Shown piece by piece: positions 1 to 64,000 of a DNA stretch of 64,000 nt; position 1 is the first letter of the stretch, and every line of letters starts with the position of its first letter. Source of the stretch: Clostridiales bacterium Firm_14 (lineage in GTDB: Bacteria > Bacillota > Clostridia > Saccharofermentanales > Saccharofermentanaceae); contig LVAT01000020.1 in NCBI GenBank assembly GCA_001604135.1, positions 62,001-126,000 of the forward strand, read 5' to 3'. Position numbers and translations under genes: made by a program. Under the pieces are notes generated by a model that saw only the letters and a program-made list of their open reading frames with translations, was not told the origin of the DNA and did not search any database.

Positions 1-676
1 GGCTTATTGCCTTGAAGTCATCGCCGAGCTCATAAACGAGCGGTGTTCCGGTAGGAATATTGAGGCCTAAGATATCTTCATCAGAGATGTTATCGAGATA
101 TTTAACGAGAGCTCTTAAAGAGTTTCCGTGTGCTGCGATAAGAACGCTCTTGCCTGCGCGGATCTCGGGTACGATCGTCTCGAGATAATAAGGAATGACT
201 CTCTCGATCGTTGTCTCAAGACTCTCTGTCAAAGGCAGGAAGTACTTGTCAACATATTTGTAAGCAGGCTGCTTGGCAGGATTTCTCTCGTCATCTTCTT
301 CCAATGCCGGAGGTTTAACATCGAAAGAACGTCTCCAGATCTTTACCTGGTCCTCGCCGTATTTCTCGGCTGTCTCAGACTTGTTCAAGCCCTGAAGCGC
401 ACCATAGTGACGCTCATTAAGCTTCCATGACTTGATCTGGGGAATATAGATCTCATCCATCTCATCGAGGACGAGATTTGCCGTATGAATAGCTCTCTTA
501 AGAACGGATGTGAAGCATACATCAAAAGAGATTCCCTCTTCCTTAAGAAGTCTTCCGCCGTTCTTTGCTTCTTCTCTTCCGGCATCCGAGAGATCAACAT
601 CGGTCCAACCCGTAAAAAGGTTTGCCTTGTTCCATTCAGATTCGCCGTGTCTTATAAGTACGATTCTGTAACTCAT
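1..676 (-). CDS. gpmA: 2,3-bisphosphoglycerate-dependent phosphoglycerate mutase (3'-truncated by window edge)
   Basis: Reverse strand from ATG at 674-676 reads [38 protein letters not shown]...[36 protein letters not shown], with RHGESEWN and the GAL/NK.ET motifs. Absent from the ORF track because it runs off the edge. Confidence 0.96.
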
Positions 677-716
677 TTTCACTCCAGTTCCGGTCAGTTG
701 CCTGACCTGATAGTTA

Positions 717-1139
717 TTAAGATGCGAGAGCTGCGCCTAACTCCTTGCAGTTCTCAACGCCGTCAGCGTCAGGTGCATCGTTTACGATAACGCTGTCACA
801 AACGAGGTTTGCGCCAGCTGCCTTGCAGCGGTCTTCCCAGTTTCTCATCCATTCGCCGTCGCCCCAGCCGTATGAACCGAAGAGAGCGATCTTCTTGCCT
901 GAAAGAGAACCCTCAATGCCTGTGAACATAGGATCGAATTCGCCTTCCTCAAGAACTTCTGCACCCATTGCAGGGCAACCGAATGCGATTGCGTCAAATT
1001 CAGCAACCTTATCTGCCGTAAAATCTGAAGGTCCGAGCAAAGCTACCTCTGCTCCCTTCTCCTTCATACCGTCAACTACTGCATTAGCCATAGCTTCCGT
1101 ATTGCCTGTACCACTCCAAAAAACAACTGCTGTTTTCAT
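717..1139 (-). CDS. Flavodoxin
   Basis: 140 aa; FMN-binding loop [10 protein letters not shown] near the N-terminus, [11 protein letters not shown] loop; short flavodoxin. Confidence 0.93.
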
Positions 1140-1163
1140 TTATGTAATTCCTTTCTATGGCGC

Positions 1164-1715
1164 TCAGCACGCCGTTGTTAACTTTTCTATGGTGCTGCCT
1201 TCATTAAGTCTTCTGCAGTAGATAGACGTGCATTTGTTGTAAAGCTCGAAACGCTTCTTAGCCTCATCAACATTGCCGTATACCTTCCAGCATCCGATAC
1301 ACTTGGAATCGCAGGCATGGTTCTCGATAAAGCCTCTGACATCCTCTGACGGATACCCCAGGAAAAGACCGATCTCATGCGGGAATTCGTCAGATTCAAA
1401 AAGTTTGCTTACGAGGGCCTTTACGCATCCTTCCAGATCTTCAGGTTCATAACCGTATTCGGAAAGAAGTTCTTTGACGTCATCTTCCATAAAGTACTTT
1501 CTAAGCTTCTCAGGACGGTACATATAGACCAGTGAAGGCTTATTGTCAGCACATACGGGAATAAGACGCACACCGTAAGGACGGAGTCTGATGTTTAGTG
1601 AACGGACATGTTCCAAAGTGTATTCATTCGTCTGCCCCATACAGTTGAACAGACTGCCAACCTTTATGCCCGCAAGAGTAGGTGCACAATTTCTCACCAC
1701 CATCTCGTCAAACAT
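1164..1715 (-). CDS. DUF3793 family protein
   Basis: 183 aa; CAPTLAGIKVGSLFNC N-terminus typical of DUF3793, upstream of flavodoxin on the same strand. Confidence 0.8.
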   Translation of the reverse strand: MFDEMVVRNCAPTLAGIKVGSLFNCMGQTNEYTLEHVRSLNIRLRPYGVRLIPVCADNKPSLVYMYRPEKLRKYFMEDDVKELLSEYGYEPEDLEGCVKALVSKLFESDEFPHEIGLFLGYPSEDVRGFIENHACDSKCIGCWKVYGNVDEAKKRFELYNKCTSIYCRRLNEGSTIEKLTTAC

Positions 1716-1765
1716 CGGAAGATTCCTTTCTAGAAGTTTCCTTCAGTTATTCTCTGTTTACTTCT

Positions 1766-1781
1766 GTTAGTCTTAACTAAC
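1766..1781. promoter_or_regulatory. DtxR/IdeR-like operator, site 1
   Basis: GTTAGTCTTAACTAAC: perfect 6-bp arms, 4-bp centre, upstream of the DUF3793-flavodoxin pair. Confidence 0.7.
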
Positions 1782-1853
1782 CGACAAAAAATATACCAAT
1801 TTGTTCGTGAGATGTCAATAAAGAAATCGAGGTATTTCAGGAATGTCTTCGTG

Positions 1854-2354
1854 TCAGATCAACGTGCAGATCCATGAGAGCAAAGCTACGCATGGAATGA
1901 ATAGAACAACGTGAATAAGATGAGTTTTCCAATTGTAGCCAAACAAATATCGGCCAAGTACCGGCTTAGTCTCAGGATAGAAATTCGTGAAAAAGTTGAA
2001 TCCTGCATTGCTCAGTAATATCCAGTCGAAAAAGACAATATCAAAAGCTTTAAGAAGTATCAGCATCACAAAGAATCTTACGTAGAACTGCCAGAATGAG
2101 AAGTCATTTGCAATACCATTCCAGGCGCCTAAAACTACCGCACCTCCCATTAACGCAAATGAGATTACGATCATTACCCATCCGATCATATGCTGGCCTT
2201 TGAGTCGTTCAGGTTTAGTTTCAGGAACAACATCTCTTACTTCCTTGGGTGCCGATGAGAAAAACTTCTTATCCTGTATAAAACCGACACCGGCTAACAG
2301 CATCAGGAAAAGACCTGCCATCATCATTACTGAAAGTAAGATCGTGATAATCAT
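1854..2354 (-). CDS. Predicted multi-pass membrane protein
   Basis: ORF track runs to 2414, but the likely start is MIITILLSVMMMAGLFLML (ATG at 2352-2354). Several hydrophobic segments; no family recognised. Confidence 0.6.
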   Translation of the reverse strand: MIITILLSVMMMAGLFLMLLAGVGFIQDKKFFSSAPKEVRDVVPETKPERLKGQHMIGWVMIVISFALMGGAVVLGAWNGIANDFSFWQFYVRFFVMLILLKAFDIVFFDWILLSNAGFNFFTNFYPETKPVLGRYLFGYNWKTHLIHVVLFIPCVALLSWICTLI

Positions 2355-2358
2355 TTTG

Positions 2359-3006
2359 TCACCTGATCGGCTTTCGAATAACACTGTGCATCCTGCAAAA
2401 GCCCCTCTTCTCAAATGATTCCATTACGAGCCCTGCATTCCTGCATAATGCATCAACTTCATCCCTGCCGTAGATCTTCACATCGCCATGACCTTTAAGA
2501 TTGATGATTGGCATCTCGATCTTGTTGCAGAACCACCTTGTGAAAGCCCCATTGAATGTCATGTCACGCAGAACAAGTCTGCCGCCGGGCTTCAGAACTC
2601 TATAGACGCTGTTGAAGAAATCCTGCACATTCGGATAGTGATGGAAACTCTCACAGCAGATAACTGCATCAAAAGAGTTAGCTTCAAAAGGAAGGTTCTC
2701 ACAGTCACCCACGACAAACTCAGCACCGGGTATATTCTTTGCTTTTGCTACCTAGATCATCTTGGGTGTCAGATCGATCCCGGTGTAATGCTTTTCGGGA
2801 TATTTCTCATATAACAGAGAGATCATCGGTGCGGTTCCGCAGCCGCAGTCAAGTAAGCTGTCAAAAGGTTCCTTCTCCAGTTCGGCAAGCACATCAGGAT
2901 AATCCTTCTTGCACATCTTGTAGACGCCGGCCTGGTCAGTCTCATAGACACTTGCTGCCTTGGTGAATTCCTTTATCGATATTTCCTTGTATTCCTTATC
3001 GTTCAT
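2359..3006 (-). pseudogene. Class I SAM-dependent methyltransferase interrupted by an in-frame TAG
   Basis: Two same-frame ORFs (3006-2752 and 2712-2359) join into one MTase: ...DSLLDCGCGTAPMISLLYEKYPEKHYTGIDLTPKMI[TAG]VAKAKNIPGAEFVVGDCENLPFEANSFDAVICCESFHHYPNVQDFFNSVYRVLKPGGRLVLRD. The stop is cta at 2752-2754; no frameshift. Confidence 0.85.
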
Positions 3007-3011
3007 AAGTC

Positions 3012-3773
3012 TTATATCTCCATGAATTCATCGATCGCTTTAAGAACTGGTTCAGCATACTTTCTCTCACCGAAAAGCCACTGTTCATGCTGCATGTCGA
3101 ACTCCCTGATGTCAGGATCACGGAAATATTTGAGATATCTCTTCAGGTACTTCTCGCCCATCTTTTTCGCATAGATGAAATGAGCTGTCGTACCTTCAAC
3201 ATGTATATCGTCTTTTAAGTGAGTCAGAAGGTCTGTGTAGTATTCGTTCTTTATCGATCTGACATCGAACTTCGAGAATGCTTCGATGAAAGAATTTGCA
3301 ACCTTATCGCTCATCTCGAAAGAATCCATCATCATCTTCTTCGTCTTCTGCTTTTTCTTCTCGCTCTTTGTTACGCCTGTAAGCAGAGGTGTTACCAGTG
3401 CTGCCTGAAGTTTTGCTGCCAGCACGCCGCTCTGGTCGAGATCGGAGCTTCCGAATATACCGTGGTCAACGTGAACCTTCTCACGCATTATCAGCTGTCC
3501 GACAAAGGTCCCTCCGAGAGAAGAACCGAGCGCACCGTCGATCCTGCCGCCGAAGTTATCGATGATGTATTTTTCTATCTTCTCCGTGACGGTGATCATA
3601 TCCGGAAAGATAAGATCACTTCCGTCAAAACCGTCGTAGTTAACGCAGATCAGATGATACTTCTCTTTAAGATCATCTATGACGTTTAAGAAGTTAGACT
3701 GCCAGTCGCAGCATGTGCCGGGCAGGAGCATCAAAGTCTTGCCCTGCATGTTTCCCATCTCATCAAATGTCAT
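3012..3773 (-). CDS. Alpha/beta hydrolase fold protein
   Basis: 253 aa; GTCCDWQSNFLNVIDDLKEKYHLICVNYDGFDGS and GALGSSLGGTFVGQL nucleophile-elbow-like motif (GSSLGG). Confidence 0.75.
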   Translation of the reverse strand: MTFDEMGNMQGKTLMLLPGTCCDWQSNFLNVIDDLKEKYHLICVNYDGFDGSDLIFPDMITVTEKIEKYIIDNFGGRIDGALGSSLGGTFVGQLIMREKVHVDHGIFGSSDLDQSGVLAAKLQAALVTPLLTGVTKSEKKKQKTKKMMMDSFEMSDKVANSFIEAFSKFDVRSIKNEYYTDLLTHLKDDIHVEGTTAHFIYAKKMGEKYLKRYLKYFRDPDIREFDMQHEQWLFGERKYAEPVLKAIDEFMEI

Positions 3774-4018
3774 CCGAATATCCCCCTCTTCTTATAAGGT
3801 TCAGATACGCATCCGAGGAAATCATAGCCAATATCCTTTATGGTCTTTTCCATAAGAACGGGATCGGCCTGCTTATCGCTTATAAATGTTGCTTCCTTCT
3901 TTGCCCTGGAAGCCTTCACTTTCTTAGCTTCAGGAACCGCTTTCCTGATAGCATCACTTACGTGAGCTTCACACATCCCGCACATCATTCCGTCTACCTT
4001 GACCGTTGTCTTAAACAT
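3770..4018 (-). CDS. Heavy-metal-associated (HMA) domain protein
   Basis: 82 aa; VDGMMCGMCEAHVSDAIRKAVP, the MxCxxC metal site of HMA domains; stop overlaps the start of the downstream hydrolase. Confidence 0.88.
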   Translation of the reverse strand: MFKTTVKVDGMMCGMCEAHVSDAIRKAVPEAKKVKASRAKKEATFISDKQADPVLMEKTIKDIGYDFLGCVSEPYKKRGIFG

Positions 4019-4020
4019 AA

Positions 4021-7000
4021 TTACTCCCTGTTCTTTAATACTTCTGCCGGTGTTATCTTTCTTATCCTGTTTGTAAGAGCAAGATTTATTATCAGGTAAA
4101 GTCCTATGATCACTCCGAAGATCGCCACATACATCTCAGGCGGATAATCCGGTCTTATACCGACGCCTACATTGCTTACGAGATATCTCGGATAGACGTA
4201 ATCCATGATCATCTTACAAAGTGGTATTACGATAAGTGCGCCTATTGCGACCATATAGAAATTGCCGTCAAGATACATCTTCCTGACTTCTCTTCTCCTG
4301 AATCCAAAGATCTTCATGAGCGATATATTGAATGACGATCTGTCGATCATCATCTTTATCATGAGATACATTACGACAACAAAGATTACTGCAGAGCCCG
4401 TCGACATGGTTATGATCATAGGTCCCATCATGTCGGAATAGATCCCGGCGGATTTTTGGATCTCGCTTTTCGAGACCGTGGAATAAAGCCTTCCGCTGTC
4501 GATATCAAGGGCGTGATCTGAGAAAACGACATTGTAGTAATCGTCAGCCAAGCCGAACATATCCCTTGCTCTGTCTATGTCCATGAACACCATCATCGAC
4601 GCGGAATAATCGAATATATTCGACACCCTGAAAGCATATAATCTGCCTCCGTTGGTATCCTTGAGAGTAAACACATCGCCAACAGAAAGGTTATATTTGA
4701 TAGCCACTGCAGAACTTAATACGATGTCTGAGTCATTATCCGGAAGATCTCCGGTATCAAAGAACGGATTATCCTTCGTTATACCCATAAGAGTGACATC
4801 GAATGTATAACCGTAAATCTCTTTCTTAAAGCCTTGTGCAATGGCCTCATATCCGCCTTCAGGCACTTCCTCTGTCGGGTATTTGTAGTTATACATGTAT
4901 TCGTATTTAGTCTGGCTTACATAGTAGTCTTTGACTTTTCCGCAATACACATAGGTATTGAGCGACATGAATGCTACAAGAAGGCTCATGAACAGACCGA
5001 GGATGACTGCAAGTCCTGCGCGTATCTCCCGCAGCATCTGTCTGATCCTGAACAGGTTAATGAACTTAAGGCCTTTGATATTAAGTTCCTTGCCGCGGAC
5101 GGCTTTCTTCTCATTGCGGAGAAGCGCCAGTGGCGTCTTCTTAAGTCTCTTGCGGATAACAAGAACATTTACGATAAATGCGGTTACCGGAGGTACTACA
5201 AGTCCATAAATAAGAATAAAGGGCGTTATCTCGACTTCTATCACAGGCATCGAGTAATAATTCAAAGAGTCCGCAAGCTGTGCCTCTATTCCTGCAGGAG
5301 TCAGAACGGCAATCAATGTACCGATCACGCCTGAGACAAAAGTCACGATTACCGGCACTGCGACGTAGCTTAAAGTGAGAGTCCTTCTCTTTACGCCCAT
5401 CGAATAAAGCGCGCCTATGACGGAGCTTTCCTGGTCAATCGTATGAACGATGAATACTGATATTACGTACGCGAAAAGAACTACGAGCAGTATTCCGAAG
5501 ATGATGCTCGCAGAGTAATTGATCTGAACGTCATCAGCGGCCGTATCGATCCTCGGATTATCAACGTGGTTCATGAACATCATCAGATTGGATGTCTTGA
5601 TGTCGAAAACATCATCTACGAGTTCATTCGCCTCATCAGAGAGTTCATTTACTCCGTCTGAAAGATCTCTTGCGCCCTTGGCAAGATCCTTTGCGCCTTT
5701 ATTGAGTTCGTCTGAACCGTCGTACAGTTCATCGACGCCTTTGGAGAATTCGTCTGCGCCCTTCTTAAGTTCAGATGTGCCTTTGTGAAGGGCTGTTGCA
5801 CCATTCCTTAAGGCATTACTGTTGTCCTTGATCTTCTTGAGACCGTTATACAATTCATTCGCGCCGCTCTTTAATGACTTCGCCCCCGAATCGACGCCTG
5901 AAGCGCCGTTCTTTATCCCGGAAAAGCCGTCAGATAAATCTTTTGCAGGACCTGCAAGACCTGCTGCAACGCCTGCCACATAAGGATCTTCGCTGTTTGC
6001 CATTGCGGCAGCACCCTGAGCATACTGGTCAACGGCGCTTCCATATTGCTTTGCACCGTCATTTAAAGACTTGGTGCCGTCGGCAAGCTGTGAAGCTCCG
6101 TCTTTGATCTTCGAAGCACCTGATGCGGCCTTTCCTACGCCGTCAGTATATGCCTTCACGCCTTTCTCGAGCTCTGCTGCGCCATTATCAAGCTCTTTGA
6201 TGCCGTCTTTAAGATCCGGAACCGAGTCCTTCAGCTTCTTCATTCCGTCTTTGAACTCGCCCGTGCCGTCATACAGATCCTCGGCTCCGTCAGCCAGTTC
6301 GCCGGCACCGTCCTTTAATTCCTTTATACCGTCAAGGAGATCATCCTTTTTCTTTGTGAGCCTTTTCCAGTATTCCTTGAAATACTCGTCATCAATATCA
6401 TCCACATCGAATTCTATGTCTTCCAGAGTATTCTTAAGTTCTTCTTCGGTCATTGCACCGTTAAGGAGATATGCATAATAGTATTCCTCAGAAGACAGCG
6501 AAATACCCGTGGAATACAATTCTTCATAAGCTTTTGAAGTCAGGAACAAAAGCCCGAATGATTTACTGTCGATAACAGAATCAGAGACCTTCTTCAGCAG
6601 GTTGTTATAATCAGGCACGGCACCGATTCCCGATACCGTGAACTCTTTACTTCCAAGCCTGACCTTATCGCCTAAATGAACGCCGTTTACTTCTGAGAAC
6701 CTTCTCTCTATGACGGCTTCCCCGTCATTTGCAGGAAGCGCGCCTTCGATTATTGATATCCTGTTGATGTTCTCTCTCACCTGGAAGACTCTTAATACCT
6801 GCTGATCGTTTAAAGGATAATCCGCATAGAACATCTTCTCGACAGTAACACCTCTTGAGGTGATCTTTGAGAGCTCCTCATCACGCAGGGGTACGAAAAC
6901 AGAGAACTCGCCGTCTTCCCTGCAAAGTTCCCTGTCTCTTAACTCCGTGTAATCGATTACCGTAGCTGCAGCGCCCATGAGGCTTGTTACGATAAAGATA

Positions 7001-7089
7001 GAGAAAATGATAAGGAGCGATAAGGCTATGTATCTTGCCCAGCCGGCTTTAAGATCTCTTACCGCTCTTTTAAATAATATCCACCCCAT
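4021..7089 (-). CDS. ABC transporter permease, FtsX/MacB-like, with a long repetitive DG-x-x-x-L coil region
   Basis: 1022 aa; N-terminal TM, large Gly/Asp/Leu repeat region, FtsX-like TM blocks (IIFGILLVVLFAYVISVFIVHTIDQESSVIGALYSMGVKRRTL and C-terminal copy FNISLMKIFGFRRREVRKMYL). Confidence 0.9.
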   Translation of the reverse strand: MGWILFKRAVRDLKAGWARYIALSLLIIFSIFIVTSLMGAAATVIDYTELRDRELCREDGEFSVFVPLRDEELSKITSRGVTVEKMFYADYPLNDQQVLRVFQVRENINRISIIEGALPANDGEAVIERRFSEVNGVHLGDKVRLGSKEFTVSGIGAVPDYNNLLKKVSDSVIDSKSFGLLFLTSKAYEELYSTGISLSSEEYYYAYLLNGAMTEEELKNTLEDIEFDVDDIDDEYFKEYWKRLTKKKDDLLDGIKELKDGAGELADGAEDLYDGTGEFKDGMKKLKDSVPDLKDGIKELDNGAAELEKGVKAYTDGVGKAASGASKIKDGASQLADGTKSLNDGAKQYGSAVDQYAQGAAAMANSEDPYVAGVAAGLAGPAKDLSDGFSGIKNGASGVDSGAKSLKSGANELYNGLKKIKDNSNALRNGATALHKGTSELKKGADEFSKGVDELYDGSDELNKGAKDLAKGARDLSDGVNELSDEANELVDDVFDIKTSNLMMFMNHVDNPRIDTAADDVQINYSASIIFGILLVVLFAYVISVFIVHTIDQESSVIGALYSMGVKRRTLTLSYVAVPVIVTFVSGVIGTLIAVLTPAGIEAQLADSLNYYSMPVIEVEITPFILIYGLVVPPVTAFIVNVLVIRKRLKKTPLALLRNEKKAVRGKELNIKGLKFINLFRIRQMLREIRAGLAVILGLFMSLLVAFMSLNTYVYCGKVKDYYVSQTKYEYMYNYKYPTEEVPEGGYEAIAQGFKKEIYGYTFDVTLMGITKDNPFFDTGDLPDNDSDIVLSSAVAIKYNLSVGDVFTLKDTNGGRLYAFRVSNIFDYSASMMVFMDIDRARDMFGLADDYYNVVFSDHALDIDSGRLYSTVSKSEIQKSAGIYSDMMGPMIITMSTGSAVIFVVVMYLMIKMMIDRSSFNISLMKIFGFRRREVRKMYLDGNFYMVAIGALIVIPLCKMIMDYVYPRYLVSNVGVGIRPDYPPEMYVAIFGVIIGLYLIINLALTNRIRKITPAEVLKNRE

Positions 7090-7090
7090 A

Positions 7091-7798
7091 TCAGAGATCC
7101 TCCAGTTCCGCTGCCGGGGTCTTCACTTCGTTATAGTAATCCTTGTATATCTCTCCGTCTTTCAGATAGATAACATGGTCTACCATGTTCTTTATCGAGT
7201 TGTTGTGGGTTACGATCAGCATCGTCGTGCCGTACTGCTTGTTGATCTTCTCAAGGAGGACCAGGATATCCCTGGATGTCTTGGAATCCAGCGCACCCGT
7301 CGGCTCGTCACAGAGGAGCACCTTCGGATTCTTAACAAGGGCCCTTGCGATCGCACAGCGCTGCTGCTGGCCGCCTGACAACTGCGAGGGGAACTTTTTC
7401 TGATGCTCCGTAAGACCAAGTATATCCAGGAGTTCATCAACATTAAGCGGGTCCTTTGACAGGTATTCGCATACCTGTATGTTCTCTCTTACAGTAAGAT
7501 TCGGAACGAGATTATAGAACTGGAAAATAAATCCGAGATTGTCTCTTCTGTAATCTGACAGTTTCTCGCCCTTAAGTCCTTCAATCAGTGTGCCTGCCAC
7601 GGAAACGTTACCAGAATCAATGCTGTCAAGGCCGCCGATACAGTTAAGAAGCGTGGATTTGCCGGAACCTGATGTGCCCTGTATAACGCACATCTCGCCC
7701 CTCTCGACCTTGATATTAATGCCTTTCAGAACCTGGGCAAAACTGCCGCCTTCACCATAAGACTTTTTTAAATCTTTAGTTTCAATATACATAGTCAA
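7091..7798 (-). CDS. ABC transporter ATP-binding protein (MacB/LolD-like)
   Basis: 235 aa; Walker A GTSGSGKST, signature LSGGQQQR, Walker B VLLCDEPTGALD. Confidence 0.95.
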   Translation of the reverse strand: MTMYIETKDLKKSYGEGGSFAQVLKGINIKVERGEMCVIQGTSGSGKSTLLNCIGGLDSIDSGNVSVAGTLIEGLKGEKLSDYRRDNLGFIFQFYNLVPNLTVRENIQVCEYLSKDPLNVDELLDILGLTEHQKKFPSQLSGGQQQRCAIARALVKNPKVLLCDEPTGALDSKTSRDILVLLEKINKQYGTTMLIVTHNNSIKNMVDHVIYLKDGEIYKDYYNEVKTPAAELEDL

Positions 7799-7825
7799 AC
7801 TCTCCGTTAATATGTCTGACTATAT

Positions 7826-7841
7826 GTTAGTTCACGCTAAC
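7826..7841. promoter_or_regulatory. DtxR/IdeR-like operator, site 2
   Basis: GTTAGTTCACGCTAAC, upstream of the 7798 start. Confidence 0.7.
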
Positions 7842-7906
7842 CGTAATATTACATCTATGTTTTTGACAATGATTTCAGATCGTAACGGGGTATCTATTGT
7901 CAAAAA

Positions 7907-7922
7907 GTTAGTTTACACTAAT
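7907..7922. promoter_or_regulatory. DtxR/IdeR-like operator, site 3
   Basis: GTTAGTTTACACTAAT, second site upstream of the same operon. Confidence 0.65.
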
Positions 7923-7972
7923 TTTTGTATACTAAAACTGATTTCGATTCTCAAAATCAATAAAATCAGGCA

Positions 7973-9466
7973 TTAAAGCTTCTTATTCTCTTTAAGATAA
8001 ACAGCCTTACCGTGTTTGATCCCAAGCACATAATCGCAGCATTCCGAGATAAGTTCGGGATCGTGCGTGGAAACGATGACAGAAGCTCCGGTGGAAGCTA
8101 ATTCATTTAGCAGTTCACCCACCTTCTCCATATGTGAGTAATCCAGACCCGATGTAGGCTCATCGAAAAGAAGGATCTCTGCACCTGACGCAATGGCCGA
8201 AGCTATCGCAACACGCTGCTTCTGGCCGCCTGACAAGGCCATCGGGTGAGTATCTTTATAATCCAGAAGGCCAAGACTCTCAAGGATCTCATCACAGCGC
8301 TTCTCATCTTCATCCTTCATAGAGAGCATGACTTCAGACTTAACGCTGTCCGTAAAGAGCTGATGGTTAACATCCTGCATTACCAGATAACAGATCTTCA
8401 GGCGCTGTCTGGCCTTATATATCTTTCCGTCTGATACTATTGCTCCCTTGCAGTCACCTTCTAGACCGCAAAGGCACCTTAAGAATGTGGATTTGCCGGT
8501 TCCGTTAGGCCCGACAAGACCGATCACCTTACCTTTGGGGATCTTTAAAGACGGAATGTTCAGGTTAAGAAGATCCCCGTCTGATTCTTTAAACTTCTTT
8601 TTGAAGAGCAGATACGGACGCCTTTTATAGCTGAAAAAGAAATCATTGAGTTCAATATTGTTCTCAACATCGCAGAATGAAGATGTACTCTCACCGCGGA
8701 TATCACGGATAAGTTCTTCTTCCAGCACGATCGGCCTTAACTTATAAGACTTCACTTCTTCTTCGTTTAAGCCCTTGAATTCTTCACCTGTCCACTCCTT
8801 TGCCATCACGCCGTTTTCCATATAGATAACGCGGTCAACAGCATCTTTCAGATACCATAATCTGTGCTCTGAGATGATGATGGTCTTGCCCTGGCGCTTC
8901 CACTCGAGGATAGTGCCTCTTAAGAGTTCTATTGAATCAAAGTCGAGATTTGACGAGGGTTCATCTAACAGGATTATATCCGGCAGGAGCGCAGCTACTG
9001 ATGCGCAGGCAATCCTCTGCTTCTGTCCTCCTGACAGATCGAAAATGCTTCTTCCGAGAAGTTCATCCAGATCCATCTCAGCAACAACATCATTTAATCT
9101 GGCCTTGATTTCTTTAGGTTCAAGACCGATGTTCTCAGGTCCGAATGCTATCTCACCGTCAGTATCTACTGAGAAGAACTGGCTTCTCGGATTCTGGAAG
9201 ACAGTACCGACTGTGCCGGCAAGTTCATGAAGTTCAGTCTTTTTGACATCATGTCCGGCAACCCTTATATCACCTTCAAGTTCACCTGAATAGTAATGCG
9301 GGATAAGCCCGTTTATAAGCCTTATTATCGACGTCTTGCCGGAGCCTGAAGCACCGCAGAGAAGGACCGTCTGGCCCTTTTCAATATTGAGGTTGATGTT
9401 ATTAAGGGAACCGTCCTTGGAGCCCTTGTATTGAAAGTTTACGTTTTCGAGCTCTACGATACTCAT
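7973..9466 (-). CDS. ECF transporter energizing ATPase, fused A-A' (two ABC domains)
   Basis: 497 aa; two Walker A motifs (GASGSGKTS, GPNGTGKST), two signatures (LSGGQKQR twice), two DEPS/TSxLD motifs. Confidence 0.93.
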   Translation of the reverse strand: MSIVELENVNFQYKGSKDGSLNNINLNIEKGQTVLLCGASGSGKTSIIRLINGLIPHYYSGELEGDIRVAGHDVKKTELHELAGTVGTVFQNPRSQFFSVDTDGEIAFGPENIGLEPKEIKARLNDVVAEMDLDELLGRSIFDLSGGQKQRIACASVAALLPDIILLDEPSSNLDFDSIELLRGTILEWKRQGKTIIISEHRLWYLKDAVDRVIYMENGVMAKEWTGEEFKGLNEEEVKSYKLRPIVLEEELIRDIRGESTSSFCDVENNIELNDFFFSYKRRPYLLFKKKFKESDGDLLNLNIPSLKIPKGKVIGLVGPNGTGKSTFLRCLCGLEGDCKGAIVSDGKIYKARQRLKICYLVMQDVNHQLFTDSVKSEVMLSMKDEDEKRCDEILESLGLLDYKDTHPMALSGGQKQRVAIASAIASGAEILLFDEPTSGLDYSHMEKVGELLNELASTGASVIVSTHDPELISECCDYVLGIKHGKAVYLKENKKL

Positions 9467-10158
9467 AAGAAATACTTGAAGACAACGAAGATGACTGTCG
9501 CGGCAGTAAGAAAAGCCATAAGGAAGAAATCTGCAATGCCAAGCTTCAGCTCTATTACGCTTGACCTTTTGACCTCTCCGCCAAGACCCCTTGTGATAGC
9601 TGCCGCGGACAGTTCTTCGCCTATATTAACGCACGAGAAAAGGAGCGGTATCATTCTGAATTCAAACATCCTGAGGACATTGCCGCCACCTAACATGACG
9701 CCTCTCATCCTCATGGCATCGTTGATCGAAGAATATTCTTCCTTGATCGTCGGGAAAAATCTCATTACAACTGCCAAAGAAACTGCGATCCCGTCAGGAA
9801 CATGCATCTTCTGCATGCAGGACATGAACTCACCGATCTTGGTCGTTCTTACCACATACCAGGCGGTGATCAGAGCGGGCATAAACTGTACTACGATCCC
9901 GCAATATCCTATCAGCAGTGATGCGATAAGGCCTTCTGACTGCTCAGACAGGAAATAAAACATCAGAACAAGAGCTGAAGCATACGCCAATAAGAATTTC
10001 AGAGCGGAAGAATACTTCTTCTCAAGGATCATGAGTATTATCGGTATCAGAGTGATGGACAATCTTATAGCCCACAGGAACGGTGTTATCGCACTCATCA
10101 TGACGATGAGTGAAACGACAAATACCATAAACAGCTTTGTTCTGGGATCGAGTTTCAT
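9463..10158 (-). CDS. ECF transporter transmembrane component (EcfT-like)
   Basis: 231 aa; LDPRTKLF start, RFFPTIKEEYSSINDAMRMRGV coupling motif and AAAITRGL. Confidence 0.9.
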   Translation of the reverse strand: MKLDPRTKLFMVFVVSLIVMMSAITPFLWAIRLSITLIPIILMILEKKYSSALKFLLAYASALVLMFYFLSEQSEGLIASLLIGYCGIVVQFMPALITAWYVVRTTKIGEFMSCMQKMHVPDGIAVSLAVVMRFFPTIKEEYSSINDAMRMRGVMLGGGNVLRMFEFRMIPLLFSCVNIGEELSAAAITRGLGGEVKRSSVIELKLGIADFFLMAFLTAATVIFVVFKYFL

Positions 10159-10159
10159 T

Positions 10160-10756
10160 TTATACGATTCCGGCTTTCTCGAAATGCTTCTTCACTACTG
10201 CCTTACCGATAACTGCACCGATGCAGCCGAAGATAAAGCAGAGAACAACGAGCACGCCGATTGTCTTAACATTGATCGCAGCGAAAAGGTTATTTGCATA
10301 TTCTGCCGAATATCCGCCGTCGATAAGATCCTGACGGTAGGATTCAGCAGTTACAAGGATCGGGAAATAGTTTGCACAGATCCAGAGATTGAAAATACCA
10401 AAGCTTATAACAATCTTCTTAAAGCTCTTATACTGACCTGATTTGGCAATCAGATCTGCAATAACGCCTGCGCCGATGATGAGCGGAGCTCCGAGATAAC
10501 CCATGCCGCCAATGAACATGATGATCGCCAAAAGGATCGATAAAATGGTGATCATGCCGAACTTTTCAACCTTTGTGTAGAAGAGCATCATGGGGATGCC
10601 GCTTGCCAGAGGCAGAATGATTACATATGAAGCAACGATATAAGGGTGAATATAACCGAGCATTCCAAATGCAAATTCAACAGCAAAAAGGATCGCTGCA
10701 AATATGCCGACCGTTATAAAGTCTTTTGCCTTAAGTTTCTTACTTGTGTTTTCCAT
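10160..10756 (-). CDS. MptD/Trep_Strep-type ECF substrate-binding (S) component
   Basis: 198 aa; KAKDFITVGIFAAILFAVEFAFGMLGYIHPYIVASYVIILPLASGIPMMLFYTKVEKFGMITI, multi-pass; adjacent to EcfT and EcfA-A'. Confidence 0.82.
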   Translation of the reverse strand: MENTSKKLKAKDFITVGIFAAILFAVEFAFGMLGYIHPYIVASYVIILPLASGIPMMLFYTKVEKFGMITILSILLAIIMFIGGMGYLGAPLIIGAGVIADLIAKSGQYKSFKKIVISFGIFNLWICANYFPILVTAESYRQDLIDGGYSAEYANNLFAAINVKTIGVLVVLCFIFGCIGAVIGKAVVKKHFEKAGIV

Positions 10757-10771
10757 ATATACCTCCGATTA

Positions 10772-12508
10772 TTATGAGATCTTCCAGCTGACTGCCTGTT
10801 TTCTGCCGGATACGAAGTTCCTATAAATGCCTTCCTGCTTGATCAGGTCTTCGTGCTTGCCCTTCTGGACGATCTGTCCCTTGTCCACAACGATGATCTG
10901 GTCTGCGTGTCTTACGGTCTTTAATCTGTGCGCGATCATGATGATCGTCTTCTCCCTTGTGAGATTCTCTATAGCTTCCGTAAGTTCCTTCTCATTTTCC
11001 GGATCAACGTTAGCTGTAGCCTCGTCTAGGATGATGATCGGTGAATCCTTCATGATCGCTCTTGCAATCGCGATCCTCTGTTTCTCACCGCCTGAGAGCG
11101 AAGCTCCGCCCTCACCTACCAAAGTGTCGTAACCGTCAGGGAGTGCCATTATAAAGTCATGGCACGAAGCTTTCTTCGCAGCTGCGATAACTTCTTCCAT
11201 AGAAGCATCAGGCCTTCCGAATCTGATATTATTTGCAATCGTGTCTTCGAAAAGATAAACCCTTTGGAATACGAAACTGAAGTTCTCCATAAGGGAATCA
11301 AAGCTGTAATCTCTTACATCCCTTCCGCCAAGCGTAACCTTGCCTTCCTGGACATCCCAGAATCTGGCAATAAGTGATGTGATCGTAGTCTTACCGCCGC
11401 CGGAAGGGCCGACTATAGCAGTCGTTGTATTTTCTTTGATATCGAGAGTTACATTATCGATTATCTTTCTGTTCTCATAAGCAAAGCTTACATTCTCAAG
11501 ACGGATGTCTCTGTTAGCGGGCTTGATATCCTCACCGTCAATGTCCATCTGCGGAAGATCCGTGATCTCATTTGCAAGATCAACACCCTTTCCGATGATC
11601 TTCAAAAGTGCTGTGTATACACCTGCCGCATCGAGTGATTCAAAGATCATGAACGAGCACATGAGCATTGTGATCGTATACACAAGATCCATGGAACCAG
11701 ACATATAGAACCAGATCGAAGCAGCAGCGATAACAACACCTGTGAGCTTGCTGATAAGCATCTGGATTCCCACAGCAGGAATAGCTGCAAGCTCAGCAGT
11801 TATGTCTGCCTTGACCTTACGGTCGATAGCTTTGGATACACGTGAAGTGTTAAGCGCAACGATATTGTAGTTGCGGATCTCTGCAATGCCCTGGATATAT
11901 TCAAGAATTACTCCGACGATATCCCTGTCCGATTCGAGCTTCTCTCCTGCAACCTTTGCGACCTTATAATTTGTCACCTTGTTACAAAAGAAGAAAACAG
12001 TAATTCCTATAACGGCGATCAGACCGATCCTCCAGTCAAAGAAAAACATGCCGACACCGATTACCACAGTCGTAATGCTTCCCTGAAGAACCATCATTAT
12101 CGCTCTTGTTGCGATATCTCCTACCTGCTCCATCGTATTTGTAGTAACAGATGTGATATGGCCAAGGCTCGTATCGTTGAAATATCCCATAGGGAGATAT
12201 CTAAGGTGCTCTGCAATCTGGATCCTCTTTTGTGCGCAAGTGTCGTAACCGGCTTCCGTCTCGAGCATATGACCGAATCTGTTGATAGTCATCTTACCAA
12301 CTGTGCTTAAAAGCATAAGACCAATAACGAGAAGTATTGTCTTCGTGTCTATAGACTGATTAATAACAGCACCGAACGCTACAAATGCTGCGGGGATCTT
12401 CATTGCGCCTAAGATAGCATCTAAAACACCAAACAATACTGCTCTATATAATTTGTTTCTGTTCTTCTGATCGCAGAAACCAAAGAATTTCTTTATACTC
12501 TCATACAT
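10772..12508 (-). CDS. ABC transporter, fused TM-ATPase (IrtB/YbtQ-like half)
   Basis: 578 aa; N-terminal TM domain; GPSGGGKTT, LSGGEKQR, IIILDEATANVDPENE. Confidence 0.88.
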   Translation of the reverse strand: MYESIKKFFGFCDQKNRNKLYRAVLFGVLDAILGAMKIPAAFVAFGAVINQSIDTKTILLVIGLMLLSTVGKMTINRFGHMLETEAGYDTCAQKRIQIAEHLRYLPMGYFNDTSLGHITSVTTNTMEQVGDIATRAIMMVLQGSITTVVIGVGMFFFDWRIGLIAVIGITVFFFCNKVTNYKVAKVAGEKLESDRDIVGVILEYIQGIAEIRNYNIVALNTSRVSKAIDRKVKADITAELAAIPAVGIQMLISKLTGVVIAAASIWFYMSGSMDLVYTITMLMCSFMIFESLDAAGVYTALLKIIGKGVDLANEITDLPQMDIDGEDIKPANRDIRLENVSFAYENRKIIDNVTLDIKENTTTAIVGPSGGGKTTITSLIARFWDVQEGKVTLGGRDVRDYSFDSLMENFSFVFQRVYLFEDTIANNIRFGRPDASMEEVIAAAKKASCHDFIMALPDGYDTLVGEGGASLSGGEKQRIAIARAIMKDSPIIILDEATANVDPENEKELTEAIENLTREKTIIMIAHRLKTVRHADQIIVVDKGQIVQKGKHEDLIKQEGIYRNFVSGRKQAVSWKIS

Positions 12509-14282
12509 TGAGGGCCTCCTTTCCGCTCATGGCAACACTTTCTGACTCATCCTCATCCCTTGCCATGCTGTGGGCAGCCCACATATTGCTGTAGAGAGGA
12601 CAAGACTCAAGGAGTTCCTCATGTGTTCCTGACGCTTCGAGATTACCCTGGTTGATAACGAAGATCTTATCCGCATCAACGATTGTGGAAAGTCTGTGCG
12701 CGATTACTATAAGTGTCTTGCCCTGAACGAGCTTTGCAACACTGGACTGAACGAGAGCTTCATTCTCAGGATCTGTATATGCCGTAGCCTCATCGAGAAT
12801 AACTACCGGTGCATTCTTGAGCATGGCTCTTGCGATGCAGATCCTCTGACGTTCACCACCTGACAGATGTCCGCCGGCACCACCGACAACCGTATCGTAT
12901 CCGTTTTCGAGGCCTAAGATGAACTCGTGACAACCGGACTTCATGGCGGCATCGATTACTTCCTCATCCGTAGCGCCCTTTTTGCCCAATCTGATGTTTT
13001 CCTTGATCGAGAGGTCGAAAAGATAATTATCCTGCGCTACATAAGCTATCTGACTCATGTAGTAATCCAGAGGAATATCCTTGATGTTAACGCCGCCGAA
13101 TGTGATCACGCCTTCGTCAGGATCCCACAAGGAATCGATGAGCCTTGCGACTGTGCTCTTACCGGAACCTGAAGGTCCGACGATAGCACTTACTTCACCC
13201 TGCTTTATCTCCATGTTAATGCCGTGGAGGACCTCAGCATCCTTATACTTGAACTTAACGTTGCTGAGCGTGATATCGGATCCCACAGGTTCTTTTGCAA
13301 GTGTCTCAGGTCTCTTCATGTCATCCCTTTCGAGGATCTCAGTAACCTCACCGAAGATCGTCTTGATCTTTAAGAGATCATCCGTATAAGAGAATGCAAC
13401 AATAAGAGGTGTGATAAGGCCTGCAGAGAGGATAACGCTCATTACAAAGTTCTCGGGAGTAAGGCTTCCGTTCTTTATGAGCAAAAGGCCTACAGGCAAC
13501 ACGCCTAAGAATGTCGCAGGCATGAATGCCATGAATCCCGTCTGCCACCAGATGCATCTTCTCATCCAGTCGATGAAGCAGTCAGCGCCTTCTCTTGCTG
13601 CCGTTACGAACTTATCGTAAGAAGTCTTGGATTTACCGAAGGCCTTTATTACTTCAATACCATTTATGTATTCAACAGCAGTATCGTTTAAAGCCTTTGT
13701 CTTCTGGACTGAGACTTCATATCCGTTGCCGCTCTTTACAAACATTCCTGCACAAAGGATACCGCCGATAACTACAGAGATAAGATTGGCAAGACCCATT
13801 CTCCAGTCAAGTGAGATCAGATATACAAATATAACTATTGGAAGGAGAATGTTCGCCGAAAACTCAGGAATGATATGTGCAAGAGTTGTCTCCATGGAAT
13901 CAACTCGCTCAACGATAATGTTCTTATATGTACCGCTGTTATCAGAGAGCACGGAGCCTAACGGGATCTTTGAAAGCTTCTCGCAAAGCTGTCTTCTTAC
14001 AGTACCTAAAACATTGAATGTTCCCATATGCGACAAAGATGTTGATATGGAATGACATAAAAGTCTTAATACCCAGTAAGCAGCCATAAGCAGTATCTTA
14101 CTGAAATAGTAATTCCAATCTTTATTGCCGTTTAAAAGCTGAACCACCATGTCAGACATAATTAGATAAGGTCCGAACGATAAGGCAACACCGATGACCG
14201 CGAGCACAACACTCCAGCCGAAATACTTTATTCTCCTGCCCGCAAATTCGAGCACCCAGGAGAACGTGCTTTTCTTCTTCAC
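12501..14282 (-). CDS. ABC transporter, fused TM-ATPase (IrtA/YbtP-like half)
   Basis: 593 aa; GPSGSGKST, LSGGERQR, VVILDEATAYTDPENE; overlaps the next ABC gene by 8 bp. Confidence 0.88.
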   Translation of the reverse strand: MKKKSTFSWVLEFAGRRIKYFGWSVVLAVIGVALSFGPYLIMSDMVVQLLNGNKDWNYYFSKILLMAAYWVLRLLCHSISTSLSHMGTFNVLGTVRRQLCEKLSKIPLGSVLSDNSGTYKNIIVERVDSMETTLAHIIPEFSANILLPIVIFVYLISLDWRMGLANLISVVIGGILCAGMFVKSGNGYEVSVQKTKALNDTAVEYINGIEVIKAFGKSKTSYDKFVTAAREGADCFIDWMRRCIWWQTGFMAFMPATFLGVLPVGLLLIKNGSLTPENFVMSVILSAGLITPLIVAFSYTDDLLKIKTIFGEVTEILERDDMKRPETLAKEPVGSDITLSNVKFKYKDAEVLHGINMEIKQGEVSAIVGPSGSGKSTVARLIDSLWDPDEGVITFGGVNIKDIPLDYYMSQIAYVAQDNYLFDLSIKENIRLGKKGATDEEVIDAAMKSGCHEFILGLENGYDTVVGGAGGHLSGGERQRICIARAMLKNAPVVILDEATAYTDPENEALVQSSVAKLVQGKTLIVIAHRLSTIVDADKIFVINQGNLEASGTHEELLESCPLYSNMWAAHSMARDEDESESVAMSGKEALNV

Positions 14283-14315
14283 TTTTTACACCCCCGAAAA
14301 TGAATATACGCAAGA

Positions 14316-14331
14316 GTTAGTCTATACTAAC
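14316..14331. promoter_or_regulatory. DtxR/IdeR-like operator, site 4
   Basis: GTTAGTCTATACTAAC, 6-bp arms, just upstream of the 14282 start. Confidence 0.7.
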
Positions 14332-14342
14332 ATTCGGAAAAC

Positions 14343-14371
14343 ATAATAGTTAGGTGTGCCTAACTTGTCAA
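14343..14371 (-). promoter_or_regulatory. Sigma-A-type promoter with operator site 5 filling the spacer
   Basis: Minus strand: TTGACA (14366-14371) - 17 bp AGTTAGGCACACCTAAC - TATTAT (14343-14348). The palindrome AGTTAGGTGTGCCTAACT spans 14348-14365. Confidence 0.8.
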
Positions 14372-14432
14372 CATAAATTTTCTTGATTTATCGCAATCCC
14401 TTGTGATAATTGACGTTTTTTGTATTTCCCGC

Positions 14433-14490
14433 TTGCAATTTTCGGATTGATAAATATAATGTTAGCCGAGACTAATTAGGTTAGACTAAC
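14433..14490 (+). promoter_or_regulatory. feo promoter with two overlapping DtxR/IdeR-like operators (sites 6 and 7)
   Basis: TTGCAA (14433-14438) - 16 bp - TATAAT (14455-14460), followed directly by GTTAGCCGAGACTAAT (14461-14476) and ATTAGGTTAGACTAAC (14475-14490). TTAGGTTAGACTAACTTAT closely resembles the DtxR/IdeR consensus TTAGGTTAGSCTAACCTAA. Confidence 0.82.
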
Positions 14491-14536
14491 TTATGTACGC
14501 TAAATCTTACTTAAATATTTATATAGGGAGAATGAC

Positions 14537-14749
14537 ATGATGCCTATTGTAGTAGCCGATTGCGGCGAGGAATTGATCGTCAGGAAGGTTGGCGGAAGCC
14601 CCGAAGTAAAACTTCATCTTGAGAATCTTGGAATCGTTCCGGGCGGGTTCGTAACCCTGATCAGCGTTAACAACGGCAGCGTGATCCTCAAGGTAAAGGA
14701 ATCCAGGATCGCGCTCAACAAAGATATGGCCATGAAGATCATGGTCTGA
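14537..14749 (+). CDS. feoA: FeoA family protein
   Basis: 70 aa; VVADCGEELIVRKVGGSPEVKLHLENLGIVPGGFVTLISVNNGSVILKVKESRIALNKDMAMKIMV, SH3-like FeoA. Confidence 0.9.
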   Translation: MMPIVVADCGEELIVRKVGGSPEVKLHLENLGIVPGGFVTLISVNNGSVILKVKESRIALNKDMAMKIMV

Positions 14750-14779
14750 TGACGTTTATTAATTAAACAGGAGGAATAT

Positions 14780-15001
14780 ATGAAGACACTAAAGGAAGTG
14801 AAGGTAGGACAGACCGTTAAGGTCGTAAAGCTCCACGGTGAAGGCGCCGTAAAGCGCAGGATCATGGACATGGGAATCACCAAAGGCGTTGAGATCTATG
14901 TCCGCAAGGTAGCCCCCTTGGGTGATCCGGTCGAAGTTACGGTAAGAGGTTATGAATTATCTCTTCGTAAGAACGACGCTGAAATGGTAGAGGTTGAGTG
15001 A
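14780..15001 (+). CDS. feoA: FeoA family protein (second copy)
   Basis: 73 aa; LKEVKVGQTVKVVKLHGEGAVKRRIMDMGITKGVEIYVRKVAPLGDPVEVTVRGYELSLRKNDAEMVEV. Confidence 0.93.
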   Translation: MKTLKEVKVGQTVKVVKLHGEGAVKRRIMDMGITKGVEIYVRKVAPLGDPVEVTVRGYELSLRKNDAEMVEVE

Positions 15002-15073
15002 AATTGCATATTCTCACTAGGTCCTCGGAGCTAAAGCTCCTGCGGAATCGTTCGAACACGCAATTTCACTCAA
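14994..15073. repeat. Nested inverted-repeat element between feoA and feoB
   Basis: Perfect 14-bp arms TTGAGTGAAATTGC (14994-15007) and GCAATTTCACTCAA (15060-15073), with an internal hairpin GGAGCTAAAGCTCC (15027-15040). The left arm overlaps the feoA stop codon. Confidence 0.8.
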
Positions 15074-15115
15074 ACAGAATACTGAACCGATAGTTAATGG
15101 AGGAAACATATAATA

Positions 15116-17536
15116 ATGGCTAAAGAAATAAAGATCGCATTAGCAGGTAACCCGAACAGCGGTAAGACCACGCTCTTCAACGCTCTCACGGGTTCCAACC
15201 AGTTCGTCGGCAACTGGCCGGGCGTAACAGTCGAGAAAAAGGAAGGTAAGCTCAAAAAGCACGATGGCGTAACCATCACAGACCTTCCGGGTATCTATTC
15301 CCTCTCCCCTTATACATTAGAGGAAGTCGTAGCACGTAATTATCTCATCGATGAGAATCCTGACGTTATCCTCAACATCGTAGACGGTACGAACTTAGAG
15401 CGTAACCTCTACCTCACAACACAGCTTACAGAATTAGGTATCCCTGTCGTAATGGCAGTAAACATGATGGATATCATTAATAAAAACGGCGACAAGATCG
15501 ACCTCGACATGCTCTCAAAGCAGATGGGCTGCAAGGCAGTATCCATCTCCGCTCTTAAGGGCACCGGCATCATGGAGGCAGCAGAGGAAGCCATCAAGGC
15601 TGCCAACGGAACAAAGACTGTTCCTCCCCACTCCTTCTCCGGCCCCGTTGAGCACGCTCTGGCTCACATCGAAGAGGCTTGCCTCCACGATATGAACGCA
15701 GATAAGCAGAGATGGTACGCTATCAAGATTTTCGAGCGCGATGAGAAAGTTATCGAGAAGCTCGGAATCTCAAAGGAGACATTAGAGCACATCGAGAACG
15801 ACATTAAGGCAGCTGAGGCTGAGCTCGACGACGATGCAGAGTCCATCATCACAAACGAGCGCTATGTCTATATCGCTTCCATCATCAAGAGCTGCTACAA
15901 GAAGCAGTCCAAGGGTAATCTCTCCAAATCAGATAAGATCGATAAGATCGTTACCAACCGTATCCTTGGTCTTCCTATTTTCGCGCTCATCATGTGGCTC
16001 GTTTACTTCATCGCAATGACAACATTAGGAACCAGTATGACCGACTGGACAAATGACAATCTCTTCGGTGACGGTTTCTTCTTCTTAGGCATCGGCCAGA
16101 AACAGTACGACGAGAATGTTGATAACTGGGCCGGCGAAGCAGTATTCGTTGACGGCGTTAAGGCTGTTATCGACGAAGCTGTTGATAACGACGTAACAGG
16201 TGCGGAAAATCTCCAGGCTGACTTCGAAGACGCTGATTTCGGCGCTTTCGAAGAGGATTACGGATTCTATGCTGATGAGCTCATTGACAAGGGCTATGAC
16301 ATCGAAGCACCTCTCGTTGAATCCGGTGCTCTTGATGAAGAAGGCGAATTTACCACTCCTGCTATGGATGAGACAGAAGGCGCTGTCTTCGTTCCTTCCA
16401 TCCCTGACATGGTTTCCGGCTTGCTCGAGAAGGCCGGCGCTAACGAGTTCGTTACAGGACTTGTCGTTGACGGTATCATCGGTGGTGTAGGCGCAGTATT
16501 GGGCTTCGTTCCCCAGATGCTCGTCCTCTTCTTCCTCCTTGCATTCCTTGAATCCTGCGGATACATGGCAAGAGTCGCATTCGTGCTCGACCGTATCTTC
16601 AGAAGATTCGGTCTTTCCGGTAAGTCATTCATCCCTATGCTCGTATCTTCAGGATGCGGCGTTCCGGGCATCATGGCATCACGTACGATCGAGAATCAGC
16701 GTGACAGAAGAATGACCATCATGACTACAACATTCATCCCCTGCGGTGCAAAGCTCCCTATCATCGCTCTTATCACATCAGCTTTGTTCCGCCACACTGC
16801 ATTCAAAGGTTCATGGTTAGCACCTGCTACCTATTTCATCGGTATTGCAGCTGTTATTATCTCAGGCATCATCCTTAAGAAAACAAAGCCTTTCGCAGGC
16901 GATCCCGCTCCGTTCGTAATGGAGCTTCCCGCATACCACTGGCCGACACTCGGAAACCTCTTAAGATCCATGTGGGAGCGCGGCTGGTCCTTCATCAAAA
17001 AAGCAGGCACAGTTATTCTCATCTCCTCTATAGCTATCTGGCTCGGATCCGTATTCGGAAACACAGGAAGCGGATTCGGATTCGACCCGGATATGGAACT
17101 TGAGGCTTCCGTCTTGGGCATCATCGGCGGTGCGATCAAGTGGATCTTCGCTCCTTTGGGCTTCGCTAACATCAAGGCAACTATTGCTACTGTAATGGGT
17201 CTTGTTGCAAAGGAAGAAGTCGTCGGCGTATTCGGTGTTCTTGACTTTGAAGGCTTAACACAGCTCTCAGGCTTCGCATTCCTCATCTTCAACCTCCTCT
17301 GCGCTCCTTGCTTTGCAGCTATCGGTGCTATCAAGAGAGAGATGAACAATGCAAAGTGGACATGGTTCGCTATCGGTTACCAGTGCGTATTTGCTTACGC
17401 TATTGCACTCATCGTTTACCAGTTAGGCCTCCTTTTCACAGGCGCCGTAAACGTAATCGGATTGATATTCGCTCTGCTCGTTCTTGCAGGACTTGTGTAC
17501 CTCCTTGTAAGACCTGCCAAGAAGACAGCAAAGTAA
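15116..17536 (+). CDS. feoB: Ferrous iron transport protein B
   Basis: 806 aa; GNPNSGKTTLFNALTG, DLPGIYSLSPYT, VDGTNLERNLYLT, GFVPQMLVLFFLLAFLESCGYMARVAFVLDR. Confidence 0.97.
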   Translation: MAKEIKIALAGNPNSGKTTLFNALTGSNQFVGNWPGVTVEKKEGKLKKHDGVTITDLPGIYSLSPYTLEEVVARNYLIDENPDVILNIVDGTNLERNLYLTTQLTELGIPVVMAVNMMDIINKNGDKIDLDMLSKQMGCKAVSISALKGTGIMEAAEEAIKAANGTKTVPPHSFSGPVEHALAHIEEACLHDMNADKQRWYAIKIFERDEKVIEKLGISKETLEHIENDIKAAEAELDDDAESIITNERYVYIASIIKSCYKKQSKGNLSKSDKIDKIVTNRILGLPIFALIMWLVYFIAMTTLGTSMTDWTNDNLFGDGFFFLGIGQKQYDENVDNWAGEAVFVDGVKAVIDEAVDNDVTGAENLQADFEDADFGAFEEDYGFYADELIDKGYDIEAPLVESGALDEEGEFTTPAMDETEGAVFVPSIPDMVSGLLEKAGANEFVTGLVVDGIIGGVGAVLGFVPQMLVLFFLLAFLESCGYMARVAFVLDRIFRRFGLSGKSFIPMLVSSGCGVPGIMASRTIENQRDRRMTIMTTTFIPCGAKLPIIALITSALFRHTAFKGSWLAPATYFIGIAAVIISGIILKKTKPFAGDPAPFVMELPAYHWPTLGNLLRSMWERGWSFIKKAGTVILISSIAIWLGSVFGNTGSGFGFDPDMELEASVLGIIGGAIKWIFAPLGFANIKATIATVMGLVAKEEVVGVFGVLDFEGLTQLSGFAFLIFNLLCAPCFAAIGAIKREMNNAKWTWFAIGYQCVFAYAIALIVYQLGLLFTGAVNVIGLIFALLVLAGLVYLLVRPAKKTAK

Positions 17537-17548
17537 AGGACTGTACAT

Positions 17549-17728
17549 ATGATCGACTGGCTTGCCGCAAACTGGGTTAACATCTTAGTAATAGCACTTG
17601 TTGCTGTTGCCGTATTCTTTGCAGCAAGAAGCCTGATCAAAGACAAGAAAGCCGGCAAGAGCTCATGCGGCTGCAACTGCTCCCACTGCGCCCTTGCAGG
17701 CAAATGTCACAGTCAGAACAAAAAATAA
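17549..17728 (+). CDS. FeoB-associated Cys-rich membrane protein
   Basis: 59 aa, below the ORF track cutoff: MIDWLAANWVNILVIALVAVAVFFAARSLIKDKKAGKSSCGCNCSHCALAGKCHSQNKK. One TM plus a CxCxxC...C tail directly after feoB. Confidence 0.88.
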   Translation: MIDWLAANWVNILVIALVAVAVFFAARSLIKDKKAGKSSCGCNCSHCALAGKCHSQNKK

Positions 17729-17806
17729 AAGAATTCACATGCCATAAATGACTTGGGCTGTCTCTTTATTGAGGCAGCTCTTTTCATGTCGGCATGTGAA
17801 TCTTTT
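17727..17806 (+). terminator. Terminator hairpin nested in a larger inverted repeat
   Basis: Outer arms AAAAGAATTCACATGCC (17727-17743) and GGCATGTGAATCTTTT (17791-17806), one bulge; inner GGGCTGTCTC-TTTATT-GAGGCAGCTC followed by TTTT (17755-17784). Confidence 0.75.
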
Positions 17807-17820
17807 CGATGAGTCAAAAA

Positions 17821-17911
17821 TCCAGAAAAAAGTCCGACTATATCGGACAAAAATATGGTATTTTCGGGCCAAAGAGATGGAATTCCAGAAATAGTTCCGA
17901 CTGCGTCGGAC
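17821..17911. repeat. Phased inverted-word array A (word GTCCGA/TCGGAC), 2 units, 63-bp period
   Basis: TCCAGAAAAAAGTCCGACTATATCGGAC and TCCAGAAATAGTTCCGACTGCGTCGGAC; TCCAGA at 17821 and 17884, TCCGAC at 17833 and 17896, TCGGAC at 17843 and 17906, all 63 bp apart. Confidence 0.8.
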
Positions 17912-17962
17912 TTTTATCCGGAATTTACCGGAGCGTGAAGTGCCGATGCTTGAATTGATAGA

Positions 17963-19042
17963 TCACCCGAATGCCGAATAGTCGAATTCGCCCTTATTGC
18001 CGTCGATATCCTTGTAGTAGATTATCTTCTTCTCTGTATCGAACGATGTAAGATACTTGCCCCACAAGGGCGCGAAAAAGTCATCGTCAGCAGTATATTC
18101 GCTGCCGTTCCTGTCGCTCTTATAATGGCAGGCGACACAGTTTTCTTCCTTCTTAAAACCGCCTTCATTGTAGCGCTGGCTGTCTGTCATCATGAAATAA
18201 GACAAACTGTTGCCGGATTCCATAACAAAAGTTGGATCGACATGGTAGTTCTTTCCGTTTATCGTCACATAAGTCCATGCGTGTCCCTCACCGTCAATTT
18301 CACGGTTACCGCCGCATACGGTAGCATCGACGCCTGCCTGAAGGAGCAGGAACGAGAATGCTGTAGAACATTCAGCGCAGATACCGTGCTTAGTCGTGAA
18401 GAATCTGTATGCACAGATGCCCTGAACAGCTTCATCGTTCATCTTGTTATATGTATCGTAATCGTAAGTGTAATTGTTGGAGAAATAGATGTAGAGTGCG
18501 AGGATCTTCTCGACATCAGAATAATCGTCTCTTAAGTTCTCATTCAGGATATCGGTAATAAGCTTCTCGAATTCAGCTTCCTTCTCGGCCAGTTCTTCTT
18601 TCGGGATCTTATACTGGAATGTAGCCTTTCCGTCCTTAAATGCCCCCGCATAATTGGATTCAGTATAAACTTCGTACACGGGCTGGAATTTGTTCGGGAA
18701 CTGTCCGAGCATCCAGTCGTAATCACTCTCGGACTTTACCGCGAATTCATCTTCGCCGTTCTGGACAGCCTTTATATAGTTCTTGTAGGCATCATACATG
18801 TCTTCGCCCATGATATCCAGGAATATCGAAGACATAACGACAGGCTTATATTCATAGTGGCCACGGACCTCTTCAGTTGTCGTAGCAGCTTCCGTAGTCT
18901 CAAAGGTAATGACAGACGTCTCTTCACTAACGCTGCTTGTTGCCGTAGTCTGATCAATATAAGTAGAGCACCCGGTCAGGATGCCGGCTGCCATCAGAAC
19001 ACATAAACCACGGATCATTGATATTTTCATATTACTTCCCAC
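17963..19042 (-). CDS. Transglutaminase-like domain lipoprotein
   Basis: 359 aa; lipobox ILTGCS; catalytic HGICAECSTAF, HAWTYV, HVDPTF. Confidence 0.85.
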   Translation of the reverse strand: MGSNMKISMIRGLCVLMAAGILTGCSTYIDQTTATSSVSEETSVITFETTEAATTTEEVRGHYEYKPVVMSSIFLDIMGEDMYDAYKNYIKAVQNGEDEFAVKSESDYDWMLGQFPNKFQPVYEVYTESNYAGAFKDGKATFQYKIPKEELAEKEAEFEKLITDILNENLRDDYSDVEKILALYIYFSNNYTYDYDTYNKMNDEAVQGICAYRFFTTKHGICAECSTAFSFLLLQAGVDATVCGGNREIDGEGHAWTYVTINGKNYHVDPTFVMESGNSLSYFMMTDSQRYNEGGFKKEENCVACHYKSDRNGSEYTADDDFFAPLWGKYLTSFDTEKKIIYYKDIDGNKGEFDYSAFG

Positions 19043-19141
19043 AAGTCATATTTTCGCGACAGCATTATACTACAAGTATTATTGGATATTGTGGCAAATC
19101 ACAGACTTATCTCGTTCATCAGGCAGCTCTTAGAAGCTCTC

Positions 19142-19445
19142 ATATGTCTCAACTACGAGTTTTGCGGGGGTTTGAGATACAACTTTGGCTGTTGGTGTGT
19201 CTCAAGTAACGGTTTTCAAATGGTTTGAGATACAAATTCGACTGCAGATGTGTCTCAAATGATGATTATCACATGGTTAGAGATACAATTCCCTTCACTT
19301 TGTATCTTAATAGTGCGATTTCTTAAGGTTTGAGATACAATTCCCTTCACTTTGTATCTTAATAGTGCGATTTCTTAAGGTTTGAGACACAATTAGGTAA
19401 GCGTTTGTATCTCAAAAGCGCGATTTTTCAGGATTTGAGACACAT
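19142..19445. repeat. Phased inverted-word array B (TTGTATCTCAAA/TTTGAGATACAA), 6 pairs, 52-53-bp period
   Basis: TCTC cores of rightward words at 19147, 19200, 19253, 19305 and 19357 (TCTT), 19410; GAGA cores of inverted words at 19174, 19227, 19280, 19332, 19384, 19437. Confidence 0.92.
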
Positions 19446-19480
19446 TGGCACAAAACACCAACTGATCAACAGCACCTCTA

Positions 19481-21274
19481 TCAACCCAAGTTCTTCAGCG
19501 CCTCTAACGTCATCTCGCCGACGTTGTTTTCCGTATTGTGAGCAGTTTTCGAAAGTTCACCGTTAAACAGGACGAGTTTGCCGTCAGGCATACTGTTAAC
19601 GGCCCTTCTGGAGGCTGACAGCAAGCCCTTTTCAGGTTCCAAGATAACCGTCGGCACATGGCAGTCAGGGAGCAGCTCATAGAGCCTTACCAGGAGTTCC
19701 GGGTCTTTCGAGAATTCCAGAGACTGGGCAGTATTAAGATCAGGCTGCACGATGATCAGGCCCTTGATCTCATCCTGCCTCTCGATGCCTGTATAAAGCG
19801 ATATTATGCCTCCGATATCGTGTCCCCACAGATAGATGTTATCCATGTCGATCTCAGGAATGTAACGCATCTCATCGATGACAGCGAAGTGATCTAATAT
19901 CTGCTCGAAATAAACATCCGCAACAGTCTTAACGCCGCTGCCGCCTGAGCGCCTTATGATCTCACCTTCATGAGTATTCTTAACCTGGAGTGTGGCATAG
20001 CCGTTCTGGTTCAGCATGGTTGCGATCTCATTATACTGGGTCAGCTGGCTTCCAAACTCGCCGCGCATGACTATTGTCTTATGTGGACCGTTTCCTTCAG
20101 GAAGCGTCAGCAAGGCATTAATAACACTATCGTCGCGGAAGAACGTGACCTTTTTCTGATTGGAATTGACCTGCTTAACTACAGGTTTCCTTGTCTCATA
20201 ATCAAACGGAGCCTCGCGCTTTACGGGCGCTTCGATAATCGCTTCGTTTACTATCTCCTCGATTATGTTCTGCTCAGTCTCAGCAGCCTTCGGTTCGAGC
20301 ACGGAAAAGCCTGATATAACGATCAACGAGGCAAGGCTCATTGCTATTACCTTATAGCTCTTCTTTGCAGGATGCTTTATGCTTACGATCCTTCGCTTCA
20401 TTGACTTATAGCCGCTTCTCATTCCGGTCGTCATAGTGAACCTGTAGAATTCGGATCTTCTCTGCATCTGCATTACCAGAGTCTCGGCATAGGCCTCTGC
20501 ATAACCGTCGCCGTAAACACTTACGACTTCCTCATCACACGCCAGTTCGCAGTCACGTCCTGAGAGGATAAAAGCCGCCCAAATGACCGGGTTATACCAG
20601 TTAAGCGCGAGCACGAGATGCCTTACGATCACCCACACAAAGTCGCCGTGCTTATAATGGCAGGCTTCGTGACATATCGCATATTCACTTGTCCCGGAAG
20701 GATCAGAGTCCACATAGATCTTGTTAAAAAGCAGGAACGGCACGCCTCTGTGGGATATTGCATAAACCTTAAGGCCGCTCTTCGGATCCGTATCCGCAAA
20801 TCGCCTGTTCCTTCGGCAAAAGATAACGAAGCCTGCATTGTAAGCAGTCAGGATAACCACTGCCGCTGCCGTTACGGATATGTAGATGCCATTGAGGACC
20901 GCGCTGGTATTAACAGGCTTTCTTAAAGCCTTATGCGATGCTTCCATATTGTTTAACACATGATCCTGAACTGCATGATCCTGTTCGCCAGCCTGCTCGA
21001 AAACGTTATCTGCAGGGTCATTCTTTTCGAGATCAAGAACATCGTTTATATAAGCATTCTCATAAACGGCCTTCTCGACTGCTACAGGGATCAATGAGCT
21101 CAGTTCGTCTGCGACGGGAACGCTGATCTTAAGAAACGGAGATACGATCATGTAGATGGGAATCAGCAGCCAGATGGCATACTGGTGCCTTTTGAGCATT
21201 CTGCCGTTTGCAAGACGCCTTATGAGCATTATGGCTGATGCTATGAGCGTGACACCGATAATGTACCGCAGCAT
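19481..21274 (-). CDS. BlaR1/MecR1-like M56 metallopeptidase with C-terminal alpha/beta-hydrolase domain
   Basis: 597 aa; YAICHEACHYKHGDFVW (HExxH), ELACDEEVV; C-terminal region GHDIGGIISLYTGIERQDEIKGLIIVQPDL resembles the alpha/beta-hydrolase fold. Confidence 0.8.
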   Translation of the reverse strand: MLRYIIGVTLIASAIMLIRRLANGRMLKRHQYAIWLLIPIYMIVSPFLKISVPVADELSSLIPVAVEKAVYENAYINDVLDLEKNDPADNVFEQAGEQDHAVQDHVLNNMEASHKALRKPVNTSAVLNGIYISVTAAAVVILTAYNAGFVIFCRRNRRFADTDPKSGLKVYAISHRGVPFLLFNKIYVDSDPSGTSEYAICHEACHYKHGDFVWVIVRHLVLALNWYNPVIWAAFILSGRDCELACDEEVVSVYGDGYAEAYAETLVMQMQRRSEFYRFTMTTGMRSGYKSMKRRIVSIKHPAKKSYKVIAMSLASLIVISGFSVLEPKAAETEQNIIEEIVNEAIIEAPVKREAPFDYETRKPVVKQVNSNQKKVTFFRDDSVINALLTLPEGNGPHKTIVMRGEFGSQLTQYNEIATMLNQNGYATLQVKNTHEGEIIRRSGGSGVKTVADVYFEQILDHFAVIDEMRYIPEIDMDNIYLWGHDIGGIISLYTGIERQDEIKGLIIVQPDLNTAQSLEFSKDPELLVRLYELLPDCHVPTVILEPEKGLLSASRRAVNSMPDGKLVLFNGELSKTAHNTENNVGEMTLEALKNLG

Positions 21275-21275
21275 T

Positions 21276-21632
21276 TTATCCTTCCCTGATGATCCTTCGA
21301 AGCTCCGCTAACTGTTCATCCGTAAGCTGGTCGGAATCGATGAGATTGGAGATCATGAGGCCGACGTTGCCCTTATAGACCTTATCGAGGAAAGAAGTTG
21401 TCTCTTCAAGCTCTGCTTCAGTCCTGGCAACAGCGGGATGGAATCTCTTTGCCTTGTCTTCCTGAACGAAAGTAACAGCGCCCTTCTCAGTCATGCGCTT
21501 AAGCAAAGTGATTATGGTATTTTTGCCCCAGCCGGTGGCGGGACGAAGCTCCTTTGTGAGCTCTGTAATAGTCATGTCTCCATTGGTCCAAAGACAATCT
21601 GCAATCTTCCATTCTGAATCTGATAAACGCAT
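21276..21632 (-). CDS. BlaI/MecI/CopY family transcriptional repressor
   Basis: 118 aa; LSDSEWKIADCLWTNGDMTITELTKELRPATGWGKNTIITLLKRMTEKGAVTF. Confidence 0.93.
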   Translation of the reverse strand: MRLSDSEWKIADCLWTNGDMTITELTKELRPATGWGKNTIITLLKRMTEKGAVTFVQEDKAKRFHPAVARTEAELEETTSFLDKVYKGNVGLMISNLIDSDQLTDEQLAELRRIIREG

Positions 21633-21696
21633 CTAAAGTTCCTCCAGCTAATAAAAAGAATAACACTCAGGTAGACAGCTATCAACCGAATCTAAG

Positions 21697-22704
21697 TCAT
21701 GCGGCTTTAAGTCTCTTACGCTCTTCCCTGCGCTCTTTCCGGATGCGTCTCCGATACCTCGCTTCTTCGTGATCCCTTATGAAGATAAAGTAGATCACGC
21801 CCGCAAAGAAAGTATAGAGAGCAAGCATTATGAGGCTTGCGGCAGATGTCCTGTCATAGGCAAAAGACCCCATGAAGAACTGGTTCTGAAGATACATCAT
21901 GAGCGTCAGGTTCGTTCTGAAGAGGTCATAAGGACTGCTGATCATGGACGGGACATCATACATGCCGACTCCGTCAACGACAGTGATGACCGTTATGAAA
22001 AACAAAATCGGACGCATACAAGGAAGCGTTACGCGTAAGAAAGTCTGAGTCCTCGTGGCACCGTCGATCTCAGCCGCTTCCATTATTTCGACCGGCACAC
22101 CCGTAATGCCTGCAATGATATAGATAAAAGTGATACCGAAGTGGCTGTAAATACTTAAGAGGATTATGAAAAACCGATCTGACAGGAAGAACTTAAAATC
22201 ATCAGCCGTAAATCCGAATCCGTTCATCGACGCTGCCGCAACTACGAAGAACATTGTGCTTCCGACAGTCGCCATAAAGTGGCTCGTCAAAACAGAACCC
22301 ATACTTGTTCCGTCAACGAGCTTCGGGAAGAAGAACGCCGTCTTGTAAAGAAGCCTGCCCTTGATCTTCAGTCTTCTGTCAGTGATAACGGCAGCAAGCC
22401 AGAACGTGAAAATTAGCTCCGGAACGGCATAAGCCACCCACATGATCATCGTATTCCTGAACGCATCATGAAAAGATGTCGATTGGAATATCTCCATGAA
22501 ATTCTTGTACCATGGCTCACCGATCGAAGGCAGGAACTGGGGAGGTTCAGTCCTGCCCTGACCCTTTATGTAGCAGAATGCATAGTACACGGTGTTTGCG
22601 AGCGGATAGAAATGGAAGATCATGAACGCAGCAGCAAACGGGATCATGAAGATATAACCCCATTTGTTATAGTGACGTTCTATATTCCGATGCTTTCTTC
22701 CCAT
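21697..22704 (-). CDS. Carbohydrate ABC transporter permease (MalF/UgpA-like)
   Basis: 335 aa; six-TM permease with EAAxxDGAxxxQxFxxVTLP loop (EAAEIDGATRTQTFLRVTLPCMRP). Confidence 0.9.
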   Translation of the reverse strand: MGRKHRNIERHYNKWGYIFMIPFAAAFMIFHFYPLANTVYYAFCYIKGQGRTEPPQFLPSIGEPWYKNFMEIFQSTSFHDAFRNTMIMWVAYAVPELIFTFWLAAVITDRRLKIKGRLLYKTAFFFPKLVDGTSMGSVLTSHFMATVGSTMFFVVAAASMNGFGFTADDFKFFLSDRFFIILLSIYSHFGITFIYIIAGITGVPVEIMEAAEIDGATRTQTFLRVTLPCMRPILFFITVITVVDGVGMYDVPSMISSPYDLFRTNLTLMMYLQNQFFMGSFAYDRTSAASLIMLALYTFFAGVIYFIFIRDHEEARYRRRIRKERREERKRLKAA

Positions 22705-22873
22705 GCTTTTCCCGTTCCCAAGAAAACTATTTCAAGTACAATTTTATGCTGTGATTTTTGTGCAGGTACACGAATGTATACCGATATAATATCATTCGGT
22801 AGACACAAGTCAACCTTAATGCTATATTGACCATAACATTCACGGGGCGAGGTATGCTGCTACGAGTACCAAT

Positions 22874-23722
22874 GTGCTGACAAGAAAGATGACCAAGAGA
22901 AGAGATACTATCCTTAAGATAGTGTTCTACTTAGTATCGCTCCTTTTCACATTCTTCAGCTTCTACCCGTTTTTTCTCTTCCTCAAGGAATCCTACGACT
23001 ATACCTTCGTCGAAAAGCAGGTCTATATAGGCAAACTCGTTTCTGCTCATTACAAGCAGGCTTCAACTTACATCGACGGTTTCTGGAAGAATTACAAATA
23101 TCTCTTCATCGGACTGGGCAACTCGCTTCTGGTATCCGGCGTCAGCACGATCCTCACCGTATATTTCTCCGCCCTCACCGCATATGCGCTCACTGCCTAT
23201 AAATGGAAACTCAGACGTGCGTGCTACGTAATAATCATGTTCGCCATGATGATCCCTTCAACGATCTCCACTTATGGCTTTCTCCAGCTCATTTTCCAAA
23301 TGCGTCTGACAAATAAACTCTTCGTTTACATCCTTCCTGCCATGGCTTCGCCGATGACGGTCTTCTTCATGTGCATGTATCTACAGGCTTCACTTTCCAA
23401 AGAAATGATCCAGTCAGCAAGGATCGACGGCGCCGGAGAATTCCGCATCTTCAACCAGATCATCCTGCCCCTCATGAAGCCCGCCGCAGCAACCCAGGCG
23501 ATTTTCGCATTCGCCGCAAGCTGGAACGACGGCTGGATGCCCGGCATAACGATCGCCAAGATGGAGAAGAAAACTCTCCTGCTCATGTTCGGCCCCATCT
23601 TCTACCTCGACAGCAATGACTTCCTTGTAGTCATAGCATCCGTTATTCCTCTCCTGATCCTCTATGCCGTGTTATCGAGGCACATAGTCGAAGGATTAGC
23701 TTTGGGCGGGCTGAAAGAGTAA
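22874..23722 (+). CDS. Carbohydrate ABC transporter permease (MalG/UgpE-like)
   Basis: 282 aa; QSARIDGAGEFRIFNQIILPLMKPAAATQAIFAFAASWND, EAA loop. Confidence 0.9.
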   Translation: MLTRKMTKRRDTILKIVFYLVSLLFTFFSFYPFFLFLKESYDYTFVEKQVYIGKLVSAHYKQASTYIDGFWKNYKYLFIGLGNSLLVSGVSTILTVYFSALTAYALTAYKWKLRRACYVIIMFAMMIPSTISTYGFLQLIFQMRLTNKLFVYILPAMASPMTVFFMCMYLQASLSKEMIQSARIDGAGEFRIFNQIILPLMKPAAATQAIFAFAASWNDGWMPGITIAKMEKKTLLLMFGPIFYLDSNDFLVVIASVIPLLILYAVLSRHIVEGLALGGLKE

Positions 23723-23753
23723 AACTCCGTGGGTTTAGAGTAATTACTGTGGG

Positions 23754-23941
23754 TTTACGGATAAAAATGCCTTATTTTGAAAAATCGCACGTAAAATCAC
23801 GCCCCTTTTATCTGAACACAGTCTGAAATTACGGATAAATAAACGATATTCAAATAATTATCCGTAACTCAATACCTTAATGCGCTGCTTTTCGCTAAGA
23901 TTTACGGATATTTTTTGAAGTTTTTTGTTTTTATCCGTAAA
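23754..23941. repeat. Phased inverted-word array C (TTTACGGATAAA), 3 pairs, 73-74-bp period
   Basis: ACGGAT at 23757, 23831, 23904; inverted-word core CGTAA at 23790 (degenerate copy), 23863, 23936. Confidence 0.82.
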
Positions 23942-23945
23942 CGAA

Positions 23946-23977
23946 AAAACCGACTCCTAAAATCGCGGAGCCGGTTC
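23946..23977 (-). terminator. Terminator downstream of pyrG
   Basis: Minus strand GAACCGGCTCCGCGATTTTAGGAGTCGGTTTTTTCG: stem plus T-tract. Confidence 0.8.
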
Positions 23978-24001
23978 AATTACACACTTTATTTGTTGCA
24001 A

Positions 24002-25597
<1,596 letters not shown>

Positions 25598-25646
25598 TCA
25601 TCATCTCTTTTCTTGAATTAAAAATTTATTTTCTCTAAACAAAATT

Positions 25647-25688
25647 CTAAGTAATCCCCAGAGTTCGGAAACTCCGGGGGTTACTTAG
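25647..25688 (-). terminator. Hairpin at the 3' end of the glutamine synthetase gene
   Basis: CTAAGTAATCCCCAGAGTTCGGAAACTCCGGGGGTTACTTAG, long near-perfect stem. Confidence 0.7.
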
Positions 25689-25710
25689 TTGGGTGGAATA
25701 TGAGGATCTG

Positions 25711-27813
25711 TTATTTTACGCTGAAGAGCAGGTCGCCGTAAGAAGGAAGCGGCCAGCATTCCTTGGAGACATATGTCTCAGCTTCGTCAGCAGCCTTACG
25801 GATGTCGTTCATTGCTGTAATGACGTTGTCCTTGATTGATAAGCTCTCTGCGATGATGTCACCTTCGCCGCTTGCTGCGCTGATAGCCTTTTCGAGATCA
25901 TTAGCGCCGGCATAAACCTTATCAGCGAGATCTGAGAGCTTGGCGATGATGTCGCCTTCATAAGCGCATGCAGCTGAAGGAGCTACTGCCTTCTTGGCTG
26001 CGACTGCTCCGGAGAGCTTTGTCTCATAGCACTCGATTGCAGGAAGGATCATGCGGCGGCTCATCTCGAGCATTGTGTTAGCTTCAATAAGTACTGACTT
26101 GCTGTAGTTCTCGAGCATGATCTCGACTCTGGACTTGAGCTCTGCTTCTGTGAAGACCTTGTGAGCTGTGAGCATCTTTACGTTCTTCTCGTCAAGCAGG
26201 TGAGGCATACAGTCAGGTGTTGTCTTGTAGTTGGAAAGACCTCTTACCTCTGTAGCTTCCTTGACCCATGCATCGTCATAACCGTTGCCGTTGAAGAGGA
26301 TCCTCTTGTGATCCTTTATGGTCTTCTTGATCATGTCGTGAAGTGCTGTCTCGAAATCTTCAGCGCCTTCAAGTCTGTCTGCGTAGATCTTCAAAGACTC
26401 TGCTACAGCTGCGTTGAGCATCATGTTAGCGCAAGCGATGCTGTTGGAAGAACCAAGGCTTCTGAACTCGAACTTGTTGCCTGTGAAAGCGAAAGGTGAA
26501 GTTCTGTTACGGTCTGTTGTATCACGTGCGAAGCGAGGGAGTACGTCAACACCGAGCTTCATGATCTTCTTCTCAGCGCCCTCGTAAGGCTTGTCATTCT
26601 CAATTGCATCGAGGATAGCGGAGAGCTCATCACCGAGGAAGATGGAGATGATTGCCGGAGGTGCCTCATTAGCGCCCAATCTGTGGTCGTTGCCTGCTGT
26701 TGCAACGGAAAGTCTTAAGAGATCCTGGTAATCGTCAACTGCCTTGATTACTGCGCAGAGGAAGAGCAGGAACTGAGCGTTCTCATAAGGTGTAGCGCCG
26801 GGGCTAAGAAGGTTGATGCCTGTATCTGTAGCCATTGACCAGTTGTTGTGCTTGCCTGATCCGTTGACGCCTGCAAAAGGCTTCTCGTGAAGGAGGCAGA
26901 CAAGACCGTGGCGTGCAGCTACCTTCTGCATGATCTCCATCATGAGCTGGTTCTGGTCAGTAGCGATATTTGTTGAAGAATAGATCGGAGCGAGCTCGTG
27001 CTGTGCGGGAGCAACTTCGTTATGCTCTGTCTTAGCGAGGATACCGAGCTTCCAGAGTTCCTGGTTAAGATCGTTCATGAACTCCTGAACCTTGGGCTTG
27101 ATAACGCCGAAGTAATGGTCGTCCATCTCCTGTCCCTTGGGAGCCTTGGCACCGAAGAGCGTTCTTCCTGTGTACTTGATGTCAGGACGCTTGTCGTACA
27201 TTTCCTTTGTGATAAGGAAGTACTCCTGCTCAGGACCAACTGATGTATGAACATACTTAGCATCTTCGTTTCCGAAAAGCTTCAGGATACGGAGAGCTTG
27301 CTTATTCAAAGCTTCCATGGAACGGAGCAAAGGTGTCTTCTTATCAAGAGCCTCGCCTGTGTAAGAGCAGAATGCAGTAGGAATGCAGAGTGTCTTATCC
27401 TTGATGAAGGCATAAGATGTAGGATCCCATGCTGTATATCCTCTTGCCTCGAAAGTAGCTCTGATGCCGCCTGTCGGGAAAGAAGAAGCGTCAGGTTCGC
27501 CCTGGATCAGGTTCTTGCCGGAGAATGCCATGATGACGCCGCCGTCAGGAGAAGGCTCGATGAATGAATCGTGCTTCTCTGCTGTTACGCCTGTGAGAGG
27601 CTGGAACCAATGCGTGAAGTGTGTAGCTCCCTTTGACAAAGCCCAGTCACGCATTGCTGCAGCTACTTGCTCTGCTACTTCCGTATTGAGCTTAGCGCCC
27701 TCATCGATCGTCTTTCTGAGCGAATTGTAGACCTTATCGGATAAAACCGCTCTCATCACTCTGTCGTCGAATACGTTTTCACCGAACATTTCCGGTACAG
27801 AATTAGTTGCCAT
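25711..27813 (-). CDS. glnN: Glutamine synthetase type III
   Basis: 700 aa; [50 protein letters not shown] size and motifs. Confidence 0.97.
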
Positions 27814-27852
27814 ATATATTTCCTCCTAAAATTTAATACTTGTTTTTCTGAC

Positions 27853-29319
27853 TCATACCAGCGGGCTGTAACCCATCAGGTATTTATCCATTTCCGCAGC
27901 GCAGTGCCTGCCTTCTGCTATTGCCCACACTACGAGTGATTGTCCTCTGTGCATGTCTCCTGCCGTGAACACCTTCGGTATCGAAGTCTTATACTGTTCA
28001 GGTTCTGTCTTAACTGTTCCTCTTTGCGTAAGCTCGACTTCGCTTTCCTTAGCTATGTAGTCTTCAGCTCCGACAAAGCCTGCGGCGATTATAAGGAGAT
28101 CGCACTTTAGTGTTTGTTCAGATCCTTCGATCTCGACCAGTTTTCTGTCTTCGAACTTGACCTTGACTGTCTTGATCTCTTTGAGCTTTCCCTTCGAAGT
28201 AATGAGTTCCTTTACGGTAGTCTCATATATTCTCGGATCATGACCGAATACCTTGATCGCTTCCTGCTGTCCGTAATCGGTCTTCTCGACCTTCGGCCAC
28301 TCAGGCCATGGGTTGTTCGGTTGTCTCTCGACAGGGGGCCTGCTCATCATTTCTAACTGAGTGATGCTCTTGCATCCCTGTCTTATGCATGTACCGACGC
28401 AATCGTTTCCGGTATCACCGCCTCCGACTACTACAACGTTCTTGTCCTTGGCGCTTATCGTCCACTTGCCGGCCTTACCGCTTAGGAGGTCCTTGGTCGC
28501 GGACTTAAGGAAATCCACTGCGAAGTACATGTCCTTGCAGTCTTCAGAACCCTTTGCAGTTATCGATCTTGCTTTCTTTGAACCGCAGCAGAGCGCAACT
28601 GCATCGAATTCGTCTGTTATCTTTTTGAAAGAAGCGCCGTTACCTACATCGACACCGGTCTTGAAGACAACGCCTTCTTCTTCCATCAGTTTTCTTCTTC
28701 TTAAGATCACGTTCTTGTCGAGCTTCATATTCGGAATGCCGTACATCAGTAAGCCTCCGATCTGGTCTTCACGCTCGAAAACGGTGACCTCATGTCCTCT
28801 GTGATTTAGCTGGTCTGCGACTGCAAGTCCTGCAGGACCTGCGCCGATAACTGCAACCTTCTTTCCTGATCTGGCACTTGGGATCCTCGGCTTCATATAA
28901 CCTAATTCGTAACCCTTTTCGATCAGGAAGAGCTCGTTATCGTGGATCGTAACCGCTCCTGAATTTATTCCGTTGATGCATGCCTTTTCGCAAAGTGCGG
29001 GACATACTCTTCCGGTGAATTCCGGGAAGTTAGATGTCTTAAGCAGTCTTCCCAATGCGGCTTCGTAATGGCCTTTGTAGATCTCGTCGTTCCACTCGGG
29101 GATAACGTTATGTAAGGGACATCCCGTTACCATGCCCTTAAGGCATATTGCCGACTGGCACATCGGAACGCCGCAATCCATGCATCTTGCTGCCTGGCAG
29201 CGTCTTTCTTCTTCATTTAAATGGTTGTGGAATTCTTCAAAGCCTGTGATCCTTTTCTCTTCTGAAACCCAAGAATCTTCGTGCCTGTCGTATTCCAAAA
29301 ATCCTGTAGCTTTACCCAT
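27853..29319 (-). CDS. gltD: Glutamate synthase small subunit
   Basis: 488 aa; CxxCGVPMCQ, VAVIGAGPAGLAVADQLNHRGHEVTVFER, ITVFGHDPRIYETTV. Confidence 0.97.
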   Translation of the reverse strand: MGKATGFLEYDRHEDSWVSEEKRITGFEEFHNHLNEEERRCQAARCMDCGVPMCQSAICLKGMVTGCPLHNVIPEWNDEIYKGHYEAALGRLLKTSNFPEFTGRVCPALCEKACINGINSGAVTIHDNELFLIEKGYELGYMKPRIPSARSGKKVAVIGAGPAGLAVADQLNHRGHEVTVFEREDQIGGLLMYGIPNMKLDKNVILRRRKLMEEEGVVFKTGVDVGNGASFKKITDEFDAVALCCGSKKARSITAKGSEDCKDMYFAVDFLKSATKDLLSGKAGKWTISAKDKNVVVVGGGDTGNDCVGTCIRQGCKSITQLEMMSRPPVERQPNNPWPEWPKVEKTDYGQQEAIKVFGHDPRIYETTVKELITSKGKLKEIKTVKVKFEDRKLVEIEGSEQTLKCDLLIIAAGFVGAEDYIAKESEVELTQRGTVKTEPEQYKTSIPKVFTAGDMHRGQSLVVWAIAEGRHCAAEMDKYLMGYSPLV

Positions 29320-29334
29320 AAGATCCTCCTGATA

Positions 29335-32300
29335 TCAAGCACCGACTTTAGTGAATTCTTTGAATGCTTCGTAGACTGCCTGCTCACGTGCAATGCCCTG
29401 TTCTTCGTACTTGGCGATCAAGGTCAGCATGTGACGGTAATCTGTCGGAATGATCTTCTTGAAGCTTGTGACATACTTGTCGAAATCTTGAAGTATTGCC
29501 TTCGCTTTGGAAGATCCTGTTGCCTGCTCATAATCTTGAAGGATCGACTTGAGCTCGTTCTTATCTGCGTCTTCCGTGATCTCACTCATCTCTACGAGAG
29601 CTTTGTTGATCTTTGTATAGAGAGTGTGATGTTCATCTAATACGTAAGCCATGCCGCCGCTCATGCCTGCTGCGAAGTTCTTTCCGACTTCACCCAGGAT
29701 TACGGCCTTACCGCCTGTCATGTATTCCAGGCCGTGGTCACCGGTACCTTCGCATACGCCGACAGCGCCGGAGTTTCTGATCATGAAGCGCTCACCTGCT
29801 ACGCCGCAGACGTATGCCGTACCGTTTGTTGCACCATAGAGTGCAACGTTTCCGATGATGACATTCTTCGAAGCTTCAAATCCGGAATTCTCATTAGGCT
29901 TGATGATGAGCTTTCCGCCGGATAATCCTTTTCCGAATCCGTCATTCGCATCACCTGTGAGCTTTAACGTTAAGCCCTTCGGAATGAATGCACCGAAGCT
30001 CTGTCCGCCGCCGCCCGTAAGTTCTACGATGACGCTGTCATCTGCCAACTCTGTTCCGTATTCGGCTGTGATCTCCGAACCTAAGATAGTTCCTACTGCT
30101 CTGTCGGTACTCGATACCTTAACGTTGTCGATCTTAATGGATCCCTTCTTAAGGCCTTTCGCGAGTTCAGGGAGGAATACTCTCTCGTCGATCGTCTTTT
30201 CGAGCTCGAAGTCGAATACATGGTCAGGCTCGAAATGACGTACTTCGGAATCCGCATAAGACGGATCTATAATCTGTGCGAGAGAGACCATCTCGGCCCT
30301 CTTTGTTATCTGCTTGTCCTTAACCTTGAGGAGATCGGATCTTCCGACCATCTCGTCGACTGTTCTGAAACCGAGCTCTGCCATGATCTCTCTTAACTCT
30401 TCTGCGATGAAGAGCATGAAGTTCATAACGTGCTCCGGCTTACCCTTGAATCTCTTTCTTAATTCCTCGTTCTGGCATGCGATACCGAACGGGCATGTAT
30501 CCTTGTTGCAGACTCTCATCATCATGCATCCCATGGATACCAGCGGTGCTGTGGCAAAACCGAATTCCTCAGCGCCCAAGAGTGCTGCGATGGCAACATC
30601 TCTTCCGCTCATGAGCTTACCGTCTGTCTCAACTGCGACTCTTCCTCTAAGGCCGCTCTCGATCAGCGCATGATGGGTCTCTGCAAGGCCTAATTCCCAA
30701 GGAAGACCTGCGTTATGGATCGAGCTTGCAGGAGCTGCGCCCGTACCGCCATCATAACCTGAGATGAGGATTACCTGTGCGCCGGCCTTTGCAACGCCGC
30801 ACGCGATCGTACCTACACCTGCTTCTGATACAAGCTTTACAGATATTCTCGCTTTCCTGTTTGCATTCTTAAGATCGTAGATGAGCTGTGCCAGATCTTC
30901 GATCGAATAGATATCGTGATGAGGCGGAGGCGAGATAAGAGCAACACCGGGTGTTGAATATCTTCTCTCTGCGATCCAGGGATAGACTTTCTTTCCGGGG
31001 AGGTGTCCGCCTTCGCCGGGCTTTGCGCCCTGGGCCATCTTGATCTGGATCTCTTCAGCGCTGTTTAAGTATTCGCTTGTAACGCCAAATCTTCCTGATG
31101 CGACCTGCTTGATCTTGGAGTTCTTCTCAGTGCCGAATCTCTCGGGGGACTCACCACCCTCACCTGTATTGGACTTGCCGCCCAGACGGTTCATAGCGAT
31201 CGCCATGCATTCATGTGCTTCCTTTGAGATAGAACCGTAAGACATAGCGCCGGTCTTAAATCTCTTAACGATCTCTGATGCAGGCTCTACTTCTTCCAAA
31301 GGAATCGAATTGCCTGTCTTCTTGAATGCGAGCAGACCTCTTAATGTATGAGGCTTCTCGTTATCTACTATTGCCGTATATTCCTTGAAGAGTTCGTAAG
31401 AACCTTCTCTTACTGCCTTCTGGAGGGCAACGATCGTCTTGGGGTTATACAGATGATCTTCCTTGTCATCACCGCTTCTTAAGTTATGGAAGCCCGTGCT
31501 GTCCAATGTCTCATCTGTCTCAAGGCCCATTGGATCGAAAGCCTTGTCGTGTCTGAACAAGATTCCTTCTGAGATCTCTTCAAGACCGATTCCGCCTACT
31601 CTGCTTACGATACCCGTGAAGTACTTATCTACTACGTCCTTGCAGATGCCGACTGCTTCGAAGATCTTAGCGGACTGGTAAGACTGCAGTGTGGAGATAC
31701 CCATCTTTGCGGATGTCTTAACGATGCCGTGTAAGATAGCGTAGTTATAATCGTCGATTGCCGTGTGGTAATCCTTATCGAGGATTCCCTTGTCGATCAT
31801 CTCAGCGATGCACTCATGTGCAAGGTAAGGATTGATCGCACGTGCGCCGAAGCCAAGGAGCGTTGCCATCTGGTGAACGTCACGGGGCTCGCCGCTCTCG
31901 ATGATGAGTGAAACTGCCGTTCTCTTTCTTGTCTGTACCAGATGCTGCTCTACCGCAGAAACTGCGAGGAGCGAAGGAATTGCCACATGATTCTCATCAA
32001 TGCCTCGGTCGGAGAGAATGATAATGTTGGCACCCTTGCTGCATGTTCTGTCCACAGTGATAAGGAGCTGGTCCAAAGCCTTCTCGAGCGGAGTGTTCTT
32101 ATAGTAAAGAATTGATACTGTAGCAGTCTTGAATCCGGGCTGGTCTAAAGACTTGATCTTAACGAGATCAACGCCTGTGAGGATCGGATTGTTAACTTCC
32201 AATACTCTGCAGTTGCCGCTCTTTTCCTCAAGGAGGTTACCGTCGGAACCGATATAAACCGTAGTATCCGTAACGATCTCTTCTCTGATAGAGTCGATCG

Positions 32301-33915
32301 GCGGGTTTGTGACCTGTGCGAAGAGCTGCTTGAAGAACGAGAACAGGAGCTGATGCTTTTCGGACAAAACAGCTAAAGGAATATCAGTACCCATGGAAGC
32401 CGTTGCTTCGACTTTGTTCATGGCCATAGGCAGGATCTCATTCTTAACGTCTTCGAAAGTATAACCGAATACTTTATAAAGCTTGTTTCTCATCTCCTGT
32501 GTGTGAACCGGGATCTTCTTGTTGGGAATCTTAAGTTCAGAAAGATGCAGGAGATTCAATGCGAGCCACTCACCGTAGGGGTGCTTCTCGGAATAGTACT
32601 TCTTGCACTCTTCATCAGATACAAGCTGGCCCTTCTCAGTATCGATAAGGAGGATTCGGCCGGGCTGTAATCTCGACTTCTTTACGATGTGTTCAGGCCC
32701 GATGTCGAGAACACCTACCTCTGATGAGAGGATAAGTCTGTTATCGTCTGTGATGTAATATCTGGAAGGTCTTAAGCCGTTACGGTCGAGCGTAGCGCCT
32801 GCGATGACACCGTCTGTGAAAAGGATCGCAGCAGGACCGTCCCAGGGTTCCATCATGGTTGCATAGTAATGATAGAAATCCTTCTTCTCCTGATCCATGT
32901 AAGAGTCATTTTTCCAGGGCTCAGGGATCATCATCATGACTGCCAGAGGGAGCGGGATCCCGTTCATCATGAAGAACTCTAATGTGTTGTCGAGCATTGC
33001 TGAGTCAGATCCCGTCTTATGGATGATCGGGAAGATCTTATCTACATCATTCTCGATAGAAGGACTGTAGAGTGTTTCTTCACGGGCGAGCATTCTGTCG
33101 AAGTTACCTCTGATCGTGTTGATCTCACCGTTGTGAGCGATCATTCTGTAAGGATGTGCTCTCTCCCATGAAGGTGTTGTATTAGTAGAGAATCTGGAGT
33201 GGACCATGGCGATTGCAGTCTCATAGTCCTTGCTCTGGAGATCCTCATAGAACTTACGGAGCTGTCCTACCAGGAACATACCCTTATATACGATAGTTCT
33301 TGAAGATAAAGAAGTAATATATGTATCGTCTGTGCTCTGCTCGAATTCTCTTCTTGCGACATAGAGCATACGGTCAAAGGCAAGTCCCTTTTCGCAGGTT
33401 GCGGGGCGCTCAACGAAGCACTGCATGATAACGGGCATAGCGTCTCTCGCGACCTTGCCTAAGATACCAGGATTGGTGGGAACTTCTCTCCAGCCTAAGA
33501 TCTTAAGACCGTTCTTCTCGGAGATAACCTTGAACATGCGCATAGCAAGAGTGCGCTTCTTGGTATCCTGAGGAAGGAAGAACATACCGACGCCATAGTC
33601 GCCTTCGTCCTTAACTTCGATACCTGCTTCTTTTGCAGCGTTCTTAAAGAACTTGTGTGAGATCTGGACCAAGATACCGACACCGTCGCCTACCTCACCT
33701 GTAGCGTCCTTACCTGCTCTGTGCTCTAATTTCTCGACAATGGATAATGCGTCATCAAGTGTGCGGTATTCTTTCTTACCATCGATGTTTACTACTAAAC
33801 CGATACCGCATGCATCATGCTCTTCCTGCATTGCCTTGTAGCAATCATTAACATACTTTTCTTCGTAAGGTCTCATATTCTCCTCCCAAAAACTTAAGTC
33901 CTTTTCATCCACCAC
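29335..33915 (-). CDS. gltB: Glutamate synthase large subunit
   Basis: 1526 aa; EEHDACGIGLVVNIDG (Ntn Cys), GEGGESPERFG, GYDGGTGAAPASSIHNAGLPWELGLAETH. Confidence 0.98.
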   Translation of the reverse strand: MVDEKDLSFWEENMRPYEEKYVNDCYKAMQEEHDACGIGLVVNIDGKKEYRTLDDALSIVEKLEHRAGKDATGEVGDGVGILVQISHKFFKNAAKEAGIEVKDEGDYGVGMFFLPQDTKKRTLAMRMFKVISEKNGLKILGWREVPTNPGILGKVARDAMPVIMQCFVERPATCEKGLAFDRMLYVARREFEQSTDDTYITSLSSRTIVYKGMFLVGQLRKFYEDLQSKDYETAIAMVHSRFSTNTTPSWERAHPYRMIAHNGEINTIRGNFDRMLAREETLYSPSIENDVDKIFPIIHKTGSDSAMLDNTLEFFMMNGIPLPLAVMMMIPEPWKNDSYMDQEKKDFYHYYATMMEPWDGPAAILFTDGVIAGATLDRNGLRPSRYYITDDNRLILSSEVGVLDIGPEHIVKKSRLQPGRILLIDTEKGQLVSDEECKKYYSEKHPYGEWLALNLLHLSELKIPNKKIPVHTQEMRNKLYKVFGYTFEDVKNEILPMAMNKVEATASMGTDIPLAVLSEKHQLLFSFFKQLFAQVTNPPIDSIREEIVTDTTVYIGSDGNLLEEKSGNCRVLEVNNPILTGVDLVKIKSLDQPGFKTATVSILYYKNTPLEKALDQLLITVDRTCSKGANIIILSDRGIDENHVAIPSLLAVSAVEQHLVQTRKRTAVSLIIESGEPRDVHQMATLLGFGARAINPYLAHECIAEMIDKGILDKDYHTAIDDYNYAILHGIVKTSAKMGISTLQSYQSAKIFEAVGICKDVVDKYFTGIVSRVGGIGLEEISEGILFRHDKAFDPMGLETDETLDSTGFHNLRSGDDKEDHLYNPKTIVALQKAVREGSYELFKEYTAIVDNEKPHTLRGLLAFKKTGNSIPLEEVEPASEIVKRFKTGAMSYGSISKEAHECMAIAMNRLGGKSNTGEGGESPERFGTEKNSKIKQVASGRFGVTSEYLNSAEEIQIKMAQGAKPGEGGHLPGKKVYPWIAERRYSTPGVALISPPPHHDIYSIEDLAQLIYDLKNANRKARISVKLVSEAGVGTIACGVAKAGAQVILISGYDGGTGAAPASSIHNAGLPWELGLAETHHALIESGLRGRVAVETDGKLMSGRDVAIAALLGAEEFGFATAPLVSMGCMMMRVCNKDTCPFGIACQNEELRKRFKGKPEHVMNFMLFIAEELREIMAELGFRTVDEMVGRSDLLKVKDKQITKRAEMVSLAQIIDPSYADSEVRHFEPDHVFDFELEKTIDERVFLPELAKGLKKGSIKIDNVKVSSTDRAVGTILGSEITAEYGTELADDSVIVELTGGGGQSFGAFIPKGLTLKLTGDANDGFGKGLSGGKLIIKPNENSGFEASKNVIIGNVALYGATNGTAYVCGVAGERFMIRNSGAVGVCEGTGDHGLEYMTGGKAVILGEVGKNFAAGMSGGMAYVLDEHHTLYTKINKALVEMSEITEDADKNELKSILQDYEQATGSSKAKAILQDFDKYVTSFKKIIPTDYRHMLTLIAKYEEQGIAREQAVYEAFKEFTKVGA

Positions 33916-33994
33916 CGGAGCTCAAGTTTGAAATCATACTCAAAATGTATTGATATTTATTTTCAATGCGTTTAAACTATCGTTGTACGATTTC

Positions 33995-34068
33995 AAGGCT
34001 AATTGTAGCCTTAAGGTCGCAAGAAATAAAATACATATCATTTTCGTATAACAATACCTTTTGGGTAT
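33995..34068. promoter_or_regulatory. Candidate LysR-type operator sites between gltB and the divergent LysR gene
   Basis: AAGGCTA-ATTG-TAGCCTT (33995-34012, 7-bp arms) and ATACC-TTTTG-GGTAT (34054-34068). Confidence 0.55.
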
Positions 34069-34092
34069 GATAGAAAAGCGGAGGTAAAAACA

Positions 34093-34977
34093 ATGGATCT
34101 ACGTCAAATACGTTATTTCTTAACAGTCGCAGAAGAACGTAATATTACGCGCGCAGCAGAGCGTCTGCACTTATCCCAGCCCCCGCTCTCGAGAGCCTTA
34201 ATGGATCTTGAAGAAGAATTGGGATGCACACTTATCGTAAGAGGCAAGCGCCACGTTACCTTAACACCCGAAGGCCTCGCGTTAAAGCGCCGTGGCGAAC
34301 AGATACTTGCTCTTGCAGATATCGCGAAAACAGAGATAACCGATGTAAAGAAAGGCTTAAGCGGCACGCTCTATTTAGGACACGTAGACAGTAACGGTCC
34401 TTCACTTGCAGCAGAATGGATATCTTCTTTTAAGAAAGAATATCCTAACGTTACTTATAACCTCTGGTGCGGCACCGTGGACGATCTCACATACAGAATG
34501 AAGTCCGGCCTTTTGGAACTCGCAATCACGATGACTCCTCTTAACACCGAGCAGCTTGACGGCATCACCGTCTACAGCGATTCATGGGCAGCCATCATTC
34601 CAGGCACACATCCGCTCGCAAAAGCCAAGAAGCAGACAGTTTCACTTAAAGATATCGTTGATACGGACCTGATCATCTCCTCACGTCATTCACGTGAAGA
34701 AGAGATCCGTTCATGGTTCGAATCCACGGGCAAGGAACCTCACTTCATAGTAAAGACCGCGCACTCTTCGAACGCATCCAAGCTCGTAGACCAGAACATC
34801 GGCATCGCGATCTTCCCTGCTTCAGTCGCCAAGAACATCTCCGCCGACGCCAATGTCGTCGTAAAGAAGATTGTTCCCCAGGTCAACGTCGACTATATCC
34901 TCTCATGGGATAAGGAGAAGATCCCCAGCGCTCTTGCCATGAAATTCATTGAGCATGTAAGGGGTCTTTATTCTTAA
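34093..34977 (+). CDS. LysR family regulator (GltC-like by position)
   Basis: 294 aa; MDLRQIRYFLTVAEERNITRAAERLHLSQPPLSRALMDLEEELGCTL; divergent from gltB. Confidence 0.92.
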   Translation: MDLRQIRYFLTVAEERNITRAAERLHLSQPPLSRALMDLEEELGCTLIVRGKRHVTLTPEGLALKRRGEQILALADIAKTEITDVKKGLSGTLYLGHVDSNGPSLAAEWISSFKKEYPNVTYNLWCGTVDDLTYRMKSGLLELAITMTPLNTEQLDGITVYSDSWAAIIPGTHPLAKAKKQTVSLKDIVDTDLIISSRHSREEEIRSWFESTGKEPHFIVKTAHSSNASKLVDQNIGIAIFPASVAKNISADANVVVKKIVPQVNVDYILSWDKEKIPSALAMKFIEHVRGLYS

Positions 34978-34997
34978 TTGTTGCAATATCTTAATAA

Positions 34998-35034
34998 GAG
35001 GCGGTGTCTTTTTGATTAGGCGCCGCCTTTTTTT
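34998..35034 (+). terminator. Terminator downstream of the LysR gene
   Basis: GAGGCGGTGTCTTTTTGATTAGGCGCCGCCTTTTTTT. Confidence 0.8.
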
Positions 35035-35059
35035 GTGGGTCGAAAGGCACTCATTTTGG

Positions 35060-35105
35060 TGTTGTGATGCGTCGCACACACATTTTCAAGTGTTGTGATG
35101 CGTCG
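35060..35105. repeat. Direct repeat TGTTGTGATGCGTCG x2
   Basis: Identical 15-mers at 35060 and 35091 (31-bp offset). Confidence 0.9.
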
Positions 35106-35114
35106 AAAAACTCA

Positions 35115-35378
35115 CGTACCGACAAATTTCTCATTTTTAAGTAAATTGTCGGTACGTTTATCGCGTTTAGGTGCTCGAAATGATCCACCGTACCGACATT
35201 TTTCACGGTAGTGAGCAAATTGTCGGTACGTTTTCGCTTTCTTAACTTCAAATCAACTTAAATGTACAGACATTTTTGCGGATAATCGTGAAATTGTCGG
35301 TACGCGCTCCGATTTTTAGGATCTACAGCATCCAAACGTACCGACAAAATCGGGCGTTTTCGCAATTTTGTCGGTATG
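35115..35378. repeat. Phased inverted-word array D (CGTACCGACAAA/TTTGTCGGTACG), 4 pairs, exact 74-bp period
   Basis: GTACCGACA at 35116, 35190, 35264 (GTACAGACA), 35338; TGTCGGTA at 35147, 35221, 35295, 35369; every interval is 74 bp. Confidence 0.95.
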
Positions 35379-35408
35379 AGGTATAAAAGCAGCAGTAATA
35401 ACAACAAA

Positions 35409-35440
35409 AAAACAAAGCCGCCTCATCACTTGAGACGGCC
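35409..35440 (-). terminator. Terminator of the polysaccharide deacetylase gene
   Basis: Minus strand GCCGTCTCAAGTGATGAGGCGGCTTTGTTTTTTT. Confidence 0.75.
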
Positions 35441-35446
35441 GCTGCC

Positions 35447-36595
35447 TTATTTATCGTATGTAACTATCTGAAGACCATATGTATTCTTGAGCCAGTCACC
35501 ATTGGTGTTATCTGATGACGGGAATACGATCGTATCGGGATTGCCGTCAGAAATATATCGCCTGCCATCGTTAAGCTGCTTGAAGTTCATCTCGATATCC
35601 CAATATACGCCTTTGTTGTCGTATGCTCTGATCCTTCTTATCGCAGTGCTGTCGTAGTCTCTTACGAATGGTGAATAAGACCTTGTCCACGCGCAAAGGA
35701 GAGTTGCCTTTGTTGAGTAACTGAAGCCCTCATAAGAGCCCTTGAAGATCTTCTCGTATTCGGGCTTTGAAGCGCTTGATTCAGGTGAACCGTAAGGCAG
35801 CGCGATGATATCAACATATCTTCCCGGAATGATCTCATCTAAGAGCTTATACATTCTGCCGACCTCTTTTTCGATCTCATCAGGACTCTTGCCGCCGAGC
35901 TGAACGTGGTTATAAGTGTGGTTGCCGATATCATAACCGTTGTCGACGAGCCACTTGATCACTTTGCGGTCGTCCTCTTTACTGTTATGGAAAAGTCCGC
36001 AGTTAAGGAAGAACGTCGCAGTTACGTTGTAATCAGGGAATTCCTTCTTTATCTTTTCGAGTACATCGATAGCGCATCCGGCTTCAAACTTCGGAGTGCC
36101 ATCATCATTCCAGCCTTCCAGCACAACGTCATTGATACCGTCGTCAAAGGTCAGGATCAACGGGCTGTATCCGAATGCGACATCGATCCTTCCGTCAACA
36201 AAATCGTTAAGCCTCATCATGCGGTAACCCTGCTCGTAGAAGCTGCGGAGGTCATTCTCGAATGCTTCGGATGTTCTGTTATATCCGTCCTTATCGACAT
36301 TGCCGCCGGTGTACTTCGTCTCACTGTTTTTCATGTTGTAGATCCTGTGGTACATGAGGATCGGAACGGAATTAAGCTCGTTTACACCGGCTTTCCTTAA
36401 ATCCTCAGCTGTATATGTGATCTCAACACTCGATTCAGTCGTGGTCTCAGAAGTCTCTGCTGTGGTTTCCGAGGTCTCTGTAACAACAGGCTCCGTTGAC
36501 TCTTCAGAAGTCTCTGCGCCCTTTTTGCATCCTGCAAGGAGCGATGCAGTTACCGCTGTAGTAAGTATTAATGCTGTAAATTTCCTGATGTTCAT
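35447..36595 (-). CDS. Polysaccharide deacetylase (NodB-like) lipoprotein
   Basis: 382 aa; lipobox LLAGCK; VPILMYHRI, LILTFDDGINDVV, IGNHTYNHVQL. Confidence 0.92.
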   Translation of the reverse strand: MNIRKFTALILTTAVTASLLAGCKKGAETSEESTEPVVTETSETTAETSETTTESSVEITYTAEDLRKAGVNELNSVPILMYHRIYNMKNSETKYTGGNVDKDGYNRTSEAFENDLRSFYEQGYRMMRLNDFVDGRIDVAFGYSPLILTFDDGINDVVLEGWNDDGTPKFEAGCAIDVLEKIKKEFPDYNVTATFFLNCGLFHNSKEDDRKVIKWLVDNGYDIGNHTYNHVQLGGKSPDEIEKEVGRMYKLLDEIIPGRYVDIIALPYGSPESSASKPEYEKIFKGSYEGFSYSTKATLLCAWTRSYSPFVRDYDSTAIRRIRAYDNKGVYWDIEMNFKQLNDGRRYISDGNPDTIVFPSSDNTNGDWLKNTYGLQIVTYDK

Positions 36596-36676
36596 ATTAT
36601 CCCTGTCCGTTTTCGAAAAAAATCCGCCCGCAACATACTCACGGACGGATTCATTATACCATCTTATGCCTGCAAC

Positions 36677-37651
36677 TTAAGTTGTCTGTACGCTTTCTTC
36701 GTACGATCTCAGTTCCTCGTAAAGCTGGCTTCTCTTATATTCCAGGTTAGTAAGTTCTTCACGGATCTTATTTGCCTCTTCAAATCTTGCTGCGTTCTTA
36801 GCATCAGAAGCGTTGTTATACTTATCCCTCATTTTCCTGGCGAAGATGCCTCCGAAAACATGGAACAGGATAAAGACGTGAGCAGCTATGAGAAAAGTGA
36901 CCATTCTCGCAAGCTCATAGTCAGAGATCGGAATATACACTATGGTCGTGATATGATAGAAAGCTATAAAAGATGTGACAAGGAACGGCCAGAAGTAATG
37001 CATAGAAGACCTTTTGAGGGCTTTGGATCCGGAGTTGATCCTTAGAAGCTTAGAATTACATTCTGCGATTGTATTCTCATTCAATTTGATCTGGTTCTTC
37101 TTCGCGGTAATAGCATCCGCAAGACCTTCAGGAATATCTTTCTGCACTGCCGGAGAAGGCTTGTTCATGCTTGATCCCAGTAATGCTTTTTTAGCAAGAT
37201 TAAGCTTTAAGAGTTGCTCCTCACATACTTTTATTTGTCTTATTTTTTCGGTATCGTTCCTGTTCCTTTCAGAATTGAACGCATCACATTTATTTCTGGC
37301 ATAGATTCCGCCGACTATATGAATGATCATAAAGACCACGAATAAGATAAATAAATACAAACCTATAGGATAATTACCGGTTGTTACGCCTTCTGACTCT
37401 TTTACTTTATTAATAAAATTCGCAACAAATATAAATAATAATCCGCCAAAGCCTATTATGAGCGATACGACAAAGAACGGACAGAAATATCTGAAAGTGC
37501 CGGCTCTTCTTGGATCGATCTCTGATGAGCATCTGCTGATCTCATTCTCGAAGAAAGCGATCTTTTTATTGATATTATTTAATTCATCAAAGGACGATGC
37601 CTTATCAAATTCAGTATTATTCTGTTCAAAAGCCTTAACTTCAGTTGTCAT
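36677..37651 (-). CDS. Membrane protein with an internal duplication
   Basis: 324 aa; two halves each with a helical N-part, a [FY]xCPF/FWPF..V.S.I hairpin, F.I.H..GGI[YF]AR motif and coiled C-part. Confidence 0.75.
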   Translation of the reverse strand: MTTEVKAFEQNNTEFDKASSFDELNNINKKIAFFENEISRCSSEIDPRRAGTFRYFCPFFVVSLIIGFGGLLFIFVANFINKVKESEGVTTGNYPIGLYLFILFVVFMIIHIVGGIYARNKCDAFNSERNRNDTEKIRQIKVCEEQLLKLNLAKKALLGSSMNKPSPAVQKDIPEGLADAITAKKNQIKLNENTIAECNSKLLRINSGSKALKRSSMHYFWPFLVTSFIAFYHITTIVYIPISDYELARMVTFLIAAHVFILFHVFGGIFARKMRDKYNNASDAKNAARFEEANKIREELTNLEYKRSQLYEELRSYEESVQTT

Positions 37652-37773
37652 ATGTACACCCTCCTTAAGATTTCCCTGTTGATGTCATATTAACATCTCA
37701 CCGATTGCTTTTCAATAGTTTTTTATCGTTTTTCAATAAAAATTTTCGGAATAGTGATAAATCTCGAAAAAGA

Positions 37774-37796
37774 AAGCCGGTCAAAAGACCGGCCTT
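37774..37796 (-). terminator. Terminator of the GGDEF gene
   Basis: AAGCCGGTC-AAAA-GACCGGCCTT; minus-strand T-rich run follows. Confidence 0.75.
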
Positions 37797-37829
37797 ATAA
37801 AATGCATTGTTTATTGTTTTCAGGATGCC

Positions 37830-38951
37830 TTATTCTTCGGGCGAATCTTCAAAGACAAGGATATTCTTGCCGTGCTGCTTGCCGTAATACATGCGCTCGT
37901 CAGCTTTCTTGATAAGCTTCTCAGGCTCAGTGTATTTAGGCGTGTACTGCTCAAGACCAATTGTTATCGTTACGAAGATCTGCTTTCCGAAAAACGATGT
38001 CGGATTGGACTCTATGGTCTTTCTGAGCCTCTCCACTCTTATCTTTGCAGCAGCCAGATCGCAGTCCCTTAAGAGGATAACGAATTCCTCACCACCCCAC
38101 CTGCAGATATCTGAACCCGGGAGCTCCTGCCTGATCATCATAGTCGTATGCTTAAGAACCTCATCACCTGCTTCATGTCCGTAAGAGTCATTTATCCTCT
38201 TAAAATCATCAAGATCACAGAAAGCGATACAGAACTTCTTAGGCTTGCCAGCAGACATGAGGGATTTTACCAGAGGCAGGAAGCCTCTGCGGTTAAGAAG
38301 GCTCGTCAGGGCATCTTCATGCGCGTCCGCAGAAAGCTGCTTATTCTTAAGCTCCAGAACAGATACCGTATGCTCACTTGAATAGATATACATGATGTTG
38401 TAGAAAACCGTTGCAAATACCATCGCGAATGCTGAGAAGATAACCAGAACGAGTGCAGTCGCAGAAGACACCGTGTAGACCGGATCCTGGAAATAGAAGC
38501 TGAAGTATACAACGATGAATGTTATGAAGTTAAGGACTATCATCGATGCTACGCCCCATCTCTGCCTGCCCTTAAAGAGCGTGCTTCCGAAATAAATGAT
38601 GATCGGAATTATCGAGAACAGGAAGCAGTACGTGCCGCAGCGGAGTCCGACATAGTATGTGGATACGATCGAATAGACCGTTACTTCCAGGATAATGCTT
38701 ACATATACCGGAAGGAGGTGTCCGAATCTGCACAACACAAAACAGAAAACGTAAATGACTACGCTGAAGAAATTAAACTGTGCAAGAGGACTTACTCCGG
38801 CGATCCAGAAAATGACCATCAGCACGGCATGAACCAGGCCCATTACTCCGACAGTAAACGAGAAGGCATTGTTTACGAGAAAGCGCATCGCATTATCGAG
38901 GCGCTCATACCTCTTATTAACAGACTGTACCTTGTCAGCTATCTTATCCAT
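37830..38951 (-). CDS. Diguanylate cyclase (GGDEF) membrane protein
   Basis: 373 aa; six-TM N-terminus, DALTSLLNRRGF, CRWGGEEFVILLRDCDL. Confidence 0.93.
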   Translation of the reverse strand: MDKIADKVQSVNKRYERLDNAMRFLVNNAFSFTVGVMGLVHAVLMVIFWIAGVSPLAQFNFFSVVIYVFCFVLCRFGHLLPVYVSIILEVTVYSIVSTYYVGLRCGTYCFLFSIIPIIIYFGSTLFKGRQRWGVASMIVLNFITFIVVYFSFYFQDPVYTVSSATALVLVIFSAFAMVFATVFYNIMYIYSSEHTVSVLELKNKQLSADAHEDALTSLLNRRGFLPLVKSLMSAGKPKKFCIAFCDLDDFKRINDSYGHEAGDEVLKHTTMMIRQELPGSDICRWGGEEFVILLRDCDLAAAKIRVERLRKTIESNPTSFFGKQIFVTITIGLEQYTPKYTEPEKLIKKADERMYYGKQHGKNILVFEDSPEE

Positions 38952-39080
38952 ATCTGATCTTTTCCCTGCTTAAGGGAAATACCCCGGTGTGCACGTTTTA
39001 CTTATTTATATTTTTACACTTAAAAATGAACAAACCTACAGTAAAAATATGAATAATCTGTGAGGATTAGTTTTTAAGGC

Positions 39081-40547
39081 TTACAGGAAAAGGACTGTTA
39101 TGCACGGATCACCGGGCGTTTTCATGTTCTTATAGGCAGGAACGTCAGACAGACCCATAAGAGACATTACAGAAGGATCCGTTACATCCACCCACTCGCC
39201 TCCGGCCTTGACGAATGAACGTCCGGTTTCGGTCTTCGCTTCGTAATGAGCTTCACTGAATCCCAGTATCTTATAGATCTTTGTCTCTCTTGATTCGCCT
39301 TCGAAATATGCCGCGCCGGCAGTCTTAACGACAACAGTGAACTGCTTTACCGATATAGGACTGTCGAGCTTAACCGTCTGATATCCGGCATACTTAAATG
39401 TCCCCTTTACAGTCGCAAGCTGTTCGCCAAAGCTGCCTTCCAGGATCTCGATCTCATAAATCATTCCGGGAATATCAGACCAGATGCCAACAGCTCCGAG
39501 AGTACCAGATCTGTTATAGATAGAAGCATATTCAACGTTGCTGCACTTCATCACATCTTTACGCGTTACCTGTGTTGATTCCATGTCCCTGCCGATCATT
39601 TCGACCGCATCAGGAGAAAATACCAGGAGCTCAGGAAATCTTCCGTAAGAGACGGCCGAAGAATAATCCTTAGTAACGACACAGTTATAAAGCTCCGGCA
39701 AAGGCGTGTCATATGAGACCCAGTAGTAGCCTGAGTTGCCCCAGATCTCACCGAAGGAATTCTGAACGAGCCATGCACCGTCCCTATAGGCAGGGACCGA
39801 GAAGCAGTCCTGCGGGAAGTTATCGTCCCATCCGATGATCGTTGCCACATGGTTACAGTCATTTATGTTGTCCGGATGGTTCTGAGTATAAAATCCGTTT
39901 ACCCTCTTGCAGTCTTTCTTGTAATTGACGCCAAGACAGACGGCACCGTATTCCTTTACAGCTTTCTTGATGTCCTCTTCGGTTATCTCGTAAAGCCCGT
40001 CAAGACCGCAGTTATAGCAGCCTAAGGTATTCGCTTCGGAGATCATGTATCCGTTTAACGGGTCGGCACAAAGCCCTGCGACGACCTTACTCATGTCGCC
40101 GCCCAGATCGGTAACAATGCCATTGTATATATAGTATTTCTCCTCATCGAAAGAAGGCATGTCGCCTGTGATCGGATCAGGAGCCGAATATATCCTGTTA
40201 ATGATGTCAACGGGATTGATGTCTATAAGCTCGCCCTTGCTCTTAAGATATTCCGTCTGCATCGTGGTTACGGCTGCATAACTGTAACAGCCGCCCGCGC
40301 CCTGTTCTCTTACGGGAGTACTAAGACCGATATCAAGTGAACAATAACTGTGATTAGGATCCTGAAAAGGAACAAAGTAATCTTTGTCAGCCAACGGGAA
40401 AAGCCCTTCTGCTCCGCTTGCAGGTTCGGCCGTAGTCTCAGGCGTGCCGGAATGCTTAGGGTCCGGCATGCTGCAGGAGGCCGCGCCTATTACCGTTGCA
40501 AGCGCCAGCACCAATGCTGTTTTCCTGTTAAAACATTTGAGATTCAT
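39081..40547 (-). CDS. C1 family (papain-like) cysteine protease lipoprotein
   Basis: Start inferred at MNLKCFNRKTALVLALATVIGAASCS (ATG 40545-40547). STPVREQGAGGCYSYAAVTTMQ, CNHVATIIGWDDNF, WLVQNSFGEIWGNSGYYWVSYD give Cys, His and Asn residues. Confidence 0.88.
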   Translation of the reverse strand: MNLKCFNRKTALVLALATVIGAASCSMPDPKHSGTPETTAEPASGAEGLFPLADKDYFVPFQDPNHSYCSLDIGLSTPVREQGAGGCYSYAAVTTMQTEYLKSKGELIDINPVDIINRIYSAPDPITGDMPSFDEEKYYIYNGIVTDLGGDMSKVVAGLCADPLNGYMISEANTLGCYNCGLDGLYEITEEDIKKAVKEYGAVCLGVNYKKDCKRVNGFYTQNHPDNINDCNHVATIIGWDDNFPQDCFSVPAYRDGAWLVQNSFGEIWGNSGYYWVSYDTPLPELYNCVVTKDYSSAVSYGRFPELLVFSPDAVEMIGRDMESTQVTRKDVMKCSNVEYASIYNRSGTLGAVGIWSDIPGMIYEIEILEGSFGEQLATVKGTFKYAGYQTVKLDSPISVKQFTVVVKTAGAAYFEGESRETKIYKILGFSEAHYEAKTETGRSFVKAGGEWVDVTDPSVMSLMGLSDVPAYKNMKTPGDPCITVLFL

Positions 40548-40632
40548 GTCAGTTATTATACCAAAGAGACGGATTGGAAATAGCCTCTTCTCTATTTCGC
40601 GGTCCCTTAGGATCACTTCTGTCAGGACGTGA

Positions 40633-40675
40633 AAAACGGATAAAGATCAACAATCTGCTGATGATTATCCGTTTT
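40633..40675. repeat. Single hairpin AAAACGGATAA...TTATCCGTTTT
   Basis: 11-bp perfect arms (40633-40643, 40665-40675); shares the ACGGATAA core with array C. Could serve as a terminator for the 40704 gene on the minus strand. Confidence 0.75.
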
Positions 40676-40703
40676 CATAATCAGGATATTAACGTGAGAG
40701 GTT

Positions 40704-41561
40704 TTACGCGATCGTGACCTCAGCCTTCTCCTTCGAAGAGTTCTTGTCTGTGAGGATCCCTACGATGTATACCGCAAGCATGATCCCGCCGATTGCCGTA
40801 AGAATGTACATTCCCGTTTTGCTGAGCTTTTCGAGAACGGGGAAATATGAGCATACCATGCCGTAAGTATTCATGATGATGTGGAATACGATACCGGGAA
40901 TGATAGAGCCGGTCTTTACTCTTGCAACACAGATGATAAGTCCTACAACGCCTGCCCAGATTGCCCATACAAGACCGCCGTGGCAAAGTCCGAAGACAAC
41001 GGATGATATGACGGCTGCAACAACTGCAGGCATTGCCTTACCGAGCCTGCTGAAGATATAACCTCTGAATACGACTTCCTCCAGGATCGGGATGAGGATC
41101 GCATTTACGATGATCGCGAGCCAGAAGGGGTAAGATGTAAGGCTGCCCATTCCGCTTGTGAGGTCACCTAACAGTTCTTCAGGGATCGGCAGAATACTGA
41201 GCATGAAGTTCATGAAGAACATTCCTCCTAAAGCACCTGCGACCGTAAGGCCCATCTGCTTGCCTGTAACCATCTTCATGTCGGTTTCTTTTGCGAGGTT
41301 CGTCTTCTTGACCTTTTCGATTATAAAAAAGACCAGGAGTGTCAGGAGCACGCCGATCAGCATGCTTATGCCCTTGTAGCCGTTGCCGTCTGTCTGGAAA
41401 GCTGCCATTGCTTCCTCCTGGCTTAAGCCCATAGCCCTGTACTTAGCACCTAAATTGTATCCGTAGATGTAGCCGACAAAGAGGTCAACAATGTTCATGC
41501 AGGATAAATAAACTGCGAAGTAGCCTATTGCTTTTCCAATCTGTTTTAAAACCTTTTTCAT
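40704..41561 (-). CDS. CPBP family intramembrane metalloprotease
   Basis: 285 aa; ILEEVVFRGYIFSRL, SSVVFGLCHGGL, PGIVFHIIMNTYG. Confidence 0.93.
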   Translation of the reverse strand: MKKVLKQIGKAIGYFAVYLSCMNIVDLFVGYIYGYNLGAKYRAMGLSQEEAMAAFQTDGNGYKGISMLIGVLLTLLVFFIIEKVKKTNLAKETDMKMVTGKQMGLTVAGALGGMFFMNFMLSILPIPEELLGDLTSGMGSLTSYPFWLAIIVNAILIPILEEVVFRGYIFSRLGKAMPAVVAAVISSVVFGLCHGGLVWAIWAGVVGLIICVARVKTGSIIPGIVFHIIMNTYGMVCSYFPVLEKLSKTGMYILTAIGGIMLAVYIVGILTDKNSSKEKAEVTIA

Positions 41562-41725
41562 GTGTAGATTCCTTTCTTCATTGAACTCACGGCGATTCTA
41601 TCATCAGGAGCAGCTCGAAAATGAGGACTGGAGTGAATGGTATCTTTCCCGTCGTAAACGGTATTGCGAACAGCTCAATGTTTATTTAGAATTCATAACA
41701 GATAATCTTAAGGAGCGTTCACAAA

Positions 41726-42427
41726 GTGCGTATTGCCATCTGCGATGACGAAGAAATATACAGAATAGAGCTTAAGACTTTGCTTGATAAGCTCCTTATC
41801 AATGCCGATTACAATATCGACACTTTTGACGACGGGAACAGGCTCTCTGAGAGCTTTAAGGCCCTTCCCTACGATCTTGTATTCCTTGATATAGAGATGC
41901 CTGCAGTAGACGGAATCACGCTCGCCAAGAAGATCAGAGCGGTATCAGAGAAGGTCTTCATCGTATTCCTTACGAGCCATGTCGAATATGCGATCGAAGG
42001 ATATGAAGTAAATGCCCTGCGTTATCTCACAAAACCCGTAGATATAGAGAAGCTTAAGGAAGTCATAAGATATGTTCAGGAGAAGCAGGGAAACTCGCGT
42101 CATCTGATAATCAAGGAAGAAGGCGAAGAACTGCTCATTGAACTCAATGACATCATCTACATGGAGTCAATGAACCAGAACGTCAGGATCGTGACTTCCA
42201 AAGGCGAACATGTCATCAGATACAATATCGGCGACTTCGAAGACCAGCTCAAAAACGATGGTTTCTTCAGGATCCACAGAGGCTATCTGATATCGCTTGC
42301 CAAGGTAAAAAAGCTCTCCAAAAATGATGTGATCATGGAAGGCGACTTCGTTCTCCCTGTGAGCCGCAGCAATGTAAAAGCTCTCAAAGATGCCTTGTAC
42401 GCTTACGTGGAAGGACTGGCTTTCTGA
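41726..42427 (+). CDS. LytTR response regulator (AgrA-like), GTG start
   Basis: 233 aa; MRIAICDDEEIYRIELKTLL, DIEMPAVDGITLAKKIR, LytTR C-terminus IIYMESMNQNVRIVTSKGEHVIRY...FFRIHRGYLISLAKVK. Confidence 0.93.
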   Translation: MRIAICDDEEIYRIELKTLLDKLLINADYNIDTFDDGNRLSESFKALPYDLVFLDIEMPAVDGITLAKKIRAVSEKVFIVFLTSHVEYAIEGYEVNALRYLTKPVDIEKLKEVIRYVQEKQGNSRHLIIKEEGEELLIELNDIIYMESMNQNVRIVTSKGEHVIRYNIGDFEDQLKNDGFFRIHRGYLISLAKVKKLSKNDVIMEGDFVLPVSRSNVKALKDALYAYVEGLAF

Positions 42428-42428
42428 T

Positions 42429-43850
42429 ATGTCTGAGATTCTTGAATTCATCCTTTCCATAACACTTTCTCTTTTGAACAATTCCCAGATCATTATCTCA
42501 ATGCTGCTCGTAATACTCGTCGCAGCATGCTTTCTCGGGCGCTACATCGAGCTTACCAAAAAGCTGGTATTATCGTCATTCGGGCCCATTATCCTGACCA
42601 TACTGGGAAATGTGCTCCTTAATCTGTTCTTCAGCGAAATGCCTGAGGAAACGGTTATGTTCAACTATAACAACGTATTGGTATTGGTAATATTTGTCTA
42701 CGCATTCTTCTTTTACTTTTTCGCTTATAAGGAAAAGAAGTTTTTGAGAGCAATTGAATCTACTGTCTGCCTGTATCTTGTAACCGCCTATACTTCCACA
42801 CTCTCACAAATGACCGCCGTCTACTTCTATGGCGGGACCGATGAAGTTATGGTGGATCTCTTCATAGATCATTTAGGTGTCGGTGGTATATGGACGTTCA
42901 TAACGATAATGAGCTTTTTGGTTGCGCTGACACTTTTCCTTGTGGTATATTTCGGCTTCTACAGACCAAAAAAGTTCTATGTCATAGGCATTCCTTACAG
43001 GATCTTTTTTACAGTGTGGGCCGCTCTTTTTGTCTCTGTCCCTTTTATTCCCGCACAGATGTCTTCAGAGTATGTAACGCTGGAACAGAGATATCATGTC
43101 ATTGGTATCTTCTATGCAATAGGAACACTCATCTTGGGGCTTGCTGTGCCTGTCATCATGATCATATCCTCAGTCGACAGGTCCCTGCGCGAGAAGAACA
43201 AATCGCAGGAAGCATACCTTGCAGCAGAACTCGAATACATCGGCCAGTACAAAAAGCAGCAGGTCGAGACTAAGGCCTTCAGACACGATATCAAGAACAA
43301 TCTGGCCATGACTCAGATGATGCTCGAGAAAGGCAATGTCGAAGACGCAAAAGCACATATAGCAGACATGTTAGGAAATGTCGGCTCCTTCTCGCCTAAA
43401 TATGTAACCGGTGACGAGATGCTCGACATCATCGTCTTCATGAAGGCCGACAAGATGGAAGAAAAGAACATAAGGTTCACGTTAGACGGCGTTGTCGACG
43501 GCGGACTCAACATAAAGCCGATGGACAAGTGCAGCATCTTCGCTAATGCTCTGGACAACGCCATTGAAGCTGCTTCCGCCTGCGATGATCCTTATATAGA
43601 AATGAGCATAAAAAGAACAGACAAATTCTTTATCATCAAGATCTCAAATTCCACCAGATCAAAGGTCAATGTCGAGAAGCTCCTGGCATCTTCCGGCTAC
43701 ACATCCAAAAAGGACAAGGACCATCACGGCTTCGGCCTGATGAATGTAAGACGCGCCGTCGAGAACTTAAACGGTCTGATAAAGGCTGATTCCGACGAGA
43801 GCACTTTTACTCTGTCGATCATGCTGCCAAGAACTGCTCAGGCTCAGTAA
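42429..43850 (+). CDS. Sensor histidine kinase, GHKL/AgrC-like
   Basis: Start inferred at MSEILEFILS (42429); multi-TM; FRHDIKNNLAMTQMMLEKGN, NALDNAIEAA, HHGFGLMNVRRAVE. Confidence 0.92.
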   Translation: MSEILEFILSITLSLLNNSQIIISMLLVILVAACFLGRYIELTKKLVLSSFGPIILTILGNVLLNLFFSEMPEETVMFNYNNVLVLVIFVYAFFFYFFAYKEKKFLRAIESTVCLYLVTAYTSTLSQMTAVYFYGGTDEVMVDLFIDHLGVGGIWTFITIMSFLVALTLFLVVYFGFYRPKKFYVIGIPYRIFFTVWAALFVSVPFIPAQMSSEYVTLEQRYHVIGIFYAIGTLILGLAVPVIMIISSVDRSLREKNKSQEAYLAAELEYIGQYKKQQVETKAFRHDIKNNLAMTQMMLEKGNVEDAKAHIADMLGNVGSFSPKYVTGDEMLDIIVFMKADKMEEKNIRFTLDGVVDGGLNIKPMDKCSIFANALDNAIEAASACDDPYIEMSIKRTDKFFIIKISNSTRSKVNVEKLLASSGYTSKKDKDHHGFGLMNVRRAVENLNGLIKADSDESTFTLSIMLPRTAQAQ

Positions 43851-43961
43851 TAAAGCCGCCTCATCAGAAATCAGAAGTTTTTTATTTGATTTTTGCCCAT
43901 TTTCGCGTTAGAATTCCTATTCTGCTTAAAAATCTTAGGGAAATAGGATAAATTTTTAATT

Positions 43962-45317
43962 ATGGTAAACGTAAAGGAAACATCTTTCAGAAAGAAGCTC
44001 ATCTCGCTGATACTGCCGATGACACTGCAGAACTTTGTTTTTGCACTGGTTCCGGTATCAGACGCTGTCATGCTGCTCTTCCTGTCTCAGGACTCAATGG
44101 CAGCAGTATCGCTCGCAACACAGGTCGTACTCGTACTGACCCTTTTTACCATGTCCATAACTGCCGGCGGCTCAATGTTTGCCGCACAGTACTGGGGCAA
44201 GGGTGACAATGAATCGATCGAGAAAGTATTCGGATACATGTTCGCGTTATCGCTCCCCGTAATACTCGTTTTCTTCACCTGCGGCATGTTCATGCCTGAA
44301 GGCGTAATGAGAGTATTCACAAATGAGCCCGAACTCATCGCAAACGGCATCCCTTACATCAGGATCGCGTCTTTCTCATATGTCTTCATGACACTCGCAT
44401 CTGTTTTCGAGACACTCCTTAAGAATGTCGGATACGTTAAGGAATGTACGATCGCGAGCGTTGTTATCGTGTTCCTGAACATCATCCTGAATGCTTTACT
44501 CATCTTCGGTCTTTGCGGTCTGCCCGCAATGGGTTCTGCAGGAGCAGCTCTTGCGACGACGATCTCGAACTTTGCAGGCTTCCTTCTCTGCATAATCTTC
44601 ATTCTCGTAAAGACGAAGTTCCGGCTTAAGCTTAAGAACATCTTCCATGCGGACATGGACTTAAGGCAGAGGTTCTCGAAGTATACTCTCCCCTACCTTC
44701 TGAATTCCCTTCTCTGGGGATTCGGCTTTACCATGATCACCGTAATCATGGGACACCTGGGATCTGATGCTGCAGCTGCAAACGGCATTGCAGCGATCGT
44801 CAAAGACCTCGTATCCTGCCTCTGCTTTGCTATCGCAGGCGGAAGCGTTATCATCATCGGCAACGAGCTTGGTGCCGGCAGACTCGAACAGGCTAAGGAA
44901 TACGGTGATAAGCTCTTTAAGATCACGGTCATCTCCGGAATCGTCCTTGGACTTGTTGCAGCTGCATCAGCTCCTCTCGTCCTGTACTTTGTTAACCTTA
45001 CAGAGACCGCAGAGCACTACCTGTTTATCATGCTCCTGATGTGCAGCTACTACATATTAGGAAGATCGATCAACTCCACGCTCATCAGCGGAATCTTCTC
45101 TGCAGGCGGAGACACCAAGTTCGGATTCATCTGCGACACCGTCACGATGTGGGCATTTATCGTGCCTTTAGGCTTCATTTCAGCATTCGTCCTGAACTGG
45201 CCTGTTATGGTCGTCTACTTCATCTTAAATCTCGACGAGATCGTAAAGATCCCTGTCGTAATCGCCCACTACAAGAAATACAAGTGGGTAAAGAACATCA
45301 TCAACGAGGAAGTATAA
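43962..45317 (+). CDS. MATE family efflux transporter
   Basis: 451 aa; 12 TM; SLILPMTLQNFVFALVPVSDAVMLLFLS, GAALATTISNFAGFLL. Confidence 0.93.
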   Translation: MVNVKETSFRKKLISLILPMTLQNFVFALVPVSDAVMLLFLSQDSMAAVSLATQVVLVLTLFTMSITAGGSMFAAQYWGKGDNESIEKVFGYMFALSLPVILVFFTCGMFMPEGVMRVFTNEPELIANGIPYIRIASFSYVFMTLASVFETLLKNVGYVKECTIASVVIVFLNIILNALLIFGLCGLPAMGSAGAALATTISNFAGFLLCIIFILVKTKFRLKLKNIFHADMDLRQRFSKYTLPYLLNSLLWGFGFTMITVIMGHLGSDAAAANGIAAIVKDLVSCLCFAIAGGSVIIIGNELGAGRLEQAKEYGDKLFKITVISGIVLGLVAAASAPLVLYFVNLTETAEHYLFIMLLMCSYYILGRSINSTLISGIFSAGGDTKFGFICDTVTMWAFIVPLGFISAFVLNWPVMVVYFILNLDEIVKIPVVIAHYKKYKWVKNIINEEV

Positions 45318-45346
45318 TTGATCAAAGCCCGGCAGAGCAAAGGGTG

Positions 45347-45446
45347 AAATCGTACGTTTTTAATCATGAAAAAAGTACGATTCTACCGGTTGCAACTTGC
45401 AAGCATTCAAATCGTACGTTTTTAACCTCGAAAATGGTACGATTTT
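45347..45446. repeat. Phased inverted-word array E (AAATCGTACGTTTTT), 2 pairs, exact 62-bp period
   Basis: AAATCGTACG at 45347 and 45409; GTACGATT at 45375 and 45437; the inter-pair spacer keeps TTGCAACTT. Confidence 0.88.
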
Positions 45447-45467
45447 ACCATTTGCAACTTTCAATAA

Positions 45468-45494
45468 AAATGGCTGTCTTGAGACAGCCCTTAT
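45468..45494 (-). terminator. Terminator of the HD-GYP gene
   Basis: Minus strand GGGCTGTCTCAAGACAGCCATTTTTATT. Confidence 0.82.
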
Positions 45495-45497
45495 CAA

Positions 45498-47261
45498 TTA
45501 TCTTGCGTAATCCGTATTTTCGAACGATTCGTAAAGAGCGATGATCTCTTTCTTCAAGGAGATAAAAATGCGGCCCAGGTGCGGATCGAAGTGATGTCCC
45601 AGTTCCTGTCTGATGAGCTCAAAAGCATCATCGTAAGACATGGGATCCTTATAATAACGGCGGCTTGCCAGAGCATCGAATACATCTGCCAGAGCCATTA
45701 TCCTTGCTTCGAACGGGATGCTCTCTCCCCTTAACTGGTCAGGATAGCCGGTACCGTTATATTTTTCATGATGGTAGTGAGCGACGTTCGTAGCTACTCT
45801 TACGAATTCCTTGTCTTCAACGTCCTCAAGGACCTTGCTCATGATCTTCGCGCCGTATGGTGCGTGGATCTTCATCTTCTCATATTCTTCATCAGTGAGG
45901 CCGGACGGTTTTCTTAAGATGGAGTCATCAACGGCGATCTTGCCCAAGTCGTGGAGAGGCGCAGCGTTGATTACTGAATCCCAGTAATTCTCGCTCATGT
46001 TGTAATCGTCTAATTTCCTGAGATGCTCAACGAACAAAGCGACGCAGGCAGATGTTCTGTTGATGTGACCGCCCGTGGAGTTGTCACGTGATTCGATCAT
46101 GGCCGCCATGCCGAGGATGGTAGACATCTGCATCGACTTGGCTCTCTTTGTCTGACGCTCTACCTCACGCTTTAAGGACTCACCCTTGAAGCTCATTGAT
46201 TCGATCATGTTGTGCTGCTCTGTGTCGTCGGTGATCTCAACGAGATAGCCTGAAATGTGATTCCTGAACCCAAAATGGATAAAGCTTAATTCGCACTCAA
46301 GGAACCTTCTCTCGCTGGGGCTTCTGTCATTGATAACGATGGATTTCTTATACTTGTTCTGCTTCTGATCGGATTCCTCGACTTCGGCGGCGCACTTTGC
46401 TACCCACTTAAGGAGATCTTTAAGGGCATAGTCTTTCGCGATGATCTTGGAATCGATCCTGGCATTGGCAATCTCAGGGAAGAACTTCTCAGACACGGGG
46501 TTGCTTCCGACATAGTTATATTTCTTGTCGAAAACGATATATCCGAAAGTGCTGAGCTCATTGATCTTCTCTTGAACACTTAAGTTAACGTTATAGATCG
46601 TGGATCTTGCGACCACGTAATCAAGGATAAGCGTGCAGATAAGATAGAAGAACGGGATTATCTCATACTTCAGGCCGAAGAAGCGTGATCCGAGATAGAC
46701 GAGCATGACGCCGAACAGAGAACCGGCATATGTGACCATGAGCCTGAAGGAAGCACTTCGCTTTCCGAGATAAGTCAGGATGGTAAAGAATGCCGCAAGT
46801 CCGACTTCAACAGCCAGTATGATGTATCTGATGTAATAGATCTGTCCGGGTTCCTTTACGAGCGGAGAAGGCGCTCCGGGAACGAACTTAAGGTCTGCAT
46901 AGAAGAACGGGAATCTGTCAGTAAGGATCGTGGAGATAAACACAAAGAGGTTTATCAGAAGGATAACGACAGAGAACCATGTGGGGACCTTGGAATCCGA
47001 ATAGTCGATGAGGATATAAACGATAAGGAGCGGAAGGAATATACCGCCGACATAGGCAAGTGCGTTGGCTAAAACTGCTTCCTGAAGGTTTCTTGAGCAT
47101 GATAAAATGAAGTAACCGGAGTTACTGATCATGACACAAACTGACATTAGAATCTCAAGCGTATTGGCGCCCCGCCTCGAGAAGAGTACGAGCGCGAAAG
47201 TAGACAGCATGCTGAGTAGCATTACTACTCCCAATACAATAGAATATATACCCATGTTCAC
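45498..47261 (-). CDS. HD-GYP domain phosphodiesterase with 7TM and PAS-like N-terminus
   Basis: 587 aa; HINRTSACVALFVEHL, APLHDLGKIAV, HYHHEKYNGTGYPDQLRGESIPFEARIMALADVFDAL. Confidence 0.93.
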   Translation of the reverse strand: MNMGIYSIVLGVVMLLSMLSTFALVLFSRRGANTLEILMSVCVMISNSGYFILSCSRNLQEAVLANALAYVGGIFLPLLIVYILIDYSDSKVPTWFSVVILLINLFVFISTILTDRFPFFYADLKFVPGAPSPLVKEPGQIYYIRYIILAVEVGLAAFFTILTYLGKRSASFRLMVTYAGSLFGVMLVYLGSRFFGLKYEIIPFFYLICTLILDYVVARSTIYNVNLSVQEKINELSTFGYIVFDKKYNYVGSNPVSEKFFPEIANARIDSKIIAKDYALKDLLKWVAKCAAEVEESDQKQNKYKKSIVINDRSPSERRFLECELSFIHFGFRNHISGYLVEITDDTEQHNMIESMSFKGESLKREVERQTKRAKSMQMSTILGMAAMIESRDNSTGGHINRTSACVALFVEHLRKLDDYNMSENYWDSVINAAPLHDLGKIAVDDSILRKPSGLTDEEYEKMKIHAPYGAKIMSKVLEDVEDKEFVRVATNVAHYHHEKYNGTGYPDQLRGESIPFEARIMALADVFDALASRRYYKDPMSYDDAFELIRQELGHHFDPHLGRIFISLKKEIIALYESFENTDYAR

Positions 47262-47396
47262 CCTTGTTCACACACTATAAAGCACTTTACCGTATATATT
47301 TTACCGCACATTCGCTATAAAGTGTTATTATTTTTGCTGATAAGTTATGTATTTTTACTAAATTTGATGACAAAGAGAGGCTAAAAAGTCTGAAAA

Positions 47397-48389
47397 ATGC
47401 TTAAAGACGACGTACTGAATATTATCTATTGGGAAGAAGATTTCATCTCCGGCGAGGCCATAAGCCGGAAGCTGGGAGTCTCCAGAGCAGCGGTCAATTC
47501 TGCCGTAAAAGCTCTAAGGGATGAAGGCTATGAGATAACCTCATCGACCAATAAGGGCTATCTTCTGACCAAGAGCCCGGATATCCTCACAAAAGGCTCT
47601 GTCTCAGTGCATCTTCCTGAGAGCATATCCAAAAATGTCCATGTTTTCGAGTCCGTGGACTCCACAAATGATGTCCTGAAAGACATGGCCAGGAAGGGTG
47701 CACCTTCAGGCACGGTCGTTATATCCGACTGCCAGACAGGCGGAAAAGGCAGACGCGGCAGGAGCTTTGCCTCCCCCAAGGGCGTCGGGATTTATTTCTC
47801 CTACCTTTTCAAACCGGAATCAGGCTTAGATAAGATATCCAATCTCACGAGCTGGACCGCGATCGCGGTCTCTGACGCGATCTACAATGCCTACGGCATC
47901 GATTCTCAGGTCAAATGGGTAAACGATCTTCTCATGAACAGGAAAAAGATCTGCGGGATCCTGACAGAGGTTACGGTGGAGGCTGAGAGCGGTCTTATCG
48001 ATAACTGCATAATCGGCATCGGCATAAATGTCAATGAGACATCCTTCCCTGAGGAGATATCTCAGATAGCCACTTCGATCTCCATCGAGAACGGAGGAAA
48101 GACTTTCGACCGTTCGAAGCTTGCAGCCGAGCTCATCAAGGCTATGGGAGATCTTGCATACAGATGGCCTGACGATGAGTACTATCTTAGCCGTTACCGC
48201 CAGAGCAACGTTACCGTCGGATCCAGGATCGTAGCTTACCCGCAGCTCGCCGAGAACAGCGAAGGCCGTTCAGGCACTGCCATTGCCATCAACGAAGACT
48301 TCACTCTTAAGGTCAAGTTCGATGACGGTTCCATATCGGACCTCCGGAGCGGTGAAGTCAGTGTCAGGGGCCTTTACGGCTACACCTGA
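47397..48389 (+). CDS. birA: Bifunctional biotin--[acetyl-CoA-carboxylase] ligase/biotin operon repressor
   Basis: 330 aa; N-terminal HTH, STNDVLKDMARKGAPSGTVVISDCQTGGKGRRGRSFASPKGVGIYFS, VKWVNDLLMNRKKICGILTE. Confidence 0.95.
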   Translation: MLKDDVLNIIYWEEDFISGEAISRKLGVSRAAVNSAVKALRDEGYEITSSTNKGYLLTKSPDILTKGSVSVHLPESISKNVHVFESVDSTNDVLKDMARKGAPSGTVVISDCQTGGKGRRGRSFASPKGVGIYFSYLFKPESGLDKISNLTSWTAIAVSDAIYNAYGIDSQVKWVNDLLMNRKKICGILTEVTVEAESGLIDNCIIGIGINVNETSFPEEISQIATSISIENGGKTFDRSKLAAELIKAMGDLAYRWPDDEYYLSRYRQSNVTVGSRIVAYPQLAENSEGRSGTAIAINEDFTLKVKFDDGSISDLRSGEVSVRGLYGYT

Positions 48390-49109
48390 TCAGACGCAGA
48401 TATAATCCTTGATCCTGCTGAATTTTGAATCACCTATCCCGGTGACGTTCTTGATGTCTTCAACCGTCTTAAAAGGATTCTTCTTCCTGTAGTCGACTAT
48501 TGCCTGTGCTGTCACCTCGCCTATTCCGGGCAAGGTCTTAAGTTCATCTACTGCAGCAGTGTTGATGTTGACTATGGTGATGCTCGCTCCGCCGCTGTCA
48601 GCTGTCTGGCCCTGAAGGTTCCCCCACACATAAACACCCTCCTGCCTTATGATGTCGCCGCCGTTAAAGCCCTTCTCCACTTCGGCCTTCGAAGGGATAT
48701 ATATCGACATGTTGCCCGTTATCTGGTAAACGAAGTTTATATTATTCGCCGAGGCATCCTCTGTAAGCCCTCCGGCCTTCTCGATAATGTCATTTAGCAT
48801 TACGCCCTTCGGCGCTTCGTAGATCCCCGGCCTGTTAACCTCCCCGCAGATATAGATACTGATAAGCTGTATAGTCACGGCAGCAGATGAAGATGCCGCA
48901 TCATCAGACGCTACGGGCTTATGGCTTTCCGTCGGAACGATCTCACTTTCACTTACCGGTGCCGACCTGCCGCTCTTGAACGCATTGACAGTAATATCCC
49001 CGCTCACTTTGAACACAAACTTATATATGACACTCAGGATGATTACCAAAATGAATGCCAGTGGATAGATCAGTTTTCTGATTCTTGCTTTCGTGCTTTT
49101 CTTGATCAT
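48390..49109 (-). CDS. ComEA-like DNA-binding protein (SLBB + helix-hairpin-helix)
   Basis: Start inferred at MIKKSTKARIRKL (49109); ISIYICGEVNRPGIYEAPKGVMLNDIIEKAGG and NINTAAVDELKTLPGIGEVTAQAIVDYRKKNPFKTVEDIKNVTGIG. Confidence 0.92.
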   Translation of the reverse strand: MIKKSTKARIRKLIYPLAFILVIILSVIYKFVFKVSGDITVNAFKSGRSAPVSESEIVPTESHKPVASDDAASSSAAVTIQLISIYICGEVNRPGIYEAPKGVMLNDIIEKAGGLTEDASANNINFVYQITGNMSIYIPSKAEVEKGFNGGDIIRQEGVYVWGNLQGQTADSGGASITIVNINTAAVDELKTLPGIGEVTAQAIVDYRKKNPFKTVEDIKNVTGIGDSKFSRIKDYICV

Positions 49110-49130
49110 AGAAAAAGCATAACACCGTGC

Positions 49131-49152
49131 TTTGTCGGTTTTTTCCGACAAA
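49131..49152. repeat. Palindrome TTTGTCGG-TTTTTT-CCGACAAA
   Basis: 8-bp arms upstream of comEA; the adjacent rsfS terminator-like hairpin (49165-49193) contains another ACCGACAAGGA arm. Confidence 0.7.
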
Positions 49153-49223
49153 ATATAACAAAAACCGACAAGGAATCTCCCTGCCGGTCTCAAACATTAT
49201 TTTAAAATAATTACTAGAACGGA

Positions 49224-49568
49224 TTACTCTTCGCCTTCTCTGCGCTTTGTCTCCCAGAACTTCTCGATGTTGTAATTCTGGCGCTCTTCCCTGCCCATGA
49301 CATGAACTACAACGTCCTTATAGTCAAGGAGAATCCACTTGTCGCCGGAACGGCCTTCGATGTGGTCGGGAGTGATGTCGTAATCCTTCTTAAGGACATA
49401 CTCGACTTCATCTGCCAAAGACTTGATCTGTGTGGTCGAATTACCGCTTGCGAGAACGAAATAATCAGCGAGTACTGTCTTTCCTGTAAGGTCTATCGTC
49501 TCAATATCGATACCCTTCTTTGAATCAAGAATGTCAACGATCTTAGCGGCTAATTCTTTTGTGTCCAT
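49224..49568 (-). CDS. rsfS: Ribosome silencing factor
   Basis: 114 aa; DYFVLASGNSTTQIKSLADEVEYVLKKDYDITPDHIEGRSGDKWILLDYKDVVVHVM. Confidence 0.95.
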   Translation of the reverse strand: MDTKELAAKIVDILDSKKGIDIETIDLTGKTVLADYFVLASGNSTTQIKSLADEVEYVLKKDYDITPDHIEGRSGDKWILLDYKDVVVHVMGREERQNYNIEKFWETKRREGEE

Positions 49569-49618
49569 TATTTATCTCCTTGGAATTATTAATAGTTTGA
49601 TTGTATCACAATAACGTC

Positions 49619-50839
49619 TTACATTTGTAAGTCTTTCATCATGAGGACCGTCATCGGGTGGATATCCCTGCCCTGCGAGACGAACTTGTTCTTTACGGCT
49701 GAAGCGGTCATCCTCATCGCGCTGTCGAGATCGATCTCAGCAGCAGTCCTGATGGGTGTCAGATCCGTATAGTTTCTGGATGGTTCGATCTTGTCTGCCA
49801 GATATACGATCTTCTCCAGCAGTGTCATGTTGCCCCTGCCCGTTGTGTGATAGCAGATGGCATCAAGGATCTCCTTGTCTTCAATGCCGAATTCATCGCG
49901 CGCGAAAACTGCACCGGCCGGCGAATGCAGGAGCTTCTTCTCAGTGAACAGATCTCCTGAGTATTTCTTTGCAAGTTCCTGCTGCTTCTCTAGAGGGAGT
50001 TCTTTCGCGCAATCGTGAAGAGCGCCAGCGATAAGGGCCTTGTCCTTGTCGCAGCCGAATACGTCAGCAAGATGAGCGGACAGATAGCCTACGTTGAGCG
50101 TGTGCAGAAGCCTCTTGGCTCCGAGATACTTGTACATCCATACGGAGCACTCAAAGAACTGTTTACGGGCTTCGTCAGAAACGCCCTCGAGCTTTGTATT
50201 CTCAGTATAAAGAGCATGTCTTTTTATGAACTCTCTTGCAGGTTCCGGAACCATCGAAAAGTCACCGGAAGAAGTGATCGCGGACGAGGAACAGTCGACG
50301 CCGTTAAGACGGAAGATCTCCACCTTGCCTCCGAGATTCTTCCTGATGGAATCAGCGGCCTTATCAACATCGGTCGTATCACCTGGCCTTACAGCGGCAA
50401 GCAGAGCCGCATGGTTAAGGATCCCGCCCGGATTATACCAGGTCTCAAACGTGCCAAGCGTGTCAGAGCCCATGATCCAGAAGAATTCATGATTCTCCTC
50501 GGCCTTCTTTTTCTTGATGTCATTTGAGATAAGGAAATCTCTTATGTATTCATCAGACGTGAGCTTTTCGAGCACCACGGAAGTATAGCTTACTCCGGCT
50601 ATTCCGAACTCTATGTCGTTTACAAGACAGTTCTTGATGCCAAGTCCCTCTATGGTCTCCTTCATCATGTAGAGACGGTACGGGGGCGGAAGCTTATTTG
50701 TATAGAGCTTGAAATTATTTCTGACCGAAGGAATAACGATCACAAGGTCAATGAATCCGCTCTTCAATGCGGAATTGATCATTGCTATGTGACCGTCATG
50801 AACGGGATCGAATGAGCCTCCGTAGATGCCAATTCTCAT
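49619..50839 (-). CDS. nadD: Nicotinate-nucleotide adenylyltransferase fused to a YqeK-like HD domain
   Basis: 406 aa; MRIGIYGGSFDPVHDGHIAM; second half LLHTLNVGYLSAHLADVFGCDKDKALIAGALHDCAKELP...CYHTTGRGNMTLLEKIVYLADKIEPSRNY. Confidence 0.95.
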   Translation of the reverse strand: MRIGIYGGSFDPVHDGHIAMINSALKSGFIDLVIVIPSVRNNFKLYTNKLPPPYRLYMMKETIEGLGIKNCLVNDIEFGIAGVSYTSVVLEKLTSDEYIRDFLISNDIKKKKAEENHEFFWIMGSDTLGTFETWYNPGGILNHAALLAAVRPGDTTDVDKAADSIRKNLGGKVEIFRLNGVDCSSSAITSSGDFSMVPEPAREFIKRHALYTENTKLEGVSDEARKQFFECSVWMYKYLGAKRLLHTLNVGYLSAHLADVFGCDKDKALIAGALHDCAKELPLEKQQELAKKYSGDLFTEKKLLHSPAGAVFARDEFGIEDKEILDAICYHTTGRGNMTLLEKIVYLADKIEPSRNYTDLTPIRTAAEIDLDSAMRMTASAVKNKFVSQGRDIHPMTVLMMKDLQM

Positions 50840-50842
50840 TTA

Positions 50843-52096
50843 TTAACCGAGTGTCCTTCCTATGTCGTGGCGGAAGTGCATGTCCTTGAAGGAGATCTTT
50901 GCTACGCCTTCATATGCGCCGTCGATTGCCTCATCAAGAGTATCACCTTCATCGTATACACAGAGAACGCGTCCGCCGCTGGTAACGAGCTTGCCATCCT
51001 TAAGTGCGGTGCCTGCCTGGAATACGATCTTGCCGCAGGTATCGATGCCTTTGATCTCGTAGCCCTTAGCATAGCTCTGGGGATATCCGCCGGAAGCCAT
51101 AACGACAACGCAGGAACACTTATTCTTCCACTTGAAGTCGATCTGGTCGAGCTTGCCGTCAATAACAGCATCGACTATATCGAGGAGGCTGTTCTCCAGA
51201 AGCGGCAGTACTGCCTGTGCCTCAGGATCTCCGAAACGTGCGTTATATTCAACAACCTTAGGTCCTTCAGGAGTAAGCATGAGTCCGAAGTAGATGACAC
51301 CCTTAAAAGGTCTTCCCTCTTTCTTAAGAGCTTCGACTGTAGGTGTAATTATCTCGTTCTGGATGCGTGCCTTAAGCTCATCAGTCATGTCAGCGCCGGG
51401 TGTAACAGCTCCCATGCCGCCTGTGTTAAGGCCTTCGTCGTGATCGTATGCTCTCTTGTGGTCTCTGGAAGATACCATGGGAACACATGTATTGCCGTCA
51501 GAGAAAGCAAGGACTGTGAGCTCAGGTCCTGTCATGCATTCCTCGATAACGATCGTGGAACCTGCAGAACCGAACTTCTGGTCTTCCATCATGTCCTTTA
51601 CAGCCTGCTTAGCCTCATCCAGGTTCTGGGCGATGATAACGCCCTTGCCTAATGCCAGGCCATCGCACTTGATAACGATAGGCATCGGCTGTGTCTCAAG
51701 ATAAGCTAATGCTTTCTGCTCGTCATCGAAGATCTCATACTTTGCAGTAGGGATCGAATATTTCTTCATGAGCTGCTTGGAAAAAGCCTTGGAGCTCTCA
51801 ATGATCGCTGCATTAGCCTTGGGGCCGAAAGCTCTGAGGCCTGCTTCTTCCATCCTGTCGACCATACCGAGTGCGAGCGGATCGTCGGGAGCTACGAAAA
51901 CAAGATCAAACTGCTCTTTCTTCGCATACTCGACCATACCGTCGACATCAGTAGCCTTGATATTTACGCATGTTGCAATTGACGCGATACCGCCGTTGCC
52001 GGGCGCACAGTAAAGCTCCGTTACCCTGGGATCCTGCTTAAGCTTCCAGCAGATAACATGCTCTCTTCCGCCGCCGCCTACTACGAGTACCTTCAT
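50843..52096 (-). CDS. purD: Phosphoribosylamine--glycine ligase
   Basis: 417 aa; MKVLVVGGGGREHVICWKL, GPELTVLAFSDG, EYNARFGDPEAQAVLPLL. Confidence 0.97.
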   Translation of the reverse strand: MKVLVVGGGGREHVICWKLKQDPRVTELYCAPGNGGIASIATCVNIKATDVDGMVEYAKKEQFDLVFVAPDDPLALGMVDRMEEAGLRAFGPKANAAIIESSKAFSKQLMKKYSIPTAKYEIFDDEQKALAYLETQPMPIVIKCDGLALGKGVIIAQNLDEAKQAVKDMMEDQKFGSAGSTIVIEECMTGPELTVLAFSDGNTCVPMVSSRDHKRAYDHDEGLNTGGMGAVTPGADMTDELKARIQNEIITPTVEALKKEGRPFKGVIYFGLMLTPEGPKVVEYNARFGDPEAQAVLPLLENSLLDIVDAVIDGKLDQIDFKWKNKCSCVVVMASGGYPQSYAKGYEIKGIDTCGKIVFQAGTALKDGKLVTSGGRVLCVYDEGDTLDEAIDGAYEGVAKISFKDMHFRHDIGRTLG

Positions 52097-52131
52097 TAAA
52101 CTATTCCTCCGAAGTTAATATTTCGATTTGC

Positions 52132-53310
52132 TTATTTAAGATAATGCATCCAGGACTTAGCACCCGTAACAGCTGCAAGTGCCTCGATCTCCTTATGCTT
52201 GATTCCGTTAACGAGGATCGCCTCGTCGGAAAGATATACACAGCTGTAGCCCTTAACGACTACTTCTGCGGCATTATCAACTCTGATAACGATGTCTGCC
52301 GTGATCTCGTCATAAGGCGTGATCTCTACGCTCTCAGCTGTCCATGCCCTATTCTCGGAAGGGTTGCCCATTGCAGCTTCAAGAACGTCACCGCAAACAG
52401 CGGATGCCGTAGGAAGCGTGCCTGCACCCTGACCGTAGAACATAGCCTGGCCCAGGCTGTTACCGTCAACCATGATCGCATTGAATACGCCGTTGACGTT
52501 ATACAAGAGATTGCTCTTGTCGACCAAAGCGGGAGCAACGTAAGCGACAGGCTTTTCGCCAGCTTCATAGAGCGCAATGAGCTTGATGTCGCATCCGATC
52601 GCTCTGGCAAAAGCCATATCGTCTGTTGTGATAGCAGAAATGCCCTCAGCCGTAATCTTCTCAGGTGCGATGTATTCGCCGTCGTTTGCGATCGTTGAGA
52701 GGATCGAGAGCTTTCTTTGTGCATCGATACCGTCAATGTCAGCAGAAGGATTAGCCTCAGCAAAGCCGTTATCCTGAGCCTGCTTCAGAGCTGTAACGAA
52801 ATCAACGCCCTCATCCTTCATCTGTGAGAGGATGTAGTTCGTAGTGCCGTTAACGATACCTGCAATCCTTGTGATCTTGTTTGCTGCAAGGCACTTATAA
52901 AGAGGTCTGATGATCGGGATTCCGCCGCCTACTGCAGCCTCAAAAAGGTAGCAGCAATTGTTGTTCTTAGCGATCTCCAAGAGCTCAGGACCCTTTGTGG
53001 AAACAAGCTCCTTATTTGATGTTACAACGCTGATGCCTTTTGACAACGCGCGCTTTGTATATTCGTAAGCAATTCTCGCACCGCCTATGGTCTCAACTGC
53101 TATCTGGATATCGCTGTTGAAAACCTCATCAGCGTCATGTGTAACCAGGTTAGCAAATTTGCTGTCAGGGAAATCCCTGATGTCAAGGATGTACTTAACG
53201 TTGATCTCTTTGCCGATACGCTTGGAGATAACATCCTTGTTGACGTCCAGAGTCTCAGCAACGCCTGAACCGACCGTGCCGAAGCCCATAATTGCGATGT
53301 TAATAGCCAT
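52132..53310 (-). CDS. hom: Homoserine dehydrogenase
   Basis: 392 aa; IAIMGFGTVGSGVAETL, VTSNKELVSTKGPELLEIAKNNNCCYLFEAAVGGGIPIIRPL, GIVNGTTNYILSQM. Confidence 0.97.
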   Translation of the reverse strand: MAINIAIMGFGTVGSGVAETLDVNKDVISKRIGKEINVKYILDIRDFPDSKFANLVTHDADEVFNSDIQIAVETIGGARIAYEYTKRALSKGISVVTSNKELVSTKGPELLEIAKNNNCCYLFEAAVGGGIPIIRPLYKCLAANKITRIAGIVNGTTNYILSQMKDEGVDFVTALKQAQDNGFAEANPSADIDGIDAQRKLSILSTIANDGEYIAPEKITAEGISAITTDDMAFARAIGCDIKLIALYEAGEKPVAYVAPALVDKSNLLYNVNGVFNAIMVDGNSLGQAMFYGQGAGTLPTASAVCGDVLEAAMGNPSENRAWTAESVEITPYDEITADIVIRVDNAAEVVVKGYSCVYLSDEAILVNGIKHKEIEALAAVTGAKSWMHYLK

Positions 53311-53329
53311 TTCTTTATTGTTCCTTTCG

Positions 53330-53776
53330 TTATTCCCTGCTCAATACCATGCACTTGCGCACACCGGCGAGCTTAGAGATATCATTGATTATGTCGTCAA
53401 CGGTTCCGTACATCGATACGGTCTCAATGGAGATCGAGATATCGGCAAGACCGTTGATCGGGATATTCTGATTGATAGTCAGGATATTTGCGCGTGATTC
53501 CGCGATAGTCCTAATGATCTCAGACAAGATGCCCTGGAAGTTCTCAACGGACAGAAGGAGCGTAACCTTCTTGCCGCTGGCTGCCTCATAGAACGGCAGG
53601 ACTGAATCCTTATACTTGTAGTAAGCGCTTCTGGAAAGACCGGTCTTTCTGACCGCTTCGTTTACGGAAGTTGACTCACCGGTATTAAGGCGCTGCTTAA
53701 CTTCCATTACCTTAATGAAGACTTCAGGCAAAACTCTTTTGTCGACGAGGAAATATTCGGGGTTATCCTGATGCAT
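53330..53776 (-). CDS. ACT domain protein (PheB/UPF0735-like)
   Basis: 148 aa; LVDKRVLPEVFIKVMEVKQRL, GLSRSAYYKYKDSV, ACT-like C-terminus. Confidence 0.88.
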   Translation of the reverse strand: MHQDNPEYFLVDKRVLPEVFIKVMEVKQRLNTGESTSVNEAVRKTGLSRSAYYKYKDSVLPFYEAASGKKVTLLLSVENFQGILSEIIRTIAESRANILTINQNIPINGLADISISIETVSMYGTVDDIINDISKLAGVRKCMVLSRE

Positions 53777-53945
53777 AAGGCCAAGACCTTTCTATGAGAT
53801 TTCGCGCTCAAGTATACCTCCACAGACGGACATTTGTACGCGCCTGACAATATTAACACGATTATATGGCGTTTTCAACGCAAAAAGATTCATATTTGCT
53901 TATTAATAATAGCTTTTAAGTCTGTTGAACTCACCAAAATACGGG

Positions 53946-54143
53946 GTTGTATCTCAAACACCCGTAATGAGTGCTATTAAGATACAGTTCCAGCGTAATC
54001 TGTATCTCAAAAATCGTTGTTTTCGAGCTTTGAGACATAATAAACGTATCGCTGTATCTCATTTGCGGGAAAAGACGGCAATTAAGACACAAAGGCCATT
54101 GTGTTTGTATCTCAACCTGCTTTTTTTGATCAGTTGAGATACA
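53946..54143. repeat. Phased inverted-word array F (same TTGTATCTCAAA/TTTGAGATACAA word as array B), 4 pairs, 52-53-bp period
   Basis: GTATCTC at 53949, 54002, 54054, 54107; inverted cores (GATACA/GACAYA) at 53981, 54034, 54086, 54138. Confidence 0.9.
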
Positions 54144-54174
54144 GGGCAGCCTTAGACACAAAACAATCTTGGAA

Positions 54175-54780
54175 TCAGCCTAATTCCGCCTTCAGCTTCT
54201 CAGCCATGGCCCTTGAAGCCTTGCCTCTGTGGCTTATGGAATTCTTCTGCTCCTTGGTCATCTGGGCAGTGGTCATGCCGAATTCGGGAACGTAGAAGAT
54301 AGGATCGTAGCCAAACCCACCGTCGCCCATGGGCTTCTCATGAAGAACGCCGCAGACTTCGCCCCTTACGGTAAATTCGGAGCCGTCAGGTCTTACGACT
54401 GCGATACTGCATACGAACTTTGCGGTGCGCTTTTCTTCGGGAACGTCCTTAAGCATCTCGAAGATCTTTGCAAACTTCTCGGGATATGTGGAATCCTCAC
54501 CGCAGAATCTTGCGGAATAAATGCCCGGAGCGCCGTCAAGTGCGTCGATGCAAAGACCGGAGTCATCGGCCATGACGTATGCGCCGTTTGCCAATGCATG
54601 TACGGCGCGCGCCTTGATCAGAGCGTTCTCTTCAAAAGTCTTGCCGTCCTCAACGATGTCGGGATCAAAGCCCTCTTCCTTCATTGTCGTAACGACAAAA
54701 GGCGTGCCTTCCAATATCTCTGCGATCTCTCTTGCCTTGTCCTTGTTGGATGTCGCAAGAATGAGTTTGAATTCCGTCAT
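54175..54780 (-). CDS. rdgB: XTP/dITP diphosphatase (RdgB/HAM1)
   Basis: Start inferred at MTEFKLILATSNKDKAREIAEIL; VMADDSGLCIDALDGAPGIYSARFCG, GGFGYDPIFYVPEFG. Confidence 0.96.
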   Translation of the reverse strand: MTEFKLILATSNKDKAREIAEILEGTPFVVTTMKEEGFDPDIVEDGKTFEENALIKARAVHALANGAYVMADDSGLCIDALDGAPGIYSARFCGEDSTYPEKFAKIFEMLKDVPEEKRTAKFVCSIAVVRPDGSEFTVRGEVCGVLHEKPMGDGGFGYDPIFYVPEFGMTTAQMTKEQKNSISHRGKASRAMAEKLKAELG

Positions 54781-56207
54781 ATAAGCCTCCATGCTTTGGG
54801 ATACATATTTTTAGCGGTCTGTCCGTTGATCTTGGCAAAGCCCAGCGGATAGTTTCCGATGCCTACAAGAATAGTTCCTGAAGCCTTAAGTCCGTCTTCA
54901 GGAGTAACAGATATCGTCTCACCCCTTAAATACTTAATGAGCCTGTCGTCATCGCGCGTAAGCCCGAGATATGAGTCATCCCTGATCTCAGACCTGTTAA
55001 TGGCGAGCGCTATGCTGTTCGAGGGCTCGAAAACCTTTTTCCCGGACTTCAAGGGCTTGATATCACCTACATAAAGTCCTGTCTTTACGACCTTGAGGCC
55101 CTTAAAGAGCTTCTCATCAAAAGTCATCTGGAAGATGCCCGTTCCATGGCAGATGAATTCACCCTTTAGGATATCTTCCCTGCCCTTATCTGATAAGACT
55201 TCATCGAGCATGCCCATGGCTGCTTCGACGTTCTTGTCCTTGGTCTTAACTGCGCTGTTTATCAGGTAATCAGAAGCTGATTTAAGGTCCTTCTCCTCAC
55301 CCTTAACGATATGCACGCAGAAGTGACCGTCACCTTCAGATAAATGAGGCCAGATCCTCATGGAACCCGGCAGGATCGAATCTTCGCCGCCGTGAGTGAT
55401 GCCCGTGATCTCAGGATGAGCCTTTACGTGATATTCGGGATGGCGCTCAATGAAACGCTTTATCTGGTTCTCGTCTTCATCAACGCAGAACGTGCATGTG
55501 GAATATACGATGGAACCGCCTTCTTTTAGGCATTTGTGGGCAGCTTCAAGAATCGATTCCTGCAAAGGAACACAGACCTTCGGGCCATAATTCATGTAGC
55601 TCTTAGCGGCACCCGGATCTCTTCTGAACATGCCCTCACCTGAGCACGGCGCGTCGATAAGGATCTTGTCGAAGAACAAAGGGAGCCTTGATGCAATATT
55701 CTCGGGCGTCTCATTGAGGATGACACAGCCCTTGATGCCTGAACGTTCGATATTGCGAAGAAGCGCTTTTGAGCGGTCGAAGCTGATCTCATTTGCGACA
55801 AGGATGCCTTCGCCCTTCATGTCTTCGCCGAGCCTGCAGGCCTTGCCGCCCGGAGCTGCGCAAAGGTCTAATACGATCTCGCCGGGCTTTGCCGCCATGA
55901 CCTGTGCCGGAAGCATCGCAGAAGGTTCCTGCGGATAGTAAACGCCTGCGTGATAGAGCGCTTCTTTTCCGCCGGTCTCGTTATTGATGTAATATCCGCC
56001 GGAGCACCAGGATACGGGGTTCTCACCCTCACCGAGGTCCTTCAGAAGAGCCTTCTCCTCATCAGAGGAATTTATCTTTGTTCTAGAGAATCTTATTCCC
56101 TTAAGAGGCTCCTTTTCGAAGCTCTCGTAAAAGCCTTCCTGCGGTACATACGTATAACGCGAGAAGAAATCATTCATCTCTTTTAAGAACTCTTCAGGGA
56201 ACTTCAT
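54777..56207 (-). CDS. NOL1/NOP2/Sun-family rRNA m5C methyltransferase (RsmF-like)
   Basis: 476 aa; VLDLCAAPGGKACRLGEDM, ILIDAPCSGEGMFRRDP, GSIVYSTCTFCVDEDENQI. Confidence 0.93.
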   Translation of the reverse strand: MKFPEEFLKEMNDFFSRYTYVPQEGFYESFEKEPLKGIRFSRTKINSSDEEKALLKDLGEGENPVSWCSGGYYINNETGGKEALYHAGVYYPQEPSAMLPAQVMAAKPGEIVLDLCAAPGGKACRLGEDMKGEGILVANEISFDRSKALLRNIERSGIKGCVILNETPENIASRLPLFFDKILIDAPCSGEGMFRRDPGAAKSYMNYGPKVCVPLQESILEAAHKCLKEGGSIVYSTCTFCVDEDENQIKRFIERHPEYHVKAHPEITGITHGGEDSILPGSMRIWPHLSEGDGHFCVHIVKGEEKDLKSASDYLINSAVKTKDKNVEAAMGMLDEVLSDKGREDILKGEFICHGTGIFQMTFDEKLFKGLKVVKTGLYVGDIKPLKSGKKVFEPSNSIALAINRSEIRDDSYLGLTRDDDRLIKYLRGETISVTPEDGLKASGTILVGIGNYPLGFAKINGQTAKNMYPKAWRLI

Positions 56208-56214
56208 TTAAGCC

Positions 56215-57927
56215 TCACAGATTAAGGAAATCCGCACACTTGAAGGCAAGGCACTTGATGACGTCGACGTCAAATGGAGACTCGATGCCGGACTTCTTTA
56301 TGAGATTTAAGAATGTATCGCTGCCGCCTAACTGGCAGAGCGTATTGTACTTCTCCAAAGCTACCTTCATATCGGTCCTGGACTCGTCCCAGAGCTCAAG
56401 AGCGCAGATCTGCGAGAGGCAGTAATCGATATAATAGAAAGGCGTCGTGAAGATATGGTCCTTCTTCATCCAGGCGCCGCCCAGAGCGTGGAAAGGCGTA
56501 TCCTCAACATCGTATTCGGTGAACGGCTGATAGGTCTGCTCTAACATCCTCCAGATCTCATGACGCTCGTTGGGTGTCATGTTCGGATTGTCGTAGATGA
56601 TGTGCTGGAATTCGTCTACCATGCAGCCATAGGGCAGAAACAACAGGCCGTCCGTCATGTGGAGCTCACAGTACTGCTCAGCCTGATTGCCGTAGAAGAT
56701 GTTCATGAAAGGATATGACATGTATTCCATCGATGTCGAGTGGATCTCGCATGTCTCAAGCGTGGGAGATAAACACTCTACAAACGGTGAAGACTCAGCG
56801 CCAGCAAGGGCTGCATAGGCATGTCCGCCCTCATGGATAACGGTTGCAACGTCATCGAAAGTTCCGTTGCCGTTCATGAAGATAAAAGGAATGCAGTAAT
56901 CCTCAAGATACATGCAGTAGCCGCCCGTGGACTTAACGGGACGGGATAAAAGGTCCGTATAACCATGGCTCGAAAGGATATCGAAGAAGCTCGGGTTAGC
57001 GCCGAACATCTTACGGAAGAACTTGCCTGCTGCCTCCTCATAAGTATCCTTGCTGATCACAGGCGCAGGGTTGCCTTCCTTGAAAAGGCAAGGCAGATCG
57101 TGGAACATAAGCTGGTCAACACCGAGCCTGTCCTTTTGTAGCTTTCTGATCTGTACTGTAAGCGGAACAATGTATTTCTTGATATTCTCCCTGAAAGAAG
57201 CAACCTCTTCCCTGGTGTAATCGTAGCGCTCCATGCGCTTATAGCCGAGCTCGGTAAAGCTCTCATATCCGAGCTTTTTGGCAGCTTGTGTCCTTACCTT
57301 GACGAGGTCATCGTAGATAACATCGTAGGTGTCTTTACGGGACATATAGTATTTATCAAGCGCGATGTGAGCCTCTCTTCTTACCTTTCTGTCAGTTGAC
57401 TGGAGGTAAGGCTGGATAAGGCTTAAATTCAGCGTCTTCTTGCCGAGCTGGATCTCAGCTTCGGACTGCTTCTGGGAGTACTCGTTCTCAAGCTTTGATT
57501 CCTCAGTGAGGTCATCTATTACCTCGCTTGAGATGATCTCCCTCTGGTTCTTGGCCTTGCGGAAGATCATGGGACCGTACTTGACCTTCAGTGAATCAGC
57601 GCAGGGCGCTGTAAGAAGACCTGATAAAACTGCTGATGAGAGCTCCTGGACTCTGGCCGTAGCCTCGTCGAAGAACTCCATCTCAGTGTTATAAAATTCG
57701 TTCGAAGTGTCGAGATCGTGGAGGATCTGGCAGAGCGCATACTGTGTGTCGAAAGAGCTTATGGCAATCTCGTACTCACCTATCGCCTCATCTGCCGCCT
57801 CGATAGTCTTGGCGGTCATGAGCCTTAATCTAACGGCTTTTACTGTCTCCGTGAACTTATCAAGATCAGGTCTTGTGTATTTCAGTTCCTTAAAATCAGG
57901 TACCGAGCTGTTAGTCGTATTCTCCAT
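56215..57927 (-). CDS. pepF: M3 family oligoendopeptidase
   Basis: 570 aa; VIHEGGHAYAAL (HExxH-type variant HEGGH), FMNGNGTFDDVATVIHEGGHA, ALELW. Confidence 0.93.
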   Translation of the reverse strand: MENTTNSSVPDFKELKYTRPDLDKFTETVKAVRLRLMTAKTIEAADEAIGEYEIAISSFDTQYALCQILHDLDTSNEFYNTEMEFFDEATARVQELSSAVLSGLLTAPCADSLKVKYGPMIFRKAKNQREIISSEVIDDLTEESKLENEYSQKQSEAEIQLGKKTLNLSLIQPYLQSTDRKVRREAHIALDKYYMSRKDTYDVIYDDLVKVRTQAAKKLGYESFTELGYKRMERYDYTREEVASFRENIKKYIVPLTVQIRKLQKDRLGVDQLMFHDLPCLFKEGNPAPVISKDTYEEAAGKFFRKMFGANPSFFDILSSHGYTDLLSRPVKSTGGYCMYLEDYCIPFIFMNGNGTFDDVATVIHEGGHAYAALAGAESSPFVECLSPTLETCEIHSTSMEYMSYPFMNIFYGNQAEQYCELHMTDGLLFLPYGCMVDEFQHIIYDNPNMTPNERHEIWRMLEQTYQPFTEYDVEDTPFHALGGAWMKKDHIFTTPFYYIDYCLSQICALELWDESRTDMKVALEKYNTLCQLGGSDTFLNLIKKSGIESPFDVDVIKCLAFKCADFLNL

Positions 57928-57959
57928 CGGTCTGCCTTTCTAATTAGATCTTCCGGGGC

Positions 57960-59732
57960 TTACATCTTCTCGACAACGCCGATTCCGAGCATATCGAGTC
58001 CGGACTTGATCGTGTCTGCCACTGCTTCGCAGAGCTTAAGACGTGCATCTCTTAATTCTGCTGAATCGCAGTTCAGGATCCTTGAATTATTGTAGAAACG
58101 GTTGAAGTTCCTTGCGATAAGAGCGATCTGGCGTGAGATCATGAAAGGCTCATAGCTTTCAGCTGCCTTAACGACCGCATCCTTGAAGTCTGCAAGGCTT
58201 CTGATGACAGCGTACTCATCTTCAGCGGTAAGCCCCGCTGCGGCATCAACAGAACCCTTAAAGCCCTGATCTTCAGCCTTTCTTAAGATCGACTTGATCC
58301 TGGCGTATGTGTAGATTAAGTAAGGCGCTGTATCGCCCTCGAAATCGAGCATGTCATCCCAGTCAAAGAGGATATCCTTCTCTCTTCCGGCCTTGAGATA
58401 TGTGTAAGAGACTGCGCCGAGACCGACTATCTCGGATACCTTTGCGATCTGCTCGTCGGTCATGTCACCGCCACGGAGCTCGCTGTTCTTTCTGATGATC
58501 TCAGCTGTTTTCTCTGTTGTCTTATCAAGGAAATCGTCAAGCTTGATGATGTTGCCGGCACGTGTTGAGAATGCCTCAACGACCTCATTGCCGTTCTCAT
58601 CCTTCTTGGGCTTGAACTTCAGAAGTCCGAAGCCTACGTGTACGCAGTCGTCAGCAAAGTCGTAGCCAGCCTTCTTGAGCACAGCGAAAACCTGCTTGAA
58701 GTGGAGCTGCTGCGGAAGTCCTACAACATAGATATTCTTGTAGAAATTGAACTCTTCGTGTCTGTAAAGTACTGCTGCGAGGTCTCTTGAAGCATAGATC
58801 GTGGTACCGTCGCTCTTTACAACGAGGCACGGAGGAAGGCCCTCTTCATCGAGCTTTACGACCTTGGCGCCTTCGCTCTCTTCCAAAAGGCCCTTGTCTT
58901 CAAGCATCTTTACGACGCCGGGGATCCTTGATGAATAGAAGGATTCGCCGTTGTAGTTATCGAACTTGATGCCCATTCTCTCATATGTCTTCTCGAAAAC
59001 CTGGAGTGAGAGATCTCTGAAACGCTGCCAGAGAGCGACTTCCTCAGGCTCGCCCTCTTCGAGCTTCCTGAAGTTGTCCCTTGCAGTGTCTTCGAGCTCC
59101 TTCTCGCGCTCGGGAGATACCTTGCACTCATCGTGGAACTTAACATAGATCCTTGTGAGCTCGTCGATGGGGTTCTCCTGCATTGCAGTCTCATCGCCCC
59201 AGAGTCTGTAAGCCGTGATGAGCTTACCGAACTGAGTGCCGTAATCGCCCAGATGGTTGAATCTGATTACGTTATAGCCGAGTCTGGAATAGATATTTGC
59301 AAGTGAATTACCTAAGATTGTCGTGAAAGCGTGACCTACGTGGAAAGGCTTGGCGATATTGGGGGATGAGAACTCGATGATGACGTTCTTGCCCTCACCG
59401 ATGTTCTTATTGCCGTACTGGTCGCCGGCATCCACGATCTCTGAGATAACGCTCTTGGCAAGAATGCCCCTGTCGATCCTGAAATTGATGTACGGGCCTG
59501 CCGTATCAACAGTAACCGCGCCGTCAAAGCCTTTTACGAGCTCGGGAGAATCCTTAAGCTCATTGGCGATCATGGGCGGAGCCTTATGAAGGGTCTTGGC
59601 CAGAACGAAGCACGGGAAAGCAAAATCACCGAGCTCGAGCTTGGGCGGAATCTCTATAAGACCTTCAACCTGAGCCTTATCAAGGCCGGTGCAAGCGCTT
59701 AAATTTGAAGCTATTAAATCTTTGTAATCCAT
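57960..59732 (-). CDS. argS: Arginyl-tRNA synthetase
   Basis: 590 aa; IIEFSSPNIAKPFHVGHAFTTILGNSLANIYSRLGYNVIRFNHLGDYGTQFGKLI. Confidence 0.98.
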   Translation of the reverse strand: MDYKDLIASNLSACTGLDKAQVEGLIEIPPKLELGDFAFPCFVLAKTLHKAPPMIANELKDSPELVKGFDGAVTVDTAGPYINFRIDRGILAKSVISEIVDAGDQYGNKNIGEGKNVIIEFSSPNIAKPFHVGHAFTTILGNSLANIYSRLGYNVIRFNHLGDYGTQFGKLITAYRLWGDETAMQENPIDELTRIYVKFHDECKVSPEREKELEDTARDNFRKLEEGEPEEVALWQRFRDLSLQVFEKTYERMGIKFDNYNGESFYSSRIPGVVKMLEDKGLLEESEGAKVVKLDEEGLPPCLVVKSDGTTIYASRDLAAVLYRHEEFNFYKNIYVVGLPQQLHFKQVFAVLKKAGYDFADDCVHVGFGLLKFKPKKDENGNEVVEAFSTRAGNIIKLDDFLDKTTEKTAEIIRKNSELRGGDMTDEQIAKVSEIVGLGAVSYTYLKAGREKDILFDWDDMLDFEGDTAPYLIYTYARIKSILRKAEDQGFKGSVDAAAGLTAEDEYAVIRSLADFKDAVVKAAESYEPFMISRQIALIARNFNRFYNNSRILNCDSAELRDARLKLCEAVADTIKSGLDMLGIGVVEKM

Positions 59733-59895
59733 AACATTTACTCCTTAATTACAAGTTGTTATATTAACATATTTTGGCCAAGACTGACGAGGCAATCAGG
59801 TCGATTTATTGCACGATTTGATGATTTTTTTATGCGTTTTGTTAGGATATAATGCTTTTGTTATAGAAACCTTAAATGAGCGAGAGGCATTCTTA

Positions 59896-60930
59896 ATGTA
59901 TTTTATATACAAGATGGCAATAGGTCTTGCGGCTGCATTTGCCATTACAATGATCCTTCTGAGATTCCTCCCCGGTGAGAGGATCTTGTTGGGGCATGAC
60001 CGCGGACGTAAGTTCGCCCAGGGAGCTGAAGCTAACATCGGTAAACCTACCGGTGTCGGTTTTTACTTTATGCTGGTTTTCCTGGTAATCTCCGCCCTCC
60101 TCTGCTTCATATATAATCCCGTAACATCAGACAAGGGCTTTTTCGAGAGCGGCAATGAAGTAACTGGCCTTGCCATGGGCCTTATCGCCACCCTCGCTGC
60201 CATGGTAACTGGCTGGCTCGATGACAGATCCAAGGATGCCTGGAACGAATATCTCAAGGGCGGCCTTGATTTCGTTGTTTCCCTCATCGGAGCATTCATC
60301 TGCGTGCATTTCTTCGGCACCAGAGTCTATATCGCCATCACGGGCGCATATTTCGACTTGAATCCTGTTGTTTTCTATATCCTTGCGGTAATCCTCTTCG
60401 TAGTATCTATCAATGCCACAAATGCCACAGACGGCATCGACGGCCTGTCAGGCTCGCTGTCTCTCCTTGCGGTATTCACGACTTTCCTCATGGGATTTAT
60501 GGCGCTTTCGCTGCCCGACAGGAATTCGATCATTCTCCTGATCGTCTTTATTCCTTCCGTCATGGCTTATCTTCTTTATAACTTCCACCCTTCGAAAATG
60601 CTCATGGGTGACGCCGGTTCCAGAGGTCTCGGCTTCTTTATCGCATTCTTCCTGATCTACTGCAGAGTACCGCTCCTCTACTTCATCGTAGGACTTCCGT
60701 TCCTTTGTGACGGCGGCATCTCGATCGTTAAGATCACAGTCGGAAGACTTACCAAGAAAAAGATCATTCTCTTCAAGAACATTACTACACCTCTTCACGA
60801 CGAACTTCGAAAGAACAGAAAGTTCAGCGTCAAGCGCGTCTGGTTCGTTCTGGTCCTCGCTGCAGGCATGATCGACTTTCTCTATGTGTTTGCGGCAACG
60901 CTGCTCAGGGTATTGGGAATTGTAGGTTAA
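59896..60930 (+). CDS. mraY: MraY/WecA-like phospho-GlcNAc/MurNAc-pentapeptide transferase
   Basis: Start inferred at MYFIYKMAIGLAAAF (59896); NATNATDGIDGLSGSLSLLAV, HPSKMLMGDAGSRGLGF, TTPLHDELRKNRKFSVKRVW. Confidence 0.85.
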   Translation: MYFIYKMAIGLAAAFAITMILLRFLPGERILLGHDRGRKFAQGAEANIGKPTGVGFYFMLVFLVISALLCFIYNPVTSDKGFFESGNEVTGLAMGLIATLAAMVTGWLDDRSKDAWNEYLKGGLDFVVSLIGAFICVHFFGTRVYIAITGAYFDLNPVVFYILAVILFVVSINATNATDGIDGLSGSLSLLAVFTTFLMGFMALSLPDRNSIILLIVFIPSVMAYLLYNFHPSKMLMGDAGSRGLGFFIAFFLIYCRVPLLYFIVGLPFLCDGGISIVKITVGRLTKKKIILFKNITTPLHDELRKNRKFSVKRVWFVLVLAAGMIDFLYVFAATLLRVLGIVG

Positions 60931-60948
60931 AAAAGTTTTTACATAAAA

Positions 60949-60977
60949 GGAGGCCGGAACTATTCCGGCCTCTTTTT
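60949..60977. terminator. Bidirectional terminator between convergent genes
   Basis: GGAGGCCGGAACTATTCCGGCCTCTTTTT, with A-run upstream. Confidence 0.85.
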
Positions 60978-60993
60978 CATTCTTATCTTTCGA

Positions 60994-63381
60994 TTACATC
61001 TCCCTCACATACTTGGTCACTCTGTCATTGATGTACCTGACCGCATCATCAAGAGAACGGTCTCCGGCATAGTAAGGTGCAAGCTCCTCATCAATAAACT
61101 GTACGATCGTGTAATCCTCGTAATAGTAGATAGAGATCGACGCGAGGCTCTCGCGGAAGATACGGATCATTCCATCGGTTGAATACTTATCGCCAAAAAC
61201 CTTGTCATAACCCGTTGCAGGACGGAAGACTCCACTCTTTACATTGGCTTCATAAGCTGCGTAAATATCGTTATTGTGATCCGAGAGACACTGAATGTTT
61301 TTATCCATGATCTCTTTATTGGTTACTATCTGCATGAAATTGCATTCGGCTGAAGCAAAAGCCGTGCCGGAGAAAAGATAGTTAATAAACTTTCTGCATC
61401 CTCCCTTAACATCGGTTGTAGCCGATACAGATATCGTCTCAAGCGCACTAAATCTGGGGCCTGATGCATCAACAGAGGGCGTGCCGATTATCGAGTATTC
61501 GTCCTTGGCATTGTAGCAGGAATGCACATAATCAAGATAGTCAGCGATCTTAGTGTAATAGCATTTGCCTCTGTATCTGTCCCAGCTGCCTATATATTCG
61601 ACGGGCGTTTCTTCCACATTGTTATATTTGATGTTGGCTTTTGCATATTCTGCTGCGGTCCGGAACTGTTCTGTTCCGAACTCGATCTTGTCACCTTCGA
61701 TGGCGCGCTTTGTATCAATACACGACAGAATGAATGCGCGTTTGTTATAGGCCATTGAATCCGTATAGTCATAGGGCGAGAAACCGTTCATTTGATCCTT
61801 TATCAGCTTGTCAAATTCTTCGAAAGTGATCCCTGAAGCTCCGTCTTTCACCATATCAGACTTAGTAACCAGACCTTCTATTTCGAGTGTTACCGGGAGG
61901 AAATAAAGCTTGCCGCCGATTCGTCCTGCCTCAATAATGTTTTTATACTGCTTATCCAGAACCTCGGGATCAAGGAAATCTGTAAGGTCCATAAACACGT
62001 CGTCTCTCATCGCATAATTCTTCTGGATATCAAGAACAAGGTCGGGCGCATCATCAGCTTTAAGGTCCTGGATCATCTGAAACACCTCAGACTCATTGTT
62101 GCGGTTAATCCCTATACCCCTTGCTGTGAGTTCCGAACTGACAAAACCGTTCTTATACTTGTCCCAGATCCTGATGAGATATTCATTATCTGATTTGTTG
62201 AATTCAAATATGGCTCCTGAAAGATATTCGGTAATTCCTGAATTCGGCGGCAAGGCAAGTTCTATTACCTTTTTGCCTTCATGAGGATTCTTTTCTGCCT
62301 TCTTGAGGATCCTGAAATACTCAACTTTTTCGTATTCTAAACATGCATATGTTACCCATTCATAATCCAAGATGACCGCACCATTTTCGGAACAGCTCAG
62401 AACAGTAGAAGAAAACGTCTTATCCTGAGAAACAGGAGGGCAAAAATACGGTGTGTACCAGTTAGTATCAATAGCAGTCTCAGGCTTCATGGTGTCAGCA
62501 TTAACCTTCATGATATTTCCGAGAGAGTCGATCTTGCACATATCGCCGGCACCGGTAATCTGGTATTCCCATAAGTTAACTGAATTATCTTCTGTTGTCT
62601 GGGCAGGATTCTTACTCTTAAGTTTGCCGCTGTTAAGATCAAATTCAAAACTCATGATGTCAGCTTTTTCAAAACCATAAAAAAATATGGAACCTTTAGA
62701 TTCATCTATATTAAACCCGCCGAGCAAGACCCTGAGCTGTACTGATGCCAAGTCAAGTGCGGCAACATATTCATTATGTTTAAACAACAGCAGGTTATAA
62801 CCTAAACTATTGCCTTCAAATACATTTAAAGACACAACTGAATAATCACCTAAGGGATAGATCGTATCAAGAGACCCTTTGACTTCAGCTTTGGCTTTGC
62901 CGCTATATATTTCCCTTTCGTTTACTACTTTTCCGGATTCAACATCAATATCTAAAAATACATCATCGTTTCTTCCATATGGAACGTGATACCAGACAGC
63001 AGCAGTAACAGTTTTTCCATCAGCATCTGCGCTGAGGAAATATATATTTACTATGTAGTGATTATCGGCACAACTAATTTCCTTGCGGTCTGTCAGATTG
63101 CCATCATAATCATAAACATCAAGGACTGTTCTGTACGTGCTGCCACCGTCTGCTGTCATGCTATACATATAGAAAATGTTGTCATTGCTTGTACAGATCC
63201 TAGACAGCTGCTCCTCCTCGTGTTCGCGGATGTCTCTATTGATCTTAACCCTGGTCGTTTCGTACCATGGATCATCTTTTTTTACTGTGTTTGAGCCCTT
63301 CTTACCAGACGAGCAAGAAGTAAACAAAGTCATCAGCATAACGGCAGTCATCGCAGCAGCTAAAAGCTTGGTTTTCTTCAT
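60994..63381 (-). CDS. Large lipoprotein with C-terminal extracellular solute-binding-like domain
   Basis: 795 aa; lipobox LFTSCSS; C-half DDAPDLVLDIQKNYAMRDDVFMDLTDFLDPEVL...GGKLYFLPVTLEIEGLVTKSDMV resembles ABC sugar-binding proteins. Confidence 0.75.
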   Translation of the reverse strand: MKKTKLLAAAMTAVMLMTLFTSCSSGKKGSNTVKKDDPWYETTRVKINRDIREHEEEQLSRICTSNDNIFYMYSMTADGGSTYRTVLDVYDYDGNLTDRKEISCADNHYIVNIYFLSADADGKTVTAAVWYHVPYGRNDDVFLDIDVESGKVVNEREIYSGKAKAEVKGSLDTIYPLGDYSVVSLNVFEGNSLGYNLLLFKHNEYVAALDLASVQLRVLLGGFNIDESKGSIFFYGFEKADIMSFEFDLNSGKLKSKNPAQTTEDNSVNLWEYQITGAGDMCKIDSLGNIMKVNADTMKPETAIDTNWYTPYFCPPVSQDKTFSSTVLSCSENGAVILDYEWVTYACLEYEKVEYFRILKKAEKNPHEGKKVIELALPPNSGITEYLSGAIFEFNKSDNEYLIRIWDKYKNGFVSSELTARGIGINRNNESEVFQMIQDLKADDAPDLVLDIQKNYAMRDDVFMDLTDFLDPEVLDKQYKNIIEAGRIGGKLYFLPVTLEIEGLVTKSDMVKDGASGITFEEFDKLIKDQMNGFSPYDYTDSMAYNKRAFILSCIDTKRAIEGDKIEFGTEQFRTAAEYAKANIKYNNVEETPVEYIGSWDRYRGKCYYTKIADYLDYVHSCYNAKDEYSIIGTPSVDASGPRFSALETISVSATTDVKGGCRKFINYLFSGTAFASAECNFMQIVTNKEIMDKNIQCLSDHNNDIYAAYEANVKSGVFRPATGYDKVFGDKYSTDGMIRIFRESLASISIYYYEDYTIVQFIDEELAPYYAGDRSLDDAVRYINDRVTKYVREM

Positions 63382-63461
63382 AAATTAATCCCCACTTCTT
63401 TGTTTTTTAACCTGAACAGTCAGATAAAGGCCATTATAAATCTACTGTTCCAAATAAGAGA

Positions 63462-64000
63462 TTACATCTCCCTTACATACTTGGTCACTCTGTCGTTGAT
63501 GTACCTGACCGCATCGTCAATAGAGCGGTCGCCGGCATAATAAGGCGCCAGCTCCTCATCAATAAATTGTACGATCGTGTAATCCTCGTAATAGTAGGTG
63601 GAGATCGATGCCAGGCTTTCAAGGAAGCTTCGAGCCATCTCATCGGTCGCGTATTTGTCGCCGGTAGCCATATCCAGGCCCGGAGCAGGAATTATGACAC
63701 CGGTCTTTATGCTGTTCTCATATACTGCGTATGAATCGTTGTTGCACTTTGTGAGTATCTGAATATTTTTCTCCATGATCTCCCTATTGGTAACTATATG
63801 CCTGAATTCACATTCGGTCGAATCATAGGCCTTGCCTGAGAAGAGATAATTTATAAACTTCCTGCAGCCGTCCTTCATGTCTGTAGTTGCCGATACCGAT
63901 ATCGTCTCAAGAGCACTAAATCTCGGACCTTTTGCATCCACGGAAGGCGTTCCGATTATCTTATAGTTTCCTTTGGCTTTGTAGCATGAATGAACATACT
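63462..64000 (-). CDS. Paralog of the 60994-63381 lipoprotein (5' part beyond window)
   Basis: Open to the window edge (YVHSCYKAKGNYKIIGTPSVDAKGPRFSALETISVSATTD...); C-terminal ~50 aa nearly identical to the neighbouring gene. Confidence 0.85.
   Translation of the reverse strand, partial: YVHSCYKAKGNYKIIGTPSVDAKGPRFSALETISVSATTDMKDGCRKFINYLFSGKAYDSTECEFRHIVTNREIMEKNIQILTKCNNDSYAVYENSIKTGVIIPAPGLDMATGDKYATDEMARSFLESLASISTYYYEDYTIVQFIDEELAPYYAGDRSIDDAVRYINDRVTKYVREM

Follow-up and report, generated by a model that had tools for sequence, protein, structure and literature searches.

REPs are palindromic stem-loops of 20-40 bp that keep complementarity between their arms and are marked by a tag, GTAG or CGTC (PMC3733652). 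BIMEs are composed of regularly spaced units in alternating orientation, some of them binding proteins such as IHF or DNA gyrase (PMC2817692); they consist of REPs and are mobilised by RAYT transposases. The arrays described here, found in the Clostridiales bacterium Firm_14 and its congeners, share with both types of repeat the alternating orientation, the regular spacing and the extragenic location, and with BIMEs the organization into species-specific families of dispersed copies. They differ from REPs in that their half-sites are 24-47 bp apart and their arms do not covary, and from BIMEs in their helical spacing and nearly fixed number of dyads. Additionally, no GTAG or CGTC tag stands at the foot of a palindrome in the elements of family F1 (arrays B and F below, with their genome-wide copies) and their flanks, and the Y1/RAYT transposase (PF01797) is absent from the Firm_14 genome and from six of the seven relatives searched. 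An origin as RAYT-driven REPs or BIMEs is rejected because the Firm_14 genome lacks a Y1 transposase; with palindrome, tag and RAYT all wanting, we keep the functional likeness, to a dispersing repeat that probably binds protein, apart from membership in that group.

A second set of comparisons is with REPINs and MITEs, which the arrays resemble in being short and non-coding, in their inverted ends and recent amplification, and in the existence of both occupied and empty orthologous sites; dispersed copies with sharp common ends are a further likeness to MITEs. Unlike REPINs and MITEs, the arrays possess many internal half-sites rather than two ends, their words are kept over random spacers, and neither target duplications nor decayed copies were seen here. 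NrdR box pairs, Tn3-type res sites and Lrp wrapping sites are phased multi-dimer sites, each a single regulatory or recombination site located beside its genes. These sites resemble the arrays, as we interpret them, in having dimer sites whole turns apart, which allows higher-order complexes on one face of the DNA; unlike them, F1 comprises about a dozen dispersed copies, mostly at 3' ends of genes, and no lone dyads. The open-access literature yielded no paper that describes comparable elements in bacteria of this type.

Arrays of the window and their geometry classes

The window is a stretch of 64,000 nucleotides, corresponding to C20:62001-126000 of the 3.12-Mb genome (45 contigs). All six arrays that an initial annotation had reported there, A to F, were recovered when the sequence was re-examined, none of them assigned to a strand, and the proposal that they have a common architecture with differing words is borne out by a small set of geometry classes recurring across word families. 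In class I, single half-sites alternate (- + - +) with centre gaps of 28 and 24-25. Array B (19143..19444), a class I member of family F1, contains 12 half-sites forming six dyads of the form TGTATCTCAAA-N17-TTTGAGATACA (19143-19181, 19196-19234, 19249-19287, 19301-19339, 19353-19391 and 19406-19444), with gaps of 28 and 24-25 and a period of 52-53; two of its units are a recent, near-exact duplication (97% identical). Array F (53948..54143) has the same word and geometry, its eight half-sites forming four dyads (53948-53986, 54001-54039, 54053-54091 and 54106-54143). Class III, represented by arrays C and D and by a further array at C10:95338, has gaps of 27-30 and 44-47. Array D (35115..35378) consists of four dyads CGTACCGACAAA-N18-TTTGTCGGTACG (35115-35156, 35189-35230, 35263-35304 and 35337-35378) with a period of exactly 74 and gaps of 30/44, and array C (23754..23941) of three dyads TTTACGGATAAA-N17-TTTATCCGTAAA (about 23754-23794, in which the second half-site is degenerate, 23828-23868 and 23901-23941) with a period of 73-74.

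The 62-bp class, to which array A, probably array E and many arrays in relatives belong, often shows direct half-site pairs 11-12 bp apart, followed by an inverted pair. Array E (45347..45464) has a period of 62 and two dyads, AATCGTACG / CGTACGATT, at about 45348-45382 and 45410-45446, with a TTGCAACTTGCAA motif alongside, and a further copy exists on a different contig (G000:C16). Array A (17821..17911; 62-63-bp class, period 63) is made of two nested inverted pairs with the words TTCCGGAA / GTCCGAC, the latter at 17832-17838, inverted at 17842-17848, and repeated at 17895-17901 and 17905-17911; it is the weakest of the six and falls below the threshold of the blind detector. Across classes I and III and several arrays of the 62-bp class the inner gap is constant at 26-30, and the outer gap takes values of about 24, 35 or 45, that is, increments of approximately one turn. 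In one array of the congener G005 a single 74-bp step breaks a series of 52-bp steps.

The chance level was assessed by a search blind to both word and period, covering 858 kb of the Firm_14 genome and 800 kb of four congeners (1.66 Mb, five genomes), in which a 10-mer with one mismatch allowed had to have a same-strand copy at 25-150 and an inverted copy between, with at least three seed hits per array. This search returned 38 arrays, compared with 0 in Markov shuffles; at a looser setting, the 858 kb of Firm_14 yielded 48 clusters vs 7. About 28% of the Firm_14 genome and smaller parts of the relatives were read, and densities are not unbiased because some Firm_14 stretches were picked for F1 words. 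The dominant periods lie mostly at 51-53, 61-64 or 73-75 bp or at double these values, with almost nothing between, in agreement with the earlier suggestion of periods near five, six and seven turns. When each of 31 word families (those of G007 and G008 now included) contributes a single value, the class means are 51.98, 62.38 and 74.08 bp (rounded, 52.0, 62.4 and 74.1), equivalent to 4.95, 5.94 and 7.06 turns at 10.5 bp per turn. Families of one period class may share descent and thus supply few independent values, so the fit to whole turns was computed conservatively with only three, one per class (P = 0.005). The 62-bp class lies 0.6 bp below 63. Exceptions are an unphased Firm_14 array at C13:343308, with steps of 66, 66, 49 and 90, as well as a palindromic family whose period is 64.

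Rigid spacing and word constraint in family F1

A scan of the whole Firm_14 genome at no more than one mismatch identified 42 F1 dyads, which, apart from a single chance-like match at C9:34185, all lie within 11 elements. Ten of the 11 elements have four dyads (- + - + - + - +; eight half-sites, about 196 bp), array B with its six being the remaining one. An inner gap of 28 is found in 41 of 45 cases and an outer gap of 24-25 in 35 of 37, the mean period is 52.60, and word-to-word spacing is seldom off by more than 1 bp. Between copies, words are 76-93% identical and spacers in most pairs 25-43%, a background level equal to that of out-of-register controls, which upholds the earlier claim that spacers diverge while words and period are kept. 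Two copy pairs are closer, with spacers at 61% and 70%. Four positions of the word core, AGA.A, are unchanged in all 90 half-sites, a count that favours conserved half-sites since these were found with a mismatch limit. When scored against an eight-word template, intact elements reach 77-82 of 88; no decayed copies were detected, the best score elsewhere in 858 kb being 51/88 as against 50 in shuffled sequence. Elsewhere in the genome collection the F1 word occurs in only two unrelated genomes, and none of 98 relatives has the F1 architecture in its exact form.

The genome-wide distribution of F1, the word common to B and F and the second copy of E make the words family-specific; the annotation had taken them to be locus-specific and not a copied sequence, and in both respects it is contradicted, the families being copied, dispersed elements with sharp ends. 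Its interpretation overall stands for the architecture, the helical turns and the constraint on words, and falls for uncopied, locus-specific words and for the hairpins and cruciforms considered below.

Dispersal and word turnover within the genus

Alignments of copies show that homology between paralogues runs to the outer words and not past them. In G007, an element of 117 bp that belongs to the 62-bp class is present as 15 dispersed copies, all of equal length and nine of them at least 95% identical, which indicates that the elements spread. Eight TGTTG cores stand in this element at 0, 12, 38, 50, 62, 74, 100 and 112, and only 2 of 40 core columns vary as against 47 of 77 others (P = 7e-10, the core columns having been defined by internal repetition in the very sequences tested). 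In some G007 copies the similarity continues into the flanks (GTGCTCTGTCA... and CAGAG...), so that the actual boundaries of this element may fall beyond its words, and a larger duplication accounts for at least one copy pair. The elements thus move or are copied; transposition is a possible route, although no target-site duplication was seen.

Comparison of orthologous gaps with the close congener G005 (lengths given as Firm_14 vs G005) revealed turnover. Array B (438 vs 32 bp), array F (398 vs 188) and the F1 element on C18 (362 vs 143) are absent from G005, the gap of array C carries there an array with a different word (279 vs 493), and one G005 array has no counterpart in Firm_14 (63 vs 232). 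In G008, the gap orthologous to that of F harbours two other arrays, one of them consisting of four dyads of the word ACGGACACAAA with a 74-bp period. For D and E, no such multi-dyad array was found in the gaps of relatives in which the neighbouring gene was located.

At the level of the genus, the class I pattern TGTATC-NN-AAA-N17-TTT-NN-GATACA (at most two mismatches) is found in 18 of 70 genomes, compared with 1 of 48 order relatives. It occurs 58 times in G005, 31 in Firm_14, 10 in G068 and 8 in G054; single matches are not evidence, since the reversed-pattern control gives up to two per genome. The NN of the word differs among genomes, being mainly TC in Firm_14, GA in G005, CC in G068 and G054, TG in G062 and GG in G103. 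The class I geometry occurs in these sister species with other words, namely TGTATCGAAAA in G005 (58 dyads), TGTATCGGAAA in G103 and TGTATACCAAA in G040 (four dyads, gaps 27-28 and 25), in line with the expectation that the architecture would persist in relatives while words change. No arrays were present in 395 kb of order-level relatives, and the elements appear restricted to the genus as far as sampled.

Competing explanations and the favoured reading

That the arrays are RNA hairpins or DNA cruciforms, for example 3'-UTR structures or terminators, might be supposed from the ability of the inverted words to pair and from their siting after genes, but the arms of F1 dyads do not covary. The 45 inner arm pairs have 406 complementary positions against 407.6 with shuffled partners, and the 37 outer pairs 326 against 332.8; a T-to-C change at position 8, seen 17 times, is in no case shared by the two arms of an inner dyad. 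The loops would be 13-18 bases of random sequence, steps of 10.5 bp are not expected for RNA, there is no Rfam match in the window, and D sits between two convergent terminator-like hairpins, where read-through transcription is not obviously expected. We therefore regard this reading as very improbable; the absence of covariation, the random loops and the helical spacing point to F1 dyads being read as double-stranded DNA by a putative protein. Local tandem duplication or slippage followed by neutral decay is less probable still: the near-identical units within B are a recent duplication of this kind, but words kept across loci over random spacers contradict it, as do the spacing, rigid to about 1 bp, and the fixed number of dyads. 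Several other explanations were rejected. A CRISPR array is argued against by half-sites that alternate in orientation and by 13-18 bp spacers that diverge in place between paralogues, classical regulon operators by the lack of lone F1 dyads and the depletion of divergent gaps, a phage origin by the absence of the F1, D and TTTTACACCAA dyad patterns from viral contigs and of any phage match to D, and a plasmid origin by the lack of a plasmid match to B.

Two explanations are weightier. The arrays might be non-autonomous transposable elements of MITE or REP type with no host role, the words being putative binding sites for a trans-acting transposase, and their conservation a product of repeated recent jumping. 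The recent multi-locus copies in G007, the occupied and empty orthologous sites, the homology ending at outer words, the 39-bp dyads that recur unchanged at several G016 loci and the contig-end matches in G068 all speak for it, as does the fact that several class I elements open with TG and close with CA. We nevertheless consider it doubtful, although possible, because no target-site duplications were seen by eye in the flanks (the exact G007 ends being uncertain), because F1 dyads occur only in elements of four to six dyads, with no isolated dyads or gene-length-spaced dyad pairs of an autonomous partner in the 45 Firm_14 contigs (a collapsed copy being possible), and because decayed copies are missing despite saturated spacers, when dead MITEs should lose words and spacers alike. 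Alternatively, the arrays might be host regulatory or structural sites (insulators, nucleoid sites or domain anchors) selected at 3' ends and in convergent gaps, with a fast-evolving putative binder. The genes adjoining them are ordinary (CTP synthase, LysR regulator, MatE, Ham1, FeoB and a deacetylase), and the arrays lie in intergenic gaps, mostly just past 3' ends and beyond terminators; by mechanical ORF calls, convergent gaps are enriched (14/31 array gaps vs 56/331 overall) and divergent gaps depleted (2/31 vs 79/331). Retention at the orthologous position in G005 is seen for array A and for the TTTTACACCAA array, and one gap may bear different arrays in different species. Close relatives, however, lack an array at most of the sites (B, E and F), so that no given site is required, and the placement would equally fit simple avoidance of promoters and genes; on balance this explanation seems rather unlikely to us.

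With slightly more confidence than doubt, we favour the reading that the arrays are dispersing, non-coding, helically phased sites for predicted family-specific DNA-binding proteins that have diverged together with the words. It builds on the observed architecture, rigid spacing, word constraint, lack of arm covariation, dispersal and turnover of words at fixed geometry, from which we infer protein binding and co-divergence with the binder; changing words at fixed spacing suggest, on sequence grounds, a putative family of DNA-binding proteins. The arrays would belong to several families of non-coding elements, only about 90-280 bp in length and mobile or otherwise dispersing, each element a row of usually two to four dyads (in class I nearly always four dyads, or eight half-sites) set integral helical turns apart and hence all on the same side of the DNA. 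A separate sequence-specific, self-associating protein would bind each family, its dimers aligning along one face from dyad to dyad to form a higher-order complex, such as an octamer of half-site binders on class I, and as protein specificity drifts between species the entire family of sites would follow. The sampled multi-copy gene families yielded nothing conclusive as to a candidate binder; they are ordinary ones, comprising ABC transporters, response regulators, BlaI-type repressors, metabolic or RNA-modifying enzymes and a zinc-ribbon protein, together with two families that match nothing in Pfam. A bolder version, which we put forward tentatively and think unlikely in its entirety, holds that these are genus-specific phased multi-dyad elements whose words change throughout a family in each species, in co-evolution with putative self-assembling binders, and which act in place as insulators or as nucleoid anchors where transcription units end.

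If the favoured reading is correct, dispersed bacterial repeats may be constrained by the helix turn and a drifting protein word rather than by a stem-loop, and the gaps between bacterial genes would be shown to accommodate a type of element so far unrecognised. The class I words would form a natural series (TGTATC followed by TC, GA, CC, TG or GG, or TGTATACC...), one architecture re-specified repeatedly within one genus, which would offer a direct handle on finding the binder and make it possible to ask how a DNA-binding specificity and dozens of its sites change together. Conservation of the words could also in part reflect selection for mobility rather than for function in place.

Duplicated and dispersed elements in congeners

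On contig C1 of the congener G007, two near-identical AGTTACGGCANACTTACGGC arrays of 63-bp period (118421-118582 and 150361-150525) adjoin TGTTGAC elements, the dispersed 62-bp-class elements of that genome, and the compound of array and element is duplicated, with its copies lying 32 kb apart. The same genome holds seven matches to the Y1 transposase family, spread across several contigs, of which six are partial and two lie at contig ends; no match to this family was found in the window's own genome or in the six congeners searched alongside G007. In another congener, G068, many class I dyads (~52-bp-period geometry) with the word TGTATCCCAAA occupy contig ends, within ~250 bp of the contig starts (C4, C10, C33, C46 and C60), as if the assembly had been broken by near-identical copies.

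Palindromic arrays

Five palindromes (AAATCGAACT...AGTTCGATTT) in the window's own genome (G000, contig C13, 343308-343603) follow unphased steps of 66, 66, 49 and 90 and constitute an array of a different, hairpin-like kind. Palindromes GCCGGCTATAGCC / ACGGCTATAGCCGT, spaced 64 bp apart at G000 C9 35283-35472 and at position 1351824 of C1 in the congener G005, possibly represent a single family common to both genomes.

Further repeats in the window

A direct repeat of 30-31 bp, CACACATTTTAAGTGTTGTGATGCGTCGCA, occurs twice (window 35048-35105) directly ahead of array D, the four-dyad element of 74-bp period. Immediately upstream of feoB, an imperfect inverted repeat (39 nt, 72%, 2-nt gap; window 14994-15073) sits within a divergent gap of 833 bp, equal in length to its counterpart in G005 (834 bp).
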